NCBI GenBank assembly: GCA_037974665.1
Contig: CM075764.1
Span: forward strand, 115,630,325-115,694,324
DNA length: 64,000 nucleotides
DNA from: Ehretia macrophylla
Taxonomy: Eukaryota > Streptophyta > Magnoliopsida > Boraginales > Ehretiaceae
Reading direction: 5' to 3'
Within the stretch, counting starts at the first letter, position 1. Every line of letters starts with the position of its first letter. The notes beneath the pieces are model-generated. The model was not told the DNA's origin and did not search any database. It worked only from the letters and a program-made list of their open reading frames with translations. Made by a program: the position numbers and the translations under genes. Below are positions 1 to 64,000 of the stretch, in pieces.

Positions 1-722
1 GAAACGATGGCTCAAATATGTTCTCTAGCATTCATATACATGGTATAATAGCATAGATAACAAATACAATGGCATTTGATCACATTTTCAACAAATCAAG
101 AAATTGACAATTATTTAGAAATGCAAAAGCAAGCCGTGAAATCCCTCACCAAAGCACGTAGGAGCACCTAGGAACCTTGCACACACCCTACACTAGTTTC
201 TCAAGGCTTGGAGAGGCTTGGTTTGAAGAGTTGAAGAAGAAAAATCTCTCCCAAAGCTGCTGCAGTGTTTCGGCCCTGCTACAGTGCAAATCAGCTTCTA
301 TTTTTTTGTTGTTATGTGCTATATGAGCTAAAGTGTGAGTTGTTTTGGCTTTATAAAAGGTGGGGTCTAGTTTGGGCGTTTAGGTGGCTTTTAAAATGCG
401 CGTAATAAGCTTAAAAATGAGCCTAAGGTGAAACATGTGTGCTAGTTAATTAAATCTCTAAGTTAGTTACGTAACACTATTCACTCAACTACAAAAATTA
501 TTTTCTAAACGAGCCCTCCTAACGCTTTTAGTTCAAATGCACATTTTTCCCACTACTTTTACAATTAATATGATTTAAAAAAAAATGCTAGTTAACTGGT
601 AGAAGGCAGTTTAAAAATGGAGTGAATAGTAACGCAAGAAGGCAGTCAATAATGCACAGAAGAAAATGCGCAAACAAGGATGCAACAGTAATTAAATGCA
701 TGACTAAATCTCGGGCGTGACA
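1..722. mobile_element. Right-hand part of a large plant LTR (left end outside window)
   Basis: The stretch ends in CGGGCGTGACA immediately before pararetrovirus sequence that resumes at 723, the same kind of end (GGGCGTGACA) as the solo LTR at 2,281-4,703. Internally it has a CCTCACC...GTAGGAGCACCTAGG segment resembling 29,370-29,430 of another large LTR in this window. No coding potential is visible. It is read as the end of an LTR inserted into the leftmost virus copy; its other end and target duplication cannot be seen. Family placement as Ty3-type is inference. Confidence 0.5.
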
Positions 723-1198
723 GAGGCTGTATCAAGGTTATGGACGTCTTGATCTGGTTTGGAAGTCCATGTGTATAGTTGGTCATCAAAGTTTTGAGTT
801 GAAATGAACTGAACAAGCTTAGCTGGTAGCTTCTTGGATTTCTTGAGGTAATAATCCTTTGCAAAATGTCATTTCTTTCCACAAAGAAAACACGTAGTGG
901 AAGAATAGGGTTTTGATCTTTTCTTAACAAATCTGAATTTCTTTAAAGATTTTCTAGACTTGTGAAACCTTTTCTAATATTTGTGCTTCTTGTATTTATG
1001 GCACGAACATGGAGAGTAGCTGTGAGTGTGACAGCCAAACTTTTGGAAATATTTTATGCAAAAGGTATCCATTGTTTTCTGCTTGTTGCTTTTGAGAAGT
1101 TTGCCAAGTCGTTTGGACTCGCACTGATCTTGAATAGGCTTTCTGGTCATCTGGTACAAGTGATCAAGACTCACATGTCTTAGATCTGCAATATTGGC

Positions 1199-1603
1199 TC
1201 ATTTGAACTCCGTTTCGAGCAATTCAGGAAGAGATTGTGGCATGTTAAAGACGAACGCCTTCTTGATGGTTTCTGTATTTTTCCCAAAGATAAAATACAG
1301 AGCTTCCTGTCTGAGATAGTAATCTCCAAGTTTTGCAACATCACAACATTTGTTGAATAAGAACCCCTTTTCTGCCTTTTCAATCTCTTGGGTTGTTTGT
1401 CCTAAGAAAATATTTCGTAGACATCTTAGAAATATCTGGATAGGCTCTGCATCTGTCAGGATGATTTGTCTTTCTTCTTCTGAAAACATTCTTGTCCACC
1501 AACTGCAAAGTGATCCTGTAAAAGTAGCAACAAATCGGTCAATAATATCTCTTATTTCAAGAGTAGGATTTCGGAGAGATTCTCCATTTATCCATGCATC
1601 CAT
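1199..1603 (-). pseudogene. Coat-protein core remnant, caulimovirid copy 1
   Basis: Contains the MDAWINGESLRNP start of the coat-protein core block and the following SWWTRM...EEERQIILTDA...YLRQEALYF pattern seen in all coat-protein copies of this array. By comparison with caulimovirid gag/coat proteins, this is the capsid-forming region lying upstream of the zinc knuckle. Fossil, not expected to be functional. Confidence 0.7.
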
Positions 1604-2280
1604 TTTCTCAAGATATTTGATTCTGTCATTAGGAAGAATGGCATCAATGTTCTAGAATTGCTTGTGATCTGGAGCATATGGGATGTAAACCTTTCCTTCA
1701 ATGTTTTGTTGTCTTTGAGCTTGCTGTTGTGGAACTTGTGGTTATGGAACTTGTGCCTGTGCTGGTTCTGGTTTTCTCCTGCTTGGGAAGTTTCTCCCTG
1801 GTCACTGGTTGTTTCTGAATCGTCGGGATTTGTTTGTACAGGGTTATGTGTCCTTGTTCTTGTGGTGTCCATGTAGAACGGAATCACAGGAATTTGCATA
1901 AGAACTGGTCCTTTGTATGAAGGAATCGTCTGAGATGACGAATCCTTTTCAAATGGATCAAAGGAATCAAAGGACGAAATAACAGAAGAAATTTCAATGG
2001 GACCTTCTTTCTTGTCTTCATCACCCTACCCAGTTGGGATAATTTTTTCTTTGGAGAGATAATGTAGAGGTGGTATGAGATCAACCCAGTAATCTTTTTC
2101 ACAGTTTCCACTTGGTATCCAGTCTACATGATCTAGCTTTGGATTATACTTCCAGGGATGAGAGGACTACTTCGTTGGCTTAGCTAGCTGTTTGAGCTTT
2201 ACAGCGAGTCATTCTCTTTTTCTTTTGAACTCATCAGAATCAAGGTAATGCTTCTCAAAAGAAGATTTATGCATGTTGAT

Positions 2281-4703
2281 TGTGAAACCCCACTTTTCTG
2301 CTTTAACTCGATTTACGTGTTTTATCTCGTTTTGCGTGCATTTGACCTGTTTATGTGCTATATGACCTAGAATGTTATAATTTTGATGTCAATACTCCTA
2401 ATACATGCCAAATGTGCATTCATGAAATTTTCATCAAAAACGGAGTCAGAAATTTTATCGTCGATTTTCAGTGAATAGTGTTTTCGAATCCCGTCCGCTA
2501 TAATTTTGAAACTGGTCTTTTTAACCCTTCTAGACCTAGTCCACGGACTTTAATAGACCTGTGTTTGATGAAAACGGTTTTAAAATCGGCTTAAGAATTT
2601 ATTAGGGATTTTACACCGACTTTTGCGAAAATCGAGATTTAAGCCGACTCGGATGAAATTGTTGGATTGTAAAACTTCTTGTCACCTAAAAATAATCCAC
2701 TTGAGATATCTTGGTGGTGGCATAATTATTTTTAACTTGGTGAGCACTAAAATGCAATTAAAGTCATTAAAAACACAAAAATACCTATTTAAACTAACTT
2801 TGACTTTGCATTTTTTAATTGACCAAGCTTTAAATTATATACTATCACCTACACACACTCACACAACACAAAACACACTCCACAAACACACACAAGGCCG
2901 AGAGAAAAGAGGGAGAAAAAGAAAGAGAAAAACTCAAGCTTTCAATCCAATTTTTCAAAGAAAAACCTAGTTTTTGTCCGTGAAACTTCGCACCGACTTG
3001 GATTCTGCTTGTTGGGCACGCATAGCACGCATTCCTAGGCTTATATCGCATCTAAGGTGAGAGAAAAATTCTAGATCTCAAAATGTCATTTTTGTGTTTT
3101 TGCGTATAAATGAAGATTGAACCGTTAGAATTGTAATCTGATGTTATATTATTGCTCCTTGCATGCTAGGGATCATTATATACTAATACTACGAGTTTCT
3201 GTCGGATATAGCATAATTTTTATTTTCCGGGTATTTAATTTTGATTAAAATGTTCAAAGTCGAATTAAATGAGTTGTGTTGATCGAAATCGATTGCCGTC
3301 GATTTCTAAATACTTGATAATTACGTGTTAGCGCTGTTGTAATGCCGAATTTTCGATTACATTGTTTGTGTGAAAATCCGGAAAATCCAGCCATGACGTC
3401 ATAGGGTTTTAGGGTTATCGGGCATGATTTGGAGGTGTTATGGTGGATTTCCGAGAGGGCTAATGTAGTAGGTTGAATGGGTGAGTGATAGGAACTGATT
3501 TGGCAATGTTTGGATTAGTAGATTGTAAGTTATGAATTTTAGAAGTTTAGGTTGTCATTCTTTAATTTCTTGAACGATGCCTTAGATGGTTGGGTAGTGT
3601 TCGAGTGATGAATGGTGAGTTGTTGTTGAGTAATTTAGAGTTTAATTATGTATATTATGCATGTCCGGTTAGATGGCCTACTTTGTCATCTAACTACGTT
3701 GTTTGTTGTTTAATTTAATATTGATGTTATTGATTGATTATTATTGAATGCGGGAATCGGGCACTCTTGTTGCTGATCTCCCAATTGATTGATTGATTTA
3801 TGCTTGTTTGATGATTGATGAATATGGAGTCTTGGTATGTGTGTGCCACCTCTCGGGCAGCGTCGGGCTGTCGGGTTGATAACGGCATGACTGCCATAGG
3901 CTACCCCCAGCTCGCATGACGGAGGTGTCATGGAGGGAGGGGCTAGTGAGGTACCTCGGGTGCGTGAGTAATGGGGAGTTATAAGAAGAACGGTTGAGAT
4001 CGTGATGGCGTTTGGAGCTACACCAAATAGAGTATCCTTATTGAATGGTCATATAGTTATGTGATGATAGCTTTATTTATGTTGTTGTGTGTTTACTTGC
4101 TCAAAGGACTAAATCCAAGGAGCGTAGTGAATACTGTCGAGATCTATCGGATCCTCACTGGGCTTATGTATATAAGCTCACTCTCTATTAATGCATGTTT
4201 CAGGTGTACTTTCACAAGATTACGGGTACGTGCCTCCTGAAGAGGAGAATGTGGAAAATGTGCCTTTCGTGGATGAGTCATATGTTCCCGAGTCTTATCC
4301 ATGACTTTATGTTGTTTAAATGTCTTGTATATTAGTTTAATAGACTTTATATGCCTTATGGTTCTTAATGTAATAGATATTGAAAAGATGATGAACCAAA
4401 TGATGTTAACTTAGCGGTTTTCTTTTGTTTATGGTTAAGTTGTAAATGTGTCTCAACTTACTTTTGAAATGTATGATAAAGTTGAGGTATTGTATGTCAT
4501 GTTGGAACGGAGGCGTATAACGAAGATGTTTTATCGTATAATATGGTTGTGTTGTATGTTGTTGTTTGTATTGAGGAATTACTGGATGTATGATGTTTAA
4601 TGAGGTTGGTTTAGAACCTCGGAAATCTGTTTACTGTCGTTATGCCGCCGAAATTCCGTTGCGTCCTGACTAATCGTAGGTGGGGTCGAGTTGGGGCGTG
4701 ACA
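2281..4703. mobile_element. Solo LTR (about 2.4 kb), Ty3-type, inserted in caulimovirid copy 1
   Basis: Begins TGTGAAACCCC and ends GGGGCGTGACA, that is TG...CA termini, and is flanked by a 5-bp direct repeat TTGAT (2,276-2,280 and 4,704-4,708). Removing it rejoins virus sequence that is continuous in other copies (compare 18,195-18,235). No internal coding region or second LTR is present, so it is most simply a solo LTR left by recombination between the two LTRs of a larger element. About 1 kb of its right end recurs, inverted, at 37,703-38,709. It contains a CA-rich tract at about 2,845-2,895. Confidence 0.8.
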
Positions 4704-4855
4704 TTGATCATGTTGACGCTGTTCCAAGAATGAACTTGTCCAGAAGAGGATACAGATTGTATAGTGACAGTAGAGGATTTATACATGGCTTTAAGGGCTA
4801 GTTTGATAGGTAATAGAGATTTGAACTTTTGTGTGAGTTCGGAAGTTTAGTAGTA

Positions 4856-5071
4856 TTAGTATGGGTTTAATGGAGAAAGCTTGAAGAGTTCACCTAGTGT
4901 GGTAGATGGAGGTGTTTGGGTTATGTCTACCTCATAATGAGATGGGGAAAGATCAAAGGAAGTGACTTCAGAGTTGTTGGCAACAACTTCTTGTTGTGGC
5001 AGGGAAAGATTAGCCATGGTGGATACACTGGTCACGACTGGATTTTCTGCGGGACTTACGACGCCTTTCAT
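4856..5071 (-). pseudogene. Movement-protein N-terminal remnant, caulimovirid copy 1
   Basis: Starts MKGVVSPAENPV, the same N-terminus as the movement-protein reading frame at 10,542-11,192, and carries the shared SHYEVDITQTPPST motif. It lies just inside the primer-binding site, where the polyprotein start is expected. Fossil fragment. Confidence 0.65.
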
Positions 5072-5178
5072 TCACTCTTTAACGGCTATTGCCTTATTGC
5101 CAAACACTCTAGTGTTCAACACACAAGTATAGTTTAAGACCTTCAATACCACAATAGGGAAGTGCTACAGTTAACCAG

Positions 5179-5190
5179 GCTCTAAGACCA
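5179..5190 (-). other. tRNA-Met primer-binding site (degenerate), caulimovirid
   Basis: On the minus strand this resembles TGGTATCAGAGC, complementary to the 3' end of plant initiator tRNA-Met, the primer used by caulimovirids for minus-strand DNA synthesis. It is imperfect here; the equivalent at 25,791-25,802 is exact. Confidence 0.55.
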
Positions 5191-5339
5191 CTAAGGGGAA
5201 GGGAAGGAGCGGGAGGCGGAGGAAATATCACTTATTACAAATAGACAAACGAGACATGACTTAAAAGGAATCTGAAGTGACAAAAGATTCTTGCCATATC
5301 CTATTATTACAACATGACAAACCTATTTACATGGCATGA

Positions 5340-6210
5340 AGCTTCGTCATGGGTTCCACCCGGGATTCCTAGAATCTTGTCTGCAATGAGTCACCATCTG
5401 TCGTTATTGATATCATCCTACCACTCCTGACTGTTTTGGCTAAGAATTTCCCCCCCACGGGTCGTAGTCAGACCAAAGGTCTGCAGTGGAATAGCCATCT
5501 TCTTGAGAAAAACTATAGAAGGCAAGAAGATGCTCATGAAAAATGGGGCTATCAGGAAAACGGTCATGCCAAAATTCTCGGGGATTAGAAACATCTAGAC
5601 CATGAGCTCTAGCAGTGGCTCTTTTGACGGTAAGACATTGTTCGCAAGAAATGAAATATTCCCAAGGCTCTTGTCGGAGGTGGAAATGGTTGATTGTGAT
5701 GATGGTTGGCGGAATGACACGATTCCAATCATCTGTGAGGCGAATGATAAAAACCTGCTGGTGCTGTATAACTTGACCGGTGATGAGTGTTGGAAGGTCA
5801 AATGACTAAAACACCTGTGAGAATAGCTTGACGAAGCGGGATTCTAGGAACACACGAATTTGTCTCTGGATGAGTTCTGGATCAAAAAGAACTGCCATAG
5901 GATAATAATTAAGCCAATACCAAAGATACAAGAATTGTATCTTTGAAAAGTCATAATTATTGAAATCAAGAACTATATCTCATAGTTCTTCATGCTGGGG
6001 GTTATAACGAACAACGTTGCGAACATAAAAGACAGAGCTTAACAGATCAATAATTCTTTTGAGCTTGATCTCAACAAATTTCTCAAAGAAATCAGTGATC
6101 TGGCTTCTGGCGAATGATCGGAGTATCTTTACTTTGAGCTCTTCTGGTAAGGCTTCAAGAAATTGAGCTTGCTGGTCTGGACTCAAATCATAAAATGTTT
6201 GAGACTGTCC
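5340..6210 (-). pseudogene. Conserved C-terminal region of unknown role, caulimovirid copy 2
   Basis: Region downstream of RNase H in the same orientation, conserved across the copies (see also 13,735-14,620; 19,780-20,680; 26,235-27,120; 37,040-37,702). Recurrent patterns include FYDLSxDQQAQFL, NNYDFSxMQ, YWLNYYPMAVLF and VWNRVIPPTIIPINHFH. I do not recognise a domain. Florendovirus-type genomes can carry an extra open reading frame after the polymerase, so this may be its counterpart; that link is inference. Confidence 0.55.
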
Positions 6211-6299
6211 ATCAGTGGGATCTGGATTTGAGCTGGAACTACCGGGAATAAGACCTAGAACAAGGGAAGATGGGAGTGTGCGACCATTGGGATTTACTA

Positions 6300-6670
6300 T
6301 GCATATAGCTTTCTCTGATGGCGTAGTGCGAGAGAGAAAATCAGCAAAGATATTCTCTTTGCCTGGGATGTGTCGCATTGTCCAGTTGAATTGGGAAATC
6401 CGTTCTATCCATCGGAATATCGTTCTACTTTCTTTTGAGAACACCCTAAAATCCTTTAAAATTTGTTTCAATAATAAAAGGATTCTGAGCAATATAAAAC
6501 TTGAATTTTTTGATTCCTTGAATAACCTCAAGAACTTCTCTTTTGAAAGAGGGATATTTGCGCTGTATTGGTGTGAAAGATCCTGATTTATAGCCACAGA
6601 CTTGTTTGTGTCCATTGTTTTCTTTAATGAGGATTGCTGCCCAAAAATCAAGGGAAGCATCAGTCTGCAA
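6300..6670 (-). pseudogene. RNase H remnant, caulimovirid copy 2
   Basis: Shows MQTDASLDFWAAIL at the start, KREVLEVIQGIKKFKFY in the middle and the terminal pattern WTMRHIPGKENIFADFLSR, the D...E...D-type layout of retroelement RNase H that degrades RNA in the RNA:DNA hybrid. It follows the reverse transcriptase on the minus strand as in all caulimovirids. Fossil. Confidence 0.75.
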
Positions 6671-7029
6671 GATGAGTTGTCCTAGACCTGGGTTCTTGAG
6701 AGGAGGAAGTGCCTAACATAGTTCCTTTAGCTTCTGAACTGCAACTGTGGCTTCTGGAGACCAATTTCCAATGTTGGACTCTCGGAGGTACTTGGAAATC
6801 TGGCTGGTGTAGTTGGCCAAGGATGGAACATGCGATGAGGCATAATTGATCAATCCAAGGAACTACTGGATCTGAGTAACAGTTCTCAGCTCATCAGGAA
6901 AGTCGAGGACTTTGCTTGATATGTGATCCTGTAAAAGAATGTGTCCTTCTCTTATCTGCAAACCAAGAAAATCAATAGCATTTAGATCAATTTCAATCTT
7001 GGATTCAGCTAAAACTAATCTATGATGGT

Positions 7030-7600
7030 AGGTTAGTTCCTAGAATTATCGGAGATGCTGGTGGTGTTCTTCTGCTGTGTTACTAAATACCAAAACAACA
7101 TCAATGTAGACAATACAGTGCTATGCAAGGGATCGGTACACATCATCCATTCGGTGTTAGAACTCGGACGGTGCATTCTTGAGACCGAATGACATGACGT
7201 TTCGTTCATAATATCCCTGTGGAACAACAAAAGCAGTTTTGAATCTATCAGCTTCAGTAATACCAATTTGCCAAAATCCAGATTTTATATAAAATTTGGA
7301 GAAAAATTTGGCTTTAGATAGCTTCTGAAGGAGTTGTTCCTTTCTTGGAAGAGGGTATCTGATATCCTGCAATTGATTATTGAGTTGACAATAATCTATC
7401 ACCAATCTTTTCTTTCCTCGGACTTGTTAAGATCTTTTGTTGACATAAAAGGCATGACTTGTCCATAGAGATTTGGATGGTCGGATAAGACCTTACTCAA
7501 GTAGTGTCTGTATTTCAGCTTGACAAAGATCTTTATCTTTTGGCATTCCTGGATGAGAGGTGGTTTGGTGTGGCATCTGCCAATTTTCTTTGTAAAGTAG
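7030..7600 (-). pseudogene. Reverse transcriptase remnant, caulimovirid copy 2
   Basis: Carries VIDYCQLNNQLQDIRYPLPR and FYIKSGFWQIGI...FKTAFVVPQGYYE, matching the finger/palm blocks of pararetroviral reverse transcriptase; the palm region with the YIDD-type box follows as in copies 4 and 6. Broken, not expected to be active. Confidence 0.75.
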
Positions 7601-8120
7601 AGAGACATTTTTTTTCTCTTTTTCTCAAAACTTGTTTGGAAGATCACCGCAACAAGAAAGGATGAGGTTTTTCTCTTCAGCAAATTCATCATCTTGAATG
7701 GCTGAAACTTGTAAAGGTAATTCCTGTAAGGATACCTAATGGGTATACTGATTATGTAAGAATTGGAAACCATCTGTTTGAAATGAAAAATGGAGCAAGT
7801 AAGGTGAGGAAATCCATTCCTAATAGAATGTCTTCACAGTATTGATCATACTAGTAAAAGCTGTGTCGAACTGAGACATCTGGGGATAAGTATATGGAAA
7901 TGGTCATGGAATGTGTTTCACTTGCAAATCCACTACCAAACGCAGTGGTAAAGGTTGCTCTGGAGGAAATCCAAAATTCAGGAGGAAGACACTTGGATTT
8001 CATCATGGAAATACATGAACTTGTGTCAACAAGTACAGTAACAGAGATAGGAATATATCCTATAGGATTTATGAGAAGTTTTACGTAGGGTTTGTATATC
8101 TGGCCTGGGGTAAAAGTAGC

Positions 8121-8576
8121 TTAGGATGTGGAGAAGATTGATTGTTCAATGGTTTGCTGTATTTTGGCTATGAAGAGGTTTGGTTCAGAATCAAAGGATT
8201 CAGATTCTGAGGTAAGATCTGAGGATGAGGATGTACCAAGGTTAAGGACGGCTTGATCTAATTCGGAAGTCCATTTGTATAGTTGATCATCAAAGTTTTG
8301 AGTTGAAATGAACTGAACAAGCTTGGTTGGTAGCTTCTTGGACTTCTTGAGGTAATAATCCTTTGCAAAATGTCCTTTCTTTCCACAAAGAAAACACTTG
8401 GTGGAAGAAAAGGGTTTTGATCTTTTCTTCACAAATCTGAATTTCTTGAAAGGTTTTTTGGACTTGTGAAACCTTTTCTGATGTTCGTGCTTCTTGTATT
8501 TGTGACACGAACATGGAGAATAGATGTGAGTGTGACAACCAAACTTTTGGAAATCTTTTATGCAAATGGTATCCAT
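8121..8576 (-). pseudogene. Zinc-knuckle (nucleocapsid) remnant, caulimovirid copy 2
   Basis: Lys/His-rich stretch with a CFLCGKKGHFAKD knuckle of the CX2CX4HX4C class, the hallmark of the caulimovirid coat-protein C-terminus that binds the packaged RNA. It is preceded by a long basic segment (KKHEHQKRFHKSKKPFKKF) and followed by a Ser/Asp/Glu-rich linker leading to the protease. Fossil. Confidence 0.75.
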
Positions 8577-8582
8577 TGTTTT

Positions 8583-9104
8583 CTACTCGTTGCTCTTGAG
8601 GAGCTTGCCAAGTAGCTTGGACTCGCACTGATCTTGAATGAGCTTTCTGGCCTGGTACAAGTGAGCAAGACTCACCTGTCTTAGATCTGCAATATCGGCT
8701 CGTCTGAACTCTATTTCGAGCAATTCAGGAAGAGGTTGTGGCATGTTAAAGACAAACGCCTTCTTGATGGTTTTTGTATTTTTCCCAAAGGTAAAATACA
8801 GAGCTTCCTGTCTGAGATAGTAATCTCCAAGTTTTGCAACATCACAGCATTTGTTGCGTAAGCACTCTTTTTCTGTCTTTTCAATCTCTAGGGCTGTTTG
8901 TCCTACAAAAATGGTTCGTAGACATCTTAGGAATATCTGAATAGGATCTGCATCTGTCAGGATAATCTGTCTTTCTTCTTCTGACAGCATTCTTGTCCAC
9001 CAACTACGAAGTGATCCTGTTAAAGCAGCAACAAGACGGTCTGTGATATCTCTTATTTCAATAGTAGGATTTCGGAGAGATTCTCCATTTATCCATGCAT
9101 CCAT
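8583..9104 (-). pseudogene. Coat-protein core remnant, caulimovirid copy 2
   Basis: 173-residue open stretch starting MDAWINGESLRNPT, with SWWTRMLSEEERQIILTDAD and YYLRQEALYFTFGKNTK, ending near KLIQDQCESKLLGKLL just before the zinc-knuckle region. It is the longest uninterrupted coat-protein piece in the array. Homologous pieces lie at 1,199-1,603, 17,102-17,416 and 23,246-23,578. Confidence 0.75.
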
Positions 9105-9412
9105 TTTCTCAAGATATTTGAGTCTGTCATTAGGAGGAATTGCTTGTGATCTGGAGCATATGGGATGGAAACTTTTCCATCAATGTTTTGTTGTCTCTGA
9201 GGTTTCTATTATGGAACATGTGGGACTTGTGCTTGTGGCGGCTGTTGGTTCCGGTGCTCACCAGCTTGGGAAGTTTCTCCCTGGTCACTGGTTGTTTCTG
9301 AATCATCAGGATTTGTTTGTACAGGGTTATGTGTACGTGTTCTTGTGGTGTCCGTGTAGAACGGAGTCACAGGAGTCTGCATAAGAACTGGTCCTTTGTA
9401 TGGTGGAATCTT

Positions 9413-10015
9413 CTAAGAGGATGAATCCTTTTCAAATGGATCAAAGGAATCAAAGGACGAAATAACAAAAAAAATTTCACTAGGACCTTCTTTCTCGTCT
9501 TCATCACCCCACCCAGTTGGGATAATTTTCTCTTTGGAGAGATAATGTGGAGGTGGTGTGAGATCAACCCAATAAGCTTTTTCGTAATTTCCACTTGGTA
9601 TCCAGACTGCATGATCTGGCTTTGGATTATGCTTCCAAGAATGAGAGGACTGCTTCTTTGGATTAGCTGGCTGTTTGAGCTTTTCAGTGAGTCGTTCTCT
9701 TTTTCTTTTGAACTCATCTGAATCAAGATAATGCTTCTCGGAATAAGATTTTTGTATGTTGATAATGTTGACGTTGTTCCAAGAACGAACTTGTTCGGAA
9801 GGGTTCCGAACTTGAGCGACTTTCTGCAGTTTTTTCCAGTTGATTGGAGTCTTCTGGTGGTATATGTGATTCTTGTGGAAAGCCTTGTGGAGGTCACTAT
9901 ACTGGTCATAACAACCTTGACTAAGATGATCATGGGCTTGTTTTGTCCATGCAACATGTTCCTTGAGATCTGACCATATCTTTTGAATGGCAGCATTCGG
10001 GGCTTTTGCATTCAT
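9413..10015 (-). pseudogene. Region between movement and coat proteins, caulimovirid copy 2
   Basis: 200-residue open stretch starting MNAKAPNAAIQKIWSDLKEHV and carrying a Lys-rich FKRKRERLTEKLKQPANPKK segment, WIPSGNYEKAYWVDLTPPPHYLSKEKI and an acidic end. It is shared by several copies and lies between the movement-protein and coat-protein domains of the polyprotein. No enzymatic motif; role unknown. Confidence 0.6.
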
Positions 10016-10189
10016 GTTACTCCAATTGATTGATGACTCGATTTTTCCAACATCTTCTGGTCTGGTTTTGGTTACTTGCCATTTACCAACATATGCATTG
10101 TCGGCTTCTCCTGTGCAATAGATATCTTCAGGAAAATTAACATAACATATATATCTAGAGGACTTTGATCTGGTAGCAAAGGGTTTTCT

Positions 10190-10245
10190 AACACAGTGTG
10201 GACAGGACTGAGGATGTCCAGCAAGTTGGCATTTTTCACATGGTT
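10190..10245 (-). other. Cys-rich putative zinc-binding motif, caulimovirid copy 2
   Basis: Encodes CEKCQLAGHPQSCPHC on the minus strand, two CX2C pairs with a central His. The same motif occurs in copy 6 (about 24,690-24,740) and in the mosaic near 13,230-13,265, so it is conserved. It is distinct from the CX2CX4HX4C knuckle near 8,400. Zinc binding is inference from cysteine spacing. Confidence 0.5.
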
Positions 10246-10541
10246 CAGCTGGTTGAGATTGTGTCGGAAATGATATGGAGACACGACCTGGCTCTAGAGG
10301 ATGTCTAGTGATTCTTGGTGAATCATGGATGATTGGTCAGTTATGGCTTCTTTCATAATCATTTTTCCATCGAGGAGGGAAAGTGAGTTCATGTTTGGTG
10401 TAGATCTTTGGTTGGGTAACATTACTATCACCTAATACGTGGACTCGATGCTTACAGTTGTGGTCCATGGAAAAGAGATAGGTTTGGACTTTATAGGTCA
10501 TGGAATGATGGAATGCAACAACAGTTTCATTTGGGTTCATA

Positions 10542-11192
10542 TCAGCTCCATAAAGTTGGATAAGGACCTATATGGTTTGATAAAAGTGTAGGACATGAAA
10601 TATCAAGGATGAAGTTTGGTTCAACCTGGATGAGAACATGGTCATTGTGAAGACCTACTTCAATGGCACATATGAGTGCATCATCAAACTTACGCCACCT
10701 GGTATCTAGTAAAGAGACTAGGCATGAAACATTCTTTCTGGCAAGGAAACTAGGCTGTAAGGCTAGACGAATGGCTCCAAGGTGTAAACCTTTGTAACCT
10801 TTCTGTCTATATCTACGAAGATCAGGTTCAGAAAGTATGGGAAGATAGGTTTCTGAGCGGGAAGAGGATACGGATTGTACAGAGACTGTAAAAGATTTGT
10901 ACACGGCTGTAAGGGCTGCTGGTTTGATAGGTAATAGAGATTTGAACTTTTGTGTGAGTTGGGAAGTTTGGTAATATGAGTATGGGTTTAACGGAAAGAG
11001 TTTGAAGAGTTCTCCTGGTTTGGTAGATGGAGGTGTTTGGGTTATGTCTACCTCATAATGAGATGCAGAAGGATCAAAGGAAGTGACTCCGGAGTTGTTA
11101 GCTACAACTTCTTGTTCTAGCAGGGGAAGATCAGCCATGGTGCATACACTGGTCGTGACTGGACTTATTGCGGGACTTACGACGCCTTTCAT
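10542..11192 (-). pseudogene. Movement-protein remnant, caulimovirid copy 2
   Basis: 216-residue open stretch starting MKGVVSPAISPV with SHYEVDITQTPPST, then RRYRQKGYKGLHLGAIRLAL and GLHNDHVLIQVEPNF, patterns of the caulimovirid (30K-superfamily) movement protein that enlarges plasmodesmata. It is the N-terminal part of the polyprotein and begins about 110 bp inside the primer-binding site. A continuation lies at 10,337-10,540. Fossil. Confidence 0.75.
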
Positions 11193-11299
11193 TCACTCTT
11201 TAACTGCTATTGCCCTATTGCCAAAGACTCTAGTGTTCAACACACAAGTATAGTTTAAGACTTTTAATACCATAATTGGGAAGTCCTACAGTTAACTAG

Positions 11300-11311
11300 G
11301 TTCTGAGACCA
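11300..11311 (-). other. tRNA-Met primer-binding site (near-match), caulimovirid copy 2
   Basis: Minus-strand reading is close to TGGTATCAGAGC, the plant initiator tRNA-Met complement. It lies at the same place relative to the movement-protein start as in the other copies. Confidence 0.6.
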
Positions 11312-11668
11312 CCAAGGGGAAGGGAAAGAGCGGGAGGTGGAGGAAGACATGGCTAAAGGCTTTAGTTTGAGAGAGAGAAATAGAGGATGTGTTTTAATCC
11401 CAATCTAACTCTGCCCCTTTAGTCAGGGTTTCTTCATTATTTATAGGAAAACCATTACAAACCCTAATAATACAAGTGGAATCTTCAGTATTCCTGACAA
11501 GGACTAAAGCAGTTTCCTTTAATAAAGAAAAAGCTGACATGACATAAAGAGATTCCCAATAATTCACAATAAGACAATCCTGACGCGACTAAAGCGGTTT
11601 CCTTTAATAAAGAAAATCTCACTTACTACAAACAGACAAACGAGACATGACTTTAAAAGGAATCTGAA
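11312..11668 (-). promoter_or_regulatory. Intergenic region with pregenomic RNA promoter, caulimovirid
   Basis: Non-coding region between two head-to-tail copies. On the minus strand it contains a TATA box (TATAAATAA, 11,437-11,445) and, upstream, two copies of a CTTTAATAAAG-centred repeat (about 11,516 and 11,601), each preceded by GACTAAAG; the distal one sits in TGACGCGACTAAAG, whose TGACG core resembles the as-1 motif of caulimovirus promoters. The layout matches a pararetroviral full-length RNA promoter. Activity is not inferable from sequence. Confidence 0.6.
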
Positions 11669-11868
11669 GTGACAAAAGATTTATGTCACATCCTATTATT
11701 ACTACATGACAAACCTATTTACATGGCACGAAGCTTCATCATGGGGTCCACCCGAGATTCGTGGAATCCTGTCTGCAATGAGTCACCATCTATCGTTATT
11801 AAGATCGATATCATCCGACCACTCCTGATTGGTTTGGCTAAAATCTCCCCCCCACGGGTCATAGTCAG
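11669..11868 (-). mobile_element. C-terminal fragment of a caulimovirid copy
   Basis: Short minus-strand fragment matching the extreme downstream end of the viral coding region (GTCCACCC...GAATCCTGTCTGCAATGAG and the DYDPWGGDF-type end), homologous to 5,340-5,470 and 26,235-26,370. It stops abruptly at the boundary with the plus-strand mosaic that follows. Confidence 0.65.
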
Positions 11869-13270
11869 AGGAACCAATATCCGTCACAAGTACAAGTCCC
11901 ACAGGTTCCACAACAGCAACCTCAGAAACAACAAAACATTGAAGGAAAAGTTTCCATCGCATATGCTCTAGATCACAAACAATTCTGGAACATTGATGCC
12001 ATTCCTCCTGATGACAAACTCAAATATCTTGAGAAATTGGATGCATGGATAAATGGAGAATCTCTTTGAAATCCTACTCTTGAAATAAGAGATATCATTA
12101 ACCGTCTTGTTGCTGCTTTTATAGGATCACTTTGTAGTTGGTGGACAAGAATACTGTTAGAAGAAGAAGTTGTTGCTAACAACTCTGAAATCACTTCCTT
12201 TGATCTTTATGCATCTCATTATAAGGTAGACATAACCCAAACACCTCCATCTACCAAACCAGGAGAACTCTTCAAACTCTCTCTGTTAAACCCATACTCG
12301 TATTATCAAACTTCCCAACTCACACAAAAGTTCAAACCTCTATTACTTATCAAACCAGCCCTTACAGCCGTGTATAAATCCTCTACTGTCACTATACAAT
12401 CTGTATCCTATTCTGGAAAAGTTCGTTCTTGGAATAGCGTCAACATGATCAACATGCAGAAATCTTCTTCCGAGAAGCATTATCTTGATTCAGACAAGTT
12501 CAGAAGAAAAAGAGAATGACTCGCTGAAAAGCTCAAACAGCCAGCTAAGCCAAAGAAGTAGTCCACTCATCCTTGGAAGCAAAATCCAAAGCCAGATCAT
12601 GCAGTCTGGATACCAAGTGGCAATTGTGAAAAAGCCTATTGGGTTGATCTCACACCACCTCCTCATTATCTCTCCAAAGAGAAAATTATCCCAACTGGGT
12701 AGGGTAATGAAGACGAGAAAGAAGGTCCCAGTAAAATTTCTTCTGTTATTTCATCCTTTGATTCCTTTGATACCAAGTGGCATAAGTTTGACGATGCACT
12801 CATTTGTGCTATTGAAGCAGGTCTTCACAATGGCCATGTTCTCATCCAGGTTGAACCAAACTTCACCCTTGATCTTTCCTGTCCTACCCTTTCTCAAACC
12901 ATTCAGGTCCTAATCCAACTTTATGGAGCTGATATAAAACCAAATGATACTGTTGTTGCACTCCATCATTCCATGACCTATAAAGTCCAAACCTATCTCT
13001 TTTCCATGGACCACAACTGTAAGTATCGAGTCCACGTGTGAGGTGATAGTAATGTTATCCAACCAAAGATCTACACCAAACATGAACTCACTTTCCTTCC
13101 TCGTTGGAAAAATGATTATGAAAGAAGCCATAACCGACCAATCATCCATGATTCACCAAGAATCTCTAGACATCCGCTAGAACCAGGTCGTGTCTCCATA
13201 TCATTTCCAACACAATCCTAACCAGCTGAACCATGTGAAAAATGCCAACTTGCTGGACATCCTCAGTCAT
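11869..13270 (+). mobile_element. Scrambled plus-strand mosaic of caulimovirid coat and movement segments
   Basis: On the plus strand, opposite to its neighbours, coat-protein segments (11,869-12,165 and 12,420-12,770) alternate with movement-protein segments (12,170-12,405 and 12,775-13,265), in an order unlike any intact copy. The final part carries the conserved Cys-rich motif. It ends at a junction with a minus-strand intergenic region. It looks like a product of repeated template switching or end-joining before or during integration. Broken. Confidence 0.7.
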
Positions 13271-13720
13271 GTTAACTATGTCTCGGCTCTGATACCAGTA
13301 AGGGAAAGGGAATGAGCGGGAGGGGGAAGACATGGCTAAAGGCTATCTAAGGATAGACGGAAAGTGGAAACTCTTATGAGAAAAAAAGATGTGTTTCAAT
13401 CTAAATCTAACTATATCTGACTCTGCCCCTTTAGTCAAGGGTTCTTCATTATTTATAGGCAAACTATTACAAAGCCTAATAATACAAGCGAAATCTTCAC
13501 TATACCTGACAAGGACTAAAGCAGCTTCCTTTAATAAAGGAAAAACTGACATGACATAAAGATATTTCTAATAATCAACAGTAAGACAATCCTGACGCGA
13601 CTAAAGTGGTTTACTTTAATAAAAAAAATCTCACTTATTACAAACAGACAAACAAGACATGACCTAAAGAGAATCTGAAGTGACAAAAGATTCTTGTCAT
13701 ATTCTATTATTACAACATGA
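13271..13720 (-). promoter_or_regulatory. Caulimovirid intergenic region with primer site and promoter
   Basis: Contains an exact minus-strand TGGTATCAGAGC primer-binding site (13,286-13,297), then a TATA box (13,449-13,457) and the paired CTTTAATAAAG-type upstream repeats. It is linked on the right to the 3' end of copy 4 but on the left to plus-strand mosaic sequence, so transcription from it would run leftward into the mosaic. Confidence 0.6.
13286..13297 (-). other. tRNA-Met primer-binding site (exact), caulimovirid
   Basis: GCTCTGATACCA on the plus strand, so TGGTATCAGAGC on the minus strand, fully complementary to the initiator tRNA-Met 3' end. Confidence 0.7.
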
Positions 13721-14272
13721 CAAACCTATTTACATGACACGAAGCTTTATCATGGGGTCCACTCGGAATTCCTGGAATCCTGTCTGCAATGAGTGACCAT
13801 CTATCGTTATTGAGATCGATATCATCCCACTATTCTTGACTATTTTGGCTAAAATCTCCCTCCCACGAGTCATAGTCAGACCCAAGGTCTGCAGTGGAAT
13901 AGCCATCTTCTTGAGAAAAACTTTGGAAGGCGAGAAGATGCTCGTGAAAAGTGGGGCTATCAGGAAAGTGGACGTGCCAAAATTCACGGGGATCAGAAAC
14001 ATCTAGACCATGGGTTCTAGTAGTACCTCTTTTGACGGTAAGGCATTGTTCCCAAGAAATAAAATATTGCCAAGGCTCTTGTCGGAGGTGAAAATGGTGA
14101 TTGGAATGATGGTTGGCGGAATGTCACGATTCCAATCATCTGTGAGGCGAATGATGAAAACCTGCTGGTGCTGTATAACTTGACCGGTGATGAGTATTGG
14201 AGGATCAAATGACTAAAACACCTGTGAGAATAGCTTGACAAAGCGGGATTCTGGGAACACACGAACATGTCT

Positions 14273-14785
14273 CTAGATGAGTTCTGGATAAAAAAGAACT
14301 GCCATAGGATAATAATTAAGCCAATACCAAGGATACAATAATTGCATCATTGAAAAGTCATAATTATTGAAATCAATAACTGTATCCCAAGGTTCTTCAT
14401 GCTGGGGATTATAACGAACAACGTTGCGAACATAATAGACAGAGTATAATAGATCAATAATTCGTCTGAGTTTGATCTCAACGAATTCCTCAAATAAATC
14501 AATGATCTGGCTGCGTGTGAACGCTCGTAGGATTTTGAGTTGAAGTTCTTGAGGAAGGGCTACGAGAAATTGTGCCTGTTGATCTAGACTCAAATCATAA
14601 AATGTCTGAGACTGGCCATCAGTGGGATCTGGATTTGAGCTGGAATTGCCTGGAATAAGACCTTGAACAACGGAAGATGGGAGTGTGCGACCATTTGGAT
14701 TTACAATGCATACAGCTTTCTCAAATAGTGGTATGCGAGAGAGAAAATCAGCAAGGATATTCTCTTTGCCAGCGATGTGTCGCAT
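14273..14785 (-). pseudogene. RNase H end and C-terminal region remnant, copy 4
   Basis: 170-residue open stretch beginning MRHIAGKENILADFLSR (last RNase H motif) and passing through FYDLSLDQQAQFLVALPQEL into VRYNPQHEEPWDTVIDFNNYDF and PWYWLNYYPMAVLF. It shows that the unknown C-terminal region continues in frame with RNase H in at least this copy. No known domain recognised in the second half. Confidence 0.6.
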
Positions 14786-14848
14786 TGTCCAATTGAGTTG
14801 GGAAAACCATTATGTCCATCGAATTAGTTGTGGATCCGAAATATCATT

Positions 14849-15094
14849 CTACTTTCTTTCGAGAACACCCTGAAATCCTTTAAAATCTGTTTCAATAATA
14901 AAAGGATTCTGAGCAAGATAAAACTTGAATTTTTTGATTCCCTGAATAACTGCAAGAACTTCTCTTTTGAAAGAGGGATAGTTGCGCTGTGCTGTCGTGA
15001 AAGATCCTGAATTGTAACCACAAACTTGTCTGTGTCCATTGTCTTCTTCAAGGAGGACTGCTAACCAAAAATCAAGGGAAGCATCAGTCTGCAA
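14849..15094 (-). pseudogene. RNase H remnant, copy 4
   Basis: Starts MQTDASLDFWLAVLLEEDNGHRQ, continues SFKREVLAVIQGIKKFKFYLAQNPFIIETDFKGF. Typical caulimovirid RNase H N-terminal half. Fossil. Confidence 0.7.
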
Positions 15095-15472
15095 AATAAG
15101 TTGTCATGGACCTAGGATATTGAGAGGAGGAAGTGCCTGGCATAGTTCATTTAGCATCTGAACTGCAACTGTGGCTTCTAAAGACCAATTTCCAATGTTG
15201 GATTTTCGGAGGTACTAGGAAATCTGGCTGGTGTAGTTGGGTAATGCTGGGACATGGGATGAAGCATAATTGATGAGGCCAAGGAATTGCTGGATCTGTG
15301 AAACAGTTCTAAGTTCATCAGGAAAGTCGAGGACTTTGCTTGATATGTGGTCCTGTAAGAGAATGCGTCATTCTCTGATCTGCAAACCAAGAAAATCAAT
15401 AGCATTTAGAGCAATTTTCATATTGGATTCAGCTAGAACTAATCCATGTTGGTAGGTTAGTTCTTGGAATTG

Positions 15473-15829
15473 TCAGAGATGCTGATAGTGTTCTTTAGTT
15501 ATGTTACTGAATACCAAAACATCATCAATGTAGACAATACAGTGCTGCGCAAGGGGTCGGTACACATCATCCATTTTGTGTTGGAATTCGGATGGTGCAT
15601 TCTTGAGACCGAATTCCATGACATTCCATTCATAATAACCCTGTGGAACAACAAAAGCAGTTTTGAATCTATCAGCTTCTGTAATTCCAATTTGCCAAAA
15701 TCCAGATTTCATATCAAATTTGGAGAAGAATTTGGCTTTAGATAGCTTTTGGAGGAGTTGTTCCTTTCTTGGAATAGGGTATCTGATATCCTGCAATTGA
15801 TCATTGAGTTGGCGATAATCTATCACCAA
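15473..15829 (-). pseudogene. Reverse transcriptase remnant, copy 4
   Basis: 118-residue stretch with VIDYRQLNDQLQDIRYPIPR, FSKFDMKSGFWQIGI, FKTAFVVPQGYYEWNVMEFG, LKNAPSEFQ and the catalytic-type box IVYIDDVLVFS. These are the standard palm-domain blocks of Caulimoviridae/Ty3-type reverse transcriptase. It is the clearest polymerase fragment in the array. Confidence 0.8.
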
Positions 15830-15895
15830 TCTTTTCTTTCCTTGGACTTGTTCAGATCTTTCATTGACATAAAAGACATGACTTGCCCACGAAGA

Positions 15896-16429
15896 TCAGG
15901 ATGGTCGGATGAGACCTTGCTCAAGGAGTGTTTGAATTTCAGCTTGACAAAAATCTTCATCTTTTGGCATTCCTAGATGAGAAGTGATTTGGTGTGGCAT
16001 CTGCCAATTTTCTCTGTAAGGTAGAGAGACGGAGTGCTTCTCTCTTTCCCAAAACTTGTTTGGAAGATCACTGCAATAGGAAAAGATGAGGTTTGTCTCT
16101 TCAGCAAATTCATCATCTTGAATGGCTGAAACTTGTGAAGGTACTTCCTCTAAGGATACCCAAGGGGTATACTGAATGTGTAGGAATTGGAAACCATCTG
16201 TCTGAAATGAGAATGGAGCAAGCAAGGTGAGGAAATCCATTCCTAATAGAATGTCTTCACAGTTTTGATCATACTGGTAAAAGCTGTGTCGAACTGAGAC
16301 ATCTGGGGATAAGTGTATGGGAATGGTCATGGAATGTGCTTCACTTGCAAATCTACTACCAAACGCAGTGGTAAAGGTTGCTCTAGAGGAAATCCAAAAT
16401 TCAGGAGGAAGACACTTGGATTTCACCAT
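15896..16429 (-). pseudogene. Protease region and RT N-terminal linker remnant, copy 4
   Basis: 177-residue stretch containing EDILLGMDFLTLLAPF, the second conserved block of retropepsin-type aspartic proteases, preceded by a VDIGS-type active-site-like block near 16,445-16,460, and followed by PYRENWQMPHQI...GMPKDEDFCQAEIQTLLEQGLIRPS, the segment leading into the reverse transcriptase. It would process the polyprotein in a live virus. Fossil. Confidence 0.65.
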
Positions 16430-16675
16430 GGAAATACATGAACCTATGTCTACAAGTGCAGTAACAGTGATAGAAACATATCTTAGAGGATTTATGAGAA
16501 GTTTTATGTAGGCTTTGTATATCTGGCCTAGGGTAAAAGTAGCTTGGGAAGTGGAGAGAATTGGTTTTTTAGTGGTTTGCTGTATTTTGGCTATGGAGAG
16601 GATTGGTTCAGAATTAGAGGATTCGGATTCTGAGGTAAGATCTGAGGATAAGGCTGTATCAAGGTTAAGGATGAC

Positions 16676-17101
16676 TTAATCTGGTTCGGAAGTCCATGTG
16701 TATAGTTGGTCATCAAAGTTTTGAGTTGAAATGAACCGAACAAACTTGGCTGGTAGCTTCTTGGACTTCTTGAGGTAACAATCCTTTGCAAAATGTCCTT
16801 TAATTCCACAAAGAAAACACTTAGTGGAAGAAGAGGGTTTGGATCTTTTCTTCACAAATCTGAATTTCTTGAAAGGTTTTCTGGACTTGTGAAACCTTTT
16901 CTGATGTTTGTGCTTCTTGTATTTATGACACGAACATGGAGAGTAGCTGTGAGTGTGACAGCCAAACTTTTGAAAATCTTTTATGCAAAAGGTATCCATT
17001 GTTTTCTGCTCATTGCTCTTGAGGAGCTTGCCAAGTCGCTTGGACTCGCACTGATCTTGAATGAGCTTTCTGGCTATCTGGTACAAGTGAGCAAGACTCA
17101 C
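16676..17101 (-). pseudogene. Zinc-knuckle (nucleocapsid) remnant, copy 4
   Basis: Contains CFLCGIKGHFAKDC, a CX2CX4HX4C knuckle, within a Lys/His-rich region, ending in an acidic Ser-rich segment. Equivalent to 8,121-8,576 and 22,865-23,125. Confidence 0.7.
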
Positions 17102-17540
17102 TTATCTTAGATCTGCAATATTGGCTCGTTTGAACTCTGTTTCGAGCAATTCATGAAGTGGTTGTGGCATGTTAAAGCCCAACGCCTTCTTGCTGGTTTT
17201 TGTATTACTCCCAAAGATAAAATAGAGAGCTTCCTGTCTGAGATAGTAATCTCCAAGTTTTGTAACATCATAGCATTTGTTGAGTAAGAGCTCATTTTCT
17301 GCCTTTTCATTCTGTTGGGTTGTTTGTCCTATGAAAATGTTTCGTTGACATCTTAGAAATATCTGGATAGGATCAGCATCTGTCAGGATGATTTGTCTTT
17401 CTTCTTCTGATAGCATTCCTGTCCACCAACTGCGAAGTGATCCTGTAAAAGCAGCAACAAGACGGTCAATGATATCTCTTATTTCAAAAGTAGTATTTCA
17501 AAGAGATTCTCCATTTATCCATGCATCCATTTTCTCAAGA
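17102..17540 (-). pseudogene. Coat-protein core remnant, copy 4
   Basis: Carries MLSEEERQIILTDADPIQIFLRC, YYLRQEALYFIFG and FNMPQPLHELLETEFKRANIADLR; the MDAW-type start of the block lies near 17,530. Homologous to 8,583-9,104. Confidence 0.65.
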
Positions 17541-18215
17541 TATTTGAGTCTGTCATCAGGAGGAATGGCATCAATGTTCCAGAATTGCTTGTGATCTGGA
17601 GCATATGGGATGAAAACTTTTCCTTCAATGTTTTGTTGTCTCTGAGGTTGCGGTTGTGGAACCTGTGGGACTTATGCTTGTGGCAGCTGTTGGTTTCGAT
17701 GTTCTCCTACTTGGGAAGTTTTTCCCGGGTCACTGGTTGTTTCTGAATCATTAGGATTTGTTTGTACAGGGTTATGTGTACGTGTTTCTTGTGGTGTCCG
17801 TGTAGAACGGAGTCACAAGAGTCTGTATAAGAACTGGCCCTTTGTATGGTGGAATCGTCTGAGAGGATGAATCCTTTTCAAATGGATCAAAGGATGAAAT
17901 AGCATAAGAAATTTCACTAGGACCTTCTTTCTCGTCTTCATCACCCTACCCAGTTGGGATAATTTTCTCTTTGGACAGATAATGTGGAGGTAGTTTAAGA
18001 TCAACCCAATAAGCTTTTTCGTAATTTCTACTTGGTATCCAGACTGCATGATTTGCCTTTGGATTATGCTTCCAAGGATGAGAGGACTGCTTCTTTGGCT
18101 TAGCTGGTTGTTTGAGCTTTTCAGCGAGTCGTTCTCTTTTTCTTTTGAACTCGTCTGAATCAAGATAATGCTTCTCGGAAGAAGATTTCTGCATGTTGAT
18201 CATGTTGACGTTGTT

Positions 18216-18566
18216 CTAAGAACGAACTTGTTCAGAAGAGGATACAGATTGTACAGTGACAGTAGAGGATTTATACATGACTGTAAGGGCTGCTGGTTTG
18301 ATAGGTAATAGAGACTTGAACTTATGTGCGTTGTGGGAAGTTTGGTAGTATGAGTATGTGTTTAACGGAGAGAGTTTGTAAAGTTCACCTGGTTTGGTAG
18401 ATTGAGGTATTTGGGTTATGTCTACCTCATAATGAGATGCGAAAGGATCAAAGGAAGTGAGTTCAGAGTTGTTAGCAACAATTTCTCGTTCTGGCAAGGG
18501 AAGATCAGCCATGGTAGATACACTGGTCATGACTAGACTTACTGCGGGACTTACTGCACCTTTCAT
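18216..18566 (-). pseudogene. Movement-protein N-terminal remnant, copy 4
   Basis: Starts MKGAVSPAVSLV, with SHYEVDITQIPQST and the LLPIKPAALTVMYKSSTVTVQSVSS segment shared with copy 2. It lies just inside the primer site at 18,674-18,685. Confidence 0.65.
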
Positions 18567-18673
18567 TCAATCTTTAACGGCGATTGCCCTATTGCCAAAG
18601 ACTCTAGTGTTCAACACACAAGTATTGTTTAGGACCTTCAATACCAAAATAAGGAAGTGCTACAGTTAACTAG

Positions 18674-18685
18674 GCTCTGAGACCA
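18674..18685 (-). other. tRNA-Met primer-binding site (near-match), copy 4
   Basis: Minus-strand TGGTCTCAGAGC, one base from the plant initiator tRNA-Met complement. Confidence 0.6.
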
Positions 18686-19089
18686 CTAAGGGGAAGGGAA
18701 TGAGCGGGAGATGGAGGAAGACATGGCTAAAGGCTTTAGTTTGAGAGAGAGAAGTAGAGGATGTGTTTTAATCCCAATCTAACTCTGTCCCTTTAGTTAG
18801 GGGTTCTTCATTATTTATAGGCAAACCATTACAAAGCCTAATAATACTAGTGGAATATTTACTATTCCTGACAAGGACTAAAATAGCTTCCTTTAATAAA
18901 GGAAAAGCTGACATGACATAAAAAAATTCCTAATAATTCACAATAAGACAATCCTGACGCGACTAAAGCGGATTCCTTTAATAAAGAAAATCTCACTTAT
19001 TACAAACAGACAAACAAGACATGACTTTAAAGGGAATCTGAAGTGACAAAAGATTCCCGTCATATCCTATTATTACAACATGACAAACC
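18686..19089 (-). promoter_or_regulatory. Caulimovirid intergenic region with promoter
   Basis: Same layout as 11,312-11,668: TATA box on the minus strand at 18,811-18,819 and two GACTAAA...CCTTTAATAAAG repeats upstream of it (about 18,890 and 18,975). It points leftward into copy 4. Confidence 0.6.
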
Positions 19090-19355
19090 TATTTACATGA
19101 CACAAAGCTTTGTCATGAGGTCCACCCGAGATTCCTGGAATCCTGTCTGCAATGAGTCACCATCTGTCTTTATTGAGATCGATATCATCCCGCCACTCCT
19201 GACTGTTTTGGCTAAGTCATGGGATCCACCCGGGATTCCTGGAATCCTGTCTGCAATGAGGCGAATGATAAAAAGCTGCTGGTGCTGTATAACTTGACTG
19301 GTGTGGTTGTTTGAGCTTTTAGCGAGTCGTTCTCTTTTTCTTTTGAACTTGTCTG
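19090..19355 (-). mobile_element. Short mosaic fragment of a caulimovirid copy
   Basis: A 3'-end segment occurs twice in succession (about 19,105-19,220 and 19,219-19,260), then a piece from the middle of the C-terminal region (GCGAATGAT...CTGCTGGTGCTG) and a coat-protein Lys-rich piece, squeezed between two intergenic regions. It is a scrambled copy reduced to about 270 bp. Confidence 0.6.
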
Positions 19356-19770
19356 GGGGAAGGGAAGGAGAAGGAGGTGGAAGAAGACATGGCTAAAGGC
19401 TTTAGTTTTAGAGAGAGAAGTAGAGGATGTGTTTTAATCCCAATCTAACTCTATATAACTCTGCCCCTTTAGTCAGGGGTTCTTCATTATTTATAGGCAA
19501 ACCATTACAAAGCATAATAATACAAGCGGAATCTTCACTATTCTTGACAAGGACTAAAGCAGCTTCCTTTAATAAAGGAAAAGATGACATGACATAAAGA
19601 GATTCCTAATAATTCACAATAAGATAATCCTAACGCGACTAAAGCGATTTCCTTTAATAAATGAAATCTCACTTATTACAAACAGACAAACGAGTCATGA
19701 CCTTAAGGGAATTTGAAGTGACAAAAGATTCTTGCCATATTCTATTATTACAGCATGACAAACCTATTTA
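19356..19770 (-). promoter_or_regulatory. Caulimovirid intergenic region with promoter
   Basis: TATA box on the minus strand at 19,487-19,495; paired CCTTTAATAAA-centred repeats at about 19,566 and 19,650. It lies only about 700 bp from the previous intergenic region because the copy between them is almost gone. Confidence 0.6.
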
Positions 19771-20040
19771 TATGACACGAAGCTTCATCATGGGATCCAC
19801 CCGGGATTCCTAGAATCCTGTCTGCAATAAGTGACCATCTATCGTTATTGAGATCGATATCATCCCACCATTCTTTACTATTTTGGCTAAGATTTCCCTC
19901 CCATGGGTCGTAGTCAGACCCAAGGTCTGCAGTGGAATCGCCATCTTCCTGCGAAAAACTCTGGAAAGCGAGAAGATGCTCACGAAAAGTGGGGCTATCA
20001 GGAAAGCAGACGTGCCAAAATTTACGGGGATTAGAAACAT

Positions 20041-20496
20041 CTAGACCATGGGCTCTAGCAGTAGCTCTTTTGACGGTAAGGCATTGTTCCCAAGAAATAA
20101 ACTATTCCCAAGGCTCTTGTTGGAGGTGAAAATGGTTGATTGGAATAATGGTTGGCGGAATGACACGATTCCAAACGTCTGTGAGGCGAATGATGAAAAC
20201 CTGCTGGTGCTGTATAACTTGATCGGTGATAAGTATTGGAGGGTTAAATGACTGAAACACCTGTGAGAATAGCTTGATGAAGCGGGATTCTGGGAACACA
20301 CAAACATGTCTCTAGATGAGTTCTGGATCAAAAAGAACTGCCATAGGATAATAATTAAGTCAATACCAAAGATACAAGAATTGAATCTTTGAAAAGTCAT
20401 AATTATTGAAATCAAGAACTGTATCCCATGGTTCTTCATGTTGGGGATTATAACAAACAATGTTGCGAACATAATAGATAGAGGATAATAGATCAA
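20041..20496 (-). pseudogene. Unknown C-terminal region remnant, copy 6
   Basis: Open stretch covering part of the conserved region after RNase H, in a frame different from the one that best matches the other copies over part of its length. No domain recognised. Listed because the underlying DNA is conserved in at least five copies. Confidence 0.4.
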
Positions 20497-21351
20497 TCAT
20501 TCTTATGAGCTTGATCTCAACAAATTCCTCAAAGAAATCAGTGATCTGGCTGCATGTGAACGCTCGTTGGATTTTGAGTTGAAGTTCTTCAGGAAGGGCT
20601 GCGAGAAATTATGTCTATTGATCTAAACTCAAATCATAAAATGTCTGAGACTGGTCATCAGTGGGATCTGGATTTGAGTTGGAACTGCCTGGAATAAGAC
20701 CTGGAACAAGGAAAGATGGGAGCATACGACCAATTGGATTTACCATACATACAGCTTTCTCGGATAGTGGTGTGCAGAGAGAAAATCAACAAGGATATTC
20801 TCTTTTCTTGGGGTGTGTCGCATTGTCCAATTGAATTGGGAAATCCATTCTGTCCATCGGATGAGTTGTGGATCCGAAATATCATTCTGCTTTCTTTTGA
20901 GAACATCCTGAAATCCTTTAAAATCTGTTTCAATAATAAAATGATTCTAAGCAAGATAAAACTTGAATTTTTTGATTCCTTGAATAACTGCAAGAACTTC
21001 TCTTTTGAAACAGGGATAGTTGCATTGTGCTGGCGTGAAAGATCCTAATTTATAGCCATAGACTTGTCTGTGTCCATTGTCTTCTTTAATGAGGACTGCT
21101 GCCCAAAAATCAAGAGAAGTATCTGTCTGCAAATTGAATTGTCCTGGACCTGGGATCTTGAGAAGAGGAAGTGCCTGGCATAGTTCCTTTAGCTTCTGAA
21201 CTGCAACTATGGCTTCTGGATACCAATTTCCAATGTTGGATTTTCAGAGGTACTTGGAAATCTGGCTGGTGTAGTTGGCCAAGGATAGAACGTGCGATGA
21301 GTCATAATTGATCAATCCAAGGAACTGCTGGATCTGAGTAACAGTTCTGAG

Positions 21352-21657
21352 CTAATCAGGAAAGTCGAGGACTTTGCTTGATATATGGTTCTGTAAAAGA
21401 ATGTGTCCTTCTCTTATTTGCAAACCAAGAAAATCAATAGCATTTAGACCAATTTTCATCTTGGATTCAACTAGAACTAATCCATGCTGGTAGGTTAGTT
21501 CCTGGAATTGTCGGAGATGCTGGTGATGTTCTTCAGCTATGTTACTGAATCCCAAAACATCATCAATGTAGACAATACAATATTGTGCAAGGGGTTGGTA
21601 CACATCATCCATTCTGTGTTCGAATTCGGACGGTGCATTCTTGAGACCGAATGGCAT
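21352..21657 (-). pseudogene. Reverse transcriptase palm remnant, copy 6
   Basis: Contains MPFGLKNAPSEFEHRMDDVY, IVYIDDVLGFSN and LVLVESKMKIGLNAIDFLGLQI, the palm and thumb blocks of a Caulimoviridae reverse transcriptase. Further finger-domain sequence lies to about 22,079. Confidence 0.75.
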
Positions 21658-22864
21658 GACATTCCATTCATAATGTCCATGTGGAACAACAAAAGCAGTT
21701 TTGAATCTATCAGCTTCAGTAATACCAATTTACCAAAATCCAGATTTCATATCAAATTTGGAGAAGAATTTGGCTTTGGATAGCTTTTGAAGGAGTTGTT
21801 CCTTTCTTAGAAGAATAATTTTTTGGCTTTGGATAGCTTCTGAAGGAGTTGTTCCTTTCTTGGAAGAGGGTATCTGATATCCTACAATTGATCATTGAGT
21901 TGGCGATAATCTATCACCAATCTTTTCTTTGCTTGGACTTGTTCAGATCTTTTGTTGACGTAAAAGGCATGACTTACCCACGGAGATCTGGATGGTCGGA
22001 TGAGACCTTGCTCAAGGAGTGTGCGACAAAGATCTTCATCTTTAGGCATTCCTGGATGAGAAGCGGTTTGGTGTAGCATCTGTCAATTTTCTCTATAAGG
22101 TAGAGAGACAAAGTATTTCTCTCTTTCCCAAAAACTTGTTTGGAAGATCACCGCAATAGGAAATGAGGAGGTTTATCTCTTCAGCAAATTCATCATCTTG
22201 AATGGCTGAAACTTGTGAAGGTAATTCTTGTAAAGATACCCAAGTGGTATACTGATTCTGTAGGAATTGGAAACAATCTTTTTGAAATGAGAATGGAGCA
22301 AGTAAGGTGAGGAAATCCATTCCTAAGAGAATGTCTTCACAACATTGATCATACTGGTAAAAGTTGTGTCATACTGAGACATTTGAGGATAAGTGTATGA
22401 GAGTGGTCATGGAATGTGCTTCACTTGCAAATCCTTACCAGACGCAGTGGTAAAGGTTGCTCTGGAGGAAATCCAAAATTCAGGAGGAAGACACTTGGAT
22501 TTCATCATGGAAATACATGAACCTGTGTCTATAAATGCAGTAACAGTGATAGGAACATATCCTGGAGGGTTTATAACAAGCTTTATGTATGGCTTATAGA
22601 TCTGTCCTGGGGTAAAGGTAGCTTTGAAAGTGGTAAGGATTGGTTGTTCAATGGTTTTGTGTATTTTGGCTATGGATAGGTTTGATTCTGAGTCAGAGGA
22701 ATCAGATTCTAAGGTAAGATATGAGGATGAGGCTGTATCAAGGTTAAGGACGGCTTGATCTGGTTCGAAAGTCTATATGTATAGTTGGTCATCAAAGTTT
22801 TGAGTTGAAATGAACTGAACAAGCTTGGCTAGTAGCTTCTTGGACCTCTTGAGGTAACAATCCT

Positions 22865-23125
22865 TTACAAAATGTCATTTCTTTCCACAAAGAAAACACT
22901 TAGTGGAAGAAGAGAGTTTTGAGGTTTTCTGGACTTGTGAAACCTTTTCTGATGTTTGTGCTTCTTGTATTTGTGACACAAACATGAAGAGTAGCTGTGA
23001 GTGTGACAGCCAAACTTTTGGAAATCTTTTCTGCAAAAGGTATCCATTGTTTTCTGCTCGTTGCTCTTGAGGAGCTTGCCAAGTCGCTTGGACTCACACT
23101 GATCTTGAATAAGCTTTCTGGCCAT
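22865..23125 (-). pseudogene. Zinc-knuckle region remnant, copy 6
   Basis: Lys/His-rich segment with KKHKHQKRFHKSRKP following ARKLIQDQCESKRLGKLLKS, as in copies 2 and 4; the knuckle cysteines lie in the adjoining frame near 22,880-22,910. Fossil. Confidence 0.6.
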
Positions 23126-23245
23126 CTAGTACAAGTGAACAACACTCACATGTCTTAGATCTGCAATATTGGCTCGTTTGAACTCTGTTTCGAGCAATTC
23201 AGGAAGTGGTTGTGGCATGTTAAAGACAAACGTCTTCTTGATTGT

Positions 23246-23578
23246 TTATGTATTTTTTCCAAAGATAAAATACAGAGCTTCCTGTCTGAGATAGTAATCT
23301 CTAAGTTTTGCAACATCACAGCATTTGTTGAGTAAAAACTCATTTTCTGCCTTTTTAATCTCTTGGGTTGTTTGTCCTACAAAAATGGTTTGTAGACATC
23401 TTAGGAATATCTTAATAGGATCTGCATCTGTCAGGATGATCTGTCTTTTTTCTTTTGACAGCATTCTTGTCCACCAACTGCGAAGTGATCTTGTAAAAGC
23501 AACAACAAGACGATCAATGATATCTCTTATCTCAAGAGTAAGATTTCGGAGAGATTCTCCATTTATCCATGCATCCAT
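23246..23578 (-). pseudogene. Coat-protein core remnant, copy 6
   Basis: Starts MDAWINGESLRNLTLEIRDIID and runs to YYLRQEALYFIFGKNT. Homologous to 8,583-9,104. Confidence 0.7.
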
Positions 23579-24184
23579 TTTCTCAAGATATTTGAGTCTA
23601 TCATAAGGAGGAATGGCATCAATGTTCCAGAATTGCTTGTGATCTGGAGCATATGGGATCTAAACTTTTCCTTCAATGTTTTGTTGTCTCTAAGGTTGCT
23701 ATTGTGGAACCTGTGGGACTTGTGCTTGTGGCGGCTGTTGGTTCCGATGTTCACCAGCTTGGGAAGTTTCTCCCTGGTCACTGGTTGTTTCTGAATCATC
23801 AGGATTTTTTTGTACAGGGTTATGTGTACATGTTCTTGAGGTGTCTATGTAGAACGGAGTCACAGGAGTCTGCATAAGAACTGGCCCTTTGTATGGTGGA
23901 ATCGTCTAAGAGGATGAATCATTTTCAAACGGATCAAAGGAATCAAAGGGCGAAATGACTGAGAAAATTTCACTAGGACTTTTTTTCTCGTCTTCATCAC
24001 CCCACCCAATTGGGACAATTTTCTCTTTGGAGAGATAATGAGGAGGTGGTATGTGATCAACCTAATTGGATTTTTCGCAATTGCCACTTGGTATCCAGAC
24101 TGCATGATCTGGCTTTGGATTATGCTTCCAAGGATGAAAGGACTGCTTCTTTGGCTTAGCTGGCTATTTGAGCTTTTCACCGAG

Positions 24185-24961
24185 TCATTCTCTTTTTCTT
24201 TTGAACTCGTCTGAATCAAGATAATGCTTCTCGGAAGAAGATTTCTTTATGTTGATCATGTTGACGTTGTTCCAAGAACAAACTTGTCCAGAAGGGTTCC
24301 GAACTGGAGCGGCTTTCTGCAGTTTTTTCCAGCTGATTGGAGTCTTCTGGTGGTATATGTGATTCTTGTGGAAAGTCTTGTGGAGGTCATTATACTGGTC
24401 ATAACAACCTTGTCTGAGATGATCATGGGCTTGTTTTGTCCATGCAACATGTTCCTTGAGATCTGACCATATCTTATGAATGGCAGCATTCTGAGCTTTT
24501 GCATTCATGTTGCTCCAATTGATTGTTGACTCAATTTGTCCAACATCTTGTGGTCTGGTTTTGGTTACTTTCCATTTACCAACATATGCGTTGTTGGCTT
24601 CTCCTGTACAATAGATGTTTTCAGGAAAATTAACAGAACATACATATCTAGAGGACCTAGATCTGGTAGCAAAGGGTTTTCTAACACAATGTGGACAGGA
24701 CTGAGGATGTCCAGCAAGTTGGCATTTTTCACATGGTTCAACTGGTTGGGATTGTGTTAGAAATGATATGGAGACACGACCTGGTTCTAGAGGATGTCTA
24801 GAGATTCTTGGTGAATCATGGATGATTGGTCGGTTATGGCTTCTTTCATAATCATTTTTCCAACGAGGAGGGAAACTGAGTTCATGTTTGGTGTAGATCT
24901 TTGGTTGGGTAACATTACTGTCACCTAACACGTGGACTCGAGGCTTACAGTTGTGGTCCAT
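24185..24961 (-). pseudogene. Movement-protein C-terminus to coat N-terminal region, copy 6
   Basis: 258-residue open stretch, the longest in the whole array. It starts MDHNCKPRVHVLGDSNVTQPK, includes CEKCQLAGHPQSCPHC, YVCSVNFPENIYCTGEANNAYVG and IWSDLKEHVAWTKQAHDHLRQG, and ends in the Lys-rich FKRKRE segment. It shows that the Cys-rich motif sits between the movement-protein domain and the coat protein within one polyprotein. Function of this linker is unknown. Confidence 0.7.
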
Positions 24962-24964
24962 GGA

Positions 24965-25507
24965 TTAGAGATGGGTTTGGACTTTATAGGTCATGGAATG
25001 ATGGAGTGCAACAATAGTTTCATTTGGGTTCATATCAGCTCCATAAAGTTGGATAAGGACCTGTATAGTTTGAGAAATGGTAGGACGGGAAAGATCAAGG
25101 GTGAAGTTTGGTTCAACCTGGATAAGAACATGGCCATTATGAAGACCTGCTTCAATAGCATAGATGAGTGCATCCTCAAACTCACGCCACCTGGTATCTA
25201 GTAAAGAGACTAGACATGAAACATTCTTTCCAGCAAGGAAACTAGGCTGTAAGGCTAGACGAATGGCTCCAAGGTGTAAACCTTTGTAACCTTTCTGTCT
25301 ATATCTACGGAGATTATGTTCAGAAAGTATGGGAAGATAGTTTCTGAGCGGGAAGAGGATACGGGTTGTACAGAGACTGTAGAGGATTTGTACACGGCTG
25401 TAAGAGCTGCTGGTTTGATAGGCAATAGAGATTTGAACTTTTGTGTGAGTTGGGAAGTTTGGTAGTATGAGTATGGGTTTAACTGAGAGAATTTGAAGAG
25501 TTCTCAT
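24965..25507 (-). pseudogene. Movement-protein remnant, copy 6
   Basis: 180-residue stretch with RRYRQKGYKGLHLGAIRLAL, QPSFLAGKNVSCLVSLLDTRW, GLHNGHVLIQVEPNFTLDLS and MNPNETIVALHHSMTYKVQ, matching the core and C-terminal half of the caulimovirid movement protein. The N-terminal part lies at about 25,510-25,680. Confidence 0.75.
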
Positions 25508-25790
25508 GGTTTGGTAGATGGAGCTGTTTGGGTTATGTCTACCTCATAATGAGATGCAGAAGGATCAAAGAAAGTGACTTCAGAGTTGTTAGCAACAACT
25601 TCTTGTTCTGGCAGGGGAAGATTAGCCATGGTGGATACACTGGTCACAACTGGACTTACTGCGGGACTTACTGTGCCTTTCATTCACTCTTTAACGGCTA
25701 TTGCCCTATTGCCAAAGACTCTAGTGTTCAACTAACAAATATAGTTTAAGACCTTCAATACCAGAATAGGGAAGTGTTATTGTTGACTAG

Positions 25791-25802
25791 GCTCTGATAC
25801 CA
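25791..25802 (-). other. tRNA-Met primer-binding site (exact), copy 6
   Basis: GCTCTGATACCA on the plus strand, i.e. TGGTATCAGAGC on the minus strand; exact complement of the plant initiator tRNA-Met end. It defines the conventional start of the caulimovirid map. Confidence 0.75.
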
Positions 25803-26225
25803 CTAAGGGGAAGGGAAGGAGCGGGTGGCGGAAGACATGGCTAAAAGCTATCTAAGGATAGACGGAAAGTGGAAACTTTTGAAAGAAAGAAAGATGTGTT
25901 TCAATCCAAATCTAACTCTGCCCCTTTAGTCAGGGATTCTTCATTATTTATAGGCAAACCATTACAAAGCCTAATAATACAAGCGAAATCTTCACTATTC
26001 CTGACAAGGACTAAAGCAGCTTCCTTTAATAAAGGAAAAGCTGACATGACATAAAGAGATTCCTAATAATTCACAATAAGACAATCCTGACGCGACTAAA
26101 GTGGTTTCCTTTAATAAAGGAAATCTCACTTATTACAAACAGACAAATGAGACATGACTTTAAAGAGAATCTGAAGTGACAAAAGATTCCTGTCATATCC
26201 TATTATTACAACATGACAAACCTAT
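25803..26225 (-). promoter_or_regulatory. Caulimovirid intergenic region with promoter (best preserved)
   Basis: Minus-strand TATA box at 25,944-25,952. Upstream of it are two copies of CCTTTAATAAAGG (26,023-26,035 and 26,108-26,120), 85 bp apart, each next to GACTAAAG; the distal copy sits in TGACGCGACTAAAG. It ends at the exact primer site. The whole arrangement is expected for a pararetroviral pregenomic promoter and leader. Confidence 0.65.
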
Positions 26226-27336
26226 TTACATGACATGAAGCTTCGTCATGGGGTCCACCCGGGATTCCTGGAATCCTGTCTGTAATGAGTCACCATTTGT
26301 CGTTATTGAGATCGATATCATCCCACCACTCCTGACTGTTTTGGCTAAGATTTCCCCCCCACGGGTCGTAGTCAGACCCAAGGTCTGTAGTGGAATATCC
26401 ATCTTCTTGAGAAAAACTCTGGAAGGCGAGAAGATGCTCATGAAAAGTGAGGCTATCAGGAAAGCGGACGTGCCAAAATTCTCAAGGATCAGAAACATCT
26501 AGACCATGGGCTCTTGTAGTAGCTCTTTTGATGATAAGGTATTGTTCCCAAAAAATGAAATATTCCCAAGGCTCTTGTCGGATGTTGAAATAGTTGATTG
26601 GGATGATGGTTAGTGGAATGACACGATTCCAAACATTTGTGAGGCGAATGATGAAAACCTGCTAGTGTTGTATAACTTGACCGGTGATGAGTGTTGGAGG
26701 GTCAAATGACTGAAACACCTATGAGAATAGCTTGATGAAGCGGGATTCTGGGAACACATGAACATGTCTCTGAATGAGTTCTGGATCAAAAAGAACTGCC
26801 ACAGGATAATAATTAAGCCAATACCAAACATACAAGAATTGCATCTTTGAAAAGTCATAATTATTGAAATCAAGAACTGTATCTCATGGTTCTTCATGCT
26901 GGGGATTGTGACGAACAACGTTGCGAACATAATAGACAGCGGATAAAAGATCAATAATTCTCCTGAGCTTGTTCTCAACGAATTCCTCAAAGAAATCAGT
27001 GATCTAGCTTTTGGCGAATGATTGGAGTATTTTTAGCTTGAGCTCCTTAGGAAGGGCAGTGAGAAATTGTGCTTGTTGGTCTGGACTCAAGTCATAAAAT
27101 GTCTGAGACTATCCATCAGTGGGATCTGGATTTGAGCTGGAACTGCCTGGAATAAGACCTGGAACATGTGAAGATAGAAGCTTGTGTCCATCTGGATTTA
27201 CCATGCATATAGCTTTCTCTGATGGCAGAGTGCGAGAGAGAAAATCAGCAAGAATATTCTCTTTGCGTGGGATGTGTCGCATTGTCCAGTTGAATTGGGA
27301 ATTCCATTATATCCATCGAATGAGTTGTGGATCCGG

Positions 27337-29983
27337 TGTGACACCCCGATCCCTCTCGAGACCGAAGGTCCTAACAATCAATCTAATCACAATCCAAATT
27401 CAAACCCGGGCATAATTTTCAGGAAAAACGGACGGAGTCTCCCCTGTTTCTAGGCGAAAAGTAAAACCTGCGACAGCATTTAAATGGACCAACACCGTGT
27501 CCAACCATACAAAACTTCCTCAAGGCCATCCGAGCCTCGGTTCTCAACAATTAAACTCAGCAAATATACATACATTTCCAATTTAAAAGCTAACCTATCT
27601 CTTTACATCTTTTACAAGAACATTCAAACTTGACATTTAATCCATTCTAATCTACTGCATTAAATATACTATCATACCATTCTCACTATTTTCTTTTAGA
27701 CAATTACAAACATGCATCGAGGTTAACTATACTACTGAATACATAACTAGCTTATCAATCTATCTCAACTACTTAGCTAGATTAAATTACATTTCTTTTA
27801 ACAAAAATTACATACAACATATGAAAGCACATATCTTTGCAACTTCGACACTCAAGCCACATAGGCACGCAAGACAACCCTTCAGGCAGCGAACTTTCAC
27901 GAACTTCCAGCTAACATGACATTTCCTGAAATGTGGTTGTGAGGAGTGAGTATACACCACACGTATACTCAGTGAGGGCGAGACAGATATCGAATTGGAG
28001 AGAAAGAAAGTCGTGCAATGCAAATAAGACAGTTAAGCAATATAACTGATAAATAAGTAATCAAGACAAACAATCAATACAATAAGCAATTACTGAAAGC
28101 ATTAACACAACCATTCAAAGCTATACCACACTCTGAAGGCTATGGTTCACTCATACGAGCAAAGTACCATTTCACGAGCGATACATCAATCTCGAGCTTG
28201 ATGTTGACAACGATGACAATAAGCGCGCAACCACCTTATAACACCAGTTTGGAATACCCCGGGAGTAACCATCAATTCTACGACCCAAATCTCCCTGGGA
28301 GGCAACCCAAGCGAGAAGAGGGAATAGCTACGGAGCTAGAGCAACCAACACTGGCAACCCGAGGCTACCCAGAGAGGCCCATCACTCACGTGCTGACACT
28401 ATGCAATGCAAGACTCGATACAAGGCAATAAACGAGCGATAGCACAACAACACAGATAGAGGAGATAAACGAGATATCAAGCATTATTCAACAACTGTTA
28501 AACATTTCAATCAATAATCAACCCTAACAAGCGTAATAAGCATTAACAAGCATTTGCAATCAAACAAGTAACAAGAAGAACACCAACTAACATTATCAAG
28601 CAATAACAAGTATTCTATAGGCATTATAAGCATTCTATAGGCAACATAATCATTCTATAAGCAATATAAACATTCTATAAGCATTATAAACATTCTATAA
28701 GCAATATAAACATGAAAACACACAAAATTCCAAAAATGTCCCCAACTTTCAAAACGCTACTACTTTCAAACGAGCCACGAGCTTTGGAAACCGACTTTAC
28801 CAATCCTCCTAGGTCACCATAAGGCACCTCTAAAGACCCCAAAACCCTACTTTACCATAGAATTCACGCAAATTCCCGATTTCCCCCTTTGCTCGTTTGA
28901 ACTATAACTATACCAACCAAACACCCAACCAATGCCATAATCGCACCAAAAGTGCTTCCATGGCCTCCCGAAACAATGCCAACACGCAAAATGAGAAATC
29001 GCTAAACTCGACCTAAACGACCCCGACTTTCACCAAGGCGTTTTTCTCATTTTTTCCATTACGCAACCTAAACAAATCATACATTTAGACATTCTAGCAT
29101 ACCTAGCACCTTTTCACATCAACAGAAAGCATAACAGCGCAACTTAATCGAAACGGGGGTTTACTATTCACAATTTACTATTCATTACACAATTTATATT
29201 TCAATTTCAATATTCAACCGCAGAAAATGTGAAAAAGCTATAAATACACGTTCTACAATTGCTAGAGAACATTCTTTAAGTAATGAAACGGACAAAATAA
29301 CAACCTACAGTTAAATCACAAAAATTAAAGTTTACGTTCAATATTTTCAAATGCGCAAATAACGATGAAACCCTCACCTTAGATGCTCCTAGACGCTAGG
29401 AAAACCTTGTAGGACGCCTCAGAAACCACCCCGCACAAGCCCACGCGAAGAATCGAAGATTTGAAGTTGAGATTTTCTTTTTTTTTCCTCCTTCTTTTCC
29501 TCATGGTTTCAAGCCTTTTTTTCTCTGTTTTTTTCGTGTGCATTCTGCTTCTTAAAAAAAAAAATGACAAGAAGTCAAATGTCAAAATTCGGTCAACCCG
29601 CTAAACCAAAACAGCTATGCGCGACCTTACGAAAACGGCCATAACTTCTTCTAGAAAACTCCAATTCACGAACGGTTTGAAGCCTCAGAAACTAGACTCA
29701 TAGAGCTTTCCAACCATATATAATTTGCTACCTAACTCGTCCCCAATTGGTTCAGATTTAATTCCAAAGTTGACCCAAAATTTGACTAACTTAACATTGC
29801 ATTTTTTTATTTCTAATCCCAAGTTTGCCTTTTATTAAACATTTCAAAAATTCTCACATTGTCCTAGTTGGTCAATGTAGATGAAAAGTCAACTAGTTTG
29901 GTCAAAGAAGGTGAAAGGTCAATAAAATGCAATTTAAATGAATTTTAAATGCTATTGAATACATGCCAGGTTGGGGGGATCAC
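27337..29983. mobile_element. Solo LTR (about 2.65 kb), Ty3-type, inserted in caulimovirid copy 7
   Basis: Begins TGTGACACCCCGATCC and ends GGGGGGATCACA; TG...CA termini flanked by a perfect 5-bp duplication TCCGG (27,332-27,336 and 29,984-29,988). Viral RNase H sequence is continuous across the site. No coding region, no second LTR. It shares sequence style with the 2,281-4,703 LTR (similar start, a CTCACC...CCTAG segment and a GAGTATAC...CTCAGTGAGG stretch), so it is probably a related family in opposite orientation. Confidence 0.8.
28611..28710. repeat. 20-bp minisatellite, five units, inside the solo LTR
   Basis: Five consecutive 20-bp units of the form CATTCTATAAGCAATATAAA with a few substitutions between units. 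No unique spacers, so it is a tandem array. Confidence 0.85.
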
Positions 29984-29998
29984 ATCCGGAATATCATT

Positions 29999-30244
29999 CT
30001 ACTTTCTTTTGAGAACACCCTGAAATCCTTTAAAATCTGTTTCAATAGCAAAAGGATTCTGAGCAAGATAAAACTTGAATTTTTTGATTCCCTGAATAAC
30101 TGCAAGAACTTCTCTTTTGAAAGAGGGATAGTTACGTTGTGCTGGCATCAAAGATCCTGATTTGTAACCACAGACTTGTCTGTGTCCATTGTCTTCTCCA
30201 AGGAGGACTGCTGCCCAAAAATCAAGGAAAGCATTAGTCTGCAA
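29999..30244 (-). pseudogene. RNase H remnant, caulimovirid copy 7
   Basis: Starts MQTNAFLDFWAAVLLGEDNGHRQ and continues SFKREVLAVIQGIKKFKFYLAQNPFAIETDFKGF. It lies immediately right of the solo LTR target duplication and forms part of the left arm of the inverted junction. Confidence 0.7.
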
Positions 30245-31265
30245 AATAAGTTGTCCTGGACCTGGGATCTTGAGAGGAGGAAGTGCCTGGCATAGCTCCT
30301 TTAGCTTCTGAACTGTAACTGTGGCTTTTGGAGACCAATTTCCAATGTTGGATTTTTAGAGGTACTTGGAAATCTGGCTGGTGTAGTTGCCAATGATGGA
30401 ACATGCGATGAGGCATAATTGATCAATCCAAAGAACTGCTAGATCTAGGTAACAGTTCTGAGCTCATCAGGAAAATCGAGGACTTTGCTTGATATGTGGT
30501 CCTGTAAGAGAATGTGTCATTCTCTGATCTGCAAACCAAGAAAATCAATAGCATTTAGACCAATTTTCATCTTGGATTCAGCTAGAACTAATCCATGCTG
30601 GTAGGTTAGTTCCTGGAATTGTCGGAGATGCTGGTGGTGTTCTTTAGCTGTGTTATTGAATACCAAAACATCATCAATGTAGACAATACAGTGCTGCGCA
30701 AGGGGTGAATACAACACAGAATGCACCATCCGAGTTCCAACCCAGAATGGATGATGTGTACCGACCCCTTGCACAGCGCTGTATTGTCTACATTGATGAT
30801 GTTTTGGTATTCAGTAACACAGCTGAAGAACACCACCAGCATCTCTAACAATTCCAGGAACTAACCTACCAGCATGGATTAGTTCTAGCTGAATCCAAGA
30901 TGAAAATTGGTCTAAATGCTATTGATTTTCTTGGTTTGCAGATAAGAGAAGGACACATTCTTTTACAGGACCACATATCAAGCAAAGTCCTCGACTTTCC
31001 TGATGAGCTCAGAACTGTTACTCAGATCCAGTAGTTCCTTGGATTGATCAATTATGCCTCATCGCATGTTCCATCCTTGGCCAACTACACCAGCCAGATT
31101 TCCAAGTACCTCCGAAAATCCAACATTGGAAATTGGTCTCCAAAAGCCTCAGTTGCAATTCAGAAGCTAAAGCAACTATGCCTGGCACTTCTTCCTCTCA
31201 AGATCCCAGGTCCAGGACAACTCATCTTGCAGACTGATGCTTCCCTTAATTTTTGGGCAGCAATC
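30200..31265. repeat. Inverted junction of two reverse-transcriptase segments (hairpin-capable)
   Basis: Minus-strand RT sequence up to 30,706 and plus-strand RT sequence from 30,757 are near-identical in inverted order, separated by about 50 bp that is itself viral. The right arm is cut at 31,265 by the copia element and resumes at 36,594, pairing there with 29,990-30,205. Without the copia insertion the arms would be about 700 bp. Confidence 0.8.
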
Positions 31266-31877
31266 TGTTGGTATATGTCAATGCCCACCTATAATAAGTA
31301 TCGTTAATTTATGTGGTAGCATAAATTAATGATTCCGACTAACATGTCGATGAGGTCAAAAGAGACCACGATGGCTACAAGAACGAAGTTCGGGAATTTG
31401 GAATTACCTAAGATGACGTTAGGATGATGCAATGCTAAAGTTAACCAATTTGACCAAAGAAAACTTCCTAGAAGTTGACTTGGATGCTAGCCACCCATAT
31501 GGTCAATTGTAGCCACCCATGTGATAAATATGGGTGATAAATATGGGTGGTCAATACTTTGAACATGGTTGGTAAAGCCAACCAAGATGGAAAATGTTTG
31601 ATAGAAAGTCTCCTATGGCGGGCTAGCTGAATTCTATAAATAGGCATGCATTAGTTCATCATATTCATCCACAACACAACTCCAAACACAATCCTAAGCT
31701 AGTCTTTCTTTATTGTATTCTTCTTGTAAGTCCAGAAGCCATTGAAGCTCTAATCTTGAGAGCGCACGGTGGGACAATTATCTTGTAAGTGTTATATTGA
31801 ATTGTTATAAAGAGTAGTATTGTCTTTCTACTTGATTGTTGTTAAAACGTTTTTGGGAAAGTGGTTATATTCTTATA
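31266..31877 (+). repeat. 5' LTR of the copia element
   Basis: 612 bp, TGTTGG start; contains a TATA box (TATAAATAG at 31,635-31,643). The right LTR is its near-duplicate. Confidence 0.85.
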
Positions 31878-31890
31878 TGGTATCAAGAGC
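31878..31890 (+). other. tRNA-Met-like primer-binding site of the copia element
   Basis: TGGTATCAAGAGC directly after the 5' LTR, close to the plant initiator tRNA-Met complement TGGTATCAGAGC; the usual place and primer for copia elements. Confidence 0.75.
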
Positions 31891-31936
31891 TTAAGGGGCT
31901 CTTAACAACAATCTTGTCTAGTAAAGCTCAACAACT

Positions 31937-32626
31937 ATGACTACTCAAGGTGCTAATTCTTCTTCTAAAAGTTCTAGTTCTGGTTTAGTACTGACAATTC
32001 GTATCCGTCCCCCTACCTTCATAGAAGGAAAACTTGATGGCACGAACTATCTTTTGTGGAAGTTCAAAATCACTACAGTTCTGGACTCCTACGAACTCCT
32101 TGATACAGTGTTAGGCACAGATGCAGAACCAGTTGTAGTCCGTGCTGAAGATGACACAAAAAAGGTCACACCTCCAGATCCTCAGCTTGTCAAAGAATGG
32201 AGGAGATGAAATACTGATGCACTTTGTGGAATTGTAACAAGTGTTCAAGATTCCGTCCTTACTCTAATTCAACACACAATCAAGGCAACTGAAGCTTGGA
32301 ACATACTGAGAAATCAGTATGAAACAAGGAATCAGACTCGCATTCAGAACTTGGAGAATTAGTTAGCTGCTGAGAGATTAAGTGAAGATGAAGCAGCTGA
32401 GTCATTTATCAGTAAGATGAAAAACCTACGTGATCAAATGGTTGCAGTTGGTATTGCCAAATCAACCGAGGAACTAGCTCGAAGGTACATTAGAGTGTTG
32501 CCTCCAAAATTTGACGGCCTTGTGATAGCACTCAATACACAAGTTTGCATTCCTCATTTGACGTTTGAAGAATTCACTGCCATGTTGATGGAGGAAGAGA
32601 GAAGGCTAAAAAGCAGAGAAAATTAA
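31937..32626 (+). pseudogene. Copia gag remnant
   Basis: Starts MTTQGANSSSKSSSSG and includes FIEGKLDGTNYLLWKFKITT, the N-terminal block of copia gag, then an RDQMVAVGIAKSTEELARRYI...FEEFTAMLMEEERRL segment from the UBN2-like core. A Cys/His knuckle (CCYCNKKG type) follows at about 32,690-32,750. Confidence 0.75.
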
Positions 32627-32819
32627 CTTGACTCTGCCTTTGTAGCCAAAGCGAGGAGTAGCCAAGAAGAAAAGAAGAAAGAAGTCTGGATCGTGCTGCT
32701 ACTGCAATAAGAAAGGTTATGCTGTCAAAGATTGTAGGAAACGAATCCATGACGAGAAGAACGAAACTCTAAAGCCAAATTGGAGAAATAAAGAATCTGC
32801 CAATACGACTGAAACGGAA

Positions 32820-33430
32820 ATGCATCTGTTTATTATAACAGATGTATCAGAGGAAACGTGTACTAGCGCACATGTACATCAAACAAGTGCATGGGTGTTA
32901 GATAGTGGAGCTTCCCGACACATGACTAGCAAGAAGGAGTTATATGACTCCATAAAACCTCTACAAGAACCAATGAATGTTGTCGTCGGGAATAATACTA
33001 TGTGTCCCGTTGAGGGCACTGGAACCATCTCACTCGTGTCTAAAGATGGAAGAAGCAAAAAGCTATCCAACGTACTCTTTGTACCTCAGATCACCAGAAA
33101 TTTGCTATCTATATCTGCTATTACAGATAATGATCTAGAAGCGCGGTTCAAGAAGATGAAAGTTTTGAATCTTGACAAGGATCAAGATATAGTAAGTAAA
33201 GGTATTCGCAAAAAGAACATTTACGAAAGCAGCTCTCTTTCTACCGTTGTGGATGCCAAAATAAGTCAACTTTGGCATTAAAGGTTCGGGCACATTTCCT
33301 ATCTTGTGTTAAAGGAAATGCAAAAGAAGAAGATGGTGGCCGACTTGCCTTCAATTGAAGAAGTTGAAGGAACATGTGAAGCTTGTATGCTGGGCAAGCA
33401 ACATAGACAGTCATTTCCCAAAGAGAGTCA
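32820..33430 (+). pseudogene. Copia protease and pre-integrase remnant
   Basis: AWVLDSGASRHMTSKKELYDS is the aspartic protease active-site block (DSGAS) of copia elements; LSNVLFVPQITRNLLSI follows, then FGHISYLVLKEMQKK and CEACMLGKQHRQSFPK, the GAG-pre-integrase zinc-binding region. Confidence 0.8.
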
Positions 33431-33455
33431 TAACCGATCAAAGGCTCCTCTATAG

Positions 33456-34079
33456 TTGGTACATGTTGACCTCTACGGAAAAATGACTACCATGGCGTTG
33501 GGAGGATCTTCCTACTTTATGCTATTAGTCGACGATTATAGTAGAAAGATGTGGGTGTACTTCCTTCGGGACAAGGCTAATGCTCTTAAAAAGTTTAAAG
33601 TATGGCACAAACTTATGACAAATGAGAACACAACTCAGTTGAAGAAACTTCATACCGATCATGGGGGGGAATTTTGTTCTACAGAGTTCACCAACTACTG
33701 CAACAAGCTTGGGATTAAGTGCCAATTGATTGCTCCATACACACCACAACAAAATGGAGTTGTGGAATGAAGAAATCGAACAATTGTAGAAATGGCTCGA
33801 TGCATGTTGAAAGGTGCTGGCCTACCTGACATATTCTGGGCTGAAGCAGTCAACATAGCGGTATACATCCTCAATCGATGCTCAACCAGGGCACTCAACG
33901 ATAATACTCCTAATAAGGCTTATTATGGTACGAAACCTTTTGTGTCTTATTTAAGAAAATTTGGGTGTGATTGTTTTGTACACGTCCCAAATGAAAATAT
34001 AAAGAAATTGGACGACAAGAGCAAGAAGGGCATTTTCTTGGGATATAGTGAAGAGTCTAAAGCATACAGACTCATGTAG
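33456..34079 (+). pseudogene. Copia integrase core remnant
   Basis: VHVDLYGKMTTMALGGSSYF begins the DDE core; LHTDHGGEFCS and PYTPQQNGVVE carry the second Asp and the catalytic Glu region. The C-terminal part has FGCDCFVHVPNE and KGIFLGYSEESKAYR. Fossil integrase that would insert the cDNA. Confidence 0.8.
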
Positions 34080-34559
34080 AGGCCAAGAAGGTGATCATAA
34101 GCCAAGATGTAGTGTTTAATGAGCGACCACACTCAATGGAGCATAGCGGTCCTGTCATTTCACCATCAACCGATGCAGTAATCCACCAAGTGCCTGAACA
34201 ACGACCGTTGAACAATGAAGAAGTCTTTAATGATGAAGAGACTGAAGACCAACCTGTTGTACCCACAAGGAAGCCATAACCGAAGTGGTTTCAACAACTC
34301 TTTGACGAAAGAAATCCAAGAGTTGCTGATGATAGTCCACGTCCTGATGGGCTAAGAAGGTCAAAGAGAATAGAGGAGCAAAATTGATCAGGACAACAGT
34401 TAGTAAACATGCCTTTGATGACTCAAATCATCATGACGGTAAAAGAACCAGTAACTGTGGAGGAAGCCATGTCAGATCCAAATTGGAGAGCAACTAGGCA
34501 AGCCGAGTATGATAGTATCATGAAAAATGATACTTGGGAAATCGTTGAAAAGCCACCGA

Positions 34560-35524
34560 ACAGAAAAATTATCGGCACCAAATAGATCTGGAAAGTGAAG
34601 TACAAGGCAGATGGAAGTCTTGAAAAATACAAGGCACGCCTTGTAGCACAAGGATTTTCGCAAGTCGAAGGTTTCGATGTATATGAAACCTTTGCTCCAA
34701 CAGTAAAAATGTCAACAATCATGCTAGTTGTTGCAGCTGTCGCGCATTATGAATGGATTGTACATCAAATGGATGTCAAGTCAGTTTTTCTTAATGGGCA
34801 ACTTGAAGAAGAAGTCTACATTGCAGAACCCCCTGGCTTCTAAATACCAGGTGAAGAAGAAAAAGTCTGCAAATTGAAAAAGGCTTTATATGGGTTAAAG
34901 CAAGCACCACGAGCTTGGTACAAATGTATAGACTTTTTCTTCTTACAGCATGGTTTCTGTAGAAGCAAATCAGAGGCCAACTTGTATGTTCTAAGTGAAC
35001 AAGGAAAGAAGGTAATTGTAGTCCTAGATGTGGATGATCTTGTAATCACTAGTGACCATGAAGATAATATTCGAAAGATGCAAGAATGGTTGAGCCAAGA
35101 ATTTGAAATGACAAATCTTGGTCTTCTTCATTATTGCTTGGGAATCGAGGTATGGCAAAAACCTCTTACTATCTTCATCTCACAGCAACGATATGTTCAT
35201 GAGCTTCTGACTACATTTGGTATGTTCGAGTGCAAACCAGTTGTGACCCCGATGGAAGCGAATACAAAGTTATCAATTGACGATCCTTCAGAACAAGTTG
35301 ATAACAAGCTCTACAGAACGTTGGTGGGAAGTTTAATCTTCCTTTGTAACACAAGACCTGATATTAGTTATGTTATGGGAGTTCTTAGTCGGTTTTCAAA
35401 TAAACCGAGACAAAGTCACTGGCAAGTAGGGATGCGAATCCTCAAATATCTCAAAGGCACATTGCAGTATGAGAGATCATACAAGTGTGGAGATACTTTA
35501 TCTAGGTACTGTGACTCAGACTAG
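34560..35524 (+). pseudogene. Copia reverse transcriptase remnant
   Basis: KYKADGSLEKYKARLVAQGF, TFAPTVKMSTI, HQMDVKSVFLNGQLEEEVY, LYGLKQAPRAWY and VVLDVDDLVITS are the ordered copia reverse transcriptase blocks, followed by the SLIFLCNTRPDISYVMGVLSR connection. Fossil. Confidence 0.85.
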
Positions 35525-35968
35525 GCTGGTGATATTGACTCAAGAAAATCTGTTACAGATTACGTATTCACATTCGGTGGTGGAATCATCTCATGGTCTA
35601 ATAAGAAGCAACCCACCGTTGCACTTTCATCAATAGAGGGGGAATACAAGGCTGCTTGTGTAGCATCCTGTGAAGTTGTTTGGCTACAACGCATCATGAC
35701 TGATATTGGCATTCCAATAGAGGAAGCAACAATGTTGAATTGTGACAGTCAGAGTTGTATAGCCATGTCAAAGAATCCGGTATTTCATGCTAGAACAAAA
35801 CATATAGATATTCAGTATCACTATGTGAGGAAACTGATCGAGGAAGATGAAATCTACATGGAGTACTGCCCTACAGAAGATAATTGTGCAGATATCTTCA
35901 CCAAAGCGTTAGGGAGCGTCCAGTTGAGCAAGCATCGTCAAACGTTAGTTGTTGGCCCAATAGCTTAG
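35525..35968 (+). pseudogene. Copia RNase H remnant
   Basis: RKSVTDYVFTFGGGIISWSN, KKQPTVALSSIEGEYKA, HARTKHIDIQYHYVR and NCADIFTKAL are the C-terminal RNase H blocks of copia polyproteins. The 3' polypurine tract and LTR follow immediately. Confidence 0.8.
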
Positions 35969-35995
35969 TCAACATGAGATGAACATTGAGGGGGG

Positions 35996-36593
35996 TGTTG
36001 GTATATGTCAATGCCCACCTATAATAAGTATCATTAATTTATGTGGTAGCATAAATTAATGATTCCGACTAACATGTCGATGAGGACAAAAGAGACTGCG
36101 ATGGCTACAAAAAAGAAGTTCGCGAATTTAGAATTACCTAGGATGACATCGGGATGATGCATTGCTAAAGTTAGCCAATTTGACCAAAGGAAACTTCCTA
36201 GAAGTTGACTTGGATGCTAGCCACCCATGTGGTCAATTGTAGCCATCCATATGATAAATATGAGTGGTCAATACTTTGAACATGGTTGGTAAAGCCAACC
36301 AAGATGGAAAATGTTTGATAGGAGTCTCCTATGGCTGGATAGCTGAATTCTACAAATAGGCATGCATTAGTTCATCATATTCATCCACAACACAACTCCA
36401 AACAAAATCCTAAGCTAGTCTTTCTTTCTTGTATTCTTCTTGTAAGTCCAGAAGCCATTGAAGCTCTAATCTTGAGAGCGCACAGTGGGACAATTATCTT
36501 GTAAGTGTTATATTGAATTGTTATAAATAGTAGTATTGTCTTTCTATTTGATTGTTGTTAAGACGGTTCTGGGAAATTGGTTATATTCTTACA
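35996..36593 (+). repeat. 3' LTR of the copia element
   Basis: 598 bp, begins TGTTGGTATATG right after a GAGGGGGG-type polypurine tract (35,981-35,995) and ends TTCTTACA before viral CAGTC. Confidence 0.85.
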
Positions 36594-36599
36594 CAGTCC

Positions 36600-37084
36600 T
36601 CATTGAAGAAGACAATGGACACAGACAAGTTTGTGGCTACAAATCAGGATCTTTTACGCCAGTACAACGCAATTATCCCTCTTTCAAAAGAAAAGTTCTT
36701 GCAGTTATTCAGGGAATCAAAAAATTCAAGTTTTATCTTACTCAGAATCCTTTTACTATTGAAACAGATTTTAAAGGATTTCAGGGTGTTCTCAAAAGAA
36801 AGCAGAATGATATTCTGGATCCACAACTCATCCGATGGACAGAATGGATTTCCCAATTCAATTGGACAATGCGATACATCCCAGGCAAAGAGAATATCCT
36901 TGCTGATTTTCTCTCTCGCATAGCACCATCCGAGAAAGCTGTAAGCATGGTAAATCCAAATGGTCGCACACTTCCATCTTCCCTTGTTCCAGGTCTTATT
37001 CCAGGCAGTTCCAGCTCAAATCCAGATCCCACTGATGGCCACTCTCAGACATTTTATGATTTGAGTCTAGATCAACAGGCATAA
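36600..37084 (+). pseudogene. RNase H and start of C-terminal region, caulimovirid copy 8
   Basis: Open plus-strand stretch with EEDNGHRQVCGYKSGSF, FKRKVLAVIQGIKKFKFYL, WTMRYIPGKENILADFLSR and SSNPDPTDGHSQTFYDLS. It begins at the copia target site, so its first residues are derived from copia sequence. Confidence 0.7.
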
Positions 37085-37702
37085 TTTCTCGCAGCCCTTC
37101 TTGAGGAACTTCAACTCAAAATCCTACAAGCGTTCACTCGCAGCCATATCACTGTTTTCTTTGAGCAATTTGTTGAGATCAAGCTCAGAAGTATTATTGC
37201 TCTATTATCCTCTGTCTATTATGTTTGCAACGTTGTTCATGATAATCCCCAGCATAAAGAACCATGGGATACAGTTCTTGATTTCAATAATTATGACTTT
37301 TCAAAGATGTAATTCTTGTATCTTTGGTATTGGCTTAATTATTATCCTATGGCAGTTCTTTTTGATCCAGAACTCATCCAGAGACATGTTTGTGTGTTCC
37401 CAGAATCCTGTTTCGTCAAGCTATTCTCATAGGTGTTTCAGTCATTTGACCCTCCAACACTCATCACCGATCAAGTTATACAACACCAGCAGGTTTTCAT
37501 TATTTGCCTCACAGATGTTTGGAATCGTGTCATTCCACCAACCATCATCCCAATCAACCATTTCCACCTCCGACAAGAGCCTTGGGAATATTTTATTTCT
37601 AGGGAACAATGCCTTACCGTTAAAAGAGCTACTGCTAGAGCCCATAATTTAGATGTTTCTGATCCCCGAGAATTTTGGCACGTCCGCTTTCCTGATAGCC
37701 CC

Positions 37703-38709
37703 TGTCACGCCCCAACTTGACCCCTCCTACGATTAGTCAGAACGCAACAGAATTTCGGCAGTATAACGACAGTAATTAAAACACCGAGGCTTTAAACCAA
37801 CCTCTTAAGAATATCATACAACTAACTCCATAAATCATTCAACAATCAACTCCTCAATTAAATTAACAACATACAACATATTCCACATTATACAATAATC
37901 ATTCCTTCAACAACCCATTCATAGTTATACGCCTCCATTCCAACTTAGTACATAGACTATACATACATTTCAAAATAGGTTAAACTAACTTAGTAATCTA
38001 ATCATGATCAAAATAAAGACTACTAAATCATCATACATATGTCTTTATATTAAGATAGGTTATACAATACATTGTTTTACAACAACTAAGATAATCTCAT
38101 GGCAATGACTAATGCACATAAGGCTCATCCACATACGGCACATTTTCCTCTTCAAAAGGCACGTACCCGTAGTCAGAATCAGTAACACCTACATGCATGC
38201 AATAATTGAGAGTGAGCTTATATAAAACAAGCCCAGTGAGGATCCGATAGATCTCTAACAGTATTTACTATACTCCTTAGAAATGATCCTTTGAGCAGTA
38301 AACACACAATAAACATCAATAACAATATAAACACATAACTATAATGACCAATCAATAAAGGATACTCTAGTTGGTGTAGCTCCAAACGCCATCACGATCT
38401 CAACCAACTTCTTATCACCCCCATGACACACACACCCGAGGTACCTCACTAGCCCTACCCTCCATGGCATCTCCGCCCATTCGAGATGAGGGCAGCCTCT
38501 GGTAGCCATGCCATTTTCAACCCGACGGTCCGATACCGCCCGAGAGGTGGCACACGCATACCAAGACTCAGCAATAAAAATAAACAATCAATCACAGGAG
38601 GACAACCTTTTCCGTTGACTATCTCCCGGTTCATCAATAATCAATATTCAATAATCAATAATGCATCAATCAATTAATAACATTACAACAATACGACATC
38701 AATTAATCA
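37703..38709. mobile_element. Truncated LTR, same family as 2,281-4,703 but inverted
   Basis: Starts TGTCACGCCCCAACTTGACC, the reverse complement of the right end of the LTR at 2,281-4,703, and keeps matching blocks (GAGGTACCTCACTAGCCC, CGAGAGGTGGCACAC, GGATCCGATAGATCTC) in inverted order for about 1 kb. The other end is cut off by Ty3 coding sequence at 38,710. It abuts the end of caulimovirid copy 8. Confidence 0.7.
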
Positions 38710-39273
38710 ATGGTAACCTTTAATGTGTTCAAAGCCTACAAGTACCCAGAAGCGAGTGATAGTTGTTTTCGCATTGATGCCGTAAAAGCTATAGTGTCTA
38801 ACCATGGGGGTCAATTGGATCCCTTGGAAGCTAGCTTGTTACAAGATGATTCTTTTGTTCCAGTGGAATTGGAGCACAAAGAATATTGGGCGACTAAACA
38901 ACAAAACATGGGTGTGCAAGCAACGGGTGAGAAAGAATTGCTACACTTGAATGAGTTGGAAGAATTAAGTGATGAAGTGAATGAGAAAGCAAGAAGTTAC
39001 AAAGAGATGACAAAAGAGTGGCATGACAAACCTATTTCAGGAAAAGATTTCTCTCCTGGGCAACAAGTACTTTTTCATAAACCAAGGATTCCTGGAAAAC
39101 GAAAATCAAGATGGTCTGGCCCTTTTGTTATAACGAAGGTGTTTCCCTATGGAGCTGTGGAAGTCACCCATTCAGAAAAAGGAACGTTCAAGGTCAACGA
39201 ACAACGATTGAAGACTAATTGGGATGATGAGTTTGATAAGCATAAGACTATTGTCCACTTCAATTTGTCGTGA
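38710..39273 (+). pseudogene. Ty3/gypsy pol remnant with integrase C-terminus
   Basis: 187-residue open stretch. Residues about 1-60 (FNVFKAYKYPEASDSCFRID...DPLEASLL) resemble the protease-to-RT connector of Athila/Tat polyproteins. Residues about 95-187 (NEKARSYKEMTKEWHDKPI, PGQQVLFHKPR, KRKSRWSGPFVITKVFPYGAVEV, KGTFKVNEQRLK) are the integrase C-terminal domain. The enzyme domains that normally lie between are absent, so it is a relic. Confidence 0.75.
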
Positions 39274-39567
39274 AAAATTGCTCCGTCGGGCTGTCGACGT
39301 TAAAAAAAGTCCTTTTTGGGAGGCAACCCGCAGTTTCTTACTTTTTCTTGATTTAATAGTTAGTTATTTTTAGTTAATTTTTGAGTTATAGTTGTTATAG
39401 TTAATTGTTGATTTTTTTTTGTCATGATAGGTTCAAGACTTAGTTTGGGGGAAGCCAAGGCAAGGAGAGGTTCTACCAAGTTATTTAGAGGAAAAAATTG
39501 GGAGAAATTCGTGTTTGGAGTGAAGAGGTTGCGTGTATGGAAGAGGAAAACAAGAAGAAATAATGTT

Positions 39568-39835
39568 GTGCAGTAGCGCTAAATTCTAGCGCAGCTACGC
39601 TGGCGTCCTTAAAAGTTACGTTTTTGTAATAGCGTTGTTGCGCTAAAAAATAGCGCTATTGCGCTGGCGTCCTTTGCATTGACGTTCGGAAAAAAAAAAA
39701 AAAAAAAAAAACAGTGGCGCTGTTGCGCTAAAAGAAGCGCTGCTGCGCTAATGCTGTTTGAAGTTATGTTTTTGAAATAGCGCTGTTGCGCTAAAAAATG
39801 GCGCAGCTACGCAGGCGTCTACAGTGACGTGGAAA
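39568..39835 (+). repeat. GCGC-rich degenerate repeats in Ty3 3' non-coding region
   Basis: At least four copies of an AATAGCGCTGTTGCGCTAAAA-like unit (about 39,568; 39,638; 39,714; 39,776), several followed by a GGCGTCC/GGCGTCT box. A single related motif recurs in the LTR near 41,610-41,640. Units are self-complementary around GCGC. Confidence 0.6.
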
Positions 39836-41391
39836 AAAAAATGAAAAAGAATAAGAAAAAAGATGCCGCCGAAGATGCAGTACCACCTCAGGCTCAAGTC
39901 GACAACGATACTACTCAGGGAAGTTCTCTGGTTGCTTTAATTTCTTTATTTTTGCCATTGAGGACAATGTCTCGTTTAAAGTTTGGGGGTGATTATTATA
40001 TGTTTTCCTATGTGAACTTGTTCTTTTAGTATTCGTATTATGTGTTTTTCTTTTGATGTGTTGTGTTATTTTTATTATGTTAAAAAAAAAATGATGAAAA
40101 AAAATTAAAAAACTGAAAAAAAATTGAAAGTGATGTTGGAAAGATAAGAAATAGGCCGATGATGAGTAGCGTATGAATGACATGATAGTGATGAGGATAC
40201 TTGACTGAAGCATAGTTTGTTTTATGAAAAATTTCCATCTAATGTGCACTTAGCCTCGCCTAATTATGTTGTTACTTATAAAAGGTTTATGTGAGTTTAA
40301 ATGAATAGGAAAATGAGTATAGGACTTTAGAACTTGCTTGATTGTTACTCGAGGCAAAATCCTAGGTTGCATAGTATTAGAGAAATGATTTAGGCCATTT
40401 TTGGATCGTTTGAGCCTTTCAAGCCAACCCTTGTAATAATTGAATATCTCTAGTCCACCAATTTGAGCCTAATTAGCCTTTTCTTTCATGTGCAACATAC
40501 AAATTCTTCCTTAACTTGTCAAGTTGATTTCCCCATATTATAACTCTCCTACCTATAACATATGATTGTTCTAGGATGATTATATAGAGCCATATTTTGT
40601 ATTGAATTATGGGAGGTTTGATGATTTGGTGATGTGTTGTTTTGTTTCAAAAAAAAAAAAGAATGAAATATTGAGAAAAACAAAAGAAAAAAAAAAGAAA
40701 AAAATAAAAAGAAAAGAGAACAACCACATTTCTTGTAGTTAATATCAAAATGCAAGTTTGAGGGAGTGTGGACTCTGTGTTTTTTTAAATGTTTTGAATG
40801 ACTGTTAAAGAAGTGAAATGAAAGATGAAAGATGAAAGAAAAGAAATATGCTGAATAGTTTTGGTGGTAAGAAGTAGACTTGGCATGTGCTCCATTGAAC
40901 ATCCTCGAATAGTTGTATGCTTGCAGGTAGTTTAGCCTTATATTATATCCATTATCCTACCTTGACCCTTGCCACGCGTTGCAACCAAATGTAAAGTCCT
41001 ATTGATCTCTAATGCTATGATTAACCTACATTAGTGGAGAGTGGCATGAAAAGTGAGCTTATGAAGTCCTAAGTGATTGAAAATAAAAGATCCATATTGA
41101 TGATTCACTTAACTTGCATAAACTCATCCGGGTACAATTGATTAGGATAGAGGCTATTCACACACTCACTTGGGGATTTGAAGTAAAATGCAACTTATGT
41201 GAAGTTATTATTTCTTATGCTTATGATTGAAAGTTACCTCTTGAGTTGGAAAAAAACTACTGAGACCGTGAAAAATTTATTATCCTACAGCATTGCTTTC
41301 ATGAGTTATTTTGTGTTGAGTCTTTAGTTTTAGTTTGTTTATTTATTTAGTTGTGTATTTTGCTTGAAGACAAGCAAAGCTTAAGTTTGGG

Positions 41392-42632
41392 TGTATTTAT
41401 TAGGTGTATTATTGATATATGATTTCAGCACCTTTTCACTTAAACTTTGTTAGTTTTGAGTAATTTATGAGCAATTTGATTGGTTTTGTCTTTGATTTGC
41501 ATTGTAGGTAATTTCCAAGAGACAAACTGAGTTTTGAGGCAAAGATTGAAGAAAAATTGCAAAGGATTGGCTTTTATGCAATTTGTGGAGAAATTGAAGA
41601 ACAAATAGAGTAGCGCAGTCATAGCGCAGCTGCGCAATGTCGCAGGATTTTTAAGGGCAATTTTGTAAAAGGCGCAAAAAGAAGAAACCCTATGTTAAAA
41701 AGAAGGCATCAGACGTTAAAAAAAAGAGAGGGGAGAAGCTTTGGGAGGTAGCTGGTTTTAGGAGAGAAAAGCAACGTTCTAGAGAGAGGAAAATTTCAGG
41801 ATTCACTAGTTGAAGACGGAGAACAATCCGGAGACGGACTTCTACCACAATTCTTCTCCAAATCTTAGTTTTCTTTATCTCTCTTATCATGTTTTACGTT
41901 ACAATTAGAATTTTATTTATTTTCATAATTATGTTTTAAGCTATTTTTCTAGGGCTACGATGTAGCCAGATTATGAATATTTGATGTTTTTAGTTTTGAA
42001 TTAATTGATAAACTATTCCATATTTGCGTTGAGTATTTTATGCTGAATTTAATGCTTGTGGTTGCCTGATCAACAATTACATGATTCGTGATTTGGTTTG
42101 AGACTAAGAAGTGATAACTAAATTAGACCACGTATAAAATACCATTAAATCGTCATAAGCTAGAGATAGTTATGAAATCTAGTGCAACATTTGAATTTCT
42201 AGGGCTTAAAGCGTTCCATGAGTTCACAGTTATCAGAGAGATGTAATTAGCTTGCTTATTGAGATAAGCTATTGATGCTTGAGAAAGATTAATATCTACC
42301 TTAGCGAAATTGCTGGCAACATAAGGAATAGGTTTCAATTGGTTTAGATCAATAGTTTCAAATAGGATTAATCTTGGTGAAATCAGAACCCCTAAAGCAG
42401 TTTAATCCTTGATTTATTTTCTTTATTAATTTCGTATTCGCTTTAGTTGTTAATTCCAAAAGTACTTTATTTATTAGTTTTTACTCACAATCTCTCATAT
42501 TTGATTGTCCGAATAAAGTTAAAGCTAAATTAATTTCGGTAGTTAATAATTACAGTCCTCGTGAGAACGATCTTTTCTTATCACTTTATTACTTGTTGCG
42601 ATACATACACTTGCGTTAGAATTCACACAACA
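41392..42632 (+). repeat. LTR of the Athila/Tat-like Ty3 element
   Basis: Follows a purine-rich TTAAGTTTGGG tract; begins TGTATTTATTAGG and ends TTCACACAACA. About 1.24 kb. It is presumed the 3' LTR because pol remnants lie to its left on the same strand. No second copy in the window. Confidence 0.6.
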
Positions 42633-43420
42633 GCATACACGCTTGAGCTTTCTCCGACTTAAAAAATTCACCCTGTATTCTATGTTTCGTTATTAAAATA
42701 GTTCAAGGGTGGTTCTTCTATCATGTCCATTCTGTTGCCTGAACATTCATCACTCTCATGTCCTCTGTTAAGACCTGTTGCTATCATTGCCAATCGTTCA
42801 ATCCAACGCCAGGGCCAGGTGGTTGAACAAGCTTTGGTTCAATGGGAAGGCCTACCTTTGGATGATTCAACTTGGAAAAATTGGTCTCATCTTGCGAACC
42901 TTGAGGACAAGGTTCGTTTCAAAGGAGGGAGCAATGTAATGGATTCTAATTTATAGCAGCACAATACACCTGAGTACATGGCTACTGAGGTGTCTAAAGA
43001 GCTAGATGATATCACAACAAATCAGTTAAGGAGATGAGCACGCACCAAACAATTGCCACGCTATTTAACAGAATTTGTTATCAACTTTTTTGGCATGACA
43101 TAGCAAAATTGAGTATAAATGTATGAAGAGTCCTAACAGATCGTTATGTTGAATGTATGCTCTCAAACACTTTCTTCTCATTCTCTTCTTTTGGAGTTTC
43201 CCAATTCTCAAAAAAATGGCTATCCTTTTGTAATTTCCATTTCAGTTACATCAATAAAAGCTCTGTTCCTCTACCAAACTTCTATTATTTTACACTATTC
43301 ACTACAGTGGACAACTTTGCCCAGAGTGCGCTTAGAACCAGATGTGTCGTCAGATGGCGACTCGAAATTCCTACAGAACAAAGAGAGATATGACACTGAA
43401 ATCAATCAAGAGTCGTACCA
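42633..43420 (+). mobile_element. Ty3/gypsy chromovirus 3' fragment with chromodomain
   Basis: A KIHPVFYVSLLK-type integrase end is followed at 42,723-42,956 by a chromodomain-like segment, ALVQWEGLPLDDSTWKNWSHL, the mark of chromoviruses that target heterochromatin. The following 450 bp (with a TATA-like GAGTATAAATG at about 43,113 and a polyadenylation-like AATAAAA near 43,252) looks like LTR sequence but lacks a partner here. Fossil. Confidence 0.65.
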
Positions 43421-43689
43421 GAATAATGTATAAGAAATCGTAAGGGGACGGAAAATTACATCACAAGAGCAGCAGAAAGAGGATGCGACCGATTCGGCCC
43501 AATAAGCTTTCTCCGCGATGTTACAGTCACACATCCGGAGGCCCTTCCTCCAACTTTATAGCGAGCTTTATAACCGGAGTCGCCGAGCCTTTTTGTGGGC
43601 TTCAGAAAAATCAACAAGGATATTACAGTAATGGAAACCCCCAAATTCTATGGCGTCTTTTTCTTCCATTGCTTCTCCGTCAAAGTCAG

Positions 43690-43870
43690 TTAACTCTCCT
43701 TCTGAAGAAGTAGCCGTAGTTTCTGTTTCATAGCTGTTTCCTTCCTCTTCGCTTTCTTCTTCCTCCTCCTTGTTCTCCGCCTCTTCTTTGGTTTCTACCT
43801 CCTCCATGCTTTCTTCCTCCTCCTTGGTCTCCTCTTCTTTGGTTTCTTCCTCCTCCATGCTTTCTTCAAA
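43690..43870 (-). repeat. Acidic GAA/GAG-rich coding repeat
   Basis: Imperfect trinucleotide-like repeat encoding ESMEEEETKEEETKEEEE-type sequence at the C-terminal tail of the kelch-type gene. Such tracts expand by slippage; the reading frame is kept through it. Confidence 0.7.
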
Positions 43871-44215
43871 TTTATACAATATCTTGTCTCGAAAAAGAAT
43901 TGTTAACTTATCACCCCCAAGATGAAGTAACCGTGGATAATAATGCCTGCATCGTGGGCTAGGCAAAATACCCTCATCAGCCAAATTAAGTGAGAAATAT
44001 CTCCCACGGAAAAGATCAAGGCCAACTAAGGTTGTTCCAAGAACACCATCGAGCCACAAAGAATGGCCACCAATCACAACACCGGGAAACTTCGTACAAT
44101 TACCAAGCAAATAAGAATCAAACTTGAGATTATCGCAACGCTCCCAAGAAGAATCATCTGGTATATACGCATAAAAATAGCGAGAAGCTTTGGAGCCAAA
44201 AATCAACTTGCCCTC

Positions 44216-44355
44216 ATCCTTTAGGGCTGCCGAAACAAATTCATCTTGATCCAAAATCACAAATCACAGGAGGATTCGGGAGAGCATCCTTTAGGGCTGC
44301 CGAAACAAATTCATCTTGATCCAAAATCACAAATCACAGGAGGATTCGGGAGAGC
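44216..44355. repeat. 70-bp direct tandem duplication inside the kelch-type gene
   Basis: Units 44,216-44,285 and 44,286-44,355 are identical. Each also contains a 7-bp direct repeat AAATCAC twice (44,254-44,267 and 44,324-44,337). 70 is not a multiple of three, so the two halves of the gene lie in different frames. Perfect identity implies a very recent event or an artefact. Confidence 0.9.
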
Positions 44356-44899
44356 AACCCAGCCTGTGCTCAAATCCGTGTGAAGCATCTCCATAAATAA
44401 AAAATCTTTGTGACATCTACGTCCACCGACTGCAAATATAACGGATCCCAGAACTAGAAGGTGGGGTGCAGTTCTGTCCTGATTCAGTTCCAAACCGAAG
44501 GTTTGTTCCTTCCAACTACTGCCAGCACCGTTGACATCAAAAGGATCGCAATAATCTATATCCTTCGAGAAAGCATAACTCAGACGTTCTTCACCCAAGG
44601 AGGGGCGATATTTAGGATTCTGCCAAATTTGAACACATTTATCGTAGGAGAAATGAGTACCGCCAATGCGATAGATGATATTGTCGACGCATACATACCT
44701 AGCCCCGTAATGACATCTATCTAACGATGTGAACGGCTGAGCAATTACTTGGTCATCATCGAGTTTCACCACATAGCTATCCTTGGTCACAAGGTCTGTT
44801 TGCTCTTCCACTGGACTATATAATTGGTCAAAGATATAAAAGTTAACAGACTTGAACTTCCATGGACTATTCATATCAACCCCAAATAGTATGTATGGC

Positions 44900-46420
44900 T
44901 TTGATTCTTCAACCTCCGGCATCTTCCAGATTCAAAGTCGGCAGGTAAAGAAATACGGCGGTGAGGTTTCAAACTGGTTGCGGCTACAAAATTTTATGGG
45001 CTATGAAGAATTGAAGATAGGTTTATGTTTGGGTTATCAACCGTTGGTTATATGCGTGTGAGAGAGGGCGTAGATGTAATTTCAATGTAGTTTCAACTGG
45101 TTGGGCCTATCGATGTAATTCAATAGGTTTAGTATTGTATTTTATTTTTTCCAAGTTTATCTCATATGGATTATAATATTCTCCCAAATTACATGCATAG
45201 TGATCATTTAATTGAAATTAAGGTTGATATGTTAAGTAAATAGTAATTGTCGTGCACTATTTATAGTTATCAGGTATTATGTAAATAGTAACTGTATAGT
45301 AATTTAGTTTTTTTATAAATAAAAGTTATTATAATTCATATTTTATAGTAAAAATCAATAAAAACTATTTCTAGTCTCTTTCAGCTCTTTCTTATATTAT
45401 CGTCTTTATAGTAATTATTTTATAACATGATATCCTTTTTCTTTACCACCATTCATCTTGTCAAACTATTTGTATTAACTTTGTACATGAGTTAACTGTT
45501 AGGATATTACCAACATGCTTTATTAAACATGAGATTTTATAATTGGTTTAGCGTACTTTTTTTTTTGTCAACAGTTTAACATATTTATTGAATTAAATAA
45601 ATTTCATAAAATTGTGATATTCTTTTATAGTTTTAAGGAAGAAACTTATACAAAAATACAAATTTTCAATAAATTTATTTATATATTAAATAATTTTTAC
45701 ATTGCAAAATAATATGTAATTGTTCGGATCATATTGTCACATTTCCTTTTTAGTGTCACATTTTCAAATCTCTACTCAGGTTCAGGTAAAGCCTTTTGGC
45801 TCTTTCTCCTACCCCCACGCCCTGTATTGACCCTAATTTCACTCCTGTCCCACACTAAATGAATCACCATCTTCTTCTGCATTGAAGGCACCGGCTAGGG
45901 GGCCACATGTTCTTCTGTTTCTTCTTTTTATTTTTGTCAAAATACACGTTCTTCTAAAACAAAAATCGTTTTTATATTTAGAATTAATTAATTTAGTTTC
46001 TATTAATTTTTTCAAAAAAGAATCAAAATACATTTTTAGTGTTTAAAATTAACTAACTTAAAATTTACAATTTTTCAAAAAAAATGTAATTTAATCTCTT
46101 TTATTCTCATATAAAATATAAAATAATAAGGATCCTTTCTGCAATTCTTTTCTTATTCTAACAATATCATATCTTCACCATTTAATGCCTCGGGCCCACA
46201 CTTCTTCCATCCCTCGAACCAATAAATGGTATTCTCACAGAACAACTGATGGAGCTGATCAGGTTAGCAGCCTTAATTTGTTTCTATATAGACTCTCAAG
46301 GAAATATGGTCATTTGTATTGTATTAATGTAAAGCAAGAGAATACAATAATTTTTTTTAAAAAAAAAAGGAAAAACACTTTAAAAACAACGTTTTAGGCA
46401 GATATGTAGGTATTCTTTTC
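44900..46420. repeat. Upstream-region segmental duplication, unit A
   Basis: The region upstream of the kelch-type gene, beginning at its start codon (44,920-44,922). Shared landmarks with units B and C: GCGTAGATGTAATTT (45,068), TTTATCTCATATGGA...CTCCCAAATTACAT (45,155-45,205), CAACATGCTTTATTAAAC (45,511), GGGCCCACACTTCTTCCAT (46,190), GTTAGCAGC (46,263). No genes seen. AT-rich. Confidence 0.65.
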
Positions 46421-46636
46421 TCTGGGCAGTGACATACATGGAACATAAACAATTAGTTTTAAAGTTGATTCTTATCAATTAAATGAATTGACTGGAAATC
46501 AAAATCAGTTTCAAAAATCTAAACTGAACAATATCAATCCTAAACTATAAATAAAATAACAGTGTTAAATCAAAACACAATCATCTAAATTATGTTTTCA
46601 TAAAACCAAATGAAATCTAAAGTTAGATTTAGAAAA

Positions 46637-46690
46637 CCTTCAACCTCCGACATCTATGAGATTCAAAGTCCGCGGAGAAATATTTTTGGA
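46637..46690 (-). pseudogene. Orphan start of a second kelch-type gene copy
   Basis: On the minus strand, ATG at 46,651-46,653 is followed by codons for MSEVEG, closely matching MPEVEES at the start of the gene at 44,922, and preceded by a matching leader. Similarity ends after about six codons. It marks where a duplicated gene was once attached or where the duplicated promoter segment ended. Confidence 0.5.
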
Positions 46691-46709
46691 TTGGTAGTGA
46701 GGTTTTAAC

Positions 46710-47140
46710 TAGTCTTATTTTTTTTTGGTTAAAAAACAGATTTCATTAAAATGAAAACTCAACAAGGTACAAACATTGTTTAAACAACCTTTGTAAGAGC
46801 AATGTCATTTATAAAAATATTCAGCAAGCCAATCAAGTGCTAACTTACCATCATCCAATTTGTAACTTCGTTTGTTGTTCTTTTTGAATACTGAAACCTG
46901 ACGTAGTTGATCTCAACTGAAATCAACAAAATATCGTCAATAATTGATTTGATGATCCACGAGATACCATTACATGACGTGTTAATGGCATTAAAAACAG
47001 TACTTTCAATGATGTAAAAATCTTAGCCTAAAGCTTCTCGCGAACAAACAAGCATGCGTTATTGCTATGGATTCTGCCTCGAGAGCTGAACTACAGCGAA
47101 CATGACAAGCCATACCATTAACCAAGTTCCCTAGTTGGGG
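46710..47140 (-). mobile_element. 5'-truncated L1-type LINE fragment
   Basis: Interrupts the match between units A and B. On the minus strand it encodes RNase H-like segments VNGMACHVRCSSALEAES, WIIKSIIDDILLISVEIN and VRFQYSKRTTN, homologous to the LINE at 62,967-63,425 (VNGIVRHVHCSTALEAEA, IKPIVDDILLITVEINRVRFQY). It ends in a poly(T) on the plus strand (poly(A) tail at 46,718-46,728) with a short CTAGT direct repeat on both sides. Decayed. Confidence 0.7.
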
Positions 47141-47742
47141 CTACAAAATTTTATAGGTGATGAAGTATATGGGATGCGTTTATGTTATCAAACGTCCGCA
47201 AGTGGTGAAAAGTTATAACCGTGTGAATGAGGACGTAGATGTAATTTTAATGGACTCAGAGTAATTGCTTGGCCCGTGAACGACCAGTTGATAAGATTAG
47301 TCCTTTTTTAGTATTTTTTTTTTTTTTAGTTTATCTCGTATGGACCATAACATTCTCCCAAATTACATCCTAAAATTTGAAGCATAGTGATTATTTAATT
47401 GCAATTAAGGTCGATACCCCTTCCTTTTATTACACCCGTCAACTTTCAAACTTCTTGTATTAACTTTGGGGTAAAAGATTTCTATGGCGGTTAAACTATT
47501 TTTCTAATCTTATTTTGGTCGTTAAATTATTTTTTGTTCTATTTTAATTATTTAACTATTAATTGGGTCTCATTTTGACCATTATGTTATTTTTTCTATT
47601 AAAATATATTAACTATTAGAAGTAAAATCACTTATTCAAATTATATTTTTGACACCAAATAAAATTTATTTACAAATATACAAATCTACCTTAGAAGGTA
47701 TTTAGGCTCAATCAACGTAAGTAGGGTAGGGTGGGGGGTATA

Positions 47743-47776
47743 GGGTCAGGGTCAGGGTCAGGGTCAGGGTCAGGGT
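47743..47776. repeat. GGGTCA hexamer array
   Basis: Five GGGTCA units plus GGGT, embedded in a G-rich stretch (47,721-47,825). Not the plant telomere repeat. Confidence 0.8.
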
Positions 47777-47852
47777 GGGGGTGGGGGTGGAGGGTACGGG
47801 GTACGGGGTGGGTGGGCGCGGTGGGGTGAGGGTAAAATGAGTGAATTTCATA

Positions 47853-48264
47853 AATGATAAATACTCAATTTAGTCCAGTATCTTTAATGTTTGTCACGAT
47901 TTAGTCCATATCTTTCAAAATGTACCATTTTAATACATTATATTTACTATTTGTCCCGATTTAATCCATACATTTCAAAATGTATCATTTTAATCCACCT
48001 TTTTCATTATGGTCCACATTAGTCCTCCACTATTTTTCCATCCAAAAAAAAAAAAATGGACTAAATTGAGACAAACATTAAAAATACTGGACTAACATGG
48101 ATTATAATAACAAAGATAGTGGACTAAAAAGATATATTTCAAAAGGTATGGACTAAATTGGGACAAGTGATAAAGATAGCGGATTAAAAATATACATTTT
48201 AAAAGATATGGACTAAATCAAGACTAATATTAAAGATAATGGACTAAATTGGGTATTTACCCTT
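47853..48264. mobile_element. Foldback/MITE-like inverted-repeat element
   Basis: Two arms of about 190 bp are inverted copies: left from 47,853 (ATAAATACTCAATTTAGTCC) and right ending 48,264 (GGACTAAATTGGGTATTTAC), meeting at an A-run (48,045-48,057). Within each arm a TTTAGTCCATATCTTT-like unit occurs more than once. No coding capacity. Target duplication not clear. Confidence 0.65.
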
Positions 48265-48289
48265 TCGAAAAATATTTTATTCTTCCAAA

Positions 48290-48425
48290 TGACAAGAAAA
48301 TATTTTTGATTCTTTTGAACTAAAATTTTCTTTTGACCGAATAATATTTTTCAATTGACTAAATTTTTTATGTTATCAAATATCAAAAAATTCAAAAAAT
48401 ATTTTACTGCAAACAAACAGAGCCT
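48290..48425. mobile_element. hAT-like MITE fragment (one end)
   Basis: Ends in GCAAACAAACAGAGCCTAAG, matching the terminal repeat of the small element at 56,562-56,975, and has the same AAATATTTTT-rich interior. Only one end is recognisable. Confidence 0.35.
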
Positions 48426-48429
48426 AAGA

Positions 48430-50614
48430 ATGTAATTTAATGTATTATGTATTAGTTTAACGTAAACTATGCTTTAATATAATTTCACTGCAACAACAGT
48501 CGCCAAATACCACTTTTGGCTCGTTCCCTTGCGCTGTTTATTGACCCAACTCAGACGTCACGTGTCACAACCTCACAAAATGAATCTTCATTGAAGGCGC
48601 CAAGGGGAACATGTTCTTATGTTTTTTTTTTTTTCTTTTCAAATTCTTTGTCAAACCACGTGTTTTTATTTATTTATTTATTTTTTATAACTTAGAAAAA
48701 TATTCTCACTCAATCAATTTACGAAATATAAATTGAATTACTCACCACCCAATGACATCGAGTGAAGCATGCCGGCGTCCCCCCGTTGACATCACAGTTA
48801 AATGTGAACTAAAACCTCCGAGATGTAGCGACCTGATCCAAAACATATATCAAATAAATCAAGGTATGATTCAAAAATGACAATATCCTACAACTTTCAT
48901 ACTCATGTGTCTTGAACCTGAGACCACCTGTGAAGTGAAAAGGACGTTAACCACACGAGACAACCCTTGGGGTCCAAACCACATGTTCTTCTAAAGAAAA
49001 TTGGGCAAATTCTGCCTATTGTTTTCGAGTATTTTAGAATGTTTATATATTTAGAATTAATTAATTTAGTTTCTATTATTTTTAAAAAATTAAAATTTAA
49101 TTTTAATATTAAAAATTAACTAGTTTAGCAAATATTATTAAAGAAAAAACAATTTAGTCCCTTTTATTCTTATATAAAATACAAATTTAGTTCTTAATGT
49201 TTTAAAAAATTGTGAATAATTAATTTTTTTAAAAGAAATAATTTGAATTAAACTGCCTAATTTTTAAAAATAGAGATAAATTTATCTTTTTTGAAAAAAA
49301 ATAAAAAATAATTAATTAATTTTAAACACTAAAAAATTAATTAATTTTTTTTTTTAAAAAAAATATTAAGGACTCTGTGCAATTTTTTCATTCTTCTAAG
49401 GCTGGCTCCAACAACCTCCTTAAAATGGATAGCCATTTTAGGGAGGCAAATGCTCAAATAATGCTCCAGCGGCCTCCTTATGAGGGACTTTTTAAAATTG
49501 GGAGCGCCTTTTTTTTTTTGCTTGGCTTTTTACATGTAGAAAGCCAAAAGCGACTCTCTATATTTGTAAAATTTGAATGATTCTTTTTTTATAGTTGCGA
49601 AATCAAATTAATTTTATTTCTAACTTATTATAATCTTTACAGAATTTCAAATTTTAATGACAACTTTCTAATCGAATCGATACCGACTTTTTTGATTGAG
49701 ACAAAAATAATAAAAATATAATATTAATTGAAAATATAATAAGATAATAAAAATTAAAATATAATGTCATCATTAACAAAAAAAAAAAAAAACTAATAGT
49801 GTGTATAATTAAAATAAAGATATATTAGATTAAAATAAAATAGAGAGCGTCTAAAATACGAATAGTTTAGTTTTTTTACTGTAATATATCACTAAAAAGT
49901 TTTTTTAATGAAATTAAAAAATAATAATAATATGGACAATGAAAAGAAAAAGTTATTTATTATAAACTATAATATAAAATAATTATTAATAATTAAAATA
50001 GTATGTTATCATTAAAAATAAAAAAATTAAAATGGTGTGTTTGATCTAAAATAGATATATATTAGAATAAAAAAAATAAGAGTCCCTAAAATAAGGAAAC
50101 TGTTGGAGTGAAACTGAAATAGAGAGTTCTTGAAATAAAGATAAATTAAAAATAAGGAGACTGTTGAAGTAAAACTAAAATAAAAAACTTCTAAAATTAA
50201 AAAGATAAGTCTAAACTTAAAAAATAAAAATAAAAAGTCTATTAAAATTAGTCTAACATAGCAAGAGACCATCACGTCCGCGGGCCCCACACTTCTTTCA
50301 TCCTTGGGCCAATAAATGGTCTTCCTGATATAGCTGATCACGTTAGCAGCTTTAGTTTTCTGACCGAAAAATAAAAAAGAAAAAAAAGAAACCAGCTTTA
50401 GTTTGTTTTTATATAAACTCTTTGGGAAACATGGTCACCTGTAGCCTAGGAATCAATACTTAACGTAAAGCAACCACGAAAATACAATAATTAAAAAAAA
50501 GGACAAACACTTTTTGTTTAGGATTTCAGATTATGGTGAATTATCCAGTCATATTGATATTGCTTAACGTTACTATAAACGTGTAAATGGAGGCGTAGAT
50601 GTAATTTCAATGAA
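48430..50614. other. AT-rich intergenic DNA; possible MITE at 49,397-50,170
   Basis: No gene seen. AAGGCTGGCTCCAACAACCTCCTTA at 49,397-49,421 is partly complementary to AAGGAAACTGTTGGAG (50,093) and AAGGAGACTGTTG (50,154), so a decayed terminal-inverted-repeat element is possible. The rest is A/T-rich with runs of A and T. Confidence 0.35.
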
Positions 50615-51686
50615 CACTACAAAAAAAATGTATTTTTGCGATAGGTTGTCGTCATTTTGTCACTAACTTGGCGACAGTTTAGAGACGGTGTAAGATGTCG
50701 CAACTTTAGTGACAATTTAGTGACCATTTTGTTATGTTTTGGAGACGACCTTCATATGCCGTCCCCATGTCGTCGCCAATTGGCGACAATTTGGTAACGA
50801 CATCGTATGCGGTCTCCAAAAGTGACCATATGGTGACTAATTGGTGACAGCTAATGACATGTTGTCTCCATGCCGTCGTCAATTGGCGAGAATATGGTGA
50901 CAACATCATATGCGGTCTCCAAAAGTGACCATATGGTGACAACTTGGTGACAGATAATAACATGTTGTCTCCATGCCGTCGCCAAGTGGCTCATAGTTCG
51001 AGATGATCCACAAAACAAGTCATAATTTAGTCACTATATTGAGACTTGCAATTTTGGCGACGGCTTCGAGACGGAATGTAGAGTTTATGTTATGGAGTGT
51101 GGAGACACTATATTTTTGGCGACTATTTGGAGACGGATTAGAGACATTATTTGTTGGAGACGACGTGGCGACGGATTGGAGATACTATTTTTTGGAGACG
51201 ACGTGGAGACGGAATTGAGACACTATTTTTTGGAGACGACGTGGAGACGGAATGACGACACAATTTTTTGGAGACAACGTCGAGACGGATGGGAGACGAC
51301 ACTAGTTTTTGGAGACGACGTGGAGACGGAATGGCGGCACAATTTTTTGGAGACGACGGGGGGACGGATGGGAGACGACACTAGTTTTTAGAGACGACAT
51401 GGAGACACTATTTTTTGGAGACGAGATGGAGATGGAGTGGAGACAAAGAGCTTTTGGCAACGGTGTGGAGATGATATTTTTGGGACACGATTCGGAGACG
51501 AATATGGAGACGACTAAAATGCCGTCGCCAAATGCGACGATATGGCGACGGGGAGACAACTTGGCGATGCTACTTTTGGCGACAACCAATATTTATCTCC
51601 ACGCCGTTGCCAACCATCGCCAATACCAATTTGGCGACGGCATGGAGACGACTTTAGTGGTCGCCTAAAGCCCTTTTTTTGTAGTG
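50615..51686. mobile_element. Non-autonomous CACTA (En/Spm-like) transposon
   Basis: 1,072 bp with terminal inverted repeats CACTACAAAAAAA at the left and TTTTTTTGTAGTG at the right, flanked by the 3-bp target duplication GAA (50,612-50,614 and 51,687-51,689), as expected for CACTA elements. Subterminal and internal sequence is built from repeated GGCGAC and TTTTGGAGACGACGTGGAGACGG units. No transposase, so it would depend on an autonomous relative. Unit B shows the site without the insertion (about 47,250). Confidence 0.9.
51100..51480. repeat. Tandem GAGACGACGTGGAGACGG repeats inside the CACTA element
   Basis: About six imperfect units of roughly 45-60 bp, each with TTTTTTGGAGACGACGTGG followed by GACGGAATG or GACGGATGG. 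The open frames across this region are by-products of the repeat. Confidence 0.7.
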
Positions 51687-52650
51687 GAACTCAGAAGAAT
51701 TGCTTGACCCGTGAAAGACCAGTTGATAAGATTAGTCCGTCTTATTGTTTTGTTTTATTTTTTCCAAGTTTATCTCATATGGACTCTCCAAATTACATCC
51801 TAAAATTTGAAGCATAGTGATTATTTAATTGCAATTAAGGGCGATATCATCCCTTTTCTTTTTTTAGACCAAAAAAAAAAAATCCCTTTTCTTTTTAACA
51901 CCATTCATCTTTTCAAAGTTTTTGTATTAACTTTGTAATCGTAGTCAACCGTTAGGATATTGTCAACATGCTTTATTAAGCATGAGACTTTATAATCGGT
52001 TTAATATATATATTTTTTTTCTTGTTAACTGTTTAACATATTTTTTGAAACAAAAAAATTTAAAAAATTTAAAAAAATTCATTTACAAATTTAATTACTT
52101 GTGGTTTGAATAACTTTTTCTTTTTTGAAAAAAAAATTGTATTTGCAAATTTTAAATTCTCTCAAACTTTACTCAAATTCTTGTTCAAAAAATAAAATTT
52201 GTAAATCTAAATCTACCAAATTAGTTGCTCACTGCCCAATCTCTCACTCTCATTCCCTTTGCAGATATTTGTTCTTCTTCTTAGTGAGCTTGTTTGCCAA
52301 TGAATTTATTCTATGTATTTTTTAGTCCAACCTTCTTATTCGTCTTCGAATTAAATGCCCAAGTTGTTGTCACGAGAGAATAAGACAAAAACAATAAGCT
52401 CTCATTCGTGCCAAGTACTAACTCTTGTTTTGTTTTCATGTCCATTAGCTTCTTATTAATAACTTATATTTTGCAATTGAAATTTTAATATTGTTTTTAT
52501 AATTCTAAGCAAGAAACTTATTTACAAATACAAATTATCAACGAAATTCATTTTTAAATCAATTAAATTCGGCACCAAATTTATGTCAAAACACTATGTA
52601 ATTGTTGGGATCATATGAACAACCTTATCAGACATGAGAGTAGGATTTTT

Positions 52651-52939
52651 AGAAAAAAAAAAATAAAACACAATAAATGCTTTTAAATTCATAAGCTTTA
52701 AAGCGAAAATAACCTTTTTTTTTTCTTCTCTTAATTCTATTGATGGAAGCCATACAATTCTTTAAATAAAAAGAACCATATGATTTCTCCTCTAAGAACA
52801 ACGATTCCAAAGGGAAAAAAAGGAAAGATAGACGATTCCTCTCCATTAAAGATTCAACTCAGGAGAGAAAAAAAAAAAAAAAAAGAGAGAGAAAGATAGA
52901 CGATTTTTTCTTTGCATCTACCATTGATAGGAGATAAAT
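52651..52939. other. AT-rich intergenic DNA
   Basis: No gene seen. Contains A-runs and an AAAAGAGAGAGAAAGATAGACGA stretch near 52,860-52,905 that partly repeats 52,826-52,840. Confidence 0.4.
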
Positions 52940-53335
52940 TGGAGATTTAGATTTGTTTTAACTCTTCTGTTGTAATTGCTTTACCTTCTTGTTATTTTTC
53001 AGTCTTTATCTTATTATCTGTTGCACACTGTTGTAATTATAAATAGGGTTTTAGTGTAAACAACGATTCATTGAGTAAAAATACAATTTTTCTCAACCTG
53101 TATGTATCAGATGTCATTGTCACTTACGTCAACAAAGCAGTAACCTAGGCTCATCATAAACAAGTCATTGCAGCCACTGTTCTTTTACCAAAAATCTTGT
53201 CATACTTTATCTGCACCACCAACAAGTCCCTGCAACTTTTCTTTTTCTTTTCCCTGCTTTTTGTCACGTTTTTCCTCTCTTTGGTCTTGTCACTGTCCTA
53301 TCTCTAGCATTCACATGGCTTCTGTCCCTTCCCTT

Positions 53336-53365
53336 CCCATCCCATCCCATCCCATCCCATCCCAT
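53336..53365. repeat. (CCCAT)6 microsatellite
   Basis: Six perfect CCCAT pentamers. Confidence 0.9.
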
Positions 53366-53508
53366 ATATAATGTCAAGGCTTATGTAACGGTCCTTCTCG
53401 ATTATACCAACTTTTTGACCTGAAATACGCAAATAATGAACTTCTTTACTTTTAATCGTTTGGTTGGTTATATTGATGGCTTCCTCCACCTCCTCCTACC
53501 CCGTCACT

Positions 53509-53564
53509 CGACGATTGGAAAATGTTTGATCGTTTTCGACGATTGGAAAATGTTTGATCGTTTT
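53509..53564. repeat. 28-bp perfect tandem duplication
   Basis: Units 53,509-53,536 and 53,537-53,564 are identical (CGACGATTGGAAAATG...). It lies at the start of the copia gag remnant. Confidence 0.85.
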
Positions 53565-54317
53565 GTTCAGGCTTGCTTCACTGCCACGCTGTCTAATTCC
53601 TTAGTGCATCAGACGACTAGCTTCGATAGTGCACATGTCTTATGTAAATCTCTCGAAGAATCTTTCATGCAACAGACTTTGGCTCGCAAATCCCTCCTTC
53701 GCACCCAGTTGCAATCTCTCAAGAAAAATAATATTTCAATCTCTGAATATCTTCAAAACCTTTGTGTTCTCTCTGATTCCCTTACAGCCGTTGGCGACAC
53801 TATTTCTGATTCTGAGATGGTCCTTACTGTTCTTAATAGTCTCCCATCCTCCTACCGTCCTTTCATTACATCCATTGAGAATCTTGCTGCTCCACCTCAA
53901 AATTCATCCTCCTCTCAGTTTGCTGGTTTTCATTATTAACAATCCTATCAACCACCTTTCTTGCCTACTCCTCCACAAGCTTGGGTTCCGGACTCTGGTG
54001 CCACCTCCCACATGGTCAATAATCCCTCAGTGCTTCAGCAGATTCAACCATATAATGTCTCTGATCGGGTCACTATCGGTGATGGTACGTCCCTTTCCAT
54101 TAAGAATATTGGGTCCTCTGTTTATGACGTTTCTTCTCGTTCTTTTCATTTTAATAACATTCTGCATGTTCCCCGACTCTCTCGTAATTTGCTTTCCGTT
54201 ACAGTTGTTAGACTGTTTTATTATGTTAAAATCTCGTAATAGTTTATGTTCTTAAAATATTATTTTATGTATGCAAAGAAACAGATTAAGTTGGTCAATT
54301 TGAAAAGAATGGCCATG

Positions 54318-54320
<3 letters not shown>

Positions 54321-54368
<48 letters not shown>
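54321..54368. repeat. (TA)24 microsatellite
   Basis: Uninterrupted TA dinucleotide run. Confidence 0.9.
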
Positions 54369-54370
<2 letters not shown>

Positions 54371-55058
54371 TAATTTATTTCGATTGAGCCTACAACTAAA
54401 CAACTTGACATAAAACATTGCCATGTAATATTTAGTTTTTCTAAGACTTTTAAGGTTTGTTACTTAAAATACACATTGTTTTGTTAAATATGATCATTTA
54501 AATTTGATATATAATACTTTTTAATCATTATTAAAAAATTAATTAAAAAAAATTAATATAATCCATTGATAATATTTGGACATACGTAACATTAATTAAA
54601 ATTGCCAACAAAATTGTAAAAGTGACAAATTATCATATGCGGGCCCTTAGAGGCCATTGGTCAGCACTTGAACAACAAAAAAACTGACATTTTCCTTCAA
54701 AATGCCGGTGTTTTGAGCATCTATACGGGGCTGTGAACTCAAATCTCGCCAATTATATTATAAAGCGTTAGGTCTTTCATGAATCAAAAGAAAAAAAAAA
54801 GGATTTATATCTTTTTAGAAAAGAATTTTAGTTAATCCGGACTAATACTAGTTCGTGAGAGATAGAATGAGACTCTCGTGTATATAATCTTAAAGATTTA
54901 AGAATTTAATACCAGAAAATAGAACACCATAAAAGACATTTTAAATTCGACATTTAAAACATACCCAAGTCTGTGTCACTTATTTACACCACTAAAAATA
55001 ATATTCATGAGTCGGACTTATGCTCAATTGAAGTGAATCACTATAAAATGTGTAATGA
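54369..55058. other. AT-rich intergenic DNA
   Basis: No gene or recognisable element seen. Confidence 0.4.
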
Positions 55059-55070
55059 CTTACCGGTTAA

Positions 55071-56069
55071 TAGGGATGACAATGGAGACAGGGATTGCAG
55101 GTACCCGCCCCAAATGGGGCGGAGATTAAGGCGAGAAATGGGGAATGCCCCACCCCCGCCCCAAATGGGGCGGAGATTAAGGCGAGAAATGGGGAATGGG
55201 GCGGGGGATGGGGATCAACTTTTAATCCCCGCGCGGGAGCGGAGCGGGGTGCGGGGATAAGCATTTCCCGTCCCGCATACCCCACCCCGCATATATAAAT
55301 AGTTATTTTTATTATTCTAGTATTATATATGTATTAAAATTATACATATAAAAGTATAAAAAATAACATTAAGCAAAGTATTATAAAATAGAGAAAAAAA
55401 ATTAGATTATTTGAAATGATTTTATAATTATTCTTAAAATCATTGTATGCCGTAACTTGAAATTGACTATCATTTGACATAAATACCTCAATTTTATTAT
55501 TGTTAATAGTGAATTAAGAAATTTGTTAATTATTTCAGTTGCTCTTAAAAAAGTTTCAAATAATATAACTAAAGATGAATTTTAAAGAATTGCAAATAAT
55601 ATTATATGTGACATGTGATAAGAAAAAAAATTATAATAATCAATGTAATCTCACTAGTACAAAGAAATGTTCTTTTTCAATTAGAGTTCTCATACACAAT
55701 AGTTAAGTCAAAATTTATTTTAAATATTTGGAACTCAATTACTATAATATTATTTTTACTTAATTGCAAGAATAATTAATATTAGACTTTATTTAATATC
55801 TATAGTTATATTTATCATTAGTATAACTTTAATTTATATTTTGAAGTTGCATGATTTAAATTAATTATAATTCTTAAGGTTTAAAAAGAATAATAAAAAT
55901 TCCGCAGATAATCCAAATTTCACGCGGGGATTTGGAGGCGGGGGCGGGGACGGGGCGGGAGGTAGGGGTATAGAATGCGGGGACGGGGCGGGAGATGGGG
56001 GAGCTTTTTGAGTGGCGGGGCGGGACATAGGGATAGCTCCCCTCGCCCCTACCCCGTCCCATTGTTATT
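55071..56069. mobile_element. Non-autonomous DNA element with GC-rich ends and 12-bp flanking repeats
   Basis: 999 bp flanked on both sides by the 12-bp sequence CTTACCGGTTAA (55,059-55,070 and 56,070-56,081). Ends are imperfect inverted repeats: GGGATGACAATGG at the left and CCATTGTTATT at the right. Both ends are strikingly GC-rich (GGGGCGGGG types; left 55,085-55,300, right 55,918-56,062) around an AT-rich middle without coding capacity. A 9-11-bp target duplication would suit a Mutator-like element; class not certain. A 61-bp block at the left end (CGCCCCAAATGGGGCGGAG...) is tandemly duplicated. Confidence 0.65.
55107..55198. repeat. Tandem duplication in the GC-rich left end
   Basis: CGCCCCAAATGGGGCGGAGATTAAGGCGAGAAATGGGGAATG-type block occurs at about 55,107-55,147 and again at about 55,158-55,198. 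The start of each is self-complementary (GCCCCAAATGGGGC). Confidence 0.75.
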
Positions 56070-56379
56070 CTTACCGGTTAACTTCAATCTGTTTTTCAAA
56101 ATAATAAAATAACTCAATCAGTAGTGATCCATATTTTAAAAAATTCCAACATATAAAACTCACTATATATGAAAAAATTGATATCAGCCTATACTAATTA
56201 AAGAGTTTCACATCATTTTAACGTTAGGGACGAAAAGTTTTTGCAGCGGTCCTACACGCGGGGCTTTGCAACAATAATTTTTCCCTGCCACTGATAAAGC
56301 TGAATCATTGACCTCTCTGTATAGATGGTCGTCGTACGGAAATCTGATTTATGCTGATCACCTTAGCGGGTGAGGATCC

Positions 56380-57440
56380 TCTCATGTCATGGCATGTCCA
56401 ACATGAGAGAAAATCTCAATCATTAAAACTGCTCTTATGAATCTGAACCACTAAAAATGCTTTTTCTTTCTCCTCATTCTCTATCTTTCTTCATTAAATG
56501 TTTTTTCTTTTCTTTTTCTAATTCATTTTTTTTTTGGCTAATCTAGTTCAAAATTGAGTACTAGGCTACGTTTGTTTGCTGAAAAATATTTTTCTAATTT
56601 TTCAGTATTTGGTAATATTAAAAAATTAATAAATTAGAAAATATTTTCCAGTCGCGACCATTTTTGCTTAATTTTATAGTGTTCGGTAACACCAAAAACT
56701 TGACCAATTAGAAAATCTTTTTTAGTCAACAATTACGACTAGTACAAAATTTAAAAAAAATATTTTTATGTCATTTGAGAGAAAAAAACATTTTACAGAA
56801 CTCACTGAACATCCATATATCATAAAATATTTTTTTGCATTCTACATTTCAGAAAAACATTTTTTCCCAATAAGTTTTTTTTGCAGCAAACAAATGGAGC
56901 CCAGAAAAATATTTTATTTTTCAAAAAAATATTTTTCACAAACAATTTATTTTACACAAAACAAATGGAGCCTAAAACACACACAGTTTTACAGTAACTT
57001 AAAAAAATCATTAAACCCTTATTTTTTTTGCTAAATCTATATTGACACTAAAACACTAACATACATTTTTACTGTAATTTTCGACAATCACTATATATAT
57101 ATATGGATTAAAACAGTAAGCAATTGCATCAAAAAAAGGAAAGAAAATGTGTGACTAGTGTTTCCTTTCATATTGATTTAATGTGTTTCAACTGTTAATT
57201 AAATTGCATAGAAGAACAAAAAGAAAAACATGTATACTAATACAAAAGCATTTCTTTTATTTAATGTGTTAAGTAAAAAAAAAAATTCTGAACTAGAAAA
57301 AGAAAAGAAAAAGCATTTAATGAAGAAAGATAAAAAATAAAGAGAGAGAAAAAGCATTTTTAACGGTTTAGATTCACAAGAACATTTTTAATAATTAATT
57401 GAACACGCGTGGATCTTATTTTGAGATGTTCACACTTAGA
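56380..57440. mobile_element. Inverted-repeat element with a nested MITE
   Basis: Arms 56,412-56,526 and 57,286-57,402 are inverted copies (AATGCTTTTTCT, TCTTTCTTCATTAAATG, TTCTTTTCTTTTTCTA blocks). Outer similarity (CTCTCATGTC...GTCCAAC at 56,391 versus GTTGGACATGAGAGG at 57,735) hints that the element or a duplicate extends to about 57,755. A smaller element sits in the loop at 56,562-56,975. No coding capacity. Confidence 0.55.
56562..56975. mobile_element. hAT-like MITE
   Basis: Terminal inverted repeats TAGGCTACGTTTGTTT (left) and AAACAAATGGAGCCTA (right), 14 of 16 positions matching. A second CAAACAAATGGAGCC lies at 56,888-56,902. The AAATATTTTT-rich interior resembles 48,290-48,425. 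Target duplication not evident. Confidence 0.5.
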
Positions 57441-58143
57441 AGATTGAATATATGTGGACCAATTTTTTTGAAATAGGTCACACATGAAAAATCGAACACA
57501 CATGTGGTAGATAATACATGTGTAAGATTGAAAGTACGTGTACTATGCTCACGCGAAAGATGAATGAGACTAAATCATGGGCCTAGCTTTGATACCATGT
57601 TAAGAAGTCTGAGTTTCTATTTTAAAACTAATTGATGCCAAGTGAAGTAATCTAAATTTTTTTATTAAATAATCTAAGAAATTATAATTTTTCTATATAA
57701 GATAAGTGCATATTCTAACAAGATCTTTACTTACGTTGGACATGAGAGGATCATTTCTCCATGTTAGCATCTTTAGTTTGTCTTTGTACAGACTTTTTAC
57801 TTTCGCTGAGATTAATACAGACTTTTCGTACGGAAATCTTCTCTTTCTTATTCTTCTCACTCTTACTCAATATTCACTTCCCAACTCTTTTTCACCTCTC
57901 TGTTTCAACTTTGACAGCTCTTTTCCACTCCCATTTCACCTCTCTCTACCCACCCTCCCTAAAACGAAGCTCTCAAACAAAGATTAATTCAGGCATTTCA
58001 CATTCTCATTACTTATGTTTTATAATACATTCATCTTAATGGGTTTAACATGATGAGTTTTACCCCCCATTTACATGAAAACTACTAATAGCAATTTTTA
58101 TTTGTCAGTTCCTTTTTATTTCAATGTGTCTTCAAAAAAAAAA
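57441..58143. other. AT-rich intergenic DNA
   Basis: No gene supported. It contains CTTTGATACCATGTTAAGAAG at 57,588-57,608, a motif common in plant repeats, and a block (57,735-57,840) sharing GACATGAGAGGATCA and CGTACGGAAATCT with 56,330-56,410. Confidence 0.35.
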
Positions 58144-58608
58144 GGGTAAATAGCACTACAACTCTCTGTGCTTTAGTAAAAATGCACATGACCCCCCTGT
58201 GATTTAAAAAGTGCACCGGACCCCCCTATGGTTTCAAAAGTGTAGCACTACAGACCCCTCCGTTAAAAAAACCGTTACTTTTAACGGAGAGTGTGTTACA
58301 TGCGTGTTTGATGCGATTTTTCATGTTTTTAAGCTTAAATTATTACTTAAGTGGACAAAAATGCCCTTACATATATATATATTTTTTCTTTTTTTTTCTC
58401 CCAATGCAATTTTCACCAAAAAAAAAAAAAAAAAAACCAAACCCATCTTCCTCAAACCACCGCCCCCCCCCCCCCCAACCCCCACCCACCCACCCACCCA
58501 CCCTCACGATCCCCACCCCACCATCACACCCACACACACACACAGACGCACACACACAGACGTACAGACGCATACACACAAACACACACACACACACCTG
58601 CAAATCTT

Positions 58609-58649
<41 letters not shown>

Positions 58650-58741
58650 GTGTGCGTGTGTATATTATATATATATATATGCGTGTGCGTGTGTATATAT
58701 ATATGTGTGTGTGTCTGTGTGTGTGTGTATGTGTGTGCGTC

Positions 58742-58774
<33 letters not shown>

Positions 58775-58988
58775 AAACAAAAAAGAAAAAAAAAGAGAAA
58801 AAAAAATAAAAAATTGAAGGACATTTTAGTCTTTTTATACAATTCAGTTAAATTTGTTGACGAAAAATTAGAGAAGGGGTGCGTGTGTACGGTTTGAAAA
58901 CCATAGAGGGTTCCGGTGTACTTTTTAAACCATAGGAGGGTCATGTACATTCTTGCTAAAGCACAAAGGGTTGTGGTGCTATTTACCC
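58144..58988. mobile_element. Inverted-repeat (MITE-like) element with internal microsatellites
   Basis: 845 bp. GGGTAAATAGCACTACAAC at the left is the inverse of GTTGTGGTGCTATTTACCC at the right; similarity continues inward over about 140 bp (CTTTAGTAAAAATGCACATGACC, CCCCTATGGTTT). It sits in an A-run, so a target duplication cannot be defined. The centre has C-runs and (CA)n, (TA)n and (TG)n tracts. No coding capacity. Confidence 0.75.
58530..58776. repeat. Compound (CA)n/(TA)n/(TG)n microsatellite
   Basis: CACACA tract to about 58,600, TATATA at 58,610-58,633, then TGTGTG and TATATA tracts to 58,776. All open frames here are low-complexity artefacts. Confidence 0.85.
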
Positions 58989-59064
58989 AAAAAAAAAAAA
59001 AGAATCTTGCATGTGCATTCTTCTTTCCATCAATTCCTTTCTAAGCCAATATTTTTCGTGATTC

Positions 59065-59690
59065 TTGAAAGGTAACAGGTGCTGCTGCAATGGCACGTCC
59101 AAAGCGAAAATTTTCAAAAAGTTCAGAACCGTCAACATATGTTTCCAAGGTGCGCCGGCCTGTTTTTTTCTCCTCTTTCCTCGTCTTCTCCTTCATGGAT
59201 TAAGTTTTATCCATCCTTTTCTCAGGCTCTCCATGATTGGGCCTTTTCACGTAACAAAAGCATATGGGATTGGCATCAGAACAAACCTGATAAAGTTGTA
59301 GGCATGAGCCTTCACTTTATCAACTTCATGAGGTCATGTGTCTTACTATTTTGGTTAGAATTTTTTATACATTTGTTTGTAATGAATTTTATTTTCACTA
59401 ATACTGTTTACTTTCAAAATGTGCAGACCTATTTTTATTAAGGCGTACGGGGTGCTGTGCGTTAGACGTACTTTTCATGGGTCTCTAGGTCACGTTTCAA
59501 CTTTTGAAAATGGTGTGGCTGTGGTTCCTGGTGCTGATGTTCTACCACACAAGATGAAGATGATGGTATTGTGGTTGCTTTTTATTTCTTTCGTTTTTTT
59601 TTTTTTAATAGGATTCTAATCTTGCATCAGTTGTTCTATGTATTTTGGCGCAGCAACTGAGAAACTACTTGTATGTAGAGACATCAAGCA
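59065..59690 (+). other. Possible exon-containing region of an unrecognised gene
   Basis: Between AT-rich stretches lie short segments with coding-like composition: one starting MARPKRKFSKSSEPSTYVSKV (ATG at 59,090), one encoding ALHDWAFSRNKSIWDWHQNK (59,226-59,286) and one with FHGSLGHVSTFENGVAVVPGAD (59,475-59,540), separated by stretches resembling introns (GT...TTCTCAG before 59,226). No known domain recognised. They may belong with the exons in the inverted duplication to the right. Probably decayed. Confidence 0.3.
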
Positions 59691-60638
59691 TTTATACAAA
59701 ATTGTCAAGTATGTCGTGAATGCAGAATGTTTTCATTATAAATCTGATCATCCTGAAGTTCTTAAAAAATTCTTGAAGCCCTGCAACTATATTTAAAGAA
59801 TATTGTCCTACAGAAGAAATTGAATTATTAAATTCTTGGTATTAATTTTTTTTTTACTGTTATAGTTTTTTTTTTAAGTATTTATTTTTGAATACTAGAG
59901 GGAGTTGGGTTATTTCATTTCAAAGAACTCAATAGTTTTTAGTAAAATAGAATCAATGAACATGATGGAAAAAATATGAAATTTGTGGATGATGGACGAG
60001 TCATAATTTGTAGATACTTTTTTCATGTATCACTATAAGGAAGATAGGAAAGATATTCTTTACATGTATGAGTTGACTGACTATATAAAGGAAGTGATGC
60101 CCCAAATGAAAGCGTTAAATAGTGTCCGCATTTATAAAAAGAAGTCTACAACATATGAGACTCTTGTATCCGCCTTTTTGTATTTCATTAGTGTATGTAG
60201 CCATTACCATTCCTATTGCATCTTTGCAAGATATCAATCGTGACAGTATGATCGGGTTGTATGACCTAGTTCCAATGACATTTTACAATATTGCAATATC
60301 ATTATGGAAGAAATACATTTTTTGTGAAGAAATGGTAAACTTATTATTTGGATATTGTTAGATCAAAGAAAATATTATTATAATAAGTTGAGTTTTATTT
60401 TTTGATACCCGTTCTATTTTAATTTTGCTTATTTTTTCAGGTCTCTGAGGGTGTTATGGGAGCATCATTCAAAAGTGTTAGTGCCTTTTAGGATTGGTAA
60501 GTAAAAATGTTATAGATACACCATTGCATGTAATTGTTGATTGAATAGTTGTGGTTATTTTATTAATCATGTGGTATTTTAATGTAGATTGAAGCACTTG
60601 TGCTTATTTTGGAACATTGACGAGAGCAAGAGTGCTAG
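59690..60638 (+). repeat. Left arm of a large inverted duplication
   Basis: About 950 bp that recurs inverted at 60,695-61,655 with roughly 90% identity by eye. The two arms are separated by about 56 bp. Coding-like exons and intron-like spacers are conserved in both arms. Confidence 0.85.
60025..60496 (+). pseudogene. Unrecognised protein, two exons, left arm
   Basis: Frames starting MYHYKEDRKDILYMYELTD (60,025) and, after a shift, DINRDSMIGLYDLVPMTFYN (in 60,122-60,361) correspond to one continuous frame in the right arm. A GT...TTTTTTCAG intron (60,335-60,440) and a second donor GGTAAGT at 60,497 with acceptor AATGTAG near 60,587 look real. The frame ends in TAG shortly after the first splice in both arms. 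Function unknown; no catalytic motif seen. The frame shift suggests this arm is a pseudogene. Confidence 0.45.
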
Positions 60639-60694
60639 TAAAGTCAAAAAGTAGGAGCCAAGCTTTCATAAGGAAGAACAAAGATTTTGTCCTT

Positions 60695-61655
60695 GCTAGC
60701 ACTCTTGCTCTCGCCAATGTTCCAAAATAAGCTTAAGTACTTACATTAAAAGACCATATGATTAATAAAATAACCAACACTATTTAATCAAATAATTACA
60801 TGTAATGGTGTATTTATAGCATTTTTACTTACCAATTCTAGAAGTTACTAACAATTTTGGATGATGCTTCCATAACTCCCTCAGAGATCTACAAAAATAA
60901 GCAAAGTAAAAATAGATCAATATCAAAAATTATAACTCAACTTATTATAATAATATTTTTTTTGGTTTAACATTATCCAAATAATAAGTTTACCATTTCT
61001 TCACAAAAAATGTGTCTTTCTTCCATAATGATCTTGCAATGTTGTAAAAGGTCACTGGAACCAGGTCATACAACACGACCATACTGTCACGATTGATATC
61101 TTGTAAAGATACAATACGAATGATATTCTGGTAATGCCTACGTACATTAATGGAATACATAATGATAGATACAGGAGTCTCATATGTTGTAGACTTCCTT
61201 TTATAAGTGCGGACACTATCTATTGCTTTCATTTGGGGCGTCACTTCCTTTATATAGTTAGTCAACTTATACATGTAAAAAATATTTTTTCTAACTTCCT
61301 TATAGTGATACATGAAAAAAGTATCTACAAATTATGACTTGTTCATCATCCACAAATTACATATATTTTCCATCATGTTCATTGATTTTGTTTCACTAAA
61401 AACTATTGGGTTATTTGTAATGAAATAACCCAACTCTCTATAGTATTCAAAACTAAATACTTAACAAAAAAGCACTATAACAGTCCAAAAAAAATTAATA
61501 CCAAGCATTTAATAATTCGATGTATTTAATTTGTTTTGTAGGACAATCTTCTTTGTCCAAGGTATAGTTGCAGAGCGTCATAATTTTTTTAAGAACTTGA
61601 GGAAGATCAGATTTATAATGAAGACAGTCTGCATTTACTGACATGCTTGAAAGTT
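60695..61655 (-). repeat. Right arm of a large inverted duplication
   Basis: Inverted partner of 59,690-60,638. Similarity ends near 61,655 (GCATGTCAGTAAATGCAGAC on the minus strand). Confidence 0.85.
60990..61313 (-). pseudogene. Unrecognised protein exon, right arm
   Basis: 107-residue frame MYHYKEVRKNIFYMYKLTN...VSLQDINRDSMVVLYDLVPVTFYNIARSLWKK, uninterrupted where the left-arm copy is shifted. It is followed by the conserved intron donor GTAAAC and, after an AT-rich intron-like stretch, an exon beginning ATCTCTGAGGGAG. More intact than the left arm but still without a recognised family. Could be a host gene fragment captured by a transposon. Confidence 0.45.
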
Positions 61656-62909
61656 GGCCTGATTACACACTCTGCAATTAAAGACTAATAAATCATAGGT
61701 GGTTCAAGAAAAATGTTTAATTAATATTATTTCTGTAAATTAACTTTATACTCTAAGCCATTTCCATGTTTAAATTTTTCTCATGCCTGTGATCTCCTCT
61801 TTTTTGTATTCTTACTCTTTTACTTTACCATGTGGTTCACATCCACGCATCCTTTGATAAACTAGCTTCTTAACTTTTAGTTGATCATACAAGTATGTTT
61901 TACGTGTGAATGACATGGTAATCAGCTTAATTTTCATAAAATGACGGCATATGTTATCTCTGAATGACGTCTCTTGAGGATTTGTATAAAATGTCTGTAA
62001 CTTTTGATGATGATGAATCTAGTTAGTACCTAATTCGATGCAAACAAATTAAACACTTTTGTTCTTGGAAATTCTAACATCTGATGCATTCCATGTTTTC
62101 TGTTATGCGTGTTTTGAATCACTATCTCATGTCATTTGTCGTTGTCTACATGTTCATCACATATTTTTGTTGCTTTGGTTTCATGTCTTTTATTAACTCT
62201 GCAATAAATATTTAACCAAATTCTAGATAAAGAAAAAGGTGAATTAAGTTCACCTTGACTTCGCCTGCATTTGGTCCAACCCGGTATAGCTGCAACCTTC
62301 GTCCAGGAAAGTCAACTGAATGTGGACCAAAACTTGATCGGACCTTTTTCTTCTTTTTTTTTTTTTTGTTTGCCAAGCTTTGATCGGACCATCTTGTCAA
62401 CTAGATCGGAGGAGCTAACAGTTTGCATGTGAAGCAGTGTCTCATAGTTGTTAAATTATAAATCATATCCTAAATTAAAATACTATTTTTAGAATCGTAA
62501 ATCATAACAATCAAATCACATATTGAAAGTAGATAGATTTAAATTTTATCATCCCATGAATTTTAAAACTAAGTGATAGTAACAAAGAAAAAAATATCCA
62601 TTAACACAAAATGAACCCTTCTTTTATCATCTTTATCCTCATAGAGGATTTTGACCAAGAACGCAAGAGGTTTTTTGGCGTGAGCATGCTATCGATTGAT
62701 TCTGCTGGTGACTTATTTTTGGTTCAGCGAGGTAGTTGTTTCATGTTTTTTTTTTAAAATTTATTTTTAATTATGGTAGGTTGTGCTTTATTGTGATTTA
62801 AATAATTTTTTTACACTAAAAAAACTTCAAAAATAAATGTTACACGATTTAGACATAACATTGAAACGAATAATACCAAATCCCTGATCGTAAGCTGAGT
62901 AGTACAATT
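61656..62909. other. Intergenic DNA
   Basis: No gene supported. A small block at 62,240-62,345 is less AT-rich and on the minus strand could encode SFGPHSVDFPGRRLQLYRVG, but it is too short to assign. Confidence 0.35.
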
Positions 62910-62966
62910 TTTTGAAAAGGAAACAAAGAATTTCATTAAAATAAAAATTTGAAAAAATACAAATGT

Positions 62967-63425
62967 TTATCTGATCCCAGTAGGGACAAAATCTTGTACA
63001 ACAATATCCTTTAAAGGGAGGGGAATATAAGAGGTCAAATCAATAGTTAACTTATCGTGAAGCATTTGTTTTGAGACCCAATCAGCAGCTCTATTTGCTG
63101 TCCTACGAACGTACTGAAATCTAACACGGTTGATCTCAACTGTAATCAATAAAATGTCATCAACAATTGGTTTGATCGACCAGTGTCTACCAACGTTGTG
63201 AGAATTGATGGCATTGAGGACGGCAAGAGCATCATTCTCAATGATGATGTTAAAAAGACCCAAGCCTTTGGTGAAGGAGCACGCTGACTTAAGAGCGTGG
63301 GCTTCCGCTTCTAAAGCAGTACTACAGTGAACATGTCGAACTATGCCATTGACCACATTACCTGACGAGTCGCGACAAACAACTACAATAGTTGCATTGA
63401 AGGGAGGGATATGAGTTGCATCCAC
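62967..63425 (-). pseudogene. LINE ORF2 RNase H-like domain
   Basis: 152 residues: MDATHIPPFNATIVVVCRDS, HCSTALEAEAHALKSACSF, IIENDALAVLNAIN, IKPIVDDILLITVEINRVRFQYV and RTANRAADWVSKQ. This is the RVT_3-type RNase H fold at the C-terminus of plant LINE ORF2 proteins, with acidic residues at the E (EAEAHAL), D (ENDA) and C-terminal NRAADW positions. Not a stand-alone host gene: the upstream zf-RVT region and the repeated occurrence argue for a LINE. Confidence 0.75.
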
Positions 63426-63437
63426 ATTTAACTTGAT

Positions 63438-63998
63438 CTAATGTGGCGGGGAAAGAATCCAACAAGAATGACCAAGAGATAAGTTATGAATTGACTGACT
63501 TTGAAAAAGGTTTTGAGCTTTAAAGAAGCTAGATAAGTAACTGTATGCTTCAGAGATAGCAATGGCAACATTTAACTTGGTTCCTTGAAAAATGAAAGCA
63601 CATCGAGATTTCCAAATTTGCCAGGCAATAAAAGCAATTTGGGTCATTCCCATTCCACTATCAATCCTAGAAGCTGCAAATTTCGACGACATAAGCATAA
63701 ACCAGTCTTCAATTCTTGGGATTGAACTTGGGTCAATGTAGATTTGGAGTGGACAGCCCCACCACACACGATGCGTCCAACTATAGCCCAGCAAAAGATG
63801 TTCAATCGTCTCCGGCAGTTCATGGCAAATTTCGCACAGCGGAGTAGGTGAACATCTCCTCTTGAAAAGGTTTTCCTTTGTAGGTAGGGCATTTGAGTAA
63901 ACTTTCCACATGAAGACCTTGATTTTAGGAACAACATTGAGAGACCAAATGATTTTCCAAACTTGAGCCGGAGCAATGTAAGATGAACCCGCTGCCAT
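63438..63998 (-). pseudogene. LINE ORF2 zinc-binding region (zf-RVT)
   Basis: 186 residues up to the window edge: VWKIIWSLNVVPKIKVFMWK, ALPTKENLFKR, then CEICHELPETIEHLLLGYSW, the CX2C...H zf-RVT signature that follows the reverse transcriptase in plant L1-type elements, and IAFIAWQIWKSRCAFIFQ. The frame is open to the edge of the window. Confidence 0.75.
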
Positions 63999-64000
63999 AG

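What the first reader, a model, noticed from the sequence alone, without database searches (positions are those of the whole stretch)
723..37702. About 37-kb array of endogenous pararetrovirus copies
At least five head-to-tail minus-strand copies, two mosaic pieces and one opposite-strand piece of a petuvirus/florendovirus-like genome sit side by side. Direct observation: repeated domain order and repeated intergenic regions. Inference: integration of concatemers or repeated insertion at one locus followed by duplication. Such dense arrays are less often described than scattered copies.
Basis: partly seen in the sequence, partly recalled or inferred. Interest (0 to 1): 0.75.

Follow-up and report, generated by a model that had tools for sequence, protein, structure and literature searches.

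The report
Ancient patchwork of endogenous plant pararetrovirus
A plant chromosome carries a decayed patchwork of many copies of an old DNA virus, apparently laid down as continuous viral DNA and later split by jumping genes; such arrays are known, but the way the viral pieces are joined gives clues to how they got in.

Summary
The array is real, larger than reported, and of a known kind. Window 723-37702 holds five minus-strand copies (three of about genome length, two partial), two mosaic joints and a plus-strand piece of a Caulimoviridae genome of about 6.46 kb: movement protein, RT, RNase H, tRNA-Met primer site, and weak zinc-knuckle and protease matches. Both edges are LTR-element ends. 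Viral blocks continue left; the mapped cluster spans 127 kb, inside a larger hotspot of a family with about 1,000 first-look RT candidates. The 11 gaps over 1 kb between viral blocks read as transposon insertions, 9 with exact 5-bp duplications, so about 55 kb was once continuous viral DNA. No two cluster blocks match above 96% over 300 bp, and 7 of 8 RT segments radiate star-like: joined viral molecules captured close in time, not recent tandem duplication. Fragment ends recur at a purine tract (7 of 53; 0 of 20,000 random sets) and, more weakly, at the primer site. A 1.06-kb deletion of the movement-protein core recurs at 91 places. Such arrays are in print (peach: 42 kb, 5.36 copies).

The parts
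1..722 (.). end of an LTR retrotransposon inserted into viral DNA; not the array's edge
   Evidence: 96.7% match to the element's other LTR 9.8 kb to the left; duplication GAGGC at L010 and window 723-727
723..2280 (-). partial viral copy 1, first half
   Evidence: 87-89% to three other copies
2281..4703 (.). solo LTR inserted into copy 1
   Evidence: duplication TTGAT, TG..CA ends; 84-85% to paired LTRs in the left flank
4704..5226 (-). partial viral copy 1, second half; carries the 1.06-kb MP deletion junction at 4743-4746
5220..11869 (-). viral copy 2, about one genome length; holds the longest stop-free stretch listed in the array, 307 aa (9413-10336), so decayed
10545..11192 (-). movement-protein domain of copy 2
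   Evidence: PF01107 E 2.4e-9
8124..8582 (-). zinc-knuckle (coat-protein type) stretch of copy 2
   Evidence: PF00098 E 4.2e-4, 20.7 bits against a cut-off of 20.8
11870..13278 (+). mosaic of viral pieces in the opposite orientation, holding the MP deletion junction (12411-12413)
   Evidence: overlaps 0-10 bp
13279..19216 (-). viral copy 3 with the MP deletion (18235-18238); runs from the primer site round the genome to the purine tract, so the leader of about 565 bp is at both ends
15476..15895 (-). reverse-transcriptase stretch of copy 3
   Evidence: PF00078 E 2.6e-27; CaMV RT 8r0s E 1.1e-38
19216..19355 (-). micro-mosaic joint of three viral pieces of 45-52 bp
19356..27335 (-). viral copy 4 running unbroken through the intergenic region into copy 5 (1.24 genome lengths)
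24968..25543 (-). movement-protein domain of copy 4
   Evidence: PF01107 E 1.6e-13
25790..25802 (-). primer-binding site TGGTATCAGAGCC; other copies at 13285-13297 (exact), 18673, 11299, 5178 (1-2 mismatches)
   Evidence: 6 matches in the window, 5 of them in viral copies; 0 of 100 shuffles reached 6
26351..26362 (-). purine-rich tract GTGGGGGGGAAA; block ends recur in it and just after it (26344-26357)
27336..29983 (.). LTR-type element inserted into copy 5
   Evidence: duplication ATCCG, though not at a TG..CA boundary
29984..30706 (-). viral copy 5 continued (RT region)
30380..31090 (.). fold-back: the RT region joined to itself head-on with 11 bp of filler; as RNA a near-perfect hairpin
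   Evidence: arms 325 nt, 94% complementary; MFE -587.1 against a mean of -184.5 for 20 shuffles
30718..31265 (+). plus-strand viral piece, left part
31266..36593 (+). Copia LTR retrotransposon inserted into the plus-strand piece
   Evidence: LTR pair K 0.056, duplication CAATC/CAGTC; PF07727 and PF22936
36594..37702 (+). plus-strand viral piece, right part, with RNase H
   Evidence: PF17917 E 4.3e-17 in 36527-37081
37703..38594 (.). LTR end of another element abutting the last viral base
   Evidence: 73% to the solo LTR 2281-4703, 80-84% to LTRs in the left flank; begins TGTCACGCCCC

Best explanation
This is an old endogenous pararetrovirus (Caulimoviridae) cluster. Shown: the mapped 127-kb locus reads as about 55 kb of continuous viral DNA (about 8.5 unit lengths), made of genome-length pieces, fold-backs and short mosaic joints, later split by about 11 transposon insertions. 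Inferred: during infection of germ-line cells, several viral DNA molecules (gapped circles or linear reverse transcripts with free ends at the primer site and the polypurine tract, and fragments of them) were joined by end-joining or template-switching repair and entered one chromosomal place in one event or a short series. The copies then decayed: all 8 array RT segments tested hold stops. The source was a virus population holding at least one defective form without the movement-protein core. The cluster is most likely inert as a virus; at most it may give small RNAs from its inverted repeats (not tested).
For: Domains and primer sites. Virus-virus joints with 0-10 bp overlap (one ambiguous 21 bp) or up to about 31 bp of filler; of the 11 gaps over 1 kb, by my reading, 9 are flanked by exact 5-bp duplications (two of these, in L010 and at 27336-29983, not at a TG..CA boundary), 1 has one mismatch and 1 is imperfect. 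Among 220 alignments of 300 bp or more between 32 cluster blocks none exceeds 96%, highest 95.5%, length-weighted mean 89.4%. The 8 RT segments of about 600 bp or more differ by 7.1-11.5%; 7 of 8 lie on a star whose drawn inner branches are at most 0.0031 (weak forks are drawn open) with tips of 0.036-0.060. Block ends at the purine tract: 7 of 53 within 14 bp, 0 of 20,000 random sets; at the primer site: 5 of 45 within 26 bp, p 0.0027; sequences shown. Deletion junction shared by 3 array copies with 4 private columns, the best of 56 trios, and by 91 places genome-wide against 563 for the undeleted boundary. Stops: 3-7 in each of 8 array RT segments.
Against: Copy 3 (window 14834 segment) falls with four dispersed copies (98/94), so not all copies come from one molecule, although the AU test does not reject one clade of all 8 (p 0.29). 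Array segments are no closer to each other (mean 9.0%) than to dispersed ones (mean 8.6%), so the star alone cannot separate one event from several close in time. Shared private variants at C1:115.45 and 115.57 Mb, and at 115.29 and 117.77 Mb, hint at some duplication within the hotspot or beyond. The purine-tract result rests on 7 ends at 6 junctions; the primer-site result is weaker (p 0.016 at 20 bp; at 13 bp the densest point is the inherited deletion, p 0.16). A genome-wide pattern for direct primer-site to purine-tract joints found 12 matches of which only 1 is this virus.
Confidence: 0.75

Rival explanations
1. Serial insertion: separate viral DNAs entered the same fragile spot, or recombined into viral DNA already there, over a long time.
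For: Two RT lineages in the array; the hotspot is larger than the cluster (12 of 90 exact boundary matches lie in C1:115.27-115.66 Mb; 67 of 90 genome-wide lie within 100 kb of another); the review lists homologous recombination with episomal virus as an option.
Against: Near-equal tip lengths and short drawn inner branches for 7 of 8 segments; no non-viral DNA between blocks other than the insertions and short filler.
Confidence: 0.2
2. Local tandem duplication (unequal crossing-over) of one or two integrated copies made the array.
For: Head-to-tail order with recurring units; seven evenly spaced matches on C7 (period about 1,972 bp) suggest that this virus's DNA can be tandemly duplicated in this genome.
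Against: No pair of cluster blocks above 96% over 300 bp; start points, deletions and orientations differ among copies. An old duplication soon after entry is not excluded.
Confidence: 0.04
3. LTR retrotransposon (Ty3) array rather than virus.
For: RT is related to Ty3 (E 1.2e-29); real LTR elements are nested in it.
Against: Movement-protein domain twice; closest solved RT is CaMV; no integrase match in the scanned stretches of the unit.
Confidence: 0.01

Closest known systems
Florendovirus array in Prunus persica (Geering et al. 2014, PMC4241990)
   Same: A c. 42-kb region with 5.36 virus copies; polyprotein order MP-CP-AP-RT-RH
   Different: Here the unit is shorter (6.46 kb), the array is mixed with fold-backs and mosaics, the array segments tested are broken, and transposons are nested; the peach region had one copy with uninterrupted ORFs
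Endogenous petunia vein clearing virus (Petuvirus) tandem arrays (passages of PMC10377300 and PMC8256270)
   Same: Head-to-tail concatemers; 'quasi terminal repeats' noted for PVCV
   Different: Reported as able to give infectious transcripts; the array segments tested here are broken
Endogenous rice tungro bacilliform virus-like segments (Kunii et al. 2004, PMC526188, passages)
   Same: Rearranged segments whose ends concentrate in the intergenic region and near the discontinuities of RTBV DNA
   Different: There, virus-host ends in a tungrovirus relative; here, virus-virus joints at base level at the purine tract and primer site
Non-autonomous pararetroviruses (Chen et al. 2017, PMC5491270, passages) and florendovirus bipartite components (Geering 2014)
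   Same: Repeatedly endogenised virus forms lacking essential domains
   Different: Here the movement-protein core is deleted while RT stays in the same copy (copy 3); some published components also lack MP, together with CP
Rearranged inverted-repeat EPRVs giving 22-nt siRNA in tomato (Valli et al. 2023, seen only through the review PMC10377300)
   Same: Fold-back EPRV conformation
   Different: No small-RNA data here

Membership tests
Caulimoviridae | Movement protein in the same unit as RT | tested here: met
   PF01107 at 10545-11192 and 24968-25543; the RT stretch of copy 3 aligns to the same units
Caulimoviridae | RT of the family rather than of LTR retrotransposons | tested here: met
   Best solved match is CaMV RT, E 1.1e-38 against Ty3 1.2e-29; no family tree with named viruses was built
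Caulimoviridae | tRNA-Met primer-binding site in the intergenic region | tested here: met
   2 exact and 3 near matches in viral copies
Caulimoviridae | Zinc-knuckle coat protein and aspartic protease | tested here: inconclusive
   zf-CCHC at 20.7 against a cut-off of 20.8 bits; Peptidase_A3 E 0.0081, 16.1 against 21.3 bits
Caulimoviridae | No integrase | tested here: inconclusive
   None among the viral stretches within the 20 scanned; the decayed remainder was not scanned
Florendovirus | Genome of 7.2-8.5 kb | tested here: not met
   Repeat period about 6.46 kb in two copies; 5.5-6.9 kb is given for bipartite components
Florendovirus | ORF2 of 45-58 kDa | not tested
   Would need a mended coding sequence; left out
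Florendovirus or Petuvirus | Place in the genus phylogeny (AP-RT-RH) | not testable with these tools
   Viral contig scan found no relative; the 120 protein hits listed of 535 carry no genus names

The most novel reading that the evidence does not exclude
The virus DNA entered chromosomes mainly as linear or gapped reverse transcripts with retrovirus-like ends (polypurine tract at one end, tRNA primer site at the other, leader repeated like an LTR). A movement-protein-less form, about one in seven of the copies with this boundary, replicated alongside the full virus and was captured mainly in some hotspots, so each hotspot may be a fossil of one infection episode.
Probability: 0.35. Interest if true: 0.6.

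Novelty: new member of a known kind. Interest (0 to 1): 0.42.

Why it matters
The way caulimovirids enter chromosomes is called speculative in a 2023 review. A dense, transposon-dated cluster whose viral ends recur at the sites where reverse transcription leaves free DNA ends, and whose blocks lie side by side with no other DNA between them except later insertions and short filler, gives a direct way to test 'pre-joined reverse transcripts' against 'serial insertion'.

Tried and rejected
Spliced-RNA origin of the 1.06-kb deletion: rejected. The boundaries in undeleted copies read CTCTTC|CCGC and GAACC|CTTC with little variation, a CTTC microhomology with no GT..AG.

Array ends at 723 and 37702: rejected for the left end. 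The left end of the mapped cluster, L021:286, also abuts a TACA-type element end, and family matches continue from C1:115.27 Mb, so the true left end is further out.

(TA)n flanks as in florendovirus loci: longest TA run 4-6 bases beside the mapped edges, but those edges are transposon ends, so this tests little.

Genus placement: viral-contig scan gave nothing; protein search gave 535 relatives, 120 listed, without genus names. A solved-structure search with the MP stretch found nothing.

Host identity: the nested Copia RT is 76% identical over 83% of the query to a protein of Aristolochia californica, a weak hint only; a paper search for genome size gave nothing.

Primer-site to purine-tract joints genome-wide: 12 matches, of which 1 is this virus (C1:43189330, L052); from their sequence the other 11 look like other retroelements.

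Rows dropped: RT pieces with less than 600 bp of the probe were left out (window 30718-31265 and part of L016 among them); one search takes blocks of 250 bp or more and alignments of 300 bp or more instead. From 170 block ends, 34 (contiguous ones, or ends with a wide gap) and then 38 with no neighbour or a gap or overlap over 15 bp were dropped before one search's counts.
Full report
OBSERVATION. Self-comparison of the window confirms repeated blocks of one unit in 723-37702. The repeat period is about 6.46 kb (window 25893 corresponds to 19426). On the minus strand: 723-2280 with 4704-5226; 5220-11869; 13279-19216; 19356-27335 with 29984-30706. On the plus strand: 11870-13278 (a mosaic of pieces out of order) and 30718-31265 with 36594-37702. 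Viral matches run from 84 to 94% identity.

WHAT THE UNIT IS. Among 20 stop-free stretches of the window scanned, viral ones give a movement protein (PF01107, E 2.4e-9 and 1.6e-13), a zinc knuckle just under its cut-off, a caulimovirid protease match under its cut-off, reverse transcriptase (PF00078, E 2.6e-27) and RNase H (PF17917, E 4.3e-17). The RT stretch is closer to the solved cauliflower mosaic virus enzyme (E 1.1e-38) than to Ty3 (E 1.2e-29). The tRNA-Met primer site, a motif that I recalled, occurs exactly at 13285 and 25790 and with 1-2 mismatches at 18673, 11299 and 5178; a sixth match at 57585 is not viral; none of 100 shuffles reached 6. It is a Caulimoviridae member. The genus is open: florendovirus genomes are given as 7.2-8.5 kb, longer than this unit.

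THE EDGES ARE NOT EDGES. Window 1-722 is an LTR end; the matching part of the element's other LTR lies 9.8 kb to the left, and the duplication GAGGC flanks the element. Viral blocks continue left through L010-L012, L015-L018 and L021. The mapped cluster is C1:115540610-115668026, 127,417 bp. Subtracting the 11 non-viral gaps over 1 kb (about 72.3 kb by my sum of the coordinates) leaves about 55 kb of viral DNA, about 8.5 unit lengths. By my reading of the gap ends, 9 of 11 are flanked by exact 5-bp duplications (two of these not at a TG..CA boundary), the Copia element has one mismatch, and one insert of 1,977 bp has an imperfect one. So viral blocks appear to have been contiguous, with at most about 31 bp of unexplained filler.

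JOINTS. Virus-virus joints show 0-10 bp overlap or short filler, with one ambiguous 21-bp overlap. At 19216-19355 three pieces of 45-52 bp sit in a row. At 30706-30718 the RT region turns back on itself; the 711-nt stretch folds as RNA at -587 kcal/mol (20 shuffles: mean -184.5). At L021:8639-8640 two near-full-length copies meet head-on.

WHERE THE PIECES END. From the cluster plus 29 dispersed loci I took 98 directly joined block ends (170 ends in all, 136 after dropping contiguous ones and wide gaps; 98 with a gap or overlap of at most 15 bp). Of 53 ends on the viral 5' side, 7 fall in 26344-26357, in or just after the purine tract GTGGGGGGGAAA (26362-26351); 0 of 20,000 uniform random sets did as well. 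Four are in the cluster (three junctions) and three at dispersed loci. Of 45 ends on the 3' side, 5 fall in 25782-25807, at the primer site (p 0.0027 for a 32-bp window, 0.016 for 20 bp; at 13 bp the densest point is the inherited deletion, p 0.16). One search shows the sequences; in L052 a primer-site end is joined directly to a purine-tract end. From established knowledge of the family, these are places where reverse transcription leaves free strand ends. Copy 3 (13279-19216) has a leader of about 565 bp at both ends, as a linear reverse transcript, or a gapped circle opened and filled in, would. Against this: a genome-wide pattern for such direct joints found 12 matches, only 1 of them this virus.

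RELATEDNESS AND AGE. Among 8 array RT segments the pairwise distance is 7.1-11.5% (28 pairs, mean 9.0%); array to dispersed mean 8.6%; dispersed to dispersed mean 5.4%, but the dispersed set is the best hits to one query and so biased to well-preserved copies. Shorter pieces were left out there; over all 32 cluster blocks of 250 bp or more, 220 alignments of at least 300 bp have a length-weighted mean identity of 89.4%, a maximum of 95.5% (421 bp, movement-protein region) and none above 96%. In the tree 7 of 8 array segments and dispersed L024 form one supported group (97/83), star-like as drawn. Copy 3 groups with four dispersed copies (98/94). The AU test does not reject a single clade for all 8 (p 0.29). 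K2P among the 7 averages 0.092; nested LTR pairs give 0.056, 0.052, 0.024 and 0.012 (the last two measured over parts of the LTRs, and the remaining 722 bp of the last pair are 96.7% identical). With rates that I recalled (1.5e-9 to 1.3e-8 per site per year) the copies would have separated about 31 to 3.5 million years ago, before the oldest dated nested element. If they differed before entry, these are upper bounds. The 8 array RT segments hold 3-7 in-frame stops each; of 30 dispersed ones, 10 hold none.

THE FAMILY IN THE GENOME. Two RT probes gave 1,046 and 1,040 first-look candidates, of which the tool scored 40 each. A 22-base pattern at the undeleted movement-protein boundary matched 563 places with up to 3 mismatches (control 9). 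Of the 90 exact ones, 67 lie within 100 kb of another (1,000 random sets: mean 1.0, maximum 9), and 12 lie in C1:115.27-115.66 Mb. So the window shows the right end of a larger hotspot; the next exact match to the right is at C1:117.52 Mb.

A RECURRENT DEFECTIVE FORM. Copies at 4743, 18235 and 12411 share a deletion of about 1.06 kb that removes the movement-protein core, with a CTTC microhomology. The junction pattern occurs at 91 places (control 2); by my count 80 of 91 lie in C1:108.58-109.75, 115.29-115.65 and 117.46-117.79, C3:46.32-49.82, C4:26.49-26.88 and C17:25.55-32.32. A few are looser or chance matches, and two (C1:115449215 and 115565509) are a related but different junction. None of the 91 lies in C2:5.6-5.9, C6:51.13-51.29, C18:32.39-33.25 or C17:80.7-81.6, which together hold 30 of the 90 exact undeleted boundaries. 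That looks like a replicating, probably helper-dependent, virus form caught in some hotspots. Spread by duplication of chromosome segments cannot be excluded, since some private variants are shared between distant places.

COMPARISON WITH PRINT. Papers were read as passages or named sections only. Geering 2014 (abstract, results part 1, the replication-competency section, discussion part 1, passages) has a c. 42-kb peach region with 5.36 copies, and bipartite components lacking domains. The 2023 review PMC10377300 (passages) says tandem arrays and multicopy rearrangements are frequently observed and calls the capture mechanism speculative. Passages of PMC9719215, PMC9794742 and PMC8256270 also mention tandem or concatemeric copies. 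Kunii 2004 (passages) found ends concentrated in the intergenic region and near discontinuities in rice. Chen 2017 (passages) describes non-autonomous pararetroviruses. Searches for purine-tract or discontinuity ends in such elements gave no paper, Kunii 2004 first of 10 listed and three papers not on the point by title and abstract start.

VERDICT. A known kind of locus, well confirmed and better bounded than reported. Its value lies in the junction evidence and in the hotspot-restricted defective form.

Noticed in passing
G000:C7:38428523-38434441: Seven exact matches to the viral MP-boundary pattern at alternating spacings of about 724 and 1,248 bp, i.e. probably a tandem satellite with a period of about 1,972 bp built from a pararetrovirus fragment.
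   Followed up: no
G000, all contigs (150 hits scored of 34,745 candidates): The best PF00078 hits, many with the same score, tend by eye to form one tight group per chromosome (e.g. C1:79.7-81.0, C4:3.4-3.8, C17:62.2-63.2 Mb). This looks like a centromere-specific retrotransposon; the viral hotspots lie elsewhere.
   Followed up: no
G000:C1:115293265-115296292 and C1:117770003-117773045: Two opposite-strand deletion junctions about 2.9 kb apart occur at both places; possibly an old segmental duplication, 2.5 Mb apart.
   Followed up: no
L021:2432-8640 and L021:8639-10000 + L018:1-4921: A head-to-head inverted pair of near-genome-length viral copies (about 6.2 kb arms) with no spacer.
   Followed up: partly
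window 51100-51406 and 50761-50990: Tandem repeats with 38-bp (about 8 copies) and 103-bp (2.2 copies) periods.
   Followed up: no
window 44215-44356: A perfect 70-bp tandem duplication that reaches into a 231-aa open frame ending at 44263.
   Followed up: no
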